Below, in pieces: positions 1 to 64,000 of a stretch of DNA of 64,000 bases. Position 1 is the stretch's first letter. Each line of letters starts with the position of its first letter. This DNA comes from Haliclystus octoradiatus (lineage: Eukaryota > Cnidaria > Staurozoa > Stauromedusae > Haliclystidae). The stretch covers positions 15,379,807 through 15,443,806 of the forward strand of contig OU744453.1 of NCBI GenBank assembly GCA_916610825.1, written 5' to 3'. Position numbers and translations under genes: made by a program. The notes beneath the pieces are model-generated. The model saw only the letters and a program-made list of their open reading frames with translations, was not told the DNA's origin and ran no database searches.

Positions 1-29
1 ATTTACATCTCTTTGATTTCCTGTGGAAC

Positions 30-165
30 TCGGATTTTTTCGGGTTTCATGCAAAAAATTTTGGATTAGTTCGGATTAATTTAGAAATTTGTTTAGGATT
101 GGATCGGATTATATTTACGATTATTGTTTCGGATCGGATTGGATTCGGATCACTATCGCACTTGT
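30..165. repeat. TCGGATT-rich degenerate simple repeat
   Basis: The hexamer-like motif TCGGAT(T) recurs many times with irregular spacing in this stretch. No open frame or conserved structure was seen. A second small direct repeat, TATTGAAGCAGT, occurs three times between 453 and 500. Confidence 0.45.
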
Positions 166-511
166 ACCCCTAGCAAACTTTCTGTAAATCTGATCCGAGG
201 CACACCTTTAGTCTGATTTCATAATAAGCTACTTCGCCAATTTATTTCAGCTACATCGTTCGTAAAAAGTCTTTTAGAAATTAACACGACTACTCGATTA
301 ACAAGTAAAGAAGCACTAGCACACAAATGGTAAGCTCCCATTTTTTTTATATTCTTATAACACGATGTTCTGGTATTGAGCGAATTTTCAGTTGTGTTAT
401 TCGCTCCCGGCACTGCTATTTTTAACTCATAATTATCAATGATTTCCTTATTGAAGCAGTTCTAATGTGCTAATCTATTGAAGCAGTTATTGAAGCAGTT
501 TTGTAAATTAC

Positions 512-760
512 GCAAACTCCCATATGACGGCTTTTCAGGGATGTGTCATTTTTAGGGGGTCCATATTCAAGCTCAGACATTTTGGGTAGAACATTTCAGA
601 TGAAATTTTTTAAGGTTCCTTTTTGAATTTCTAGTGAATTTGAAATAAAAATTTGAAAAACCAGTTTTAGATTCTTGGAACTTTTTCATAGTATTTACAA
701 GCTTTTGAAACTTCTTGGGTACTTCATTTTTTCCGAAGTGGTACCCTCATTAACACTCTC
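512..760 (+). repeat. GGGGTAACTCC-family element, copy 1 (degenerate)
   Basis: This copy reads from a 'CTCCCATATGACGG' end through 'GGTCCATATTC', 'GGAACTTTTT' and 'TTGGGTACTTCA' to a '(G/T)GTACCCTCA' end. These landmarks occur in the same order in five other copies in the window. No coding capacity is visible. It lies in the intron upstream of the CaM kinase exon at 845. Confidence 0.55.
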
Positions 761-844
761 TATTAATTTATACTTAAATTACGTCTAAAATATATTATTC
801 TAAATTTGTGATTCTGTTTATATTTTTGGTATGTTGTGATTCAG

Positions 845-1715
845 GTTAACGGGTGACGCGAAAGATGAAAAGAATATTCAAAAATCTGTCGCTGAGCAAA
901 TACGACGGAGTGTTATTAAAGCAAAGTGGAAGGTAATGGATAATACAATTGTTATAGTATAAATTTGCAACAGACAAGTATTTGTTTCTTGCCATTAGCC
1001 GTCATCAGTACGGCTAACTATTTTGAACGAGGAACTGGCTTCGCTATATTTAGCTAAGTAAATATGAATTAATCAATGGGATGAAAAATGAATCACCTTG
1101 CAAAATATCATGCGAAATGTCAAGCCAAACTATACCGAAGTAGCGGACAAGTCTGAACAATGCATATCGCAAATACTATAGACACATCCTAAGTCAAGAG
1201 TGCTCAAATGTTAGTATACATTATAAATTATTGAACTGAAATCATTCAGTTCCTAATAACGATCATTGCTTTGATAAACGATACATGCAAAACCACTGAG
1301 AGGGTGGGAGGAGATAAGCGCCGGTGGTAGTTCCCCTGTGTCAGGGCAAATTTGACCTGAATTGACCCGAACTTCCTCTTGACGGCATACATTATAATCC
1401 TAGAGGGTAGATCACGAGTAAACTTATAGCGAGTGATTGACTTGATTCTATAACAGCAAAAGCTACTTTACTACATAAAATATTGACATGGTTAGTCAGA
1501 CATGTTTTCATCTCTGCCAAGATACTCAGGGATCCCTCGATAGACAGAAAGTAACTCCACTATTCCGATATTAGCCCTATAATGTTAATTCTTCGGATGT
1601 TAACTTAGGATGTTAACTCTTCTGATGCATTGAAAATTATAAATTTCTTTTGCAGAGAGCATTCAATTGTACAGCGGCTATAAACAGAATGAAATCATTA
1701 CAAATATCATCGTAA
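845..1715 (+). CDS. camk1: Calcium/calmodulin-dependent protein kinase I, last two exons (partial)
   Basis: Two exons are visible: 845-932 (acceptor TTCAG, one base completing a codon, 29 codons, donor AAG|GTAATG) and 1656-1715 (acceptor CTTTTGCAG, 19 codons, TAA). The phases agree (0 out, 0 in). The peptide begins in the GD...KNI...SV..QI region that follows the kinase domain and runs through the autoinhibitory/calmodulin-binding stretch (K.KW.RAFN.TAAI..M..LQ). This matches the C-terminal tail of CaMKI family members closely in spacing. In the family this segment blocks the active site until Ca2+/calmodulin binds. The catalytic domain must lie upstream of the window. The first base of exon 845 would complete a TGG codon, fitting the conserved HPW that precedes this tail. 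Assignment to CaMKI rather than CaMKII or CaMKIV rests on the KW.RAFNxTA motif. Confidence 0.78.
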
Positions 1716-2620
1716 TTCATATCATTATTGATTAGTCGAACTTTTTCTTAGCATGTTCCGGGTAGCATGTATAATTTTAATTCTTGGTATATGAAATTGT
1801 AATAGTTAATCTTCTATTAACTAACTGTTGTGTCGCTAACAGCCAAAAAATTGTCAAACCTTATTGAAAATGTTCAAAGATCGAATTTTTCCTATTTGGT
1901 TATAAGCTCATGTTCTTGTCAAAATGTCTCAATTACATAAATCCGATCACGTATTAAGAAAACCTGGATTAAAACTTTATGCTACCACGCTCACAAGCAT
2001 TCCACAAGCACAACCGTCAATCCCTCAATATATATACTTTTCTTATTATTTTCCAGAATTTTCTTTTTGGAATTATTTTTTGACTGTTAGTGTCATTTTT
2101 TCAGAATATATCAAATATACTTTGGTTGTAAAATTCTAATAGCAATTATCTTTGATTTAAGATATGATTTTCAATTATGTAAATGCACACAGTATTTATT
2201 TAATTCTGATGATTCTTTAGATCCGTTAAACTATTGATATACTGTATTGGTAAATGCTTATTATTTTTATTAAAAAATGTTGACATCGATGTAAAGATGT
2301 TGTTAAATAATTGTTGCAATAATTTGTCAATGATGAGTGAAAATGCTCAATAATGATACAATTTTGTTTGTAGTGTTGTTTCTTTGTTTACGATAGTTTT
2401 TGTTTACCCCAATAAAGTCTCCACCTTGTATAAATTTGAAAAATTATAGCAATGGCGTCCGACAAACATTTGTCGAAACGGGCTTGGTCCTAAAAATAAT
2501 TTAATAATTTCATTTATTTCCACTCGCATTTTACTACATGTACGTTAAATGCAGCAGTTGCCAAAATAGTCACGTTTACAGGATGGCGAGGGGTTCACTA
2601 CAAATCTATTATGCATACAA
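1716..2620. other. Probable 3' UTR and spacer of the CaM kinase gene
   Basis: AT-rich sequence with no convincing open frame. An AATAAA occurs near 2411 and another inside the tandem repeat at 2931-3010, so the transcript could end at either. Nothing else was recognised. Confidence 0.35.
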
Positions 2621-2627
2621 TCAAACC

Positions 2628-2796
2628 TGTTATAACGGCCACCTCTATACAGCAGCCACCTGTCTATAGTGGTCACTCTTGCAATGTCTAAAATAGTATT
2701 TTCTATTGAATCAAACCTGTATATAAAATCCACCTGTCTATAATGGTCAATTTATTTACACCTCTAGTAGCTGGCTGTTATATACAGGTTTTACTA
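2628..2796. mobile_element. MITE with CAAACCTGT / ACAGGTTT ends, copy 1
   Basis: About 170 bp bounded by inverted ends (left CAAACCTGTTATAACGGCC; right CTGTTATATACAGGTTTTA). Internal stretches such as GTCTATAGTGGTCACTC resemble the ends. A second copy of the same length and order lies at 54232-54406. The end sequence resembles Tc1/pogo-type elements, but no transposase is present. Confidence 0.6.
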
Positions 2797-2930
2797 TAAA
2801 ATGAAAAATAAAACTTTTAAACTGAACTTGATGGTAAACGATTTTTGTCTGACTAATATTTGATGCAATAGCTATTTCATTTTTCATTTTATCATGTGTT
2901 TGCTGTTGCAATATCAGTGTCATCTTTTAA

Positions 2931-3010
2931 TAATAAAGAACTGTAATCAAACGTGAGTCTTATAAAGTCATAATAAAGAACTGTAATCAAACGTGAGTCT
3001 TATAAAGTCA
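2931..3010. repeat. Exact 40-bp tandem duplication containing AATAAA
   Basis: The 40-base unit starting TAATAAAGAACTGTAATC is present twice head to tail without a mismatch. Each unit holds an AATAAA, so the duplication doubles a possible polyadenylation signal about 1.2 kb beyond the CaM kinase stop codon. Confidence 0.85.
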
Positions 3011-3079
3011 TTTCATCAACCCCGTGCCACGACACACAAAGTGAACATTGATTGTACAATAAAACTTACTCTATGCCCA

Positions 3080-3386
3080 AAGGGATAACTCCAGCTCTTT
3101 AGGGACGGGGGGAGTGCCACTTTGGAAAAAGGTGAAGTAACCAAAAAGTTCCAAAATTCTATTGATGCTACCAAAAAAATCTCAAAAACTAGCAGGTTGA
3201 TTAATTTTAAGTAAATACACAAAAATGATCTCAAATTTTTTCAAAAATTCTTGAAAAGGTAAAAATAGGATACTCAAAAGTTTCAAAATTTAAAATCTCA
3301 TACCCATAAAGTTTTTTCTCAGCTGGAAATGTGGACCCAAAAAAGTGGCACATCCCCGTATAGCAGCAGTATGGGAGTTACCCCCC
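3080..3386 (-). repeat. GGGGTAACTCC-family element, copy 2
   Basis: It runs from GGGATAACTCCAGCTCTTT to ATGGGAGTTACCCCCC, with the family's landmarks in between (AAAGTTCCAAAATTCT, AATTTTAAGTAAATACAC, CCCATAAAGTTTTTTCTCAGCTGG). Non-coding. It lies just downstream of the stop codon of the minus-strand protease gene. Confidence 0.7.
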
Positions 3387-3738
3387 AGGCCTCTAGATTA
3401 TTGAATTAAACAATAATTTATCACATGATCAACACACTATAGATATTAGATAACTTTTTTTGAAGAATGGAGTAGACTTCGAATTTCTGACAATAAAAAA
3501 AATGCAATAATTATTTTGATTTGATGTTGCTATTATATTCAATGCATGATATTCATTTTCATCCATTGTAATTATAATTTTCTTTGATAAAATAACTTCC
3601 TATGAAATAAAGCATATTTATGGTATTAATCTATAAGTCCAAAGAGGACCTCCAATATAGGCTGTCTCCAATATAGCCGTAGAGTCTAGAGAATAATTAC
3701 TTCCAAACCACTGCTGACTGTAATAAGATATATTTTAA

Positions 3739-6700
3739 CTAAATAATATTTGCCTTCTTTGAAATCCATGCTAAGAATTTAGTTGTTCTTGTGAAGACAG
3801 TAAATCCTTTTTTAGAATCACAATCCATTGTTCCCCAACTGACAACCCCCTGTAATTCCCATTGGCCATTAGATGTTTGGCATACAAAAGGGCCGCCACT
3901 ATCTCCATGGCATCCACTAGTTGGTGACTGAGCGCCATAACCAGCACATACCATTCTTGGTGTTACCTGCAATTGATAATTATGATAATTTTCTTGTTTG
4001 ACAATAGGTATAGAATTATATCCAGAAAGTCTATCTCATACAAGAAAATATAATCTTGAATCTAAAACGTTTTGTTTGAAACAAGAGTGTACATACCAGA
4101 GCCATCTATTTACAAGAGTTGGGACACTTCTGCCATTTTTGTATCTTTTTGCCTGGACCCGAGCACGTTTTTAATAGTGCGCATGTGCAGGAGAATGTTG
4201 TGTGTTTTTTTCAGCCATATTGTATTGTATTTTTTCGCCCGTTTCACTTGAAATGATTGAGAACCTGTTTCCAAAAGAACAAAGATGGCATCCAAAAATC
4301 ACGTGACTGGCATCTGTCCAATTGGAGACGATAGCGGCTCATGAAAGCGTGTCCCAACTCTTGTAAATAGATGGCTCTGGTACATACACATTTGTCCACA
4401 TAGCTGGAAAATATCTTTTTACATTCAAGTATAGATTTTCTTAGCCTGCGCGCAGACCCAAATCTTTTTTTTATGATTAGTAGGGTCTGCGTAATATCGA
4501 CAGAAAGCTTGCGCTGGACTGAATTAGGGGGAGTGGCAGAAACGTGAGAAATCTATTGTTTGTCTATTGTTCATCAGCCAATCGCTAGCGAGTTCTCCAA
4601 AACAAGAACCACAACATGATTGGTTGATAAATATAAGTTTTTGACGCATTCCTTTTCAAGTATGCTCAAGCAAGCCGAATAATAAAACGTCGTTCTTCTT
4701 CGACAAAATCATCTTTGCTTGTGTTCGTTTCAGTTTTTGTACGAGGGAGACCTCAGACTTTTTTATTCAATACAGACTTTTTGCAATTATATTTGTAGTA
4801 AAATGAACATAGTGTATTGACAAAAACGATTTCTTGTTAATTTGCCTTTCACGGAGGACGGGACATGCATTTTTACATGCAGCATCGGCCAACAAAGACT
4901 TGATTTCAGCATGCTGAAATTCATTTGGATTTTGTTTGTGTTCGTCGTAAAAGCCAATTTGTCATGGGTAATATCGAAAGAACATATCATTTTATTAGAT
5001 ATAGAACGATTTAATCTCTGGATCTTTTTCGCTGTGCCATGGCAATGGATTACAATCAAAAATATTTCTTTACCAAAGACTAATTCTCCTCATCGTTTTT
5101 AATACCGATGTCAATTTTCGAGTTTTTTGTCAAAAACAAATGCATTAAAAACATTGGACAACTTAGATCACTTTATATTGAACAGAAATATTATGTGGTT
5201 GTATTAAGTTAGTATTGATCATTTGAACGTGGTTATGAATCAACTCATTTTATTTCGTAAATAATAAGTGTCAATTTTGATTGTGAAAAGTTTTATTATT
5301 TACGAATATCGGACTTGCAGAAATGCGGTTTGTGACGCCGTCTGCAGTTGAACAACGCTGAACAGCAGGAGTTAAAGTGTAATGACGTTCCGCCACTCCC
5401 TCAAACTTCCGCCCAGCGCAAGCTTTCTGTCGATATTACGCAGACCCTACTAATCATAAAAAAAAAGATTTGGGTCTGCGCGCAGGCTAAGATTTTCTTA
5501 GCATCTTTTGAATTTGACGTAAAAAATTTCAAACGAAGAAAATAGATCTGCCCTACCTGGTGTTTATCTCTATTATAGGTTTGGTGGAAATAATATCAAC
5601 AAAGATTTTTATTTTTACATTTTTTTTTATTTATCATATAGCCACAAACCAGATAAGCTACTAGATTATTTAACGGTGCAATGTAATAGCTACAGTAATA
5701 CAGTTTTGTGAAATGTGCATCAATTCGACTTGCTCTTGTTACTTAATCAGTAGCATTATATTTAATAAAATGTATCGATAAAATGTTGTTGTCTTTGTGA
5801 AACTTTTGCACGTATGAAATTCTGTAAAACAGATCGTTTTGGATGCTGAATCTGACCGTCAACAACATCCACTTAAAATGCTTTCTTCTTCTTGAAAATG
5901 AAATGAACTGTTTTGTTGATTTAATTTTAATGCAGTCAGAAAATAAGTTTTTTTAATGCGCCCAGCTTACCGTGATGTTTGTTGATATTATGTTTTTGTT
6001 GTGGCATCGACTATTGCTGATGACAGGAAGCTTCGCTTGTTGTAGGGTATGGTGAGGATTTCCAACCGCAGTCAATTTGCCCCATCCTGGAATGAATTAT
6101 GAAATTTATAGAATCAATCCTGCATTGAGCTACACAAATACTGTATAGCATGATTTATTTAGACAAAGTTGAAGCAGAGTCGGGGCTAACTCTCATACTG
6201 CTGCTATACGGGGACGTGCCACTTTTTTGGGTCCATATTCCAGCTGAGAAATATATTTTTTGGGTAGGAAATTTTAGAATATTAAACGTTTTAGGTCCCA
6301 TTTCGAATTTATAGAGAATTTGGGAAAAAATCTGAATTTGAAGGCTGAAAACTGAAAACTGGATTTGAATTTTTATCCATGAAAATGGAACATTCCCGCA
6401 TAGGGCCTATATGGAAGTACCCTCCCTGGACTTTTTTGGTAGCATTTTCAAGTTTTTAAAACAATTTGGGTAGCTTTTAAAAGGGATTGTTGGTAATTTT
6501 CAGGTACTTCACAATTTTTCAATGTGGCACCCCCCATCAATTATACGGCACTTGGAGTTACCCCACCCAGGAGCAGAGTTCTTGGTCTTACAATGATCTC
6601 AGGTGGGGATTCCAATATACCGGCTAGAAATGTTACCGGATATATATTTCGCCATCCGGACTAAGAATAATACCGGATTGATTGTTGGATCACACTATAG

Positions 6701-9700
6701 CGCTATACTCTGACGAATACACAGATCGAGTAATCTCAAGTTCGATTATTCGAAGTGGATCAAATTTTACCTCACGTTCGCGCACTTAGCAGAGCAGATT
6801 TTTGTTGTGTCGTTCTAAACAGAGAACACGCTTGCATTTTGTCTGAATAGAAGTGATTATATTTCATCATACTTTACAATATAGTTACAAGATATTAAGA
6901 CTGTTTACATTACACAATAAACCCAGCATGTATGTGGGCACTTTATAATTACTTTAATTAAGTGACTACGTCACATATCCCCCTTCTTAGAGAGAATGTA
7001 GTTATCAAATTATGTTCATTAAAGTTTAATTATATATGGTTACATTTTAAGAGATAATAATAGATTAAATAAATGTGCAGTATTTGCTATAAGCGAGAAT
7101 TATGATTTTATAAAATAAATTTATTCAAATCCTAAACGATCCGGGCGTGCAGTAATTCTAGAAGAACGTCGTAACTGGGATAGTGAATCCGTGGACTCAC
7201 TAACTATTGTTCTGGATTCAGTAGACTCATTGTTTGATGACGAACCAGATGGTCCGAATTGGTTTCTAGAGGCAAGAACAGTATTTCCATTGTCTGATAG
7301 CCATGCTGTATTGCTTCCTTTTGGAAGGATATATTCGACTTCCTTAGGCGTGTATGCTATAGATGGCTGGTACATTACTACATCTCCCGTTGCAAAATCA
7401 GCTATAAACGGGACTCTTATATTTCTACCTAACAGTATTTCTGCGGGAGATTTCCCCCTGGTCAAGGATGTGGCATGATGAACAGTTAAAATACGATAAA
7501 GGAACATATCAAACGATACACGCAAGCCCTTATGCCACGCCTTCATTCCGCGTTTTACCGTCTGAACAGCGCGCTCTGCCAGACCATTGGCACGTGGAAA
7601 ATAAATAGGGGATTCAATTTTCTTGCAGCCTGAACGTGCAAGCCACTGTACAATCTCTTCATTTATGAACTCTTTTGCATTATCCGAAACAAAACTATAT
7701 GGGATACCAAAACGAGAAAATATGTCAGCTAAAATGCGGACAACAGTGTGTGTGGCTCGATTGGGGCATCTGGTAGCCTCAATCCAGCCACTGCCAGCAT
7801 CTGCAACGATCAAAATAGGCCCGATATCCGAAATATGCGCAAAATCCATGTGTACACGCTCCCAAGGTGCTGCTTGAGGCCATGTATGGACTGTTTTTTA
7901 AAACCGAGGGCGTAACGCGCAACACGTAGAACAATTTGTAATGAAAGATTCAACGTCTTTGAAAATACCTGGCCACCAAGCACCCTGAAGTAAAAGCCGT
8001 CGGGTAGCATGAATGCCGGCATGTGTGTTGTGAGCCTTTTTTAGTACTGAAGACCTCAAATCAATTGGAATAAAAGGGGCTGATTTAAAATAGATCATGT
8101 TATTGTGAACAGTAAGTTCATCTTTGACACGTGCAAAGGCCTTTTCTGCCTCTGAAAGTCCGGACCAAGAACCAGAAATAATGCGTTTGATGATGCTTTG
8201 TGCAAGACGATCGTTGGAGGTGGAAGCCTCAATTATTTGACTTGGAATAATTGGTGCAAAAAATGCTGAGTCAGTAGCAATAGAGGCACTAGCAACTACG
8301 TCTTCCCGCGTAATGGTACTGTGTCTCAGACGAGATAAAGCATCAGCATGGGTGATGTTTGCACCAGGCTCATATTTTAGTTCAAAATCGAAGGCCATCA
8401 ATTTGATTGCCCATCTACAAATCCGTGCGGATGCAGTTTTAGGGACTGATTTATTAGTATCAAAAATGTAAGAAAGGGCTTGATGGTCGGAGACGATTGT
8501 AAATTTGCGACCCAATAAAAATTGACGTAGACGTTCCACACACCATACGACAGCTAGTCCTTCGCGTTCAGTGGCAGAATATTTTCGTTCTGCGGGACTT
8601 AATGTTTTAGAAACGTAAATAATAGGATGCCCGTCTTGTGTTAAAATACCGGCAACAGCAGTCCCAGATGCATCGGTTGTCAGGGTGACTGCTTTATTTA
8701 AAGAATAAGGTTGCACAAGAGGGGTGGAGGCCAACTCCTTTTTCAGGTTGTCGAAAGCTAATTGAGCAGTGTTCGTCCAAACAAAATCTATGTCTTGTTT
8801 TCTAAGATCATTTAAAGGAGCAATTTTGTCTGCAAAATTAGGTACCAGTCTGCCAAAAAAATTGACTAACCCTACAAAAGATGCTACCTCCTTTTTGTTT
8901 TTGGGAGGTGCAAGAGACAAAACTTTTTCAACAAGACGGGGGTCAGGTCCGATACCGTCAGCCGAGATGCGAAAACCTAAGAACGAAATCTCTGTCACGT
9001 CTTGCACGCATTTTTCTTTGTTAACAGATAGACGTCGCTGGTTGAAACGCTCCATCACAGCATTGACACGTTTTTGCAAAGAATCGCTGGTGTTTCCGAA
9101 AATTAGCACGTCATCTTGGTAAGGAATGATTCCCTTCAGACCGCTGAGAACTGTTTCAATGACATTTTGAAAAATCGCAGCGCTGTTTTTCATTCCCATT
9201 TGTAGTCGCGTGATTCGAAACAGACCCTTGTGCGTGTTAATCACAGAGATATCTTGCGCAGCCTTATCAATAGCAATTTGCCAATAGGCCGATTTTAGAT
9301 CAATTTTAGCAAAGAATTTTGCACCGTGTATTTTGCTGAAAATCCCCTCTAAGTTGGGAATCGGATAAGCATCGCTCAAAATTTTATCGTTTACGTGTAC
9401 GCTAAAATCAACGCACATTCGTAAGCCTCCAGAGGGTTTTTTGACCCAAACAATAGGGGAAGAGTTTTCGGTCCCACCTGACTCAATGGGTTCGATGACA
9501 CCCATGGACTGTAAGCGCTCTAGTTCAGCGGTAGCAGCATCTTGTAATGGTAAAGGCACAGGGCGAGCATGACAAAATTTTGGGGATGCGTTTGGTTTTA
9601 GTTTCATGGTAGCCACGACATCCTTGATGACAGGTAGAAAATCTGCAGAAGAATTGCTACAAGAATAAATAACATTATTTGTATTTAAAATATCTCTACC

Positions 9701-12700
9701 TAGCAAGCCATAAGGGCGTGCGGATTGTACAACTTGAATAGGCATTGTAATATAATTAGTTTGATTATTGCGCTGAACAGTTGCGTTTAGTTCGCCTATC
9801 AATGAAAGTCCACGGTCGTCGTACGAGTGTAGCTTTCTGGTTGATACAGAAAGATCAGGATTCCCAAGTTTTTGCCATATGGCTGATGATATAATGGTAC
9901 ATGATGCACCCGTGTCATGTTGCATAGGAACAGTAATATTATTCAATTTTACATCTTCCATGATTTCGGTCATACTATTTATATCTTCTGGTTTATTTTC
10001 ATCAATATTCAATAAATAATAACTATTAGATTCCATTGTATTCGATGTTATTGTCGGCTCGAGAGAAGATTCAATAGCATAATTGGTGTGATTGTTTTGT
10101 TTTGAATTTGAATTAGTGCGATTTGAATAATTGGATATTGAGTTATTACGATTTTGTGACTTACCAGCGGAACGACAAACGGCACTAAAATGTCCTCTGA
10201 TTCCACATGCTGAACAATTTTTTCCGTATGCTGGGCATCGTCTTGGTGGATGACGTGAGCCACAATTACCACATTCACGTTGCGTTTCTTGGACAGACTT
10301 TGTGCTGTGTACGGCATATTGAGTGAGAGGTATTTCGGTAGGTTGTGTTGGTTGTATTGTGATATTTCGATTTATAAAGGCTGTTGTTTGGCTATATTGC
10401 CGTACACGTTCACGAAGATCTTCGTATGTTGCAATTGGAGTTAGACGAATATAATCTATCAGGTCTTTACGAAGCTTACTGTCGTCAAATGAGTTTATGA
10501 AGACCATCTTTTTCATTTCTTCATTTGGATCTTGTTCAGTTTTAAATTTGTCAAAGTCACATTTATCCGCGGCATGATTGATGCGAATATGGAGTTCGTC
10601 CGCTGATTCGTCCGGCCTTTTTTTTATCGCCAGAAAATTCGTTCGTTCGGCAATGATAAGGCGTTGTTTGGGCTCTACCAATTCCATTGCTTTCTTTTCA
10701 ATAGCTACATAAGGCATATTAGCCAATTTTAATGGTCTAACCAGTCTTGTTAATTTGATAAGGGCCTCTTCGCCACATAGTGATAGAAATAGATCCGTAA
10801 TAGGGTAGTGTTGATTGGTAGGGTCATCTTTAAGTGACTTCGTTCTAGCTTTGGCTGAAAATGCTGTAAACCAAGCTTCTGTGCGTTCTGGATCAGATAG
10901 ATTTAACGACTTGATTTTCAAATCCATAATACAATTATTTGATGATTGAGTGATGATATACTGTATAATTAATTGCACTCGGGGACGCCAATTTGTTGTG
11001 TCGTTCTAAACAGAGAACACGCTTGCATTTTGTCTGAATAGAAGTGATTATATTTCAGCATACTTTACAATATAGTTACAAGATATTAAGACTGTTTACA
11101 TTACACAATAAACCCAGCATGTATGTGGGCACTTTATAATTACTTTAATTAAGTGACTACGTCACAATTTTTCTTGGCCAGAATAACCGTGACATACCGG
11201 AATACTTTCGCATAGTGTAATTCGAATGCCTAACCGGACGAAAGTCGCTACGATCAGATAGCTATCTGGAAGAGTGGAATCTCAGCATATCCATTGAAGA
11301 TGGATTCAATTGCTTCTTCATTAAAGGGTTCGTGTCGGGCTGCCATCACAAAATTATTTTCGGTTGTCTCTAAACCTCCCTAGTTCAATAATTTGCGACT
11401 GAACACAGTAAAACCAGAGTAAAACCGGTGCATGAGCAATTTCCTAGAACGATAACCATAATGGCATGTTCAAAATTCAATTTGGCTGTCCACGTTGGTT
11501 TGATTTTTTGTTCGGGTTAATCAGAAACGTGTTTCAGCTTTGGCAAATGCCTTAGATATTCATCGAAATTGTAACGAAACATTATTTCGTATCAGGACAA
11601 TACATTATTTGACTAAAGTAGTGGATGATAGACGGTTATTTGTCGGTTATAAGGAGCTATACGATACTTTACCTGATATATAACAGTATTTCCCGTTCGA
11701 TACTGTCTTCTTAGGCAAACATACTGGCGAAATATGCCTTGACATAATAACCGGACGTTTCAGTTTGATCAATGCGATATCGTTATCCATTGTTCTCCTG
11801 TCGTATTTCTCATGAATTTCGACGTGCTCGATATCGTATTCATCTTCAGTTCCTTCCAACTTGGTAGTGTCATGTTCACCAGTTCTATATAAGATAGAGG
11901 ATCAATACTATTAACGTTTGTCATGTCATTTACTTATTGCATGGGACGTTCTGACTAGCTGTTTATAAACTCCTTATATCCCAGCACTTATGCACTGACA
12001 AGTAGCTAGAAAGGGAAACATGTTGAAGTGTACATGTTGCCTGTTTATATCTGGCAATATGAGTGTTTGTGTGTGTGTTCAATTTTGTGAACAGTAACTG
12101 CTCGTTTACATTATTAGGAAGGTGAAACATGACACAGAGTAAGTTAAAAAATCAGCTTTTATGGTTAAACCGTTTCTAATCTGTTGCAATTCAAATCCCG
12201 ATCTCAATTTGTTATGAAAAATCTGTTCTGTCTTGAAATCTGTAGTAGAGTTCAAGTAGAATAGGCACATATCGTCACATGATGTTACTATACAATCGTT
12301 CTTACCTTATTGCAAGAATGCTTAGATCTGTATCAACACAATGAGCTGCCGTCACTATCCATTTTGGATGAATCAATGATCCACCACAGTTCGACCAACC
12401 ATTTTTTGTTATTAATATTTGCCATGGCCACGCCCCAGGCAAAGCATCTTGTCCACTTACAATACGGCTTTGTGCTACGGAAGAACGACCGCATGTAGCT
12501 ATCGACAAAGAAAACAATTTACAAATTGAATCCAAGGAAATACCAATTTGGAATACTTACTGTATATTTCTGATGAATAATCTTGCCATCTTGTTTAGAA
12601 ACCCGATTTTAGTGAATTGGAATAGTATTATGAGGCAGAATTTTAGTGTCATTCTCTCTCCTATTAAGTCATCTGTAAAATATATATATATTATTGCTGT

Positions 12701-15700
12701 GAACTTAATGAGAACATATAAATGGCAATGCAGGAAACGAGTCCAAGTGAAACTGGATGCGATTGCATAACACTCTCATATCTTGATTAATTGTTAAAAT
12801 GTAAATCAAACAATGCATGGCTCAACATGATAAACGCAAAAGATCTGTAGTGTCTGGAATGAGTCTATATAACTGTTTATAAGCTACAACATACGAAAAT
12901 TGAGAAGATTTTTCGTATTTCATCCAATCATCATCAATCAACACTATATACGTACTCATGGGAAGTGTGATTGGTTTGTGTGTCGGTGGTGGAGCGGTTG
13001 TAGGTGCAGCTGTCAAGATAATTAACGAAGAAATAATTATGATTTCTCAATTTAGACATGCGGATATCACAAAGTAACGATTGATGATAATAACAATATT
13101 ACATCTTACAGTCAATCAATGGTTGAGAGTCAATCAGTAAGCAAAATTGCTTGTTTATTGGGGGACATTAACAATTTACATAGACTAAGCAGTTGCAGCA
13201 CAATTTCGTATGATCTATAGATATTTGGCGCAAGAGAGACACGTAAGGAGAAAAAGAGAAGGAGTCAGAAAATTACGAGCCATCTAGGCGAGTAACTTTT
13301 GCCTTCCAGTTTTAACCTGAAGTGGCTTTGAGTGCGCAAAATATCGATAGCTCATAGGAAATTTCGCGCCAATTTCTTTGTATTATAACTAGCACAACTT
13401 TTACAAGCATCTACATGACTTTCTTTCTCGTCAAATGTAATTTTGAAATTCCTGATCAAATTGGAAATTCTCATTCATGATATCAATGACATCAATTGTA
13501 AATCGATCCAAGTTTTTCTATGGTAATTTGGCGTCAAACTCTAAACCAATCAGATTGATGGAATCATTTTCGTTATAATACAAAAATGAATACATGTTTG
13601 TACTGACGAGTAATCGAGCCTCTGCCTCCTGCACATAATGCGGAAACTCTGCCATTGAGTTACGAGTGCACAATTAGACAGCGTTACCAAAAATCAGAGT
13701 ATTCAATGAATAAGGTAAAATATTGTAGGACTTTGCAAGCTACTTTCTGGCTTGGAGAAAGAGGCCTTATCACGAAAGCCACAATAAGTCATAAAAAGGA
13801 AATGTTATAGGAAATCGAGCAAATAATTTGGTACATGTTAAGCAAAATGCTGGCAAAATGTTGGCTTCGTTTGGCCACCCCAGCCAGCATTTTCACAACA
13901 TTTGACATATCGAATTTCAAACAATGAAAAAACGTCGCTACTATTGGTCAACGATTACGTAATGTTTTAAATTAGTCACTTAATGACAAAAGTTTGGAGC
14001 GAAAGTCTTGCCATGAAGACTTTGATTTATCATTTCATATGAGTCGAAAAATACAAATAATATAGTTTGTCATTTTCTGTAGCTGCTGCTATTTAGCTCT
14101 TTATTCGAAATTCTTAAGTGATTTGAATATTTCTGTGATGAACAGTGACAAAGAAAGTACATACGATTTAGAGACTGATCATTAAAATGTAGTGAGGTTT
14201 GATTTAAAATTGCTCACGAAGTAGGGAAAACAAGGACAATCAAGAAGGAAGATATTATTGAACGAGTATAATGTAAATACATCTTAATCGAATGACGCCG
14301 AAGTAGAATTCCCCTTCTAGAATTTTCTTTCCGGCTCCGGATGTTGTGAAATTGCTGGCTTCGCTTGGCCACCGTAGCCAGCATTTTGCCTGCATTTGAT
14401 AAAATTTCTCTCAATGTTGTGGAAATGCTGGCAAAATTCTGGCTGGGATGGCCAAACGAAGCCAGCATTTTCACAACATTGATGCGAAAATTTATCAAAT
14501 GTTGTGAAAGTGTTGGCTTCATTTGGCCGGGGCTTTACAGTTGTGGAATCCCAGCAGTGTCAAACAAACTAGCAGGGTTACTTGTTTTTTAGGCTGTGTT
14601 AGCTATTTCATTAACATTGTACATCTATTGTATGAACTCACTGCATAATCCGCATGATTTTTTACAGTTTTGCAACATGTAATCTTTCAGGTGATCAACT
14701 TTGCAATATTTGTATTTTACCAAGAGAGGGCATTGATGCTTGTTTTTATCATGACAATCTGTGAATATAATAATAATAAATCAAAATATTACGTACTCAG
14801 AATCAACATAATTTAAATTAATCACATTTGTACTGTACATTATGTCTTGTTTTGATCAAAAAAGTTTTTTTTTCGTGCAAAATAGGCCAAAATATGCTGT
14901 TATTTTTGGCTTGCAAAGTTCAAATTGCTAAGAACATTGGACTAAAACCCACAACAAACATTTTTGCCTAAAACAAGATATTTCTGACTCAAAACAAGTG
15001 AAAAAAACTTGAAAAAAGCCAAAATTAAATCTTGAAGTAATTAAAATTTTACAATAATTATGTTAGTCTGTGAACGATGTGGAATCAAAACTCGTTGTAT
15101 ATTTCTATATTAACCGTCTCAATGCATAAAACATTTCAAAGCAGCATGTTATACATGAGGTTTTATGATTTTGATCTGAGAATTAAATAACATAAACGAA
15201 AAACAAAATCAAAAACACGTAGGTTTTGATAGAATAATGCTGCATTACTAAACCGCTGGCCAAGCACAAATCTCTATATCTATAAATGCGAATGTCTTTG
15301 TTTATGAGTATTTGCGGCGGTTTCGTCATGATTTTCTCAGCCGTTTCAAAACTATTTAATGAACTGCAAATAGTTGTACTGATTTTAATCATCGGGCTTT
15401 ATTTCTAAATTTTCCCTTGCTTTAGGTATCGAAAGAAAATGTCACATACTGATCATGTTTTGCTTTTGGAGCCACCATGATATACGACATGCTTCGTTGA
15501 GTCACGTTTCTATTGGTTCATAACAATTTCATTTAGATAATTTTTTACATTAATTATTGGCTACCCTTATTGGTCCGTACGGACGAATAACAAATTGTTT
15601 TGATTATTTGTACGGACGAATAACGAAAAATTTATGTTATTGGTCCGTAATCTGGGGAAGAATAACGATTATGTTCAGCGTGAAAGTGGCGCCAATTCTT

Positions 15701-17964
15701 GAGGAATGAAATCTGGTAAAGACTCTCCCTAATCCCCAAGGATCCATGCGAACGAATAACGAAAAATTCTCTGTTATTGGTCCGTACGAACGAATAACAG
15801 AATGAATTTGTTATTGGTACGTGCGGACATATAAACACTTCGTTAATTATTTGTTTGTCTGGACAACCAGCGATGAAGAGAACGTCAAAGATAGTAAATT
15901 CAGACAAAATTAACCCAGTAACGTGGGTAAGGCATTGCTAGTATCGTGTATATATTCATATTTATCCAAATAGTATACTCAGTGGTCAACTCGTCCTATA
16001 CAATCCTTATATACTATTATACAATCTGATTCAAGCTATATTATGATTACCTGGTAAGCAAAATCCACAAGTCAAAGGACAATTGGATTTCATGTAGTGT
16101 TCAAACATTTTCTCATTGCAATACGATCTGAATGCTTTACAATCTGGAGCAACATCCAAACAAACTTGAAATAAAAAAAAAATGATATTCAAATCAGTGT
16201 TTCTTTGTTTAATTAGTTAATCTAGATTTTTCTCAAATATCTGTCTGCTATAAATATGCCCTCCTCATTATTTAATTCAAACGTATAGGAAATCATTTTT
16301 TTTTGTTGATAGAAAAAGAGTAAAGACAGCGTGGTCGAGAACTAAATTGAATCATAACATTTGACAACATCGTCAACATTCGACAATTTCGAAATTTCAC
16401 CATTGTCAGTAACTCAAGAAATTTCAGATGAATTCTGAAATTTGCTCTCCAAAATTTTGCTTTTCCGAAATTGATACCTCAATAGTTCATTCAGGCCAAA
16501 ATGTATACCACAAATATTTTTTATCGACGCAAATTTTAAAATTGATTACAATTTCGTGGATTTACATCAACATTTTTTGTTCATTGAAAAACAATACCTC
16601 GAACATTCTGAAGATCCTGAATTAGATACTTCAAAGCTTGTCAAAGGCCATGAAAAGGTACCCTCAATAATTGGTAAGTCCTCATATACGAAGCATTTGA
16701 AGTTACTCATTACCGGGAGTTTCAGAAATGCTTGAAAGATTGTTGATAAATTGTTTAAATTGATAGATATTGTTGATAAAAACATCCTCCCTATTAATTA
16801 GATCCCCGTTAAGCTCTTTGTCCGTTTGGATGCTCGAAATCGTTCGTGATCCTGGTTCGTAATGCAGTGTGATTCACAACATTTCTTGTAGCTTGAGAAA
16901 TGGCATTCATTTTTCAACATGGAGCCCGCAAGGCACGATAATTAATGTTATGCCTTATTGGGAAGAATCTTAGAATCTCAGAATGCAGTTGAAGTGTTCA
17001 ATGTTGTTTACAATTTTTTTCCAGAATAATTAGTAGCAAATAATTTCATTTCATAGGACTGTAACAGAACACACCGTATAATGTAAGTGAGGGTAAAATA
17101 ACGCAAATCTACAATCTGTGTAGTAGTATAGTCCCATAGAAAAAATCAATCAATCATATCGACACTTTGACTAGAAGATAATTATTGGAAATAGTCTAGA
17201 ACTATTCAACATAATATCCTGAACAAATTAGAGTCAAAAAATATTTTAAAATGTTCAATGGAACTAGTTCCATGCTCATATTGTTAAAACTCAGATGCAA
17301 ATAAAAAAAGCCTGGAACTAGTTCCGGTGCACATTTCAAAATATTTATTGACTCTAATTTGTTCAGGATATTATGTTGAATAATTCTAGACTATTTCCAA
17401 TAATTATCTTCTAGTCAAAGTGTCGATAAAATTGATTGATTTTTTCCATGGGACTATACTATTACACAGATTGTAGATTTGCGTAAAATAACTTAGCACT
17501 CTCTAATGTAACATACGAAGATTTTCTTCTAGTGGTTTCTATATTCCAATAATCTCTTTTTACGTAATATAAGCCTATATAAGCCAGTGAATCATATCTA
17601 ACAATCGAAGGTATTGATTCAAAAACTTCTGTTTTTGAAAAGATTAATCTTGATTTATGTATTACTTAACATAATTCAATAATAAACGGAAAAACGCAAG
17701 AGAAAATAATATTACAGATCAGAGCATTTGTTTCTGATTGACAATACATTTATAATCAATTCAATTTCAAAATGCACAAAGCAAAATTATTAAACGATTT
17801 TACACAACAATAAATTTTATATCCGAAAAAATTATTGATTCATTATAAAACCACATAAATGCAGTCTATCAAATATTATAAACGAGTTATAACTTACTAT
17901 CGTCAGCAAACACATTAACCAGTAAAATCACAAGAACAGTGATAATTCTTGATACATTCCACAT
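3739..17964 (-). CDS. Secreted ShKT-domain chymotrypsin-like serine protease (7 exons, 327 aa)
   Basis: Minus-strand exons: 17898-17964 (signal peptide starting MWNVSRI), 16051-16164 (ShKT domain, six cysteines, ending CPLTCGFC), 12956-13009 (Thr/Pro linker), 12306-12498, 11673-11884, 5971-6086 and 3739-3966 (protease domain, TAG). All phases fit and the total is exactly 984 nt. The activation site is R-IVSG near residue 91. The catalytic triad is in TAAHC (His about 131), DNDIAL (Asp about 178) and GDSGGP (Ser about 275). The residue six before the active serine is Ser, which in S1 proteases points to chymotrypsin-like rather than trypsin-like specificity. Exon 5971-6086 supplies the conserved GWG segment. 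ShKT modules occur beside protease domains in many invertebrate secreted enzymes, so a digestive or defence role is likely. An LTR element (6803-11166) sits in intron 5 on the same strand. The coding sequence shows no break. Confidence 0.85.
4097..4379. mobile_element. hAT-type MITE 'CAGAGCCATC', copy 1
   Basis: Inverted ends of about 30 bp start CAGAGCCATCTATTTACA and end with its reverse complement. An exact 8-bp target duplication, GTACATAC, flanks the element (4089-4096 and 4380-4387). CAG termini plus an 8-bp duplication are typical of hAT elements. It lies in intron 6 of the protease gene. Further copies are at 39109-39379 and 54683-54938, with a relic near 55858-56022. Confidence 0.85.
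4440..5491. mobile_element. Non-autonomous DNA element with ~80-bp terminal inverted repeats
   Basis: The left end CTTAGCCTGCGCGCAGACCC is mirrored at the right end (5472-5491). The inverted match continues about 80 bp through GATTAGTAGGGTCTGCG and AAAGCTTGCGCTGG, then more weakly. ATTTT flanks both sides (4435-4439 and 5492-5496). The longer direct repeat GATTTTCTTAG also occurs at both borders, so the exact boundary is ambiguous. The interior has only short overlapping open frames on both strands and no transposase motif. It is inside intron 6 of the protease gene. Confidence 0.75.
6186..6561 (+). repeat. GGGGTAACTCC-family element, copy 3
   Basis: It begins CTAACTCTCATACTGCTGC(T)ATACGGGGACGTGCCACTTTT and ends GGCACTTGGAGTTACCCC, with the family landmarks partly rearranged in between. 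It lies in intron 5 of the protease gene, about 100 bp upstream (in gene sense) of the exon at 5971-6086. Confidence 0.6.
6803..6975 (-). repeat. 3' LTR of the Gypsy-type element
   Basis: 173 bp, TG...CA ends, with a single difference from the 5' LTR. An AATAAA-like context is not obvious in the element's sense strand. It is preceded (in element sense) by a polypurine tract. Confidence 0.95.
7121..10927 (-). CDS. gag-pol: Gag-pol polyprotein of the Gypsy-type element, with one in-frame stop
   Basis: A single frame of 1,268 codons starts at the ATG at 10927, the first ATG outside the primer-binding site that precedes gag-like sequence. Order of domains: gag; two zinc knuckles near residues 219-251 (second one canonical CX2CX4HX4C); aspartic protease with DTGAS near 338; reverse transcriptase with YQDD near 603; RNase H (TTDAS, then SDHQAL); integrase zinc finger (H..H...C..C) and DDE core (AD, SDN, and E in GLAERA). 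The frame is broken once, by TAA at 7898-7900 (codon 1010), between the integrase zinc finger and its core. The reading frame is the same on both sides and no other lesion was seen. The stop may be a new nonsense mutation or a sequencing error. Programmed readthrough is less likely because normal LTR elements read through or frameshift earlier, between gag and pol. Confidence 0.92.
10994..11166 (-). repeat. 5' LTR of the Gypsy-type element
   Basis: 173 bp, TG...CA ends, essentially identical to the copy at 6803-6975. In element sense it precedes the primer-binding site and the gag-pol frame. Confidence 0.95.
13840..14560. repeat. 'TTGGCCA...GCCAGCATTTT' repeat cluster
   Basis: Modules such as GCCAGCATTTT(C/G), GGCTTCGTTTGGCCA and their reverse complements occur at 13845-13900 and repeatedly between 14345 and 14530, making overlapping hairpins. 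Another fragment is near 18345-18400. The open frames here are produced by the repeat and are not genes. It lies between the linker exon and the ShKT exon of the protease gene. Confidence 0.55.
14600..15540. other. Intron sequence of the protease gene, nothing recognised
   Basis: AT-rich sequence with A- and T-runs and no convincing exon, inverted repeat or transposon end on either strand. Confidence 0.4.
15566..15835. repeat. Cluster of palindromic GTCCGTACGGAC / GAATAAC units
   Basis: The near-palindrome TTATTGGTCCGTACGGACGA(ATAA) and its partial versions (GTACGGACGAATAACGAAAA, TTATTGGTCCGTA, GTCCGTACGAACGAATAAC, TTATTGGTACGTGCGGAC) occur at least five times in 270 bp. The 91-codon open frame across it is not supported by composition or splice sites. 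Confidence 0.6.
17102..17483. mobile_element. Foldback element with 8-bp target duplication TAAAATAA
   Basis: Two inverted arms of roughly 170 bp (left from CGCAAATCTACAATCTGTGT, right ending in its reverse complement) surround a centre of a few tens of bases with AACTAGTTCCGG-type sequence. TAAAATAA occurs at 17094-17101 and 17484-17491. The 8-bp duplication fits a hAT-mobilised element. It lies in intron 1 of the protease gene. Confidence 0.85.
17640..17890. repeat. Duplicated segment, copy 1 (partner 19698-19905)
   Basis: About 200 bp, from CGCAAGAGAAAATAATATTACAG through GACAATACATTTATAATC to CAGTCTATCAAATATTA, is repeated in the same orientation at 19698-19905 with few differences. This copy directly abuts the signal-peptide exon of the protease gene. 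The other lies just 3' of the cationic-peptide gene. Confidence 0.8.
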
Positions 17965-18756
17965 CTTTTCTGATATTTCAAAGAAATTCTTATCCTGATT
18001 AAATGTCACGGAAACTGATTTCAAAATTAAGTTTTATTCAATTATACCATTATGTATCTTGTAGCGTAGGTGATTATTGATTCAGGCTATCCATGATGCT
18101 ATTTGCCGGCTTTATTGCAAAGGTGATATAATCCAACATTGAAGTTAAACAAAGCATTATTATAAACTACTGATCAAATGAAAGCTTTCAAATTCTAAAT
18201 TTAAAATTATTACAAATGTAAATAAGAAAATTAATCAAATATCAGTGGAAATTTACTACTAAATAATTAACTTTCTTCCAATAATTTATCTTTATCGTTT
18301 TGTAGCGGAATACTAATAAACCCCTGAAAAATGAAGTCAATGAAGCCAGTATTTTGCTAGCAATCAATCGCCGATGCTGGCAAAATGCTGGTCAAATGAC
18401 GTGCAGGTTAAGCAGCATAATTAATTTATATAGTCAGAGAGTGATGGAACAATTTACCTTAGTGGAATAATTTTCATGTTTTTTCATCATCATCTTCTTG
18501 TCATGTAGATGGAAGTTAATCGCATAATGCATTGCACGTAAACATTAACGAAGAGAACATGTGATAAATTCCATCGAGGTAATGGCGTAAAGCACCGTAG
18601 GTAGTTCCTAGTTCGACAACAAACTGACATAACACTCGATTGAAAATTGTCGGATTAAGCACATGAGTCTGCGGTAAGCTCGAAAGCACTCCAAAGTTTT
18701 AAGAAATCTCTCGTAGAGATGGAGCTGTCAGCATATTGTAAAATATATGTAAATTA

Positions 18757-18941
18757 CAGTGTAACCCGCTTATGTGCAATTCGGATTAGTGAAATTCCCG
18801 CTTGTCTGCAACTTGGCTTTGAAACCTGTTAAACAATTTTCTGGTCAAGTCCTTGGTAAACAATTTGGGATAACTGCAAATTCGGATAAATGCAATGAAA
18901 ACCGCTGGCAATTTTGATTTGCACTTAAGCGGGTTACACTG
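18757..18941. mobile_element. TA-flanked MITE with CAGTGTAACCCGCTTA ends, copy 1
   Basis: 185 bp with inverted ends CAGTGTAACCCGCTTA...TAAGCGGGTTACACTG and TA on both sides. A second copy of exactly the same length is at 28944-29128. A TA duplication and CAGTG ends suggest a Tc1/mariner or pogo-type source. Confidence 0.85.
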
Positions 18942-18944
18942 TAT

Positions 18945-19697
18945 TATAATCATTAATTTCCTTCAATATAATAATAATCATTACCCTTCAGCACATTTGA
19001 CTCGCGCCTAGAGTTAATCATCGTATTTGTTTGAGTTATACGCCGTGCCAGAGGCGGTTGACAACTTTTCCAGGAACGGTTCATGGAAGGTATGGCGTAT
19101 ACCCTGGGTCTTGGAGAGTTTCAACAGGCCTAGTATAGATCCAAGAAATCGAATACCTCGTTGGAATTATTATTATTTGTTGTCGATAGATGAGAATTAT
19201 GAGTTTTAATGAGGCAGAGGAATGACTTTATATTGAAATCTAGAGCAGTAAGAAATTACAAGAAAGCTAACGATTAGTGAACAAGCGTCAAATAGGATAC
19301 CTCAAAACACTTCAAAAGACAAAGAATACACTCAGAATGAAGACGTACCCTTCATTATTTGAGCTTCTCCGTATACGCAAAGTATGGCAGTTACTCCCCA
19401 CCGGTGTGCCACTTTTAGACAAATCTAAATATGGTGCTTTTCATTGCAGGCTGAAATGAAATGACACTTGCGTAATGACACTTGTAATATAATAAAATCT
19501 GTAAACAAAGATTGCTCCAAAATGCTCTCATTTCGAGCATGAGCTCCTCCGAGATTATCGCTGTGAATGATTCAAAACTAAGGGTAGTTTTTGTTTGGCT
19601 TAGTTCGCAGTTTTACGGTCCTAGAAAGTGAATTTAGAACTATGAATGTTTACTGTAGAGTTAGGCTAAAAACATTGCGTTCAGAACTGTAGTCACG
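18945..19697. other. Intergenic spacer between the protease and cationic-peptide genes
   Basis: Two short open frames (19027-19209 and 19277-19459, plus strand) have no start context, splice sites or recognisable motif. Part of 19385-19440 resembles the CCCACCGGTGTGCCACTTTT end of the GGGGTAACTCC family. Confidence 0.35.
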
Positions 19698-19905
19698 CGA
19701 GAACGCAAGAGAAAACAATATTACAGATCAGAGCATTTGTTTCTGATTGACAATACATTTATAATCAATTCAATTTCAAAATGCACAAAGCAAAGTTATT
19801 GGAAGATATTACATTACACAACAAAAATTTTATATCCGAAAAAATTATAGAATGTAAAACCACATAAGAATGCATCAGTCTATCAAATATTAAACTCGTC
19901 TAAAA
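19698..19905. repeat. Duplicated segment, copy 2 (partner 17640-17890)
   Basis: This is a direct repeat of the segment beside exon 1 of the protease gene. Here it lies 70-280 bases beyond the stop codon of the minus-strand cationic-peptide gene and may form part of its 3' UTR. Confidence 0.8.
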
Positions 19906-19977
19906 ATAATACTTCATACATGCATGCAGTAGAATTAGAATAATCGTACACGGATTGATTATGAATTATTTAAATTC

Positions 19978-21845
19978 TTAATAAACACCTCTTCTTCTTC
20001 GGCGACACCATCTCCAAGTTTTTCTACGACAGTTGAGTGGATCAGCCATTTCTACAAAATCAAAACAGAAAGAAGATCTTTGAATGCGGTCCTAAGTAAC
20101 ACTTGGACGGCAACGACAGTCAAAACACAATTGTTGAATCCAGGACAGATTTAATTAAAACACATTGGTATATTATTGGAAGCATTAAAGAGGTAAAACG
20201 GACAAGTGGGCTCTAGAGTCAAATGCACTTTATTTTTGTCATTTATCCACAAACCGGGTAAGCTTGAAGCATTAACCACCGGCCGGGGTGGTTGGCTAAT
20301 TGGTCAGCTTTTTTAAGGCGTTTGTGCATTTTATGGAAGGATGCATTTCCTGATGCCAGCCAATAGTGCTTCAGCCAGGGATTGCATCCAAGACCCACTG
20401 CGGACTGAGGTCCACATCTCTAACCACTACACCAAGGTTACATTGCGGTTGTCACTCGTATTGTTTATGTGCCTAAAAACATGTTGAAAATTGAATTTTA
20501 AAGCCATGCATATGCCACTACTGACATTGATGGCTGAAATACAAAGTTAATTCAAAATTGATTCAAAACTAAGCACGTATAGCGACCGCCGGTCAATGTT
20601 GCCCCTTCAAGAAGAGAAAGTAGATACCTAACAACATTTTTGCATATTAATATTGATGGTGTATGCCAACAAAGTGTTTTTATTTTATATTTGATACATG
20701 AGGTTATTTTGTAGATAGAATAATTTAACGTTTCACTCGATAAACAAATTTGAAAGTTTATGAAGGTCAGTTTTTCATAGTAGAACATTTGACGGATATA
20801 CCACATAGACAACAGAAGCGACACAAACTTTAAACCTCTTCTACGATTTAATTTTAACTTTTTTCTTCATTTATTTACAAGCTGGGTTAAGCATGAAGCT
20901 ATTTTTTACTCGTGTGGCCGAATAATTGATTAGTACGGTGGCCCTCAGCGCTCACTAGACATAGCAGTTTTGTGGTGTGGCGCCAACAGGAAACTAGCAG
21001 TAAACTGTAGATGATATCATTACAACCACTTTGCCATATGGACGATATCTTGTCAAACTTCCATCTGACACTGTCCTTGATTGACCGGACGACTCATCCA
21101 ACATCCAATCAGAAGAAGAGCTGATCCACACAACAGCACAGAAGCCCCCGTTACTATTGACAGTAACTCATCAGCATATATTACTACATCATATATATCT
21201 TACATCAACATACAAGTTAAATGAGTAAAGTTGGTGTTTCAAAAAGAGAAAAAAAGTAGGTAATTAACATTTATAGTAGAACCAAAAGTTTTTGATTAAT
21301 CTTAAATGAGATATATAGAAATACTGCCTCTCTTCTAGCAAGGGATATAGATCACGACCTGAAGGGGGGACCAAGTATTCGTTGAACGTAGCTACATGTA
21401 ACTGCCAGCTCAGTTTCAGAGTGTCCGCACTTTGTGCGGGAGGCCGGGGCTCAATTCCTGGTCGGTGCACACATGTTTATCGTTTGTAATTATTTGTATG
21501 TGTAATCTGTTAATGTCTCCCCTAATAAAGAAGCTCTGGTGCTTACGGGGGTGACTCTCGGTCATTTATTGACCGTAAAATGAAATATTATTATAATCAG
21601 AGTTAAATATCTAAGCGTACTGGTTTGTCTCACGAGTCCATGTGTCTGATATTCACTGATACACATATGTATAGAAACTTATCCCATTCTTTAATAACAA
21701 TCTTACTTTCCAACTCGCTATCAAACGTATCTTCATCAACATCATTGTCGTAGTCATCATATTCCTCGTCTTCCAATGTATCGGCATTGATGAGTACAAC
21801 AGCAGCGATGACAACAAGGAGAAAGCATATTATTTTGCTTTCCAT
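19978..21845 (-). CDS. Candidate antimicrobial-type peptide precursor (2 exons, 70 aa)
   Basis: Exon 1, 21707-21845, encodes a signal peptide (MESKIICFLLVVIAAVVLI, cleavage likely after the INA stretch) followed by about 22 residues crowded with Asp and Glu. It ends with donor GAAA|GTAAGA in phase 1. Exon 2, 19978-20051, begins after acceptor TTTTGTAG in phase 1 and adds 24 residues ending CRRKTWRWCRRRRRGVY and TAA. Both phases agree. A signal peptide, anionic pro-region and strongly cationic tail with two cysteines nine positions apart match the general plan of many animal antimicrobial peptide precursors. The tail has at least nine Arg/Lys, and the Cys pair could close a small loop. I do not recognise a named family. 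The alternative is that exon 2 belongs to another transcript. An acceptor-like CATCATAG lies 13 bases before the ATG. The intron contains a SINE (20222-20465). Confidence 0.6.
20222..20465 (-). mobile_element. tRNA-derived SINE family 2, copy 1
   Basis: On the minus strand it starts with a tRNA-like head: A-box-like TTGGTGTAGTGGTTAG and a diverged B box near GCAATCCCTGGC. It continues with GGCTGGCATCAGGAAATGC and ends in a TTACCCGGTTTGTGG stretch and T/A tail. The same order is found in the copy at 45487-45713. It sits in the intron of the cationic-peptide gene. Confidence 0.7.
21380..21570 (+). mobile_element. Possible SINE with tRNA-like head
   Basis: CCAGCTCAGTTTCAGAG (A-box-like) followed about 35 bases later by GGGGCTCAATTCC (B-box-like), then an AATAAAG. 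It overlaps a short minus-strand frame with a proline/arginine run that looks repeat-derived. A single copy only, so boundaries are uncertain. Confidence 0.35.
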
Positions 21846-22112
21846 TTTTGATCAAAATCTATGATGAAAAGTGAGAAAATAGCTTACATGCACAAAATTG
21901 ACTTTCCTAATCACTTTAAAAAAAAAACTAACGTCAGTAATCTGCGAGGACAATCCCCATGCAATTAGTTGCACGTTCACTGTAAATAATTGCATATTTT
22001 ACTCCTTTTTTATCTCATAATTCCCTTAGGGAACCAGTTAACGGAAGACATTGTGACTTCTCCCTTCCAACTGTAAGCACTCTCATTAGACTGTACATCG
22101 GTGTAAATTATA

Positions 22113-22358
22113 CTAATGTATTATTTCCCTTTGCTTGCCTGTACAAAAATACATCTTATTGTCGTATTGATTATAGGGATGCAACAAATTTCTATAATGC
22201 AATTCATGTTCTTCCTCTGTCAGAAGTGGTATAATCTCTGCAGTATTCAAATAAAATAAGTCTGATTTGAGATTCAGCTGATTTGAACCATACTGCACCA
22301 TTCTCTGATATCTGAGATAACCCAAAGCTCTTCCTTCGTTCTTCGTATATCATCGATT
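22113..22358 (-). pseudogene. Orphan exon-like open frame
   Basis: About 70 codons in a soluble, hydrophilic composition (contains DLFYLNTAEIIPLL and EEEHELHYRNLL), ending at ACAG|GCAAGC, which would be a GC-type splice donor. There is no signal peptide or start codon. The segment faintly recalls the linker region of PEP-synthase/rifampicin-phosphotransferase-like proteins (pattern IFYLT..EI..LL), but that is a guess. No matching neighbour exon was found, so it may be an exon of a decayed gene. Confidence 0.2.
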
Positions 22359-22619
22359 GTCATTATAATTAAGGGAATACTTAGTTAATGAAATTATGTT
22401 GAAGAAAAAAGAAATTTCAAATAAAAGCATACAAAAACTTCCTATATGTTCTCAGATTGAAATAGAAGTGAAATTCTGTTTTATTTATAAAGTAATTTAC
22501 ATACCTGGTATCTCAATAGTTTCACAACGGTATTATATATTACAGTTTCTGCAGAAAACTACAGCATTGGTTGTACGAATGACTAAGATCGTTGAATCAA
22601 ATTGTTAAATTTGATTCCA

Positions 22620-23270
22620 GTTGGCTGGCACCTGGCAGCGTCGTGTCTTAGCAATTCTTCCTGTTATTCTCCTGTGTTATACAATACTAAAAAAATCTGT
22701 TTTCTTGTGAAACAAAAAGACAATTATATTTACTGAATGCTATTGAGACTCCCCTTAATTTGAATGAATTCCTATATCTTCATATACGAGGGACATTGGG
22801 GGTTTTAAAAATAAAAAACTTGTTTGAGCGAAGAGAATGATTTTGTAATTTTGAAGCAAGGCAAATCATGAATAATAAACAGCTTGGCTATTAAACTGCT
22901 TACACTTATACTTCGGGCTCCTGAATGCATTTGTGGTATAAAGTTTGGTTGTATAGGACCAGTTTCAGGTGTGGTGGTGCTTTTATGGAATATGGATTGA
23001 TGCTTTGCCAGTTCATAATGGGACTAGTCGAATTCGTCGGCCAAGGAACAATTTAGAAGGACATTGACCTTGTTGGGTTGGGTAGATCTTTTGGCGATTT
23101 GTTGTAATGCCATGAATAAATTAAATAATTTTTTATTTCAGTAGAACCAAAATGATTGTAAATTACTTACAGAAAGTGTGACTATTTACAAATTAATTGT
23201 ATTTAAGATATTTTGACAAGTCCTCAGATTTAAGCCTAATTTTATACATATGAACATTTCTCGCTGTGCA
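22620..23270. other. Intergenic spacer
   Basis: No exon, repeat end or RNA gene recognised on either strand. Confidence 0.35.
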
Positions 23271-23679
23271 GTGTGCGAGTAATTAAAGATAATGAGTTAT
23301 TGAGGGATTAATAATCATGTAACATAACCTTTGTCTGGAACATCAATTATCTCTCATCAATTTCACTACAACAATGATTTGTTTTCTAATTTAATGGGTC
23401 ATTGATTTTTCATGAAATACAATTGGAATGAAATTTTTACGAATATCATTTCAAAATATGACGCGAAGATTTCAACATAATTGTTTTTCAAACATATGTG
23501 AAATATTAAAAATAAAATAAGAATTACATTTGAATATAGCAAGTCCCAAGTTGTTACTTTTTGAATTTCTCAAGTCGAATTTTTAATTACCGAGTATACA
23601 TTTAATTTGATTTTGAAAAATATTCCATCTGTGGCAGCTTGTCGCCATTTTCAAAACACATAAAACCACGCAGGTATAG

Positions 23680-24348
23680 CATAGACGTCAAATCTTTTAC
23701 TCAAAAAGTGACCTTTTTCAACTGGTATATAACGGGACTGGAAATGATCTAGATTCAATCAGTTACTAACTTGGACCCAATCCCAAGAAAAAAATTCTGA
23801 AAAAGTGCGTACCTAAACTAGTCCCAGGCCCTTTTGTCAAAATTAAGTAGGTCATCTAGAAACACAAACGTGTAAATTTTGTTTCAACCGATTTTCAAAA
23901 TTCTTTTTGAATCTGGAACCTTGGTACATTTACTACAAATCTACCGCGAGCTTTTTAAATATAATGAAAAATAAAAAAGTTATGACAACAAATATTAGTC
24001 AAACAAAAACGCTGAACAACACGTCGTGCAGTTTCAAAGTTGAATAACTTTTTATTTTTCATTTTATTTAAAAAGCTCGCGATAGATTTGTAGTAAATGT
24101 ACCAAGGTACCAGATGCAAAAAGAATTTTGAAAATCGGTTGAAACAGAATTTACACGTTTGTGTTTCTAGATGACCTACTTAATTTTGACTAAGGGCCTG
24201 GGACTAGTTTAGGTACGCACTTTTTCAGAATTTTTTTCTTGGGATTGGGTCCAAGTTAGTAACTGATTGAATCTAGATCATTTCCAGTCCCGTTATATAC
24301 CAGTTGAAAAAGGTCACTTTTGGGGTAAAAGATTTGACGACTATGCTT
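23680..24348. mobile_element. Long foldback element (~315-bp arms, ~50-bp loop)
   Basis: The left arm (from GCATAGACGTCAAATC) and the right arm (ending GATTTGACGACTATGC) are inverted copies with few differences over about 315 bp, separated by a short centre around 23990-24048. GCAGGTATA flanks both sides, a possible 9-bp target duplication as in Mutator-like elements. It has split an older interspersed repeat (23270-24510). No coding capacity was found. Confidence 0.85.
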
Positions 24349-24579
24349 GCAGGTATAGGTCTATAACAGCACACGTGCGGGTATAGACCTATACCTGCAC
24401 GCTTTTAGTGGTTGCCTGGAATCTCGTGGGTTGTCTTGATATAACTGCTAAACACGTGGTACAAATCCACCAATCGTGACTCGAGTTTTTTTCAAGTGAT
24501 TATTAAACATAGTTATGCAGCGTACAGCAAAAGAATGACAATTTTAATAAGAAACATCAGTGAAAGGCCGTGCCTTGAA

Positions 24580-24900
24580 AATGTTGAATAATGATGAATC
24601 CATTTCTATTAAATTATTGATGATTTTAAAGTAAAGGATTGAATCCGGGATTGAATCCGAATGCAGTCGTCTTTTCTCTAAACTATGTAGATTTAAATTG
24701 ATTAAACGTTCTTCATAACTTAGCTCTGATTCAGGATGAATGGTATATTATAATATTCTCTTGGTATATTTTCGTTGAATTGCTTCAATTAATTCGATAT
24801 CTTTGACGTATGCTGGAGACCAAATTTGGGACTCATACTCAAGTATGGGACGCACAAATGTATAAAACAGATATTGGAGATCGTTGTCAATTCTTCCTTA
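24580..24900 (-). pseudogene. LINE reverse-transcriptase 3' relic
   Basis: On the minus strand a broken frame reads as the C-terminal end of a non-LTR retrotransposon pol. It has a FVRPILEY-type motif, then WSPAY, an IEAIQRKYTKRIL block and a YEERLINLNLHSLEKRR block, with at least one stop. Only about 100 codons remain. The upstream part (24904-24990) has open sequence with splice-like borders but no recognisable RT motif. Confidence 0.7.
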
Positions 24901-25249
24901 GTCTTACCCCGGGTGTCGGTGTTTGTAGTGTCCCCGGCTTTCTCTTCTGAACGTAGAATATGTAATTCTGTTGTGAATACAATCTGAAATAATGAACTTT
25001 ATAGAAATATGTTCCATATAGTAAGATAACAAATGATTGCGGCAATGAATGGAAGAAATACATTCTTGCCCACTATATTGCTTGTAAATAGCTATTCTTT
25101 TAACAAAGCTATGTAAATAATACTTTTGTGTATCATCACTTGAAAAAATTGAAAAGATGAGACACTCATATATTAATCGTTCTATTTTATCTCTGCATGA
25201 TACAGACTGATATGTGTTCAAGCCAAAAAAGCAATATGATTTCAATAAT

Positions 25250-26040
25250 TTTCATCTGGGTGGAGTTTGAGCCAAATTTTTCAAAGTTATATGGTATAGC
25301 ATACCAATGTCATCATATCGGAGAAGGAAGTATATATAGCTGATTAATTACCAAAGGTAAATATATTAAGTGGGTTTGTAATGCTAAGATAAATAATTCA
25401 TATCATGGCTAAAATACATTGATATAGAATCATATACCGTGAAGTTTCATGTCAATTGACTTTTTAAGTCCAATTTGTAATTGATTAAATGTAATTGTGA
25501 TAATGGTTAGTATATATCGATACACTAAAAATAATCGTTGGTGGTACTGGTAGCTGTGAAGGATGTTATGATAAAATGAATTCAAACCAGCTAATTTAAG
25601 TTTCCTTAATGTATAGAATGATAATCTTGTTCGCAGTTAATCGTCAGTTTTTTATTTAGGCCTGTTTATTATTATTTAGGCTTTTCGCAATAAAACATTT
25701 AGCAATAATTCTATTGAATTATCTCGAATCAGAACAATGAAACTTTTGAACTCGACAAGTAGCTTATTGCAATAAAATTACATCTCAAATCATACGCTAC
25801 AATGACATACTGATTATTAATCTCGGGTGACCTAATTATGGCTATGTCGGGGGATTATATATTTATGACAAACTGAAAATTACCAATAACATATTATGCA
25901 ACAACGAGAACTCGAATTCTCGTATATCGAGTACACAAGTGCGGACATTCTGATAACTTACAATATTTATACATAACTTTATTGGCGGCAAAACATCAAT
26001 AGAGTGATCGATGCAGATATACAGAGCAGTTGAGTAACAG
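25250..26040. other. Spacer upstream of TSP1 gene A
   Basis: AT-rich with no recognised gene or repeat. Around 26000-26060 it contains AGTCTTTGACTTT, a word also found (inverted) in the gene B promoter region and at 51565-51714. Confidence 0.35.
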
Positions 26041-26076
26041 AGACAAAGTTTAGTCTTTGACTTTATTGCTAATGTT

Positions 26077-26102
26077 TATATATATATATATATATATATA
26101 TT
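26077..26102. repeat. (TA)n microsatellite
   Basis: Twelve or so uninterrupted TA units about 465 bp upstream of the ATG of gene A. Confidence 0.95.
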
Positions 26103-26567
26103 ATACATATAATTGTACTTACTTTCATAACTGTCCAGTTTTTTTTAATCGAAATGGAACTTTGACTGCTGAGAATAAACAAATAATTTTTCAACAAATA
26201 ATATCACGACATTTTTATATTTCTGCATTGCAATTTATTTGCCTGTGGAGCCGATTTCAACAATCAGAGCATCAAAATATCACCAGAAGTTCTTACTATT
26301 TACTCACATTTATACCAAGTTAAATAACTTAGATTTTATTCCAGAAACATATCAGATTACATTGTTACATTACACCGATGCGTTATTCGTGGCGGATAAC
26401 CCTCACTTATTTTCTACAGATGAACGTCAGTCATTTATGTCATTTTCAAAATATTATTTTTTAAATTTTTTTTTATAAAAATTCATCTTTATTTCTACAA
26501 ATAATAATTATGATTGAAATAATTAGTTTTTATTTTATTTCCCATAGATTTATTGGGTCTACAAGTC

Positions 26568-29500
26568 ATGTATCAATGTTATTGTTTATTATTGGTCGTT
26601 GTCTGCGTTGTTATCAGTTCTGAGGCACACCCCTACCAAGGTAGGAATTACAACTTGACTATCGTTTCTGGCGACTAATCAGTTATTGATAAATTGAGTA
26701 TTAAACGTCTTAAATGTCAGTACACCAACGTTTGTTAGACATGAGTTCGATTACTGATGATATGAAGAATCTCCAGATAGATAAGAAGGGATATTACATC
26801 ACTTACGTGAGTGGTTACCGATATTTAATAATCATTTGAAAAAAAACGCGAGTCGTCATTGACAGATTTGTGTCACGCGATTTGCAATTATGTCACGCAT
26901 ACCCACACGATCTATACCCGACAGTTTCAACAGCTTGGAGAACTGGTGTTTTGAATATGGCGAAGAGCTGCGACTAATTTATTAACTGTTCTGAACTTCA
27001 AATCAAATGTACTCTGTAATAAAAATATTCAACTTGGAAAATTCAAGCAAAGTATCAGCTTACTCGACCTCCAAGTTTACATTATTAATTAGATTTTGCT
27101 GTTAGAGAACGAGTGGGTCTAAATCTAAGTGACCCATGAGCAAGAGTGATCATTTTAATAATCATGTAACATAACCTTTGCTTAGAACATCAATTATCTC
27201 TAATCAATTTCCCCACAAATAAAATTTGTTTTTTTAACTTAATGGGTCATGAATTTTTCATTAAAAACAATTTGAATGAAATTCCAACAAATATCATTTC
27301 AAACAGATGCAGATTTTATCATCCCGTTTTTCCTAGAGAAATGTAAGAAAATACCTCTGAAAAAAGCTCCGAGAGAGCATATTGTAGGAGAATTATCACG
27401 TGACTGCATTGATCACCTGATCACCTGACGAATTCATAAGCTTCAATTATTATATAGTCAAAGTAATCTTTCAGATGTATACATTTCTGAACAATTAAAA
27501 TAAACAAGCTACTTCATGGTTTGATTATCGTGTATGGTTTTATACACTTGCTGCAAAATAATGTCAAATTCCTTCAAATCGCAGACCCTTGTCTGTTCGT
27601 TTGACATTCTATCGCAAGAAACCGCATGTGCTCATCAAACATGGAGTAATCTGTATAGAGTCTGTGTATCATGATCATCACTGGGGACATATACTGAGAA
27701 TAAAATGCATGTTATTGATATTATTATTATTATTCTACCTCTTCTAGCAAATTATCATGCGCCATACTATAAGCAACAACTTGGACATCATCAATTAAAA
27801 TGCGTATGCGTTCAGTGTACGACATGGGCAAGTTGGGGTGATTGGCAGTCTTGTACTGGTCCACACTATAACTTGGTGCAGCAGAGAGTGCGGCATTGTC
27901 CACAGAACACATGTCCATTTTGCCCAGAACACGATCGAATGAGGAAACAAATACGCAAATGTCAAATACCACATGGTAAGATCATGTCATTTATTTTTGT
28001 TATTGATGAAATATGAACGTAACTCTACAGTGTCAAAGGCAAATCATCTGTTACTGTTGAAGGCTATCTCGACACAAATGTTTGCGTAATTTCGCGGTAA
28101 CAGATTATTTGTATTGCTTTGCCAGTAGACGTACATAAGTCGCAGACGGACCACAAATAATTTATTTACAAACAGACACTACTATTAATATGGATCAATG
28201 CTATTAATACTATAAATTTAAAAGACTACTATGAGTGATGATTTAATAGGAATGTAACTCTATACAATGTCAAAGGCTGAAAATATTAAACACTCAATTA
28301 AGATGAGTGAATTTCAATATTTCTCAGTTAATAATATGAAGCATTTCATGGCATCCAACAATAAAATGCACATATCCCTCAATGCTAACAAAACTGACCA
28401 GCCTTGAGTTCAATGCAAAGTTTCCATCAAGCATTTTTGAGCGTTCAATAACGCTCTGAACTTGACCTGACCACTAAAGAATCAATTGAACTAGTGATAG
28501 TTAACCAGGTTTCATACAATATTAAAGCCAAAAGGTCCTTGTATTTTGAACGTAAAATACTATGCATTATTAGTAAACATAACAAAATAGCGGTACCCTG
28601 TTACAAATTTCCTTCATTGCCGTTTGGATTGGAAGTTGTCAGTCATTGATTATTATTTTCATTATTTTAGAACAATGTTCATCATTTAGTATTTGGTCTG
28701 ATTGCACAGTACCGTGTGGTGGCACTGGACAACGAATACGAGAGAAAGTTTGTGTGACACCTAATGAAAATCCAACAACTTTGTCTACAACAGTAATTAA
28801 ATCAGAAACGTCCGATTGTCACATGGGTGATTGTCCAGGTGTAGTGTTTTTGTAATTTACCTTTATTTCGTAATTTACAATTAATATGTTATGCAATAGA
28901 GGGGAATCACATTCCTATATTGTGACAGTCTATACCATTACTATAGTGTAACCAACTTATGTGCAATTCGGATAAATGAAATTCCCGCTTATCTGCAACC
29001 TGGTTTTGAAATCCGTTAAATAATTTTTTGGTCTAGTCCTTGGTAAACAATTTCGGATAACTGCAAATTCGGATAAATGCAATGAAAACCGTTAGAAATT
29101 TTGACTTGTACTTAAGCGGGTTACACTGTAGTGAATACAACCACGTGCGCTATAATATGATCATTTTCATGGGAACGACAGACTGAAAAGCAGCCACATA
29201 AAAATCTATGAAAAATTACAATGAGATACACTGCATATAAAAGTTACATACGGAGAATATACATCTTGTGAACTGATAAGGAATCAATTGTATAAATGGA
29301 AATCATTGACTTGCCCAAGTCTCATTTTTACTATGACGATTTTGATATGTTGGTAAGTGAGACTTGTGTCCTTTGGCAATTCTATTGTTTTAGAAAACAA
29401 AGAAACCGCCAACAAAATCTCGTCGATGACGTAGTTTTATCTGAGTATTCCAGGGTGTCAACAGTCAATTCTAAACTATATTGGCTGTTCCGTGTTTTCT

Positions 29501-30204
29501 TGCCTTTGTGATGAAATGATGCAGCAGATAATTCCATTTTTGATGCATTCAAATGCATAATAAAATTGACCTGTTAAATATTGATTAAAACAGTGAATGA
29601 TCATGGGCTCGATAAATGTCGGCATAATGAACAGGCGGACCTCGGTCACTATCAACCGATATTTACCTCGCATGCGATCATTAACTGTTACTTATCAAAC
29701 ATGTCATTCTCTTTCACAGATTTCAAACTGGTTCAAGCTTCATTTACGTGTATATCAGCCGACAACGGTGCTGGAGATTCACAAGGGCCATTTGTGTTTG
29801 GTCTTGAAAGCGGAAAATATAGAATAAAATTGGTTCATTATAGTGATGGCGTTTCTTGCTCTAGTGCAAATGTAAATTGGCCTTTTGGTTGCTCTGTTAA
29901 TGACGATAACCGATTGTTAATTGCAGCAGAAAACAGCGTTCAGCCTGCAAGCATTATTTCGAAGGAACAATTCACGGGAGATGGATCTAATGGGGCCATA
30001 TTAAACTCCATTCAAACGGATGAATATTTTGATTTTATAAATGGCGACACTTATGATATTTGGTATGATGAAGCCTACGAGTTAACTACAGGAGGTGATA
30101 ACTCTGGAGAAACATGTGTTCGTGTATTTGCACAAGAATATCCACATCCAGTTCAAAAGTCTTCTCACAAAGCATATCCTAAAAACATGGGACATTATGG
30201 TTAA
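26568..30204 (+). CDS. Gene A: secreted protein with two TSP1-like modules and a lectin-like C-terminal domain (4 exons, 317 aa)
   Basis: Exons: 26568-26640 (signal peptide, MYQCYCLLLVVVCVV), 27748-27975, 28671-28838 and 29720-30204 (TAA). Every intron is phase 1 and the parts sum to 954 nt. Exon 2 encodes a Cys-rich TSP1-like module with the W..W..W pattern (TTWASWGDWQSC). Exon 3 encodes a canonical TSP1 module (IWSDCTVPCGGTGQR...C...DC). TSP1 repeats usually bind matrix glycans or proteins. Exon 4 is a single-exon domain of about 160 residues with SGKYRIKLVH, WPFGCSVNDDNRLL, DIWYDEAY and GGDNSGE. The WYDE...DNSG spacing resembles the Ca2+/sugar loop of PA-IL-like beta-sandwich lectins, which is an inference. 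Gene B, 6.3 kb downstream, is a paralogue with identical exon plan. An ATG at 27705 in intron 1 opens a hydrophobic stretch in frame with exon 2 and could be an alternative start. Confidence 0.88.
26800..27330. repeat. Interspersed repeat shared with 23.3-24.5 kb and 34.8-36.4 kb
   Basis: Shared words include TTAATAATCA(C/T)TTGAAAAAA, TTTTGAA(A/T)ATGGCGA, AACGAGTGGGTCTAAAT and AATAATCATGTAACATAACC. Orientation and order differ between copies, indicating rearrangement. This copy fills intron 1 of gene A. The third copy ends right upstream of the gene B promoter. Confidence 0.6.
28944..29128. mobile_element. TA-flanked MITE (CAGTGTAACC family), copy 2
   Basis: 185 bp, the same length and internal order as 18757-18941, flanked by TA. 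The first base of the left end has changed. It lies in intron 3 of gene A, within sequence whose flanks also occur, without the MITE, at 43858-43995. Confidence 0.85.
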
Positions 30205-30467
30205 ATATGCATGAGAAGAAAATGTATCAACAATATTTTCACTTTTAATTGATATATGATGCAGAATATCATTTAGTTTCTCATTGCTTTCTATTCTGAG
30301 TGACTGCATTTCTCGTCAATTTTACTGACCAACGTTGAGGGAATCCGATGTACTGTACCTATATAATAATGTCGCCAATTTATAACTAAAATTCACTGCA
30401 GGAGATCTTAGATATTAATAAGTGATGTTCTAGGGGCAATGGTCATCTTTTCCTTGTATTTGCATCG

Positions 30468-30473
30468 AATAAA
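30468..30473 (+). terminator. Polyadenylation signal of gene A
   Basis: The first AATAAA after the gene A stop codon, about 265 bases downstream. Confidence 0.6.
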
Positions 30474-30499
30474 GAACTCCCAAAAATAATAATATATAT

Positions 30500-31040
30500 T
30501 GAATACAAGTATAATTGAAAAGACGAATATCAGTACTTGTCATAGGGATCCTAATTATTAATGTAATGCTTTACATTGGATTATATATGCATGTAAGAGA
30601 GGTAACCTCAAAAGGAGGATACGCTAAAATTCAGCTATTTTGGATAGAGAGGCTGATGATTAATTCACTACACATCTGTATCTGTACCATTTTAGTGTCT
30701 AGTCCATGGATTCAAGGGTATTCGTTCGTTTCATTTTATAGCAAAATATTGGTAAATAGTTTTAGAAATTTGAAAAAACAGAAGCAAGAAATTATTAGAA
30801 TTTGATACTCATGCATTATTTTCAAATTTTTATTCACTTTTATTCTAGGTGTCCATACTTCTCTTTTTGATTAAATCATAAAACTAAGAAAAAGTTATAT
30901 TCCTTTTGATTTTCATGGAGTATATCTCACTCATATACTTCTGAAAATTACAAAACAACATTTACTGAAATAAATATTCTTTATACACACAAATAGAAAG
31001 TTAAAACACTGTGTAGCCTAAATCTGAGTTTTCCCAATAT
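30500..31040. other. Intergenic spacer after gene A
   Basis: A 96-codon plus-strand open frame here is hydrophobic and isoleucine-rich, as expected of AT-rich noise. It has no supporting motif. Nothing else recognised. Confidence 0.35.
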
Positions 31041-31043
31041 AAT

Positions 31044-31590
31044 TGCCCAGGGTGTAGCTCCCATTTGACGGCTATACAGAGAAGTACCACTTTTTTAAGG
31101 ATCCATATTCCAGCTGAGAAAACCTTTTTGGGTATGAGATTACAAATTTAGGAACTTTTTAGCATCCTATTTTTGACATTTTCAAGAATTTTGAAAATAT
31201 TTTGCATCATTTTTGTATATTTACTTAAAATCAATCAACCTGCAGGAGCTTTTTGGGTAGCACCTGTGGTGGTAGCTGTGTTTATAACTGTGAATGTAAT
31301 TATCGATCTGTTCTGTCTTGTATATGTGAAGTTGTAATTCTATGTATAATTAGCGTCATCACCTTATGTAATTCCTGTAATCTATCTATGTGTAATTTGA
31401 ATAATAAACTGGTTCCAGTTTGACCGTCGTCGTGTTCACTGGGACTCAGAGTCGTTTATAGCAGATCCTGCTATACGACAGCACCAACAGAATTTTTGGA
31501 ACTTCTTGTGTACTTCACCTTTTTCCAAATCGGCACCCCCCCCCCCGTACCTGAAGAGCTGGAGCTACCCCCCCCCGTATAATTGACTAT
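31044..31590 (+). repeat. GGGGTAACTCC-family element, copy 4, split by a solo LTR
   Basis: The family order is clear: TAGCTCCCATTTGACGGCTATAC, then GGATCCATATTCCAGCTGAG, TTTACTTAAAATCAATCAACC and GTAGCACC. It is interrupted at 31265-31480 and resumes with GCACCAACAGAATTTTTGG to GAAGAGCTGGAGCTACCCCCCC. Confidence 0.8.
31265..31480 (+). mobile_element. Solo LTR (216 bp)
   Basis: The insertion starts TGTGGTGGTAGC and ends GCTATACGACA, the TG...CA borders of an LTR. GCACC is duplicated on each side (31260-31264 and 31481-31485). It contains AATAAA near 31401. No internal retrotransposon sequence remains, so it is best explained by recombination between two LTRs. Its sequence is unrelated to the Gypsy LTR at 6803. 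Confidence 0.85.
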
Positions 31591-31681
31591 CTGATTTTGT
31601 CTTACTCGGCTTAGTAAATGTTTAATCGTTTTTGTCTAGTAATTTTGTTGGGACAGTAAAGTTGCGAAATGAACGTATTTA

Positions 31682-31936
31682 TTACTGAGCTTTTGAGATT
31701 CCAAGCAGTCCAACACGAGGGAGATGCGATTGTTCGTTTGCCTTGGTTTTGCTGGTTTTCACGGTTGAAATGATTTCTCGTACGTCGCTCCAGAGCTCCC
31801 TGATCAACAACTGAGTGTTTTTTAGTTTAATGCTAAGTGTTTTAGTGCAATAGCAACTACTCATTTTCCTAAGCTCTGATTCTTGATTTATATATTTACT
31901 ATATCTCCTTCGTTTAAGGTAGAATTGATTTTGCAA
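31682..31936 (-). pseudogene. Orphan open frame, possible terminal exon or retrocopy fragment
   Basis: Minus-strand frame with a lysine/serine-rich soluble composition (includes LIRELWSDVREII and SHLPRVGLLG). The stop is overlapped at once by CAGTAATAAA. An internal ATG at MSSCYCT would give 60 residues. Family unknown. Composition is more protein-like than the surrounding noise, but no upstream exon could be joined. Confidence 0.25.
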
Positions 31937-31989
31937 AATGTCAAGAAAACTGGAACTACGAAGAAAACAATCACATCTCCCCCGTGCTT

Positions 31990-33070
31990 GACTGTTTGGA
32001 ATTTCATTTCAAACGTTATACTGCAAGTGTCTTCAAATTGACGATTTGTGTAAAATGCCTGATCAAAAACATGAAATTTGAGGCGTGAAATATATTTACA
32101 TGATTCATTTTCATAAAATTACTTCATACTATATACGTACTTCATAGAGGTAAGATAAATGTCTGCCCTTTTAAAAATACGTAAAATTGCAGTATTGAGT
32201 TTACGGTATCTATCTTAGTTCTAATTATAATATCTTGCCTATATTCAATCAGTTATAAAACAGCAATCAACCAAATACATAAAATCACCGTCTAATCCAA
32301 AGCTTTCCCTGCTATTCCCGGCTATTCCATAATTTTATAGGAATTATAGGTATTAGATCGGATGGATCCCTGTAGTTTTCCTTGAATTTCAACTTCATAG
32401 ATACCATCCTGGGGAGTCTACTATTATGGGTATTTGTTTACCATTGAATATTCCATTATTCAGTCGAATCAGATCAAAATGAAGAGACGACAGCTATTGA
32501 ATTAAACAAAAGCATTCTATTGGCGCTCGTTTTATTTATCGCTCTTTTTTATCTCAGCATGGGATATTTTCATTATTGCAATTATATATATTATGAAGGC
32601 ATCAATCGAATATTAGGAAAAAAATAGCAAAGGTGAATGAGCATAGGCTATACATATATTAATATATACGGTTGTAATTACTGGAATTTCATCTAATTTA
32701 TGGTCAGGTATGTACTATGTAATTTGAAGAAATAAACAGAATAGTTTAACAGGCAAGAATTAGTAGACCAATGTGCATAAGCACACACCAACATTGGCTT
32801 TAATGATGTGTATGGTCCTGTGTATTGTTCATGAGATATGGAGATATATAACGTCATTTTATTAATCGATGTGTTCACATTCGTTTCAATATGAGCATTA
32901 AAGTAATACAACTATAAGTATGATATATCATTACCATTATCATATATCATACCATGTATCATATATAAACGTCACCAATTGGTTCTACCTTTTGTCATCG
33001 TGTTATCAATGTTTGGAACTCATTGGCTGATAGCGTTGTGACAGCAAAACATCCAATCAATTTTAGCAAT
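31990..33070. other. Intergenic spacer
   Basis: AT-rich with a few short palindromes such as the ATATCAT(ACC) runs near 32920-32965. No gene seen. Confidence 0.35.
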
Positions 33071-33076
33071 TGATTT

Positions 33077-33385
33077 CCGGGGGGGGGGGGTAACTCCAGC
33101 TCTTTAGGGACGGGGAGGTGCCATTTTGGAAAAAGGTCAAGTACCCTAAAAGTTCCAAAAATTCTGTTGATGCTACCCAAAAAGTTCTAGCAGGTTGATT
33201 GATTTTAAGTAAATACACAAAAATGATGCAATTTTTTTCAAAAATTCTTGAAAAAGTCAAAAGTAGGATACCAAAAAGCTCCAAAATTTGAAATCTCACA
33301 CCCAAAAAGTTTTTCTCAGCTGGAATATGGACCCCATAAAAGTGACAGGTCCCCGTATAGCCGTCCTAGTGGTGTTACCCCACGG
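33077..33385 (-). repeat. GGGGTAACTCC-family element, copy 5
   Basis: From a G10 run plus TAACTCCAGCTCTTTAGG to GTCCTAGTGGTGTTACCCC, with all family landmarks in order. Confidence 0.8.
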
Positions 33386-33489
33386 GAATCGATTATCAAA
33401 GGTTGACATATTGCAAAAAAATATATCTTTGTTTAACTTTGAACAATATATTAATATATTTGATTATTCATATTCATCATGCATAAAGC

Positions 33490-34800
33490 ATTTGTAGGCT
33501 CTATTTAAGTGGAAGTAGTACTTCCCATTATTTGCCTGTCAAATTTTTTACACCATTTAATTTTTTGACAAGTATATTCTATTCCATACGTTTGTAACGG
33601 TTTCTGATTTAAATCAATACACGTAAGAGCTAATATGATTGTGGATTGCAAAAAAATTATAATAAATATGAGATATCCCTTTCGGCTTGTACAGAATAAT
33701 TTATGTTGAATTTACGATGACTTAATTATTATATTACCTACTTGAAATTCATAACAAGATAGAGAGGATTCTTTAATTACAAACAGCTGCCACATTGAGC
33801 TTTTTCATAGACCTATACCAGGGGAGGGTGCAGGGTTTTTTCTGAGCAAGACTAACTTTAGAGGTTTATTCCCAGGGAATTATTGGTAGGCGTTCGGTGG
33901 TTTCTCCCCTCTAAAATGTTTGTAAACTGCACGTCTTGAGGGGCTCTTTGGTGTATTTCAGAACGTATTATTAAAAAAATATAACAAGACACTCTACTAG
34001 TATTGGAGTTGATAATTCATTAAATTGAAAGGCTGGAAAAGTTAATTAGCTACAGGAGGATTTTAATTTTTAATTTTTTGATGAATATACCATTTGTACG
34101 CAAATCATATAGTTCTTGTCATGTCATACATTACTTCACCAAAGCAAAATAGAGAATACAAGTGTCTACACAATTGAGCTAACCCAAGAGAAATGCTACT
34201 AACTCATTGAAATTAATTTATTTCAAAGCAACCGAATGCTCATGTTTACTGCCTCCAGCGTTGGTCTTGATTATTCTTCGACGTAAGAGCAGAAGGGATA
34301 AAAATGCATGGTCTATAATTGTATTTTGTTCATAAAGTAGATGATACAACGTTGCTAGCGCATCATTTTATTTGCTGAATTCTTACAAGGTCCTGATGTA
34401 GACTAGCAGAATAGTGGGACTTGGGCCTGGGCCAAGTTAGTGTGGTATAGCAATACAACATTTTCTTTGAATAATTCTCGAGGGACTCATTTGGAACCTG
34501 TAAAAAACTCTATAGCGCCATGCACACATTTTATCCGTAGAACATTGTGTAATAATATTTACATGCGTAATGCAGCCTTCTGCTTGTTTTCAGATGAAAA
34601 TATTCAGTAATTTGTCTCACTTTCAAAGTATTTTGGAGCTACTTGAAGTTCAAATTATCATTTGGCAAGACAATAAATTATTGCAGACCTATTCAATTTC
34701 AGGATTGAAAAAAGAAATTGAACTCACATCATAAACCCTTCGTAGTTGCAGACTCGATATTAACCCGTATTAATATATTAATTTTATTATTAGATATTAA
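33490..34800. other. Intergenic spacer upstream of the gene B repeat block
   Basis: No exon or repeat end was recognised in this AT-rich stretch. Confidence 0.35.
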
Positions 34801-36370
34801 TAATCACTTGAAAAAACTTGTATCATGATTGGTGGATTTGTACCACATGTTTAGCAGTTATGTCAAGACAACCCACGAAATTCCATGGCAACCCCAAAAA
34901 GCGTGCAGGTATAGGTCTATACCATAGACATAATAGATATAGACCGCTGATGGGGTCACGTGACGCGCGGCACTCATGGGCAGCCAAAATGGTAGACACA
35001 TGCGCCCAAAAGTTGCAGTTGTATGTTGTAAACTGACCGCAAAAGGCTAAATTCCAATACAATTTGGTATTTGAAGTAGACACAAAGTGCTTGAATTGAT
35101 TTAAATCGCTGCATATATCTATTTGTCTTGCTTTTGAACATTTTTAATATGGTTTTAATGATACGGAAACATTGATTATAATAAAAATTTGCATATTTTG
35201 ATATTAATTGGTATCCGCTACGCTTGTTTTGCGATGGTACTGCTGGTTATGAGGCTTAATTTGTGGCTATCTTCATCAATCTTAGACTTTATAACTATTA
35301 TCACTATGGGGTGTAAAATATTTGGATATTTGGTGAATTAAATTTGAATATTTTTCGTAGCATTATTGCAATTTGTTTGTCATTGTTTCAATATCAACTT
35401 TTCTACACTCATTCTGCGTCCTGTGTTTTGCTGTAACCAGCAGTAAACTGCACCTTGCCATGTAAATACAGCTTGGATGATTAATAAATGTTAAATCTGA
35501 GCAAACTCTGAAATTTTGATGTCTTATTGTTACAAATGCGGCGATATATCTACTTACAAAATTGGAATATTTCAGTGAAAATTTGATAAAATAATTGAGC
35601 AGATTTGATTCGAAATTGAGTGATACACAACAAAACTGTTAATTTCAATCATATTTAATTGCTTTAAAAGTAGCTCGAAATAATCCGGCTCATCTATTCT
35701 TTTATTTTCTAACAACAACATTGGGTCAAAACACTGCTTTCCCCGCCACTTTGGGAGCATGTGTCAGCCATTATGGATCCCCATAGGTGCTACGTTTTAA
35801 GCCCGTTTTCGAACGCCATCAGCAGTCTATATCTATTATGTCTATGGTCTATACCCGCACGTGTGCGGTTATAGACCTATACCTGCACGGTTTTAGCCAA
35901 ACAACTAGAACACATGTTTTGAAAATGGCGACTAGCTGCGACAGATTGAATATTTTTTCATAAAAGCAACTTAAATGTATACTCTGTAATTGAAAATTCA
36001 ATTGAGAAATTAAAAAAAGTAACAACTTGGGATTTGCTACATTCAGATGTAACTTTTACTATATATTTCTAATATTGCAAACATATTGACTTCTTTGCGT
36101 TATATTTTTAAATGATATTTGTAACAATTTCATTCAAATTGCATTTAATGAAAATCAATGATCCATTAAATTAGCCAAAGCAAATCATTGTTGTAGTGAA
36201 ATTGATGAGAGATAATTGATGTTCCAGAAAAAGGTGATGTTACATGATTATTAAAATGATTGCATCACTTTTGTTCGTGGGCCATCGAAATTTAGACCCA
36301 CTCGTTCTCTAACAACAAACTCGTGGATCTAAATTCCGATAACCCACTCACAAGAGTGATGTAATCCCTT
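34800..36370. repeat. Interspersed repeat block upstream of gene B
   Basis: Begins TTAATAATCACTTGAAAAAAC and ends in an inverted pair of about 45 bp (GCATCACTTTTGTTCGTGGG ... CCCACTCACAAGAGTGATG, 36270-36357). It is homologous, in opposite orientation, to 23.3-24.5 kb and partly to 26.8-27.3 kb. It contains the palindromic unit GGTATAGGTCTATA(CC), split here by a hAT-type element. Confidence 0.6.
34923..35846. mobile_element. hAT-type non-autonomous element, 924 bp
   Basis: Perfect 22-bp inverted ends starting CATAGACATAATAGATATAG, flanked by an 8-bp duplication GTCTATAC (34915-34922 and 35847-35854). The empty-site version of the target is seen at about 24358-24400. Two overlapping open frames at 34818-35083 cross the border and are not genes. 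No transposase. Confidence 0.85.
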
Positions 36371-36375
36371 ATTAT

Positions 36376-36430
36376 CCAATAGCAATGAAACAGTGCTCGA
36401 TGTCAGTTGACAGAGCTGTCAATATAAATA
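36376..36430 (+). promoter_or_regulatory. Core promoter of gene B (CCAAT and TATA boxes)
   Basis: CCAAT at 36376-36380 and TATAAATA at 36423-36430, about 94 bases before the gene B ATG. The surrounding 100 bp, including GTGCTCGATGTCA and GTCAAAGACTACACATT, is duplicated at 51495-51600. A strong acceptor-like TTTTACTTTTTTACAG ends at 36505, only about 75 bases after the TATA box. Confidence 0.6.
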
Positions 36431-36523
36431 TAAATAAGTCAAAGACTACACATTTTGGTACTATAACTCAAAGTTTCAAAGTATATTAATTTTACTTTTT
36501 TACAGATTGGATGAAAAATCGTC

Positions 36524-39500
36524 ATGGGCAAATGTCATATTATACTAGGGGCTATCCTTGTATACATTATAGTCATATTTGATGTACATGCATATGAAGG
36601 TAAAGTTTTGTTAATGTACTGTATGTTTATTTTAAATTATGTTAAATCATGCTGTAGGTGGGATTTGGATATAGTTGCCTGATCAAAATCTGCCTTAATA
36701 TACCGCAGTTCGAAAAGTTGTAAGCCTGGGGGGGGGGTAGCTCCAGCTCTTCAGGGGGTGTGCCAAATTGGAAAAAGGTGAAGTACCCCAAAAGTTCCAA
36801 AAATTCTGTTGGTGGTACCCAAAAAATTTCCTTGATTTTAAGTAAATATACAAGAATGATGCAAAATATTTTCAAAAATTCTTGAAAAAGTCAAAAAATA
36901 GGATGCCGAAAAGTTAATTTGTAATCTCATACCCAAAAAGATTTTCTCAGCTGGAATATGGACCCATAAAAAGTGTCACGTCCCCGTATAGCTGTTATAT
37001 GGGAGTTACCCCCGGGGTTGTAAGCGGAAAACTTACACGATGATATGAGAATTGGTAATGCGTGAAAGTATCTATGAGTGAGATGATACTTTTGTGTGAG
37101 CTCATATTTTTTTATAGCATGTCATAATATATCTACTTCAGATCATAACTCTCAATTGCTGCAACGATCTAATGTATGAATTTCAATCCATATGCTATTT
37201 GAGCAGAATATTGAGGCATGTTTAACCCTTTATTATTTCTAAATATACTATTATACATGAATACATTATGATTTAAATTTACATCACACTCGAAAAAGCG
37301 GTAAATGTAGAGGCTGGCTTATACAAATTCAAGACAATTTTTATAATCAAATTGTATTGGCAAGCGAAAAGAAACCACGCTTAAATGTTTCTAGAGTGAA
37401 ATATAGCGTTTGTAAAAAATAAAATCCAATCGTTATACCACCGGTCCTGTCACCAATTAACAAGCAGTAATAACAATATTTATTAAATCGTATTCTTGTC
37501 TTACGCCTTGTCTACGAGGAGGGCGAGTTACTCGGGTAGGCGGGTTAAGTTACTCTCTCCCTGTAAACAGAAGGAACATAAACAATAGAACCGGGTAACT
37601 CGTCTACCCGAGTAACTTGCCAATCTGGGTAACCGCCTTCCTTGTAAACAGGTCCTTATATATCTCCATGTATAGTACGCAAAATGTAACCATTTCCAAA
37701 ATGTGATCTACTTTTCTACATTTCTTTTTGGTTTCAAGCTCCGTACCATGTACCATATTACAAAAGTATGAGAGATCTTAATTCAAAATGCACATGTGTA
37801 CCATGTACGAATTGGGCATCTTGGAATGCATGGCAACAATGTACAGGACCTCATTATAATCTTAAGCAACAGCGGGTACGGCATTGTACAGAGAACACAT
37901 GCTTAAGCTGTCCAGAAAAGGATCGAACGCTAGCACAAGTCCGGAGATGTCTCGTTGCACAAGGTAAGATTAAATACAGTCTTTATAAAAGCATACTAAT
38001 CAACATTTGGTATCAGCAATTTAACAGCAAATAACAACTCTCATTATTGATGTTGTTTTCATAGTTCTGCTTTTGAGTTAAGGAATGTTTCTCCGTATTG
38101 ACATCCTTTTTCCTCGAATTTGTGTGGTGTACGCCTTGATTGAAACACGAAGACCCGATGAGCGACTCGATAAAAGCGATTAAGCCTTTGAAAACATACA
38201 ATGAAGATGGCTTGCATCAGTTTGGGATTCCAATGTACCGGATTGCCATACGAGTGAAGTTATTTTTATACATCATTGCTTATAGCGTCGTAATGTAATC
38301 AAACAAATCGAATTAATGCTTCATGATATCGTATTTCAGTTTACTACATGTGGTGATAGCGATAACGACGATAAACATATTCGCCAGCGCAAATAAAGTT
38401 ACTTTGAGGGGCCAACCAGCAGAGGGCTAATATCAACGCAAGACGATTAGATTTATATATGAATTCTTGAAAGTTGTTCTAGTGTATTCCAACGATCCAT
38501 GTATAATTTTCATTACAATAACTTTAAAGCATATGAATTAAAAAAAAAAAATAGATTTGTATTTGGTATAGGTTTTTAATCCAATGCCTGACGAAAGTTG
38601 ACTAAACATTTATTTTCTTGTTTGATATCATTTATTGAAACAGCGTTCTCCTGACAGTGTTTCTCCGCCCTTCACTAATTGATTTATAAATTTGTACCAA
38701 TTTATCAATTTAATGATTCGTTTGTTGTTCCACAGTAGATTTATTGTTGATACTATGGACACATATTCATTGTTTCTAGTTATATAATTATTATACCGCA
38801 AAGAATACAATCTCAAATTTTATATGCAATAGCAGTATCCTATATAGTAAATATATATATATATTATATGTTTTCATAATATATATACTATTTAAACAAC
38901 CCTTTTAGAGCAATGTTCATCATTTGGGCTTTGGACTGATTGCAGCATACCATGTGGTGCCCCTGGTACGAGGCAAAGAGAGAAAATATGTGTTACGCCT
39001 GATGAAGCTCCAGGTATGCTTTCGTCAGTGGAACCCAAACTTGAAATAGCTGAATGCAACAAGGGAGATTGTCCAGGTAAGTCTCAATTTCAAATGCCTC
39101 TATCTGGCCAGAGTCATCTATTTACAAGGGTTGGGACACTCGTTTGTGTGCCGCTCTCAGCTGTAATTGGACAGATGACAAACACATGGTTTGATGGACG
39201 CCATCTTTGGTTCTGTCAAACCCATGCTCGTGAAATTTGAACGAAGCACGAGAAAATAATATCATGAATTTGAAAAACCTTTTGTTCAAAAGCAAAAACC
39301 TCGTTTTCAATAGAACGAAAATGGTGATTTGCGAGCCCCAAAAGTGGCGTGTACCAACTCCTATAAATAGATGGCTCTGTGTATAGTTGTTTAAAATGTA
39401 ATGTTTAATCAAGACGAATATCGCACTTACAAATGATATACTTATTTGATGACGAATAGTCTATTATTCATGACACTCAGCATGCACTCAGTAACCTTGT

Positions 39501-41372
39501 TTTCAACATTAATTCTTTACAATATGAAATTTGAAGCAGATTCATGATGTTACATTCATCAGTTCTTTTTTTCATTTAATATTATGTAATTGGTTGATTG
39601 AGTTAGTCATTTGAATTGTTTGTTAGGGGGTGATTAGCTCAGTTGGAAGAGCAACCGAACTTCAGATCGTATCATATCTGATCGACTGTGGTTCAAATCC
39701 CCCTCAGGTCAACTCAGCCTTGACTTTATCTGAAACATCAAATGAGTACCATCTAAGGATGGCGAATGGAATGGTCCAGAGGGAATTGCATTGTGAGTAG
39801 CTGCGGCGCATCGTTGCGCATTGACAATCAAGGCCTATCTGCCATGAAATCTGTTGAAATTGATCTGCAGTGTCGCGGCTGAGATCTAAGGAGCATTTAA
39901 CATCATTGCTCTTAGCGAAAAAAGCCACCCCTCTAGAAATAGAGGGGTGGTACGGGTGCCTTTGGTAGGGCGACACCGTCCACATTACACATTTATTTGA
40001 ATTGTTACGATGATGGCAACATTACACTTCAAACCTGCACTTCAAACCTGCTTTTAATGTAATTGAAGATGTATATAGAACTGCTGCACATCTAGCAAAT
40101 AAACAAACAATCCTTTAACCCCATATTAAAAGACACTATAGCTCGAAGGCTTAAGCGATCATGCGATAATTCGATATTTACAGCTGATGCAATCTCTGAG
40201 CTGAGCTGGTTCTGATATGCAGTTTCTGATATTATCCGCACCAAAGATTTCTAAGTTGAGCTTTGATGGCAATACATTAAAGACTTGGTCCCAAACACCG
40301 TGCTAAGGAAATACCCACCAAACGAATAACAATTCAATTTCATTCTATTTATTGAACTCCTCCTTTACTTCTTTGGAGCTTGTCGTATTTCAGAATCTAT
40401 ATACTCGTACGATGAGCATACATAATATTCCAATATAAGATATAGTGTCTTTTAATATGGGGTTAAAGGATTGTTTGTTTATTTGCTCGATATGCAGCAG
40501 TTCTATATACATCTTCAACTACATTAAAAGCAGGTTTGAAGTGGAGGTTTGAAGTGTTATGTTGCCTTCATTGTCACAATTCAAATGACCAACTCAATCA
40601 ACCAATTGCATAATATTAAATGAAAAAAAATAACTGATGAATGAGCATACATAATATTCCAATATAAGAACCCATCAACTTCACTGACAATAAATAATAA
40701 AATGAGATATGAATGAATGGCTAATATAATCAATTCGTGTTGTACTGATAATTCAATTTCAAGAATTTAACTTATATATATTAGCACTTCCATCAAGTAA
40801 ATTTCTACATGAATATTATGCTCCTGTCTTTAGGCACACCAATATGCATAATAAATCATTTTTAATGTTATTTTACAGCTTTCAAATTGGTAAATTCAGG
40901 AGAAATATGTGTATCAGCAATAGATACTCCAGGGTTATTCCAATTCAACTTCGAAAGTGGAAAATATATAATCAAATTAATACACTCTAGTGGAGGAGTC
41001 AGTTGTGCTGGTGGCGCTGGTGGAACACAATGGCCATTTGGTTGTTCAGTGAATGATGATAACCGTTTGCTTATTTCGAGACTTAACAGTCCTTTAAGCC
41101 CTCGTGGTCCCATTGTTATTGATCATCCAGAATTTTCCCTGATAGAGCCTACAGTACGTGCCAGTGGAGCAGATATAGAATCTATACAAACAGAGAATTA
41201 TTTTGATTTTGAAAACGGAGAAACGTATAATATTTGGTATGATGAGCCATACGGTGAGATAAGTACTGGAGATAATTCTGGAGTAACGTGTCTTCATGTC
41301 TGGGCCCAACAATATCCGTATCCAGTTGAATCTTCCTTTTTAAAACCCTATCCACACTATCAAGGACACTAA
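36524..41372 (+). CDS. Gene B: paralogue of gene A, two TSP1-like modules plus lectin-like C-terminal domain (4 exons, 320 aa)
   Basis: Exons: 36524-36599 (signal peptide MGKCHIILGAILVYIIVIF), 37739-37963, 38909-39076 and 40879-41372 (TAA). All introns are phase 1 and the total is 963 nt. Exon 3 is exactly as long as in gene A (168 nt). Module 1 has TNWASWNAWQQC with the Cys spacing of gene A. Module 2 has LWTDCSIPCGAPGTR...C...GDC. The last exon carries SGKYIIKLIH, WPFGCSVNDDNRLL, NIWYDEPY and TGDNSGV, plus an insertion of Gly-rich residues near SCAGGAGG. Introns carry repeats: a GGGGTAACTCC element in intron 1, and a hAT MITE and a foldback with nested SINE in intron 3. A short upstream ATG at 36511 opens a different frame that stops within the signal exon. 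The role is unknown; a secreted matrix- or glycan-binding protein is a reasonable inference. Confidence 0.9.
36729..37017 (-). repeat. GGGGTAACTCC-family element, copy 6
   Basis: From a G9 run plus TAGCTCCAGCTCTTCAGG to TATATGGGAGTTACCCCCGGGG. It has the family landmarks and lies in intron 1 of gene B. Confidence 0.8.
37506..37652. repeat. Short inverted-repeat element
   Basis: CCTTGTCTACGAGGAGGGCG at the left is mirrored imperfectly at the right end (CGCCTTCCTTGTAAACAGG). Internal GAGTTACTCGGGTAG and CTACCCGAGTAACTTG form an additional hairpin. In intron 1 of gene B. Confidence 0.6.
39109..39379. mobile_element. hAT-type MITE 'CAGAGCCATC', copy 2
   Basis: The same termini as 4097-4379 (CAGAGTCATCTATTTACAAG at the left, ATAAATAGATGGCTCTG at the right). 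No clear target duplication remains. In intron 3 of gene B. Confidence 0.75.
39553..40642. mobile_element. Foldback element with nested SINE in its left arm
   Basis: The right arm (about 40441-40642) is the inverted copy of the left arm, which is split into 39553-39620 and 39995-40140 by a SINE. Shared words include ATTAAATGAAAAAAA, TTTGTTTATTTGCT and TCTTTTAATATGGGG. A 28-bp direct repeat starting GAGCATACATAATATTCC occurs on both sides of the right arm (near 40413 and 40642). Non-coding, in intron 3 of gene B. Confidence 0.75.
39621..39994 (+). mobile_element. tRNA-derived SINE family 1, full-length copy
   Basis: The tRNA-like head has an A box (TAGCTCAGTTGG) and a B box (GGTTCAAATCC), followed by about 280 bp of unique body. 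A perfect 12-bp target duplication, ATTTGAATTGTT, lies at 39609-39620 and 39995-40006. The second full-length copy is at 62622-62993. Near the 3' end a hairpin CACCCCTCTA-GAAA-TAGAGGGGTG is formed. The anticodon arm is not a functional tRNA fold, so this is not a tRNA gene. Confidence 0.9.
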
Positions 41373-41430
41373 TTGAATTAATAGTACTGTTAACATTATA
41401 CATATTTGTATTTCTATTGCTCACTTTTTA

Positions 41431-41436
41431 AATAAA
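41431..41436 (+). terminator. Polyadenylation signal of gene B
   Basis: AATAAA about 60 bases after the gene B stop codon. Confidence 0.65.
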
Positions 41437-41449
41437 CAATTAATTAAGT

Positions 41450-43080
41450 CATGAATATTGTCAAAATAATTGTGAAGTTTTGAAAATAGATTGAAATAAA
41501 ATCAAAACTGCTATAATGTTGTTTATGTATAGATTTTCATCATTGGAAAAGCTAAAGTCAATTCCTGAGTGGAGGAGGCCTACTTACTTTTTGAAGGGTG
41601 TGTGAAATTTTTGGGAATTGAGGAAAGCGGTAAAATTTCACAGTAGGTTCACGTCTTTACGACTAAAACAGGGAAAAAATAAGATCCAAACATTACGGAA
41701 ATCTTGTAAATTGACATAGTTGAATTTCAAAAAATCTGGGAAAGGTATCGGTTAAAAAGGGTACCTCCACGTACAACCGATGTATGTAAATCTCCTCCGG
41801 AGGTTAGCACTACATCGAACATCTTTTGGGCCGTTTGGTCACCTAAACGGTCTGTAGAAAAGCGAATTATTCTTTTACCTACAACATTCGCTTTTATCAA
41901 GTGCCTTGAGATATTTGCATGTTAAACTCACTAAATTTAAATGCTGAATCCCTCCACAAGTTTTGATTAAGGTGTAGCCATCAAATACGATATTATAGAC
42001 AGAGTTTTTGGAGAACCGTGATCCTGCACACAGTTGTTGTATGTTGTTGTTTTTTGCTTTCCACAATCAAGAATTTATAGACATGAATGAATCAATGATA
42101 TACACATTAATCGGTGAGACTTATGTCAAAGGGGGTTTGTCTGGTCTGACGTCAGGTCATGTGTTTAAATATTAAGAACGCATGCGAACTATCTCACATA
42201 GCACACTTCATAAAATTGACAACCAGAACAGGAAAAATTTCACGATGAAGAAAGAATCAAATTATTTTACAGAAAATCAATTTTATAATAATTGGAACAA
42301 TTTTTGTGTTTATCAGTATGGATTGGTTTTATCTATAAAGTTAACTAGGGAAGGTTTAGTAAGTTTGACAAAATAAAATGTTGCTGATCTTGAATTTTGA
42401 CATAGTACCAGGTAGACCAAAAAAGTTGTGGTGTTTTGAAGTTTCAGAAAGCAGTCACGCTCCAGCTGTTTTAGAAAGTTTCTAAACATCTGATTGGATA
42501 ATTTTTTGTATTGTCTCAAAGCAAAAATAGCACACGGTAGAATCCAAGCAGATATGTCAAGGTAAAATTACTATCAGCAAAAATAATTAAGATTTATGCA
42601 AAGCAATGTTACATCCAACCGTTTTAAGATGACCCATTTTATTTGGACAAAGAGGGCCTGGCACTAGTTCCGGTGTTGCATTTTTAGCATTTTTTCTTGC
42701 TGGATTGACTTGTATTATTATACCAAAGAATTGTGCATTATTTTGATACCAAAAATATTCAAGATAAAAAAAAAAATCAAAATGGCTACAAAAGATTTTA
42801 CTACCATGCTATTACTGGATCTAAAGTAAGAACTTTTGTTCTACCGGTTTGTGGACACAGTATATTAGGAGAAATGCAAAGATGTTACTTAGGCTATATA
42901 CACAACATACATTATGCAGTATTTGCCCGTAAAATCTTATATCATCAAATAGTTAAAATATGTGCATAATAACATTAATAACGTTAACGTTTAGTTTAAC
43001 TAATCAATGGCTTAAACTAAGCTGAAAAAATTCCCAATTATAAAGTTATGAATCTCTATACAAACGTCACCATTTGGCAT
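41450..43080. other. Convergent intergenic spacer between genes B and C
   Basis: No exon was found. A GGCCTGGCACTAGTTCCGG word near 42656 recurs in foldback elements elsewhere (17305 and 24200 regions). Short open frames here look random. ATTAAA on the minus strand at 43090-43095 could be the polyadenylation signal of gene C. Confidence 0.35.
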
Positions 43081-43217
43081 AATAGAGAATTTAATAAACT
43101 TTTATAAATGTTGAAATCAGTACAAATTTTGTCTACACTCCCAGAAGTATGATTCGATATTGTGCAAATTATGTCTTGTATTAGGCTTGAACAAGATAAA
43201 GTTGATTCACTTTGTAG

Positions 43218-46200
43218 TTATATTTCCTTTCTAACTAATAGCTCAAAGGTTGATTCACCCGAATTATTTCCCTCTGTAAAATTATTATAGTCTTGAGCAT
43301 ACCAGAATGAATACATTGAATCTTGAATCAGAGGGTAAAATGCAGATGTAGCTACGTATTGTGTTGTTGTACCATTACCTTCAAATTCATTAAACATGTT
43401 TTTAGAACCAATGACAGCTGCACCCCTAATACCTTTCATCAGAATTATAGCATTTGGGAAAATTTTGTTTGCTGTATAGCATCCAAATGGCATTAAAACA
43501 CCCACACATGCCAATCCTCCACTCAAATGGTTTAACTTCAAACTGTACAATCCTGATGGTAATTGAAAAGTGAAACTTCCTGGTTTTTCATTCTTCGATC
43601 CGACTTTAATTGGGTCTGACAATGTCTTGGTGTACTCTAGACACAGAATAAGATATTGATAATAATATTAATCTGTGGCTTTAAGTAATTTGGAAATTTT
43701 GAAATTCACTGAATACTTTGTGTGTACTCATGCATGTACCAATTGATATTTTAAGACCAACTTAACATAACAAAATCTTTTTTTAAATTGTTATTGTGAA
43801 TTGCAGACAAGGGAGCACAATCAACATTATTGCTGAGACTACCGATAAGATTTTCTTTTATGTCGTAATTTACAGTAAATACAATCACATGAGCTATAAG
43901 TTCGTTTGCGTGGGAACGAAGGACTGGCCATCAGTATCATTTATAAAAATCCACTTGAGAATACAATGAGCTATTTACCCATTAGTGTGTGGCTATCGTG
44001 CTGCTATATTAAAATATGTCATCTAAATAGGAACTCAAACGATTTCTATGTCAGCATAGATTGTTGCCAATGTAGTACCCATTGCAGTTCCAGATTTGCC
44101 AGTAGATTTGATAATTGTACAGAGAATATTGGATCAATAGGATAACCTGAATGCTATCAAATGGAAACGGAATAGTATATATAGAATTTGTATATATATA
44201 ATATATAGAATATGTCCCTATACCCTAATACTTACGTTTTTGATAATTCTTCTATTGTTTTATTAACTGAAACATTTTTGATAGATTATCCAACATATGT
44301 ACCAGATTATTATCCATTTATTTTACCTGCCAAAACCCCAACAGGTGCTGGTAGCTGTCCTCGTGGTGGAATTTTAATCTGATGTAAAAGTTATTTACGT
44401 CCTACCTCTCTTGGTTCAGAAGTACATTGGATTGTTATTTCTACTAGATTTTTCAATATTTCGTGTTTTTATTTTCAACCTCAAACTGACGTCCATAGCT
44501 CTTCTTTGAACTTTTCTATTATCAATGATATGTTGAAACCTACCTACGTTGGCCCTTTTGGTAGCAGTACCATAGAATTTTACCAACTTGTCACCTACAC
44601 AATTAGTGTCACATTATATTATACCTGAAGTACAAAGGAAGCACCAGAAAGTCTGTACGTCATGGTCTTTTTCTAATACTATTATCCCTAACAAAGAATC
44701 CTTGCCAAAGCTAAAACGTTTCGTTGATTGTAACAAATTAATAAATCATCCTTTGCTAGAATAAGCCAATATTGCGTTAGAAAACAGACATGTTGAGGCA
44801 TTACTCCATTTTATTGAAAAGGCATTGATTGACTGTTGTCCAAATTCAAATGAAACAAAGCAACATCATAAAAAATGGTTTGATAAAGAATGCAAAGAAT
44901 TAAAACACTCAACCCTTTCTCTATTGGATCAAGTAATGCAACATTCAAAAGATATTTCCTTAAGAAATCAGTACCATCTAGCTAGAAAGCAATATCGCAG
45001 CCTTATTAAAGAAAAGAAACAAAATTACCACGAAAGATCAATATTCACTCTTCTTGATAAAGCAACAAAAAAGCCATGGTTACTTTGATAAAAATCATAC
45101 AAGAATAGCCGCACCTATTGCACCTTCTCGTTTACAGTCTCATTCTAAAGCACTACTGGATCCAAATAATAAACCTCCTATGCTAGCATTTGATGAACTT
45201 GATATTGGTTATGATGATATAAATGACTGCATGATAGATGATGATTTGTTCAACACATTATTCGGCGAAGAAGAAGTCCTAGAGACAATACTTATGACAT
45301 CAAAGCGCAATGCCCCTGATTTAGACCGAATTACAAATGAACACTTGTGTTATTCTTTAGATACTTTATTACCATTTTGGACAAAACTTTTTAATTTGTC
45401 TTTGAAGTTTGGTTGTGTTCCGTCAAGTTGGAAGTGCTATTAAATTATTATACAAAAGTAAAGGTTCAGCAGAAGATCCTGTAATTACCGTTTTTTTTTT
45501 TTGGATTTATCATTTTTCCACGAACCGGGTAAGCTTACAGCTTTTTTTCACCGGGGTGGTTGGTTAATTTGTTAGTATTTTGAAGCTTGTGTGCATTTAA
45601 TAGCCGGATGCCCTTCCTGACGCCAACCTATAGTGCTCCGGACAGGGATTGAACCTGAGACCCTGCGGGCCGTGGTCCAACACCCTAGCCACTACACCAA
45701 GGCCGCACAAGGCCGTGGCATTGCTCTTCTATGCAAGCTACTAAACCTTACCCGGTTTATAGTAAAATCTTAAATCCAAAATCAAAATCAATGACGTAGC
45801 CGTAGGATTTGATATGCTTTCTATAAGTGGTTTCAAAGAATGATTAACGAATCTGACAATCTCTCACTATGCGATCGAGTCACAGGTGGAGACTATGGGC
45901 AATCCCCGAATGTCAATTCTACTGGATCTTAAGTATGATGATGAACAGACCCTCAAGTGTATTGTCTGCCACAGTTGTTAGTAGCAATTGTATATTGGTA
46001 TCACTTGGTCCTTCATGTCTTAAATTTTTGCGAAATACGACAATGGCAGAGGATTTGCGTTGAGTCCTGTGAATATTTGAAGACTTAGTAGGGTAAAATT
46101 ATAATTTTTCAACAGTTGAATTATCCCCGTCATTATAATTGAGGAAGGTGAGGCTCCACCCTTATCTTCACTTTTGAAAACAAGCCTGTGCCTAACCGTC

Positions 46201-49200
46201 ATCTCAATAGGAATTTTTTGAGTTTGACTATTACTTTATTTTAATTATTATGCTCGTATAATAGACTATCAATTTTATAGTCAAGTTGGGATAGTGTTAT
46301 TCCGACGACTCACTCCCGCTATAAATAAGAGTTCCCTGTAATGAGTCATAGACCGCTATAAAGGCGATGTACTCTTGAATGTTGATTATCACCGGGCTCC
46401 AGTAAGCCATGATTTTTTGCCAATGATTAAATCCTGCTGGTATTTTTTTAATGGAAAAATAATGCCATGCCTTCAGTTCTCGGTATGGATCTCGTGTAAC
46501 TCTATCTTTGAGAATGTTTTCGTTAGTTCGAGTATCATGTCTGTGGTGTGAATATAGTTTTATTATTAGACTGGTCCAAAAAAATGAAAGTTTGAAAGTT
46601 GAATTGCATTCTTGTTCTTATTGTTCTTATGGTTACGAAAGTCATAACTGAAGATTTTGAGTTCAAAAATGATGGGAAATGGGCTCTCAATGCCCCTCCA
46701 AAATAATGCACAAAGTCAATGGGGAAGCGCTCAAAAATTTCAAAAAATTATAATTTAATTTCAGGAAGGTATTTTTGAATAACTTTTTATGTCTATGAAG
46801 GTAATAATCTCAAAGGTATCACTGTGGCATTCAAAAGTCTATTGGATGATGAGAACCTATATACTGAAAATTTGTGTTTCCAAGTGATGCATTAGATTGT
46901 ATGGCTTCCTCTGTGATTGTGATAGATCATTCAAGTGTGTGGTTTTCAGTTCTGCGGAGGTATTGACAGATGTTAATTTAAACTTACTATGATTTGTCAA
47001 ATAATTGTTGGATACTGTTTGTAATATAAAAACTGATATTGACAGTGGTTTTTTGTACATTTTTGTTGGAAAATATGAGCATATCAATGATCCAAAATTT
47101 GTGTAAAATTAAATCTGGCAAACACCTTTCCATTTCACACCTATTATTAGTTTTATAGAAGATCACACAATTCTATAATCTGTCAAAATCACATTGGAAG
47201 CCATACATTCAAATGCATATAAACTTTGAAACACAAATGTTCGGTATAGCCGGGTTTTCATCCAATATACTTTTAAATGCCACAGTAATATTTTTGAAAT
47301 TGTTCCTTAATAGACATAAAAAGTTATTCAAAAATACGTTCCTGATATTTAATCATATTTATTTGAAATTTTTGAGAATTTTCTCCATTGACTTTGTATA
47401 TTAATTTGGAGGAGCATAGAGCGTCCATTTCCCAATATTTTTTCGAACTCAAATTTCGAATTTAGGATTTTCTTGACCCACTAGAACAATAAAATTAAGA
47501 ATGAAATTCAACTTCGAAACTTTTATTTATTTTGGACCAGTCTATTTATTATGTTATTAGGTGTTTTGTTATTATCATAAATTCAACGGTAATTTTGTAT
47601 AGAGAAAGAAACCAAACATTATTAACCACCAACTCCTTGCCATGACAAACAACAACAACAGTAGCATTAAGATTATCAACAAATTGTGACAGTTAAACAA
47701 AATTATTACCTGGTATTTTGAACTGGAAGTCGATCTGTATAAATATGACGTAAAAATGAGTTATTGAAAATGTTGCAATAAAGGAATAATAAAAAATATA
47801 AAGTAGTGTTGACTTAGTATCCAATTTCCTAAATCTTTTACCTAAGCATTTGTTTAGTACATAGATTATAGAATACAGGGATTGGCAACTCTATTGTTCT
47901 CGGCCGTGCGGTCAGATTATGATGAATTTGGCGCGAAACAAAGTCACGTGATTTTCACCCGACACAAGAATTGAGCTGAGCAGTCAAGCCTTGTAATCTT
48001 GGTAACTTTCATACGATAATATCCTACGTTGCTGAAAGTTTTGAAGTTTTATGTTTCAATAATGTTAAATAGGGCTTACTTTAACTGTCCATGTCAATTT
48101 AATTACGTTTAAACAAAATAACGAGTATAGATATGGCCAATTTAATTCACCATGTTTGCGTTATATTCCACTAAAATATTGCTTTGATCACTTTCGCAAG
48201 TTGCAAATTAATATTTGTAACTTTGCAAAAGAAAATGTAGGTGATTGAATTATTCTACAAATATATTTATAACTAACAAATCACAATCAAGCTGAAATGT
48301 TCACTGAAAAATAATTGCGCTTCTAATGACAGGAATACAGTTTACAGCTTGGCGGCCTAGGCTAACAATATACAGTAGCACAAAATGCAATCAACAATTT
48401 TCATCATACAACACACAATCCGGATAGGGTATGTATTACAGCAGAGGGGATACAATGAAAACATTACAAAATTTACCAAGCAATACAGAGAATAAACAGG
48501 ATATGGCGCAAATATCGATAACTGGCTTGTAGAAAATTTTTAACATTTGTAAAAACATTCAGTGCCGGTTTGTTACATTTATGATTTCGTTGTTACGCTT
48601 ACATTTACAATTCATTTTACACAATATCAAATTATGGATGTTCACCTTATATTTAAGTTATTCAGATTTATGTTGAATTGCTGTTTCTTAAGTTTGAATT
48701 TTCTTTTAAATTGTTGCTTAGTGATTCCTTTTTCAATTCCAGTTTCTCTTTCAAGCAGTAAGCCCATGTCGTTCGTGTACGAAAATTATCTCACTTCATA
48801 TATTAAATTATAATACCTTGTAGACAAATAAAAGTAATTTTATCAGTATTGTTATCCTCTAAACCAGAGTGTTGTACTACTACAATCAAGCTAGAATAAA
48901 TTTTGGCTTTTGCAAAACATTCAAGATTCAAGCGTGTTGCTTCAAGAGTCCATCTGATCTCCTTATGATTAATTACGAAATTCTTTTTCACATTTCTACA
49001 TTCACAACAATAATGAATACATTTTCCGAAGGTGCTCATCCACGCAATGAATTCCAGATAGATATTTTTATTACTGACGAGCATATTGTAGGGAATAGAC
49101 CAAAATTGTTGAACATCTTTGACACATAATCTCCAGAAATGTCTGAGGAAATAACTCATTCGTAGTAACTTTTAAGAATAGCAGATTCATTTTGCCGTGA

Positions 49201-50857
49201 ACATATACCTTTATCTTCATCGATGGAAAATTTTATATTAGTGTGTTTTGATTGTGTGTGAAGGGTTACCGATACCGTTAAACCACCTTTGGATTTGCAA
49301 ATCCTTCAGCAATTTTAGCACAAATTAAAAATTCTGTGGGTGCGCTCTTCTAAACTTTCATCGACTGAGTTCACCATTTTGTTCCTCGCCTTACACGTTG
49401 AAAAAATTCGAAGTACTGAAAGTAACTGCTATTCAATTGACCATCCATTTCAAAATAATGAAATAATCAAGTGGACTTTAACTATAGCCACCTTGAAGAT
49501 ATGAAAGATGATGAAATGTGTAGAACAGTCGACCTCGTTGTTGAAATGACAATTGTGAAAATTTCTCACAAAATTCTGTGTCGGGTGGAGATCACGTGTT
49601 TCGAGAAAATCTCAACAAAAATCATATTTCATGCTCAGACCTTAGTTGCCAATCCCTGTATTCATTATTCCATTCTATTCCATGTTTAGTACAATAAACT
49701 GCAGTTTGGTAATTTTACCTTGATAACCATTTCTAATTACACGCAATAACAACAATACAAACAGGGCTACTAAAGATATAATAAATATATTTGTATTTGT
49801 TTAGCAGCATTATGTATTTGTTTAGATTTATTAATAACGCTTTCGCTGCCCTCCGGTAGCTCCTTCAATGAAATTTACCCACTGTTTGTTGTTGTTGTTG
49901 CGTGTACTTAAAAAAATGGTTATCAAGGGTAAAATTACCAAACTACAACATGTTGGTAAAATGCGTGTTTAAATTGTACATTGACGTAAGTTATCATCGG
50001 AATACTTTCCGAGCGTAGCGATAAAAACTTTTCGGGCCCAAAATTTCTCTAGTCCGTCCTGATCAAACATCAAAAGTTGAAGATAATTGACTCCATATAC
50101 AGTATTCATCGGATTTTTGTGGACATAAAATTAAAAGAAATCTCTTGGAAAGCGAACCTTACAATATTCCCTTCTATTTCTTCCCTCTTTTGCCAACTGG
50201 AGATATTTCAAGGAAGATTCGACTGACCAAGTCGCCAAGGGATGTCACGCCCCCAATATCCCCATACTAGGAACGGCCCTGCACATTTCCCCAGCTATTA
50301 AGCAATTGGCACACATTCTCCGAGCTATTGATATTTTGCACACGAGTGGTACGTAAGAGACAACGAAAAGGCAACGCTGTCAATGTCATAATAAGCTAAT
50401 CAGATATTCAAAAATTTATCAATATTCGTATATCTAAAACTTCTCTAGTTTTATTCTCTAGTAAACAAACTAGTTTTATTTCGTAAACTGACCGAGCTTT
50501 TTTCAATATACTTACGGGTGTAATGAATATTGTATCTGTCATTTCATCTTCTACAAGAAGCAGATCCAGTCCATTGATGCAGTACAATTTGCAGTTGGCC
50601 TTTACAGTTGTTCGTTTATCGAAGCTGATAGCTTTGCAAAATAATTCAGAGACGCATTTTTTTCGGCACAAAAATACTGTTGGTAAATTACTAATAGTCA
50701 TCATAACTTCCATTGAATCAATAACATGGTTTTTAAAGTATCTTCCCTTATAATTGTCAGGTGCGATTGGTTTATCTTGACAATCATTGCTTGCGTACAC
50801 TGAGTTTGGATTAAACAAACAGAAAGCCAAAGATATAACTTGAAAAGCAAGTTCCAT
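43218..50857 (-). CDS. Gene C: secreted PAN/apple-domain protein with the same lectin-like C-terminal domain (3 exons, 261 aa)
   Basis: Exon 1, 50516-50857 (donor CCC|GTAAGT, phase 0), encodes a signal peptide (MELAFQVISLAFCLF) and a domain with six cysteines in the PAN/apple pattern (FLCRKKC...LFCKAISFD...C.LYC). The last exon, 43218-43636, is the third copy of the C-terminal domain of genes A and B. It has SGLYSLKLNHLSGG, MPFGC, YSFWYAQDY and EGNNSGE. A 25-nt micro-exon at 47710-47734 (acceptor TTATACAG, donor CAG|GTAATA) converts phase 0 to phase 1 and makes the frames fit exactly (786 nt in total). It is the least certain part. PAN domains bind proteins or carbohydrates in other systems. 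Intron 2 holds a LINE relic, a SINE and a foldback. Intron 1 holds a 1.8-kb hAT element. Convergent with gene B. Confidence 0.72.
43858..43995 (+). repeat. Relic of the gene A intron-3 sequence
   Basis: TCGTAATTTACA, AATACAA(C/T)CAC, GAGCTATA and TGGGAACGA follow in the same order as at 28866-29220 in gene A, without the MITE found there. It lies in intron 2 of gene C, opposite to the gene C sense, and may be debris of a further TSP1-gene copy or a dispersed repeat. Confidence 0.5.
44215..45790 (+). pseudogene. LINE (non-LTR retrotransposon) relic: endonuclease and start of reverse transcriptase
   Basis: Broken frames read in order as follows. The EEP endonuclease part has a VLLTETFL block, PRGGILI and CFYFQPQTD, with a stop in between. 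The linker has KWFDKECKELK and YHLARKQYRSLIKEKK. The RT entry region has NAPDLDRITNEHL and LKFGCVPSSWK, then YKSKGSAEDP. It is interrupted by a SINE at 45487-45713, and the RT frame resumes with RGIALLCKLLN. Several stops and frame changes make it inactive. It is located in intron 2 of gene C on the opposite strand. Confidence 0.85.
45487..45713 (-). mobile_element. tRNA-derived SINE family 2, copy 2 (inserted in the LINE relic)
   Basis: On the minus strand it starts with GGCCTTGGTGTAGTGGTTAG (A box) and has GGTTCAATCCC (B box) about 50 bases on. The body runs TAGGTTGGCGTCAGGAAGGG to a GGTAAG-type 3' region on the opposite strand and a poly-T/A tail. It matches 20222-20465 throughout. Confidence 0.85.
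45800..46560. other. Intron 2 of gene C, unassigned
   Basis: Possibly more LINE debris just after 45790. Otherwise no exon or repeat was recognised. Confidence 0.3.
46569..47542. mobile_element. Long foldback element, ends GACTGGTCCAAAA / TTTTGGACCAGTC
   Basis: Arms of roughly 350-400 bp are inverted copies with moderate divergence (landmarks TTTGAATAACTTTTTATGTC, TTGGAAGCCATACA, TTCCATTGACTTTG). The centre is near 47000-47110. No transposase. In intron 2 of gene C. Confidence 0.8.
47876..49658. mobile_element. hAT-type element, 1.8 kb, ends CAGGGATTGGCAACT
   Basis: Inverted ends start CAGGGATTGGCAACT and continue with partial identity for about 100 bp (CACGTGAT..CACCCGACACA). CAGGG(A/G)TTGGCAA termini are typical of Charlie-like hAT elements. 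No target duplication was recognised and no transposase frame is intact. In intron 1 of gene C. Confidence 0.75.
49703..49944. mobile_element. MITE with AGTTTGGTAATTTTACC ends
   Basis: 242 bp with about 30-bp inverted ends (AGTTTGGTAATTTTACC(C)TTGATAACCAT). It contains a (GTT)n run near 49887-49902. In intron 1 of gene C. Confidence 0.75.
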
Positions 50858-50859
50858 GA

Positions 50860-51490
50860 TATTTATAATATATTCCATAAGTTCATTAAGATATAAACTT
50901 AAAAGAATTATTGACAATTCTTAAAATGTATATTTCTTCTACAACAGTGAATAATTCCCATGGAATAACATTCACAATATAAATCAATTTTCCTTTGTTA
51001 TGAAAAACTTTACTTGCATTATGGTCGAAGTTATTTGACTGCTTATCCAGATGCCTTCTGAATCATAAATTATAGAATATATGCATATGATTCAAAACTG
51101 TATTTCCATAATCTATGTATAAAAAGGATTGCTTGTGGCTAGCTTTTTTAATACTTTGATATCATCTTATATTTATAAGCTTCACAGTCATGTGAAACAA
51201 CCCTCATGCAAACGATAGATGCATTAAAGGGGCAAAATTGACCGGCGACCGCTGCGAGCACAAGTTGAATTTATGCTTAGCGTAATTCAACCGTCTCGCT
51301 TTGAAACAATTGTTATACGCAGGCCTAACTTGTAATAAAATTCATGTCAACAATGAACATGGTGGTATAACAATAAGCGTGCACGTGATCCTAAGTGCGT
51401 AGCGCCTGCCGGTCATTTTTGCTCCTTTAAAATGATGACGGGAAGAAAAACAATAATAATTATCTCTAATAAAAACTCTTGACGTAATCA
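50860..51490. other. Spacer upstream of gene C
   Basis: No TATA box could be chosen with confidence for gene C. No other gene was seen. Confidence 0.3.
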
Positions 51491-51494
51491 TATT

Positions 51495-51600
51495 CTCTAT
51501 TAGATATTATCTAATAGCAAAAAATAGTGCTCGATATCATTTGACAGACCTAAATATAATAAATGAAGTCAAAGACTACACATTCATAATTGTTACTAAT
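51495..51600 (+). promoter_or_regulatory. Orphan duplicate of the gene B promoter
   Basis: GTGCTCGATATCATTTGACAG, TAAATATAATAAAT and GTCAAAGACTACACATT follow in the same order as at 36376-36460 upstream of gene B. The CCAAT has become CTAAT. No signal-peptide exon or TSP1 exon follows. Confidence 0.55.
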
Positions 51601-51714
51601 AGTTTCATGCTTACGCAATCATCAGACAAATAAACTTAAATGAGTTTATTTGTCTGATGATTGCGTAAACATGAAACTATTAGTAACAATTATGAATGTG
51701 TAGTCTTTGACTTC
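51565..51714. repeat. Near-perfect 72-bp palindrome
   Basis: Arms 51565-51636 and 51643-51714 are reverse complements with one mismatch and a 6-base loop. Each arm starts GAAGTCAAAGACTACACATT, the conserved piece of the gene B promoter. The transcript would form a very stable hairpin. Confidence 0.95.
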
Positions 51715-51719
51715 TTTTA

Positions 51720-52290
51720 TTATTTTATTATATCAAATTCTCTATATATATCATGTTATATTATTAGTCTGTTCTATTTTATTAATAATAATATATGTTC
51801 TGTAAGCAAAACTGATTCCAAAGAACTAACATATAGCTTTGGAAATATGAAACCGTTTTACCTTAATTATGAAATAATTTTATTGCGTGTGGTTACAGCT
51901 GTATTCGCCATTGTAGTTATGATTAATTATGTATAACATTCAATGACATGCATAAAAACGATGTAAAATATATGGCTAAAAGAATATCCAAGCAGCAGAA
52001 ATACAATACTTTTTGACTTTTTATAAAGTTTTACTCGTGCCTCCCAACTTCTCCTCGTTAAGTAAATATGATTCTAAAATATCACGAAGGTTTTCTGCGA
52101 TCTGATTGGTCGAAAGAGCGTGCATGAAATCCTAGGGTAAAACATGGCTCCGAAAACCGGGAAAAACCGCAAGCTTCAAAAAAGTTTGATCTGTGATAAA
52201 ATACAGAATTTATAACTTTTTGATAACAATCCAATAAATATCTCAATAATGGCTACGATTTACAAAACGACATTTAGCTCAAGATTATAT
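51720..52290. other. Intergenic spacer
   Basis: The 91-codon plus-strand frame starting inside the palindrome is Ile/Phe/Tyr-rich AT noise. Nothing else recognised. Confidence 0.35.
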
Positions 52291-52470
52291 AAATATGAAT
52301 ACAAACATTTGCAAGCATGTGGTAAACCTTTAATAAAAACATGGCAAATGTGTGGTAGACTTCAAAATTCGAACGCCAATCCACAATATAAACAAAACTT
52401 TTATCTGAAATCCGTTTGATTTCAGAACAGGTTTACCACACGCTTGCAAATGTTTGTATATTCATATTTA
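52291..52470. mobile_element. MITE with AAATATGAATACAAACATTTGCAAGC-type ends
   Basis: 180 bp, about 40-bp inverted ends (AAATATGAATACAAACATTT at the left, AAATGTTTGTATATTCATAT at the right). Non-coding, downstream of the UGT gene. Confidence 0.75.
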
Positions 52471-52791
52471 TTCTATTTACGATACACCTATAGGACAAGT
52501 TGGATGAAACTCGGAAACTGTTGGAAGCACTCCCCTCACCTCAATCATATTCTCCCACATTCCTCGTATAATAAATATGAAAACAGACACACGGTAAGTC
52601 TGTCAGTAACCCCTTATTCTTAAGTTTTATTAATTTAAATTGATTATCAGATTATATCATATTAATTAACGTTCTCAACAGATTATGCATCATGCTTCAA
52701 TATAATATCACGACAATATAAATAAATATTAAAAATGGCAATTAAATTTGTTCTTTGTGGTGTCTATAAATAAAAATTTAAAATAATACAT

Positions 52792-55700
52792 TTAATCAAT
52801 CTTACAATTTTTATTTTTCGCACCAAATCCTCTACAAACTTTGACTATTGTCATCTTTCCAATTATCACAAAGGTAAATAGCGTTAATGAGACTATCACA
52901 TAGCCTGTCATTAATATATCAAATTCTGCATGGACATAATATGGTAAATTAACTCCCGGAGAGTAAAGATGTTCTACCTTGAAATCCATTTTCTCAGCTT
53001 GCTCTATTATCAATGCAGCTCTAGTAACTGTTGATGACGGATGGCTTCGGATTAGTTTTGATACGCGACTGGCATTTCCTTTCAGCCTATATAGAAATGC
53101 AAAATATTAAGGTTGTTAAACTTAAAGCCTATAAACCGTCAAATGTACATTGAACAGTGTCAACAACATCTATGACATTTATTTATCTGGTGTTTACTAC
53201 AAGCGATAGGGTTCTATGCAAAACCATTTTTCCGTTTGTTAATGGTCTATTATAAAGCTTTCAATTTCTCATAATTTTGCTTGGGCCTAAATCCGTCCGT
53301 TCTAACATTATATCATCTACAAAGGGTATATACCTTGGAGTTGAAATCTATAGTGCTAATAATGTCTGTTAGGTGAGTTTGTGAATGATGCGATACTAAA
53401 TAGTGATCGAGATGATATGTCAATATACTCGCAATGCAGTTCCTTGTAGACCAATCCACCCACTATAAGAAGATGGCATTCATTTGATGTATGGGGAATA
53501 TCAAGGCTTAGTTCAAATACAGGGAATTCAAACCATAGTCTAGCCGATCTTGTTGCACTGCCAGCTGAGTTCTCTCTTGTGATAACTCATTGTATCACGT
53601 ATAAACAGAGAGCGCAAGTGAGTAGCTTGCATCAGGGTCCGACAAATGTTTTATCCCTCCAGAAACCTGACTTTTCACTCAAACAGCTTCTGCGAACTTT
53701 TCATCTGAAAGGTTCCTTATGATAGAGTCATTTCTCTAAATTTGAGAAGAAAAATGAATCAAAATAAATTTTCTTATGAATTTTGGCCAGCCTTACGGAA
53801 ACCTATAGTTGCCAAGTTGCCGGGTTTTGTCGGACCCTGGTTGTTGGCATCCTTCAAAGTATGGAACAATAACGATTTCCTTATATGAAACATACCATGG
53901 ATTATTAACAATCTCGTTGATAGCTACCAACCAATCATCAGCGTTAAAAGTCTTAATGTCAACAACCACAGCCATTTTCCCTTTGTCTTTGAATCGCAGC
54001 GCTACTGCATATTGATCGATTGCCATTGGAACAGCCACTATAGGAACACCATGATAAGCAGCCTCGTATGCACTGTTATGACCACAATGACTGATAAATC
54101 CTTTGATTCTTTCGTTGCCAAGGAGATCATTCTGAGGCAACCAAGTGACAACTTTTATGTTTGAAGGTAGTGATGGGAATTTTACTGCGGAGGAGAAGTT
54201 CAAAGGTGTAAACATCTGAAGAAACTAGTAGAGTCAAACCTGTTAAAACGGTCACATTTATAAAGAAGCCACCTGCCTATAGTGAGCACTCTTGCAATGT
54301 CTAAAATAACATATTCTATTGAATCAACTCTGTATATAAAGGTCACCCGCATATAGTGGTCAGTTTCTCTATCTCTCATAGGTGGTTGTTATATACAGGT
54401 TCCACTGTAGATAGTATCAAACAGTTAAGTTCCTGAATTTTGATTGATGCCTTCGTATTTCGTAGCAAAAATTTATTATCAGTGCACACGAATCTTACGA
54501 ACCTAACCCAATCGGTGATGCTTATTATTCAAATACGTTGATGTTTGCTATAGAAAATTTGAACCAGTCAGTGGTTATATCACTATCACGTGGCATGGTA
54601 CAGCTTGGGGACAATAAGAAAGACCTGAACCTATTCGGTACAATGGAATATAAATGTACAATAGGCAAGACTTTAAAATAATCAGAGCCATCTATTTACA
54701 AGAATTGGGACACGCTTTCTGCTCCCATTGGACAGATGCCAGTCACATGATTTTATGGACGCCATTTTTGTTCCTTTAAACCCAGGCTCGCGAAAATTGA
54801 GCAAAGCGCGCGAAAAGAAAATCATGAATTCGAAATTATTTTTGCAAAAAAGCAAAACCTCGTTCTCAATGGAACAAATATGGCAATTTTCGAGCCTCAA
54901 AAGTTGCGTGTCCCAACTCTTATAAATAGATGGATCTGATAATAATGTACTACAGTGCCGCACAGTCGGAAATGCTGTTTTTGACGAATATATGATGGCT
55001 CTGCTGGCAGTATATGAGTCATGGATGATGTCTATCAAGTCTATCAAGTGTATTTCTAGTGCAAATGCTTGTACTCTTAAAATGCTTCATGATGATGACG
55101 ATGTTGACATACGATGTCAACCTTTGACGGAAGCAAAGCGTCATGGTCTGGATTCGGATGATTATAACCGAAAACTAATCAAAATAGAGATATTGATACA
55201 GTATTGCAAGCTGTGCATCCCCTGGATAATATTAACTTGATTTGATTACTTAAACTTTTCTGGAGCTTGAAAGGATTATCCATTCACAAAAATGATGTTG
55301 TTCGGCTTATACATCAGATTTTGGATATCAAAGGTGCAAGTTCAACGTCTCACTGAAACTCTATCGTCAGAGCATCATCCACAAAACATCAACTCGCCTT
55401 CCAGAGCATTTATATCAACACTATCAGTATCCATTGTTTTGAAACGAATCTTACAATTTGTTTTCCAAATAACTCTTTGCTTTAGCTTTCCTAGCGCCTT
55501 AATCATTTCATACCAAATGTCCTTGCTGTTAACACCCAAATAAGTACCAAATGCAACCACAACAATACCATCATCACCACTACGATTGACATAGTCTTCC
55601 ATTTCACTCGATAGAGCAGCAGGAGGTCTTGGCATGATAGGGCCAATGAAATGGAAATCTGAAAACATTGGAATATTTGAATCAAAATGAGTTGAGCTCT

Positions 55701-58700
55701 TTACTCGAGTTTCCATGTTTTAATATTCTGTAAGTATATGGAATGGATTCATTTTAAATAAAAATATATACACCATGTTATTTAGTGCATATGAAGATTT
55801 TTCGTGAATTTTATTCACACCATATCCGGAAGAATTCTTACCAAGTTATCTACGTCCCTTTGAAGATGGCATCAGCATCAGGCTCGCACAATTTTAACAA
55901 AGCCCAGGACAATAATATCGTGAATTCGAAAACTTTTTGTTCAAAAGCAAAACATCGTTTTCAATGGAACGAGTGATTTTTGAGCCCAAATAGTTGCGTG
56001 ATTCAACTCCTATATAAATAGACTGGTGAAGTGAAAATAAAAATATAGAAAATTCAATTGCTACTAGAAGTTAGCCCAAATGATAAATAAACAATAGAAC
56101 TGAAGGTCAGTCAGGTGTGAAATATATTGCGTGACGAACATGAGAATGTAATTCGTTCTTTGGAGCTGCAAGAGAAATCCTACGAAAAATATATATACGC
56201 TTCGGGCAGTCAATTGAAGGAATATAAAGGTATGAACATAAAACATGGCCTATATTGCCGCAAAAAATGATAAGATACCCCACGGAAAGTATGGATTTGA
56301 TAGCATTGCATAATTAAAAAAGCTGCCAGGAAAAGAAATCCTAATAAAGATAAATCCGATCAAAAAAAAATCCACTTACATTCAGGAGTAGATTGTGAAT
56401 ATTCAATAGCAAAATCAGCGCCAATTAATACTCCTGCTGTTCTTTGATATAATTCCAAATACGATTTATTTGGTTCTATATTAAATTCATTTTTCAAAGA
56501 TGTCATTCTTTGGGAATGATAAACATGATATAGTAATATTCCAATATTATTTATCAAATGGTTAATTATCCTTTGTGAATAGCTCATTTCACTTGTAAAT
56601 GACGTATAGAAATTTGGTACTTCACTTGATGCCATAGGAATTCGATAAACGTAAGACATCAGCGAAAAATATATACTTGAAATATCCATACGAGGCTTAT
56701 TGAACATAGCAGAAAGTAAAGGCGTATGAAAATTTGTTGCATCTGATAATATAAAATCTGATTCTTTTAAAGCTTTGATCGACTCGTTAGAATTCAAAAC
56801 GGACCGGAATGCTAGCTCAGACATATCAATCAAAAAGTTCAAAAATGTCAACATGTCAGGCTTTTTAAATAGATTTGAAGCATCTCTCATTTTGCTTTGA
56901 ATCTTTGAAGTAATTCCTGCATTAAATACCACATGATCAAATACACGACCATACTTGATAGTGTTATAGCTATCAGGAACGACAAACACAACCTGGAAAT
57001 AATAAAATGCAATGAATATCATTGAATATATCATGTAATGGTTGTATTTATTGTATATTCAATAAAATAAATTAAAAAAGTATATACATCTAAACCGGGC
57101 TCGGGCATTTAAAGCTTCTGAAAAACATTTTTACAATTTATGTTCACTATTATTCTTAACTACCAGAACATTACTATATATATTTAAAAAATCTCATCTC
57201 CTATGACCTATTTGGTAAAATTGAAAGATCTCATAAGTCATAATGCATATTAAGTTTTCTTCCGCTCTGGAAATGGTTATTTGGATATTTGACATATTCT
57301 ATATCAGCTACTATATTCTGATATTCAACACGAAAATATTCAACATTTATAATTTGAATAACAGCAGAAAATAACTGGTATATACACAAACTAATCCATT
57401 TAAGCATGGGATGAAATAATATTTTTATCATTAATGTTATTAAGGCTACGGTTATATGGACGCATCGAACTCAATTCGAATTAGGTGCGACACCGAATAG
57501 TATTAAATTCGCATCTGGGGTTATACAGACGAACCAAATGTCGAAGATCTTTAAAAACTGGCCAAAATGTCACGTGATAGGAAGTAGTTTTCTTGGAATT
57601 ATACCGCATGGTTTGAAAACAGAGTGTTTTGTTTGCATTATTATTCATTTTCAGCGATTTTTCCGTTCTATTTTGCCTATCAATAGTTTGAAACTTGTAT
57701 GAAGCAGTAATCTCAAAGGTTTGCAAGCATTTTTACAGGAGACAGTTTTTGTTCTAGCAAGGCATAATACTCAGAGCAAATTAAATGCGAATTTCCATTA
57801 AAATAGCGTATTATGATAAAAGCGGCCCCAATTCTAGTGCTGATGCATTGTGATTGACTAGGAGAAAGCGTTTTTAAATGTTTTAAATCATGATTTGGAA
57901 AACATCAGCTTCCCTGTCAGCCATCTTTCAATCATATAAACAAGTCACCATAACAACTTCCCAAAAGCGATGTTCTTTCCATCGCATTGCCATGGAAACA
58001 TCCTTTGAAATGATTTATGATTTGCACATCCCCTGGTTTATTGCCATATAAGGTAGATATAGGAGCTCAGTCACGGCACCGTGAGTGGAATGTATTTAGT
58101 TCGGTGCGATGATAGCTCGCTCGTATAACGCAGCGATGAATTTAATTCATGAAGAAGAGCTCCGCACGTCAAGGCTTGACGTGTGGAGCTAGCTTGACGC
58201 AATTAATGTTTTTGAGGAATGTTGATGAACCGAATGATGTTATACGAAGCGCGCTATCATGAGACTTAATTCGAATGAATGAATCAATTGAGTTCGGTGC
58301 GTCCATATAACCCTAGCATAAGACGAACGTGTTTATCTCAATCCGGATCTGATTGCATATGACTGCATTTGTTGTCGGCTAATTTTACAACTCTGGCGTG
58401 ACGATGATTGGACCCGTGATCGGAGAAAGAGCATCATGACCGAAGATACATGGAACCGTGATGACGCATGTGCTTGGCATAGCTGCAAATGAATTAGCAA
58501 TCTTCATTATCTATGCCGAATTCTCTAAAGCCGAAGGTCTCAATTCTCTACAGATTTTGCTCCGCGATCAGACAATCACGAACCAGGTATCGAAATGATT
58601 GGAGTGAACTTGTAAGATCAAATGAATATGAACCTACTGAATATTGAAACAATTGAGAAGAGGATCATATATATACAATGGAAATGATGATAGCGCTAAT

Positions 58701-61017
58701 GAAGTTAATAGGATGGGCCAGTGACAACATTTTTATTTTATGAGCAAACTGTTACAATTCACACATTACAAGATACAGGAATAGAGGAAATCTCATATAA
58801 GTAATTATTTCATAAAAATAAAAATAAAAACGCCGCAGAATCATGTTTTTCTACAATTTATCGCGAAACTAAACATGTCAGAGAATTCAAGCTAACAAAA
58901 AGTTCAATTAGTGCCGGGGCTCATACACACTCTTCAAATGAGAGTGGTATATCTTTCGAGACTGTAATCACTTTCGAAATATGTGTAGAGGAAAAGATAT
59001 TTATTAGCCTAAATCTAAAATTTTAGATATCAATTTTGGTAAAGCAATTCTGAATTCAAATTCCCACTAAAACTCAAACTGAAATTTCTTGAATTACCCC
59101 CCCTCCCTCTGGGCGTGGCACAAACCAATCAATGTCGATTGGATTATAACGTGGAGCTTTGTTGATATTCTTATTGATATACTTATTGTTCCACAAATAC
59201 CGCGTTTACAATCCGTTCAGAACCAATTTTGTAACCGTAAAATACCCGGTGGAACAATCTGACGGATGATATTGCAACATCAAAAACTATTACTCAATTC
59301 AAGGAGAAACTACGATCATTTAATTTGTTAGCATTTTGTAAAGTGTTTATATAGATAAAAAAAAATCAGTCTTATATAGTTTTACATAAACCTAATATAT
59401 AGATACATATCTTTACATTAACAGTTGTTATCTCCTGATACTGTATGTCATATGTATTTATGCATATAGCAATATGGTCATATCCATGTTTTAATTAATA
59501 ATTTTTATTTAATTTAGTTCCTAATTAATATTAAGGCTGTATGTAAGTGACAATTTCTATAGCGTAAAGTGTCCTTTATTTGCAGGTCAAAATGACAAAA
59601 TATATCATATCATATCATATCATTCTTGGAATAGGAAATAGGCCTACTACGCTACTTGCATTCTGAATTGATCACTTATCAGCGGGATTCAAAGGTAATT
59701 CAAACAACAGAAAGGGTAAAATACCAAACTGCAAACCTTCTTGTCTAGACCATTGACTTGTCAATCTAAAAGAGTTCCAACCCCCGTCTCAATGACGCTG
59801 CTATTATTTTTGATGAATCTCACTGTGTTGGAAATCGTGACAACCAACCTTTCGGAACACGCTGACTTCGTTGGTAGACATCACATGTATGACGTGATTT
59901 CACCATTTTCAGATTTTGAAAAAAGCCGATTTTCACTTTCTCAACACACTAATATGACATACCAAGATAAATAGTGAGTTGTATCCCTCGATTTAGTGTG
60001 AGAGACATTTAAAGTCAAAACACAAAAACCCGGCTTTTTCCAAGCTATAACCGGAGAATGGATAATAACCAAGACGTCAGAGCTTGAAAATGAGGTAGTT
60101 TTTAGCATCAGATGGGCTGTAGCTGACAGACATGTGATGTCTACCAACGAGTCAGTGTTAGTAATCAGTGTTTTCGGGAAGGTGGGTTGTTCATAGCAAT
60201 TAAAATTCCAAAAACGTAAATACGATTTTGATACCGTACGATCAAAATTGCCATGTCTTACTCATGTAGTTTTAGAAACTACATTCGAAAGAAAAAGCCT
60301 GAGTCGTTCCCGGAGTCATCATTTTCGTTTCAGCACAATTAAAAAGAAATCTTCACCATATTAATCCTACACAGTGAGATTCATCGAAAAAAAATAACAC
60401 AAATGAGCAGGCGACATCATTGGGACGGGGGTCGGAACTCTTTCAGATTGGCAAGTCAATGGTCTAGACATGGTCTAGACAAGAAGACTGTTTCGTCATT
60501 TTGGGCTTGGTTGGTAAGTTTGCAAGAGTTGGCAGTTTGGTATTTTACCCTTACCGTTCAAACAAGGGCTAAAATGACATTGCAAAAATGTCAACATGAC
60601 GTCTCAGAAATTTTCTTTCATGCCTTTCATGTTGTCTTTGTTCATGACGAAAATTGGTTGGCAGACATGATGACATGACTTTGCAGTCTGCTGCATTTAC
60701 TACGTTTACGCCGTCGATGGCTAAATTGATAGTCTCACTAAGTAAATCCCTAACATATTTTATGCATAAATAAAGTTTAAGAGTATGTTAATATTATCCC
60801 ACAGTCTGGGTTAGCCCCATATTAAACATCGTACAGTAGATGTACGACTTATACGTGGAATATTCCCTACCTTGTGTCCACGAGAATCCAACTCAGTGGC
60901 GATCCTATGCATGACCATAAAATGGCTCCCTTCAGCAACGAAAGGCAGAACAGCAATCTTCATGGAATGACATAATGTTGATAAGGATATTACTGATATT
61001 ATTATAGCCGTCAACAT
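52792..61017 (-). CDS. UDP-glycosyltransferase (UGT/GT1 family), complete (5 exons, 515 aa)
   Basis: Minus-strand exons: 60871-61017, 56380-56992, 55455-55658, 53896-54184 and 52792-53086. All phases match and they sum to 1,548 nt, the usual UGT length. Exon 1 has a signal peptide (MLTAIIISVISLSTLCHS) and EGSH, whose His (about 32) is the expected catalytic base. Exon 2 is the acceptor-binding half, with LSDATNF holding the probable partner Asp. Exon 3 ends in KQRVIWK. Exon 4 carries the family signature WLPQNDLLG...HCGHNSAYEA...GVP...P...DQ that binds the UDP-sugar. Exon 5 has the SRVSKLIRSHP block, a membrane span (GYVIVSLTLFTFVIIG) and a short basic tail. The enzyme should sit in the ER membrane facing the lumen and conjugate lipophilic compounds to a sugar. 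Open frame beyond the donors at 55454 and 53895 is intron readthrough. Intron 1 contains two large foldbacks. Confidence 0.88.
53633..53839. mobile_element. MITE with CAGGGTCCGACAAA ends
   Basis: 207 bp with inverted ends CAGGGTCCGACAAA...TTTTGTCGGACCCTG. A related end, CAGGGTCTGACAAAAC, is at 62217. It lies in intron 4 of the UGT gene and supplies the false C-terminal tail of the open frame that runs past the exon 4 donor. Confidence 0.75.
54232..54406. mobile_element. MITE with TCAAACCTGT ends, copy 2
   Basis: The same family as 2628-2796, including CACTCTTGCAATGTCTAAAATA in the middle and TATATACAGGTTCCACTGTA at the end. In intron 3 of the UGT gene. Confidence 0.75.
54683..54938. mobile_element. 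hAT-type MITE 'CAGAGCCATC', copy 3
   Basis: Ends CAGAGCCATCTATTTACAAG and ATAAATAGATGGATCTG. Flanks AAAATAAT and ATAATAAT are a nearly intact 8-bp duplication. In intron 3 of the UGT gene. A worn relic of the same family is at about 55858-56022 in intron 2. Confidence 0.8.
57444..58317. mobile_element. TIR element, ends GGCTACGGTTATATGGACGC
   Basis: The left end GGCTACGGTTATATGGACGC and right end GCGTCCATATAACCCTAGC are inverted copies, continuing as TCGAACTCAATTCGAAT. A separate 33-bp near-palindrome (AGCTCCGCACGTCAAG / CTTGACGTGTGGAGCT) is near 58155-58190. In intron 1 of the UGT gene. Confidence 0.75.
58330..59710. other. Intron 1 of the UGT gene, unassigned part
   Basis: No exon, RNA gene or clear repeat end was found. 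A TATCATATCATATCATATCA run lies at 59601-59621. Confidence 0.35.
59714..60550. mobile_element. Foldback element, ends GGGTAAAATACCAAACTGC
   Basis: Inverted arms extend at least 150 bp, with indels. Landmarks are TCTAGACCATTGACTTG(T/C)CAATCT, GAACTC..CC.CCCCGTC, GATGAATCTCACTGTGT and TGGTAGACATCACATGT. Apparent open frames on both strands arise from the arms. In intron 1 of the UGT gene. Confidence 0.75.
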
Positions 61018-61179
61018 TGTATTGGATCCGAAGAGTTTAACCACGTCAAAAGAAATGTATATTTGGCTCTAGGCTTGCTGGTTAATGGTACCAATGAAAA
61101 TGGATCTTCGATAGAACATGGCCATCTTTGTTTTGTTGATGTTTGCAGCATGGCGTTATATTAATTCGAAGAAAGAATG

Positions 61180-61203
61180 CATCATCATCATCATCATCAT
61201 CAT
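61180..61203. repeat. (CAT)n microsatellite
   Basis: Eight uninterrupted CAT units upstream of the UGT gene. Confidence 0.9.
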
Positions 61204-61209
61204 TTATTC

Positions 61210-61890
61210 AGGACTTGAATAAGCTAAAAGCTATGTCACAAGACAGAAAGAATGCAGACTTATAATTATTTTGTCCATGGTTTGTTGTTTTGCCCTATGA
61301 TGAGTCTCAGGTCGAACAAAGGGGGAATAACTCTTAAAAATAATTCAAAAGGGAATTGTCATTTACTCTTTCTTTACCGTAATCAAAACTTCAAAGCTGC
61401 AGAACGGGAAGCGGGAACATATCTATTTTCAGATCAAATCAGGGGTTGATTTTATGATACAGTTCTTCCAATATATCAAACGAACTCTGAAAAGTTGAAA
61501 ATAGTTTCTATAAATAGCCTCCTCGTCGGAAGAGTTAGCCCCCTTGTATAGGACACCCTGGTGTCACCCCTGATCTATCTTAATTTTTGAAAATATTATA
61601 TATTTACTAACCTACAGAATGAACCAATGAACAGGGGGTTGATGAATCAAGAAGTTTATGAATAAAAAAAACGATGCATCATTACGTAATAACTTGTCTT
61701 GGTTTGTACTTTTAAATGAATCATATTTATGAGTATTATACGAATGTAAATATTTTAAATTAGTTTACTATACACGCATACAAACAATGCATTATTTAAT
61801 ACACCTTACTTATCATATAAATTAATATATAATATATATATCACATAGAGAAATAACAACTCCTTAAAATACAGAATTGTATAAAATGGA
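61210..61890. other. Spacer between the UGT gene and the DCP1 gene
   Basis: No exon recognised. Both genes are on the minus strand. The UGT promoter should lie here but no clear TATA box was chosen. Confidence 0.35.
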
Positions 61891-61898
61891 AATTATAA

Positions 61899-61904
61899 TT
61901 TATT
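61899..61904 (-). terminator. Polyadenylation signal of the DCP1 gene
   Basis: AATAAA on the minus strand (TTTATT on the plus strand), about 113 bases beyond the DCP1 stop codon. Confidence 0.55.
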
Positions 61905-62016
61905 ATCAGATTGTATCGTGGCATTATATCAATCCTGTTTTTATCTAGGAATGCGTTTCGTTACCATCTCTGAGTGTTTTGAATTAATTACTCCATATCA
62001 TAATTCAGTATAACAA

Positions 62017-63247
62017 TTATGATGACAGTATTTTTGTATGATAAATTGAATAGATTTGTTCAAGAAAATGATCATCGTTCTAGAATAAAAATAAAAGCAA
62101 GTAATGAATTAATAAATTTAGACAATCAATTTCTTTCTTTAAGGTTTCCAGCTTAAAACAGCTTGAAAATGTTTTCAATTTTCCTTGAAAAATAACATTC
62201 ACAAGAATTAAAGGCAGGGTCTGACAAAACATCTAGCCTTCTGGAATCCTAGAGACATTTCATCATTTTCTTCTGATTATTTTGTTGTTCATGTTTGACC
62301 AATAAATCATTAAAAATACCAATTTTTTTCTGAATCTGCTCTAACCTTCTGGAATCTAGGATCCAACATTTCTTCTTTCATAGGACTCTGATTATAGGAA
62401 TCAAAACACAAAGCTACGGAAATGAAATGACCATTATGGATAGGTGACTTTTACCTACACCCTAGTTGAATGGCTAATGTATGTCCATTATAGAGGCAAA
62501 TGAAATGAAATTACCACTAAAGAGATGTGGTCCATATATACAGGGTACTTATAAGCTATAGCATACTTGATATAATTATAGACGTTATTGAAACAACCAT
62601 TATAGATAGGCGGTCACTTTAGTGGTGATTAGCTCAGTTGGCAGAGCAACCAAAGTTCAGATCGGATCATATCTGATCGACTGTGGTTCAAATCCCCCTG
62701 GGGTCAACTCAGCCTTGACTTTATCTAAAACATCAAATGAGTATCATCTGAGGATGGCGGATGGAATGGTCCAGCGGGAATTGCATTGTGAGTAGCTGCG
62801 GCGCATCGTTGCGCATTGACAATCAAGGCCAATCTGCCATGAAATCTGTTGAAATTGATTTGAAGTGTCGCAACTGAGATCTAAGGAGCGTTTAACATCA
62901 TTGCTCTTAGAAAAAAACAGCCACTCCTATAGAAATAGAGGAGTGGTACGGGTGCCATCTGTAGGGCGTCACCATCCAAATTACTTTACATTTGGTCACT
63001 TTATAGATTAGACTGCTAAAATGGGCTTGATTGTATTAAAACATACCTCTATTAAATATGTTAGGGTTTCTCTCATTTGCTGTTTAGTTAGGGCATTTGG
63101 TTCAGGTTTTGTTACTTGCGGCTGCTGCGACTTCTGCTGTTGTTGTTGTTGTTGCGATGGTTGTGGTACTCGAGTTGGTGTTCGAAATGCAGACGGTGAT
63201 AATAACGCACTACTTGGTGTTTCTTGCAGTAAATTAACGGGGCACAT
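62017..63247 (-). CDS. dcp1: mRNA-decapping enzyme 1 (DCP1) homologue, last two exons (partial)
   Basis: Exon 63047-63247 (acceptor TTCGTTTAG, donor GAG|GTATGT, phase 0 at both ends) holds a short motif ALLSPSAF, a glutamine run of seven and then ALTKQQMRETLTYLIE. Exon 62017-62079 (acceptor TTTTTATTCTAG, phase 0) continues NDDHFLEQIYSIY and ends TAA. Together the last 40 residues match the C-terminal trimerization helix region of metazoan DCP1 (LT..Q...L.YLI.NDD.FL...H..Y). DCP1 activates DCP2 for mRNA cap removal in P-bodies. The N-terminal EVH1 domain exons must lie beyond the right edge of the window. The last intron contains a full-length SINE (62622-62993). No damage to the coding sequence was seen. 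Confidence 0.82.
62622..62993 (+). mobile_element. tRNA-derived SINE family 1, second full-length copy
   Basis: Same structure as 39621-39994: A box TAGCTCAGTTGG, B box GGTTCAAATCC, identical body order and almost identical length. GGTCACTTTA is duplicated at 62612-62621 and 62994-63003. The 3' hairpin is present with a paired change (CACTCC...GGAGTG against CACCCC...GGGGTG in the other copy). In the last intron of DCP1, antisense to the gene. Confidence 0.9.
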
Positions 63248-63259
63248 CTAAACGAATAA

Positions 63260-64000
63260 TAAAAGCAAGCAATAAACAACAATGGAGGTAAACCAATCAT
63301 TTTTGTTTGATTTATGGTAACATATGTCACAGTATCATATTGATGAAGGCGTCAATACCATTATGATACCTTATACAATAGAGCAAGTGAAAATTCAGAA
63401 AATTAGCAAAAGAGCTACAGTCTAGACATAGGATATTAAGCAATTATTAAACAATTTCTGTGCAATATATATGTTGAGGTGCGCCTTTTAATTGTCTCAG
63501 TAGCAATCCAAGTGTTTATATAACCCATTTAGCACATAGTTCAATAATTTGTCCCTGTGCACTGTATTTTGACGAATATCGTAGTAATATAGTTGTAAAT
63601 CGTCACAAATATCAGGTTAATATGTAGAGTTAATATGAAAAAAGCTTGAATTGTTGACCCTGATTCCAAGCAATCTTCTCGTTTACCCGGGTTACCATTC
63701 GTCATAGCTATATCATGACATTGGTATTCATTATCACATCGGAAAGTGTTCATGTGGTGTTTTATTGACAACGATTCAATAGTAGGGTCTAACACCAAAT
63801 GCTTAGTACTGGTCTGAAGCACAACACAGTAGTTCATATTTTGTGTCAGGTTTAATTTCAGTCAGTTTCATTCAAAGTAATTTAATTCAATTTTGGAAGG
63901 GCCTTTTTTTCTTTGGGCCAAAAGCATTTACTTGTTCTGCTTCCAATTAAATCATACCTTGGTATTGTAATCAATATCTAACAGCCACTGGTCAGAAAAT
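63260..64000. other. DCP1 intron, right edge of window
   Basis: An open minus-strand stretch around 63665-63820 has splice-like borders (GTGCTTCAG, and CCCGG|GTAAAC), but its phase does not join the DCP1 exon and its sequence was not recognised. Otherwise nothing seen. Confidence 0.3.

What the first reader, a model, noticed from the sequence alone, without database searches (positions are those of the whole stretch)
26568..50857. A three-gene cluster sharing an unrecognised, possibly lectin-like C-terminal domain
Genes A, B (TSP1 x2) and C (PAN) are different at the N-terminus but end in the same single-exon domain of about 140-160 residues. Shared marks are SG(K/L)Y..KL.H, (W/M)PFGC and a WY(D/A)....(D/N)NSG loop near the end. 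Each domain exon is entered in phase 1, so it behaves as a movable module. The WYD...DNSG spacing recalls the Ca2+- and sugar-binding loop of PA-IL-like lectins (D...NNSG), which would make these secreted glycan binders with different targeting modules. The domain identity is my inference; I do not recognise it as a named family.
Basis: partly seen in the sequence, partly recalled or inferred. Interest (0 to 1): 0.82.

Follow-up and report, generated by a model that had tools for sequence, protein, structure and literature searches.

The report
Jellyfish lectin genes with swapped front-ends
Three neighbouring genes of what appears to be a stalked jellyfish end in the same sugar-binding-type domain, a relative of a known sea-anemone lectin, joined to different front modules; they belong to a very large family in this genome, so the domain is known but its numbers and partners look new.

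Summary
A and B (+ strand) and C (- strand) end in one homologous single-exon domain (A/B 54%, C/A-B 28-30% identity; 0 of 500 shuffles reach any pair). A and B are four-exon genes joined in phase 1. C needs a 25-nt microexon between its PAN exon (phase 0) and domain exon (phase 1).

A and B keep the three side-chain ligands of AJLec's sugar-site Ca2+; C has two changed to amides. Galactose-contact Arg64 is not kept, so the sugar is open.

Assembly lengths match Haliclystus octoradiatus, Staurozoa. At least 228 places encode the domain; four genes have the TSP1 front. New variant of a known kind.

The parts
26568..26640 (+). Gene A exon 1: start codon and signal-peptide-like stretch (hydrophobic core MYQCYCLLLVVVCVVI)
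   Evidence: exon model, donor gtagga, phase 1; hydropathy peak 3.81
27748..27975 (+). Gene A exon 2: Cys-rich, TSP1-like module 1
   Evidence: borders; no Pfam match at E<=10; 61% identical to the B exon
28671..28838 (+). Gene A exon 3: TSP1 module 2
   Evidence: PF00090 E 1.4e-8, 35.2 bits against cut-off 21.6
29720..30204 (+). Gene A exon 4: AJLec-type lectin domain, C-terminal tail and stop; Ca-site residues E, D, N kept
36524..36599 (+). Gene B exon 1: start codon and signal-peptide-like stretch
   Evidence: hydropathy peak 3.13
37739..37963 (+). Gene B exon 2: Cys-rich, TSP1-like module 1; 4 matches in the genome
38909..39076 (+). Gene B exon 3: TSP1 module 2
   Evidence: PF00090 E 3.1e-7, 30.9 bits against cut-off 21.6
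40879..41372 (+). Gene B exon 4: AJLec-type lectin domain, tail and stop; Ca-site residues E, D, N kept
50516..50857 (-). Gene C exon 1: signal-peptide-like stretch and PAN-like module, donor in phase 0
   Evidence: PAN_1 20.4 bits, cut-off 21.4; 118 genome matches; donor shown
47710..47734 (-). Gene C exon 2: 25-nt microexon, phase 0 in, phase 1 out, encodes IDFQFKIP
   Evidence: inside a block shared with L030 (blastn E 2.5e-7 over 61 nt); same exon at L029 and L030, not found at L031 and L043
43218..43636 (-). Gene C exon 3: AJLec-type lectin domain and stop; E141->Q and D150->N, N151 kept; lacks the C15-C156 pair

Best explanation
The shared C-terminal exon encodes an AJLec-family lectin domain. 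A and B are secreted proteins (signal peptide, TSP1-like module, TSP1 module, lectin), and C is a secreted PAN-lectin protein. Most likely mechanism: the lectin domain of A and B holds one Ca2+ through the E141/D150/N151 equivalents and main-chain oxygens, one of them at the conserved Cys48, and binds two neighbouring hydroxyls of a terminal sugar on a microbe, prey item or tissue surface. The N-terminal TSP1 or PAN modules hold the protein to matrix, mucus or partner proteins. Specificity differs between members because the residues round the Ca2+ vary. C has probably lost or changed calcium-dependent binding. Shown here: exon anatomy as a prediction, homology, fold match, residue conservation, copy number. 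Inferred: secretion, calcium and sugar binding, the role of the N-terminal modules, the biological target.
Against: Both AF2 models rest on three sequences (mean pLDDT 65.8 and 60.8). In C, residues 118-128 of the calcium loop are below 50; in B the block 121-130 averages 55. For C, Foldseek ranks AJLec second by E-value (0.01), behind a viral capsid chain at 0.0044, and no hit reaches 1e-3. Arg64, which AJLec uses for galactose, is kept in 1 of 24; Tyr97 in 1 of 24, so galactose specificity is not supported. AJLec's interchain Cys122 is present in 3 of 24, none of them A, B or C. C has amides at two of three Ca2+ ligands. The full E-D-N trio is present in only 12 of 24.
Confidence: 0.75

Rival explanations
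1. The domain has the AJLec fold and ancestry but now mainly binds proteins or serves as a structural cap; calcium stabilises it and glycan binding is lost in many members.
For: Galactose contacts are not kept (R64 in 1 of 24, Y97 in 1 of 24) and 12 of 24 lack the exact E-D-N trio. C has Q and N in place of E141 and D150. A second structural Ca2+ site looks kept in many members (acidic or amide residues at all four places in 15 of 24).
Against: N151 and the Cys48-Cys61 pair that frame the sugar site are in 24 of 24, and A and B keep the whole side-chain trio while losing the second site. The AJLec paper reports the sugar-site Ca2+ ligands conserved in anemone and coral homologues although the galactose contacts vary.
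Confidence: 0.2
2. The genes are PA-IL (LecA) family lectins, for example by ancient transfer.
Against: No PA-IL model among the Pfam matches of 24 members at E<=0.1; LecA not among the 7 PDB profile hits to E 10; a scan of bacterial and archaeal genome contigs with the three window domains gave 43 pattern stretches, none confirmed as a relative; AJLec's authors argue for convergence.
Confidence: 0.03
3. The PAN exon and the domain exon of C belong to two different genes, and C is a one-domain lectin.
For: C's two exons are about 7 kb apart; the phases do not fit directly; no transcript seen; the microexon was not found by my pattern in L031 and L043.
Against: Of the 39 best PAN matches (cut chosen by me), 18 have the domain within 6 kb downstream on the same strand, against 0 on the opposite strand and 3 upstream; at 10 kb, which takes in C's own pair, 24 against 1 and 7; over all 118 PAN matches at 6 kb, 22 against 0 and 3. 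The microexon fits both phases.
Confidence: 0.1

Closest known systems
AJLec, lectin of the sea anemone Anthopleura japonica (PDB 6a56; PMC6070535, parts 1-3 of 6 read)
   Same: Profile match E 3.4e-15; same fold by structure comparison of the B and C models; Cys48-Cys61, Cys15-Cys156 (A, B), sugar-site Ca2+ ligands E141/D150/N151 (A, B), F103 in 22 of 24.
   Different: AJLec is a signal peptide plus the domain alone and a disulfide dimer through Cys3/Cys122. A, B and C carry TSP1 or PAN modules and lack Cys122. Arg64 and Tyr97 differ, and A/B lack the second Ca2+ site. AJLec homologues were reported from anemones and corals only (2018; [quoted passage not shown] this genome appears to be a staurozoan.
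PA-IL / LecA of Pseudomonas aeruginosa
   Same: Small jelly-roll, Ca2+-dependent galactose binding (AJLec paper).
   Different: No sequence relation found; coordination pattern and quaternary structure differ from AJLec's; called convergent by the AJLec authors.
Cnidarian TSR (thrombospondin type 1 repeat) proteins (PMC5446238, passages read)
   Same: Cnidarian proteins with TSP1 modules in new combinations (astacin, VWA, trypsin, ShK, Ig).
   Different: No AJLec-type lectin partner appears in the passages returned; the rest of the paper was not read.

Membership tests
AJLec lectin family | Sequence homology to AJLec above chance | tested here: met
   Profile of 24 copies: 6a56 E 3.4e-15, next 0.094
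AJLec lectin family | AJLec jelly-roll fold | tested here: met
AJLec lectin family | Side-chain ligands of the sugar-site Ca2+ (E141, D150, N151) in A and B | tested here: met
   E, D, N in both
AJLec lectin family | Side-chain ligands of the sugar-site Ca2+ in C | tested here: not met
   Q, N, N; its closest aligned relative L017 keeps E, D, N
AJLec lectin family | Disulfide Cys48-Cys61 | tested here: met
   Both Cys in 24 of 24 aligned copies
AJLec lectin family | Galactose-contact Arg64 | tested here: not met
   1 of 24; N in A and B, A in C; the alignment just after this residue is gapped
AJLec lectin family | Covalent dimer through Cys3/Cys122 | tested here: not met
   Cys at column 122 in 3 of 24, not in A, B or C; Cys3 not examined
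AJLec lectin family | Ca2+-dependent binding of terminal beta-galactose | not testable with these tools
   Needs purified protein
PA-IL-like lectins | Match to a PA-IL sequence profile | tested here: not met
   No such family among the Pfam matches of 24 members at E<=0.1
PA-IL-like lectins | Fold of LecA | tested here: inconclusive
   LecA is not in the 50 rows shown by each; absence there does not exclude it
TSP1 (PF00090) | Pfam score above cut-off | tested here: met
   Second module of A and B: 35.2 and 30.9 bits against 21.6; 30.5 and 25 in the whole proteins
TSP1 (PF00090) | First module of A and B also TSP1 | tested here: inconclusive
   No Pfam match at E<=10; W/Cys/Arg pattern TSP1-like by eye (pattern recalled)
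PAN_1 (PF00024) | Pfam score above cut-off | tested here: inconclusive
   C: 20.4 bits against 21.4, profile 6-52 of 76

The most novel reading that the evidence does not exclude
Staurozoans have turned the AJLec lectin fold into a large, diversified recognition repertoire (at least 228 domain exons on nine of nine chromosomes), with exon-shuffled front modules (PAN repeatedly, two TSP1-type modules in four genes) and variable sugar and calcium sites: an animal-lineage lectin array for sorting microbes, prey or self, in which members such as C have switched from calcium-dependent to calcium-independent recognition.
Probability: 0.3. Interest if true: 0.75.

Novelty: new variant of a known kind. 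Interest (0 to 1): 0.5.

Why it matters
AJLec was described as a lone lectin of anemones and corals (7 predicted homologues in Nematostella and 29 in Stylophora, PMC6070535). Here the same fold appears in what the assembly lengths say is a medusozoan class, with at least 228 coding places, and joined to adhesion-type modules. That gives a set of natural variants for asking how one Ca2+-lectin site changes specificity. None of 24 copies matches a Pfam family, and the one relative found in the protein database, from Exaiptasia, is named uncharacterised, so such genes are easily passed over in annotation.

Tried and rejected
Rejected: 'unknown domain' (AJLec match). PA-IL family (see rivals). An alternative C middle exon at 46313-46537: by my reading it fits the last acceptor's phase but not the PAN donor's; it has no Pfam match, no tblastn match outside the window at E 1e-3, and only an off-frame hit of E 0.002 at L029 and a 12-residue hit of E 0.034 at L043.

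Led nowhere: Pfam on the domain (only sub-threshold chance hits); first protein search with B alone (34 candidates, none at E<=0.01); Rfam and tRNA scans of the window (0 matches); genome-contig scan (0 confirmed of 43 stretches). The microexon pattern found the exon in L029 and L030 but not in L031 or L043. LecA does not appear in the 50 rows shown, which excludes nothing. Paper searches: AJLec+thrombospondin (0 papers), AJLec-like (0), PA-IL-like+cnidaria (0), Haliclystus octoradiatus+lectin (1 paper), staurozoa+lectin+gene family (12 papers, 8 listed), and two wider ones. The papers were seen as listings and, except PMC10377782, not opened; only PMC5446238 was opened, in passages. Absence from this open-access library is not absence from print. 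No collection of eukaryote genomes or transcriptomes was at hand, so whether other cnidarians have TSP1-AJLec or PAN-AJLec genes is untested.

Rows dropped: the 24-row alignment A1 uses 24 of the 228 places. It holds the three window domains and 21 others picked by me from the upper half of the list. L001/L002 (same as B/A) and L009-L012 (duplicates of L003, L005, L006, L007) were left out, and L013 (nearly the same as L008). Both 150-row searches are capped by the tool. 20 of 150 rows and 4 of 150 carry stops inside the matched stretch; some of these matches may simply run past the domain's end.
Full report
Where the window is. The window lies in a 261.9-Mb genome of 33 contigs. Contig lengths 39,977,743 (C1), 28,991,210 (C5) and 20,733,292 (C10) equal the longest, N50 and N90 lengths in the genome note of the stalked jellyfish Haliclystus octoradiatus (jrHalOcto1.1, 33 scaffolds; PMC9975415, part 1 of 2 read), and the 18,316-base C33 fits its 18.3-kb mitochondrion. 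I therefore take the window to be chromosome 8, positions 15,379,807-15,443,806, of that staurozoan. This identification is by assembly statistics, not by a named record.

Anatomy. Genes A and B are tandem four-exon genes on the + strand: signal-peptide exon, Cys-rich TSP1-like exon, TSP1 exon, domain exon. All six introns are phase 1 with AG/GT borders. The second module of each passes the Pfam TSP_1 cut-off; the first has no Pfam match. Gene C on the - strand has a signal-PAN exon that ends in phase 0 at CCC|GTAAGT. At four related loci, L029, L030, L031 and L043, the PAN exon also ends in phase 0 at a GT. Its domain exon begins in phase 1, so a direct join would break the frame. Comparing C's 6.9-kb gap with the 1.6-kb gap at L030 gave one strong shared block (blastn E 2.5e-7, 61 nt; the next has E 0.067). 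It contains a 25-nt exon with phase 0 in and phase 1 out, encoding IDFQFKIP in C and INFQFIIS at L029/L030. L029 and L030 are near-identical copies, so they count as one comparison. The exon was not found at L031 or L043 with my pattern.

How it should work. AJLec holds its sugar-site Ca2+ by the side chains of E141, D150 and N151 and main-chain oxygens of C48 and M147. It binds galactose O2 and O3 through the metal and uses R64 for hydrogen bonds (PMC6070535). In the alignment with AJLec A and B have E, D, N. C has Q, N, N, while its closest aligned relative L017 has E, D, N, so the two changes may be recent. Cys48, Cys61 and N151 equivalents are in 24 of 24; E141 in 17 (D in 2); D150 in 17 (N in 5). 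The Cys15-Cys156 pair is present in 18 and wholly absent in 6, never half; the six form one clade in a FastTree tree (support 0.954), so this is probably one loss. R64 is kept in 1 of 24, so galactose cannot be claimed. The second Ca2+ site of AJLec is lost in A and B (A or P at D142) but looks kept in C (E, D, N, E). My reading is that A and B are secreted Ca2+-dependent glycan binders of unknown sugar, anchored or clustered by their TSP1 modules, and that C is a PAN-tethered lectin with a damaged or altered calcium site. Secretion, binding and anchoring are inferences.

How common it is. Their union is 228 places on nine of nine chromosomes, a lower bound; 160 of 228 fall in groups with gaps of at most 50 kb. 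The first TSP1-like exon of B has 4 matches in the genome and the second module 11. The four sets of both exons with a domain exon are A, B and two genes at 17.40-17.41 Mb on the same chromosome, and the four domains form a clade with support 0.996: most simply one origin and later duplication. The PAN exon has 118 matches. Of the best 39 (a cut chosen by me), 18 have the domain within 6 kb downstream on the same strand, against 0 when strands are flipped and 3 upstream; at 10 kb, which takes in C's own pair at 7.3 kb, 24 against 1 and 7; of all 118 at 6 kb, 22 against 0 and 3. So PAN-lectin is a recurrent architecture, though most PAN matches have no listed domain near by. Of 21 upstream regions compared, four (L029, L030, L031, L043) shared the PAN exon, and two more (L032, L034) shared a different Cys-containing exon with a hydrophobic start; the L032 copy has no Pfam match.

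Novelty. The fold and basic chemistry are known. New, as far as the calls go, are the staurozoan occurrence, the size of the repertoire and the TSP1 and PAN pairings. The AJLec paper reports 7 Nematostella and 29 Stylophora homologues and calls the family confined to anemones and corals; a 2023 review says cnidarians. The LectomeXplore paper names sea anemone lectins among the classes when it describes the predicted lectome of a soft coral (passages). Three paper searches for these combinations returned nothing and two on this species or class returned 1 and 12 papers that I saw only as listings, in an open-access library. No eukaryote genome collection could be searched.

Noticed in passing
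window 7121-11005 (-): Two long ORFs with aspartyl protease (below cut-off), reverse transcriptase, RNase H, integrase zinc-binding and integrase core matches: an LTR-type retroelement split over two ORFs.
   Followed up: partly
window 53793-57058 (-): Three ORFs that match parts of a UDP-glucuronosyl/glucosyltransferase (PF00201).
   Followed up: partly
window 3739-4035 (-): Trypsin-like serine protease exon (PF00089 E 9.5e-19).
   Followed up: partly
window 39566-40629: Foldback element in the last intron of B: 149-nt inverted arms, 94% complementary, and a second pair of 54-nt arms. A tRNA-like stretch near 39630-39712 (by eye; ARAGORN found none in the window) has similar stretches at L029 and L031: looks like a tRNA-derived repeat.
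   Followed up: partly
G000:C10:6580479-6995116: Two tandem arrays of AJLec-type domains (7 and 18 places, 18 being the largest group), with near-identical repeats and some copies with stops inside the match.
   Followed up: no
L032:2617 and L034:7136: A shared exon with a hydrophobic start and Cys pattern upstream of AJLec domains (41% identity, E 3e-25), no Pfam match for the L032 copy: possibly a divergent PAN-like or new front module.
   Followed up: partly
window 43218-43636 (-): C alone among the 24 aligned copies has amides at both acidic Ca2+ ligand positions (QNN): a natural double E->Q, D->N change.
   Followed up: partly
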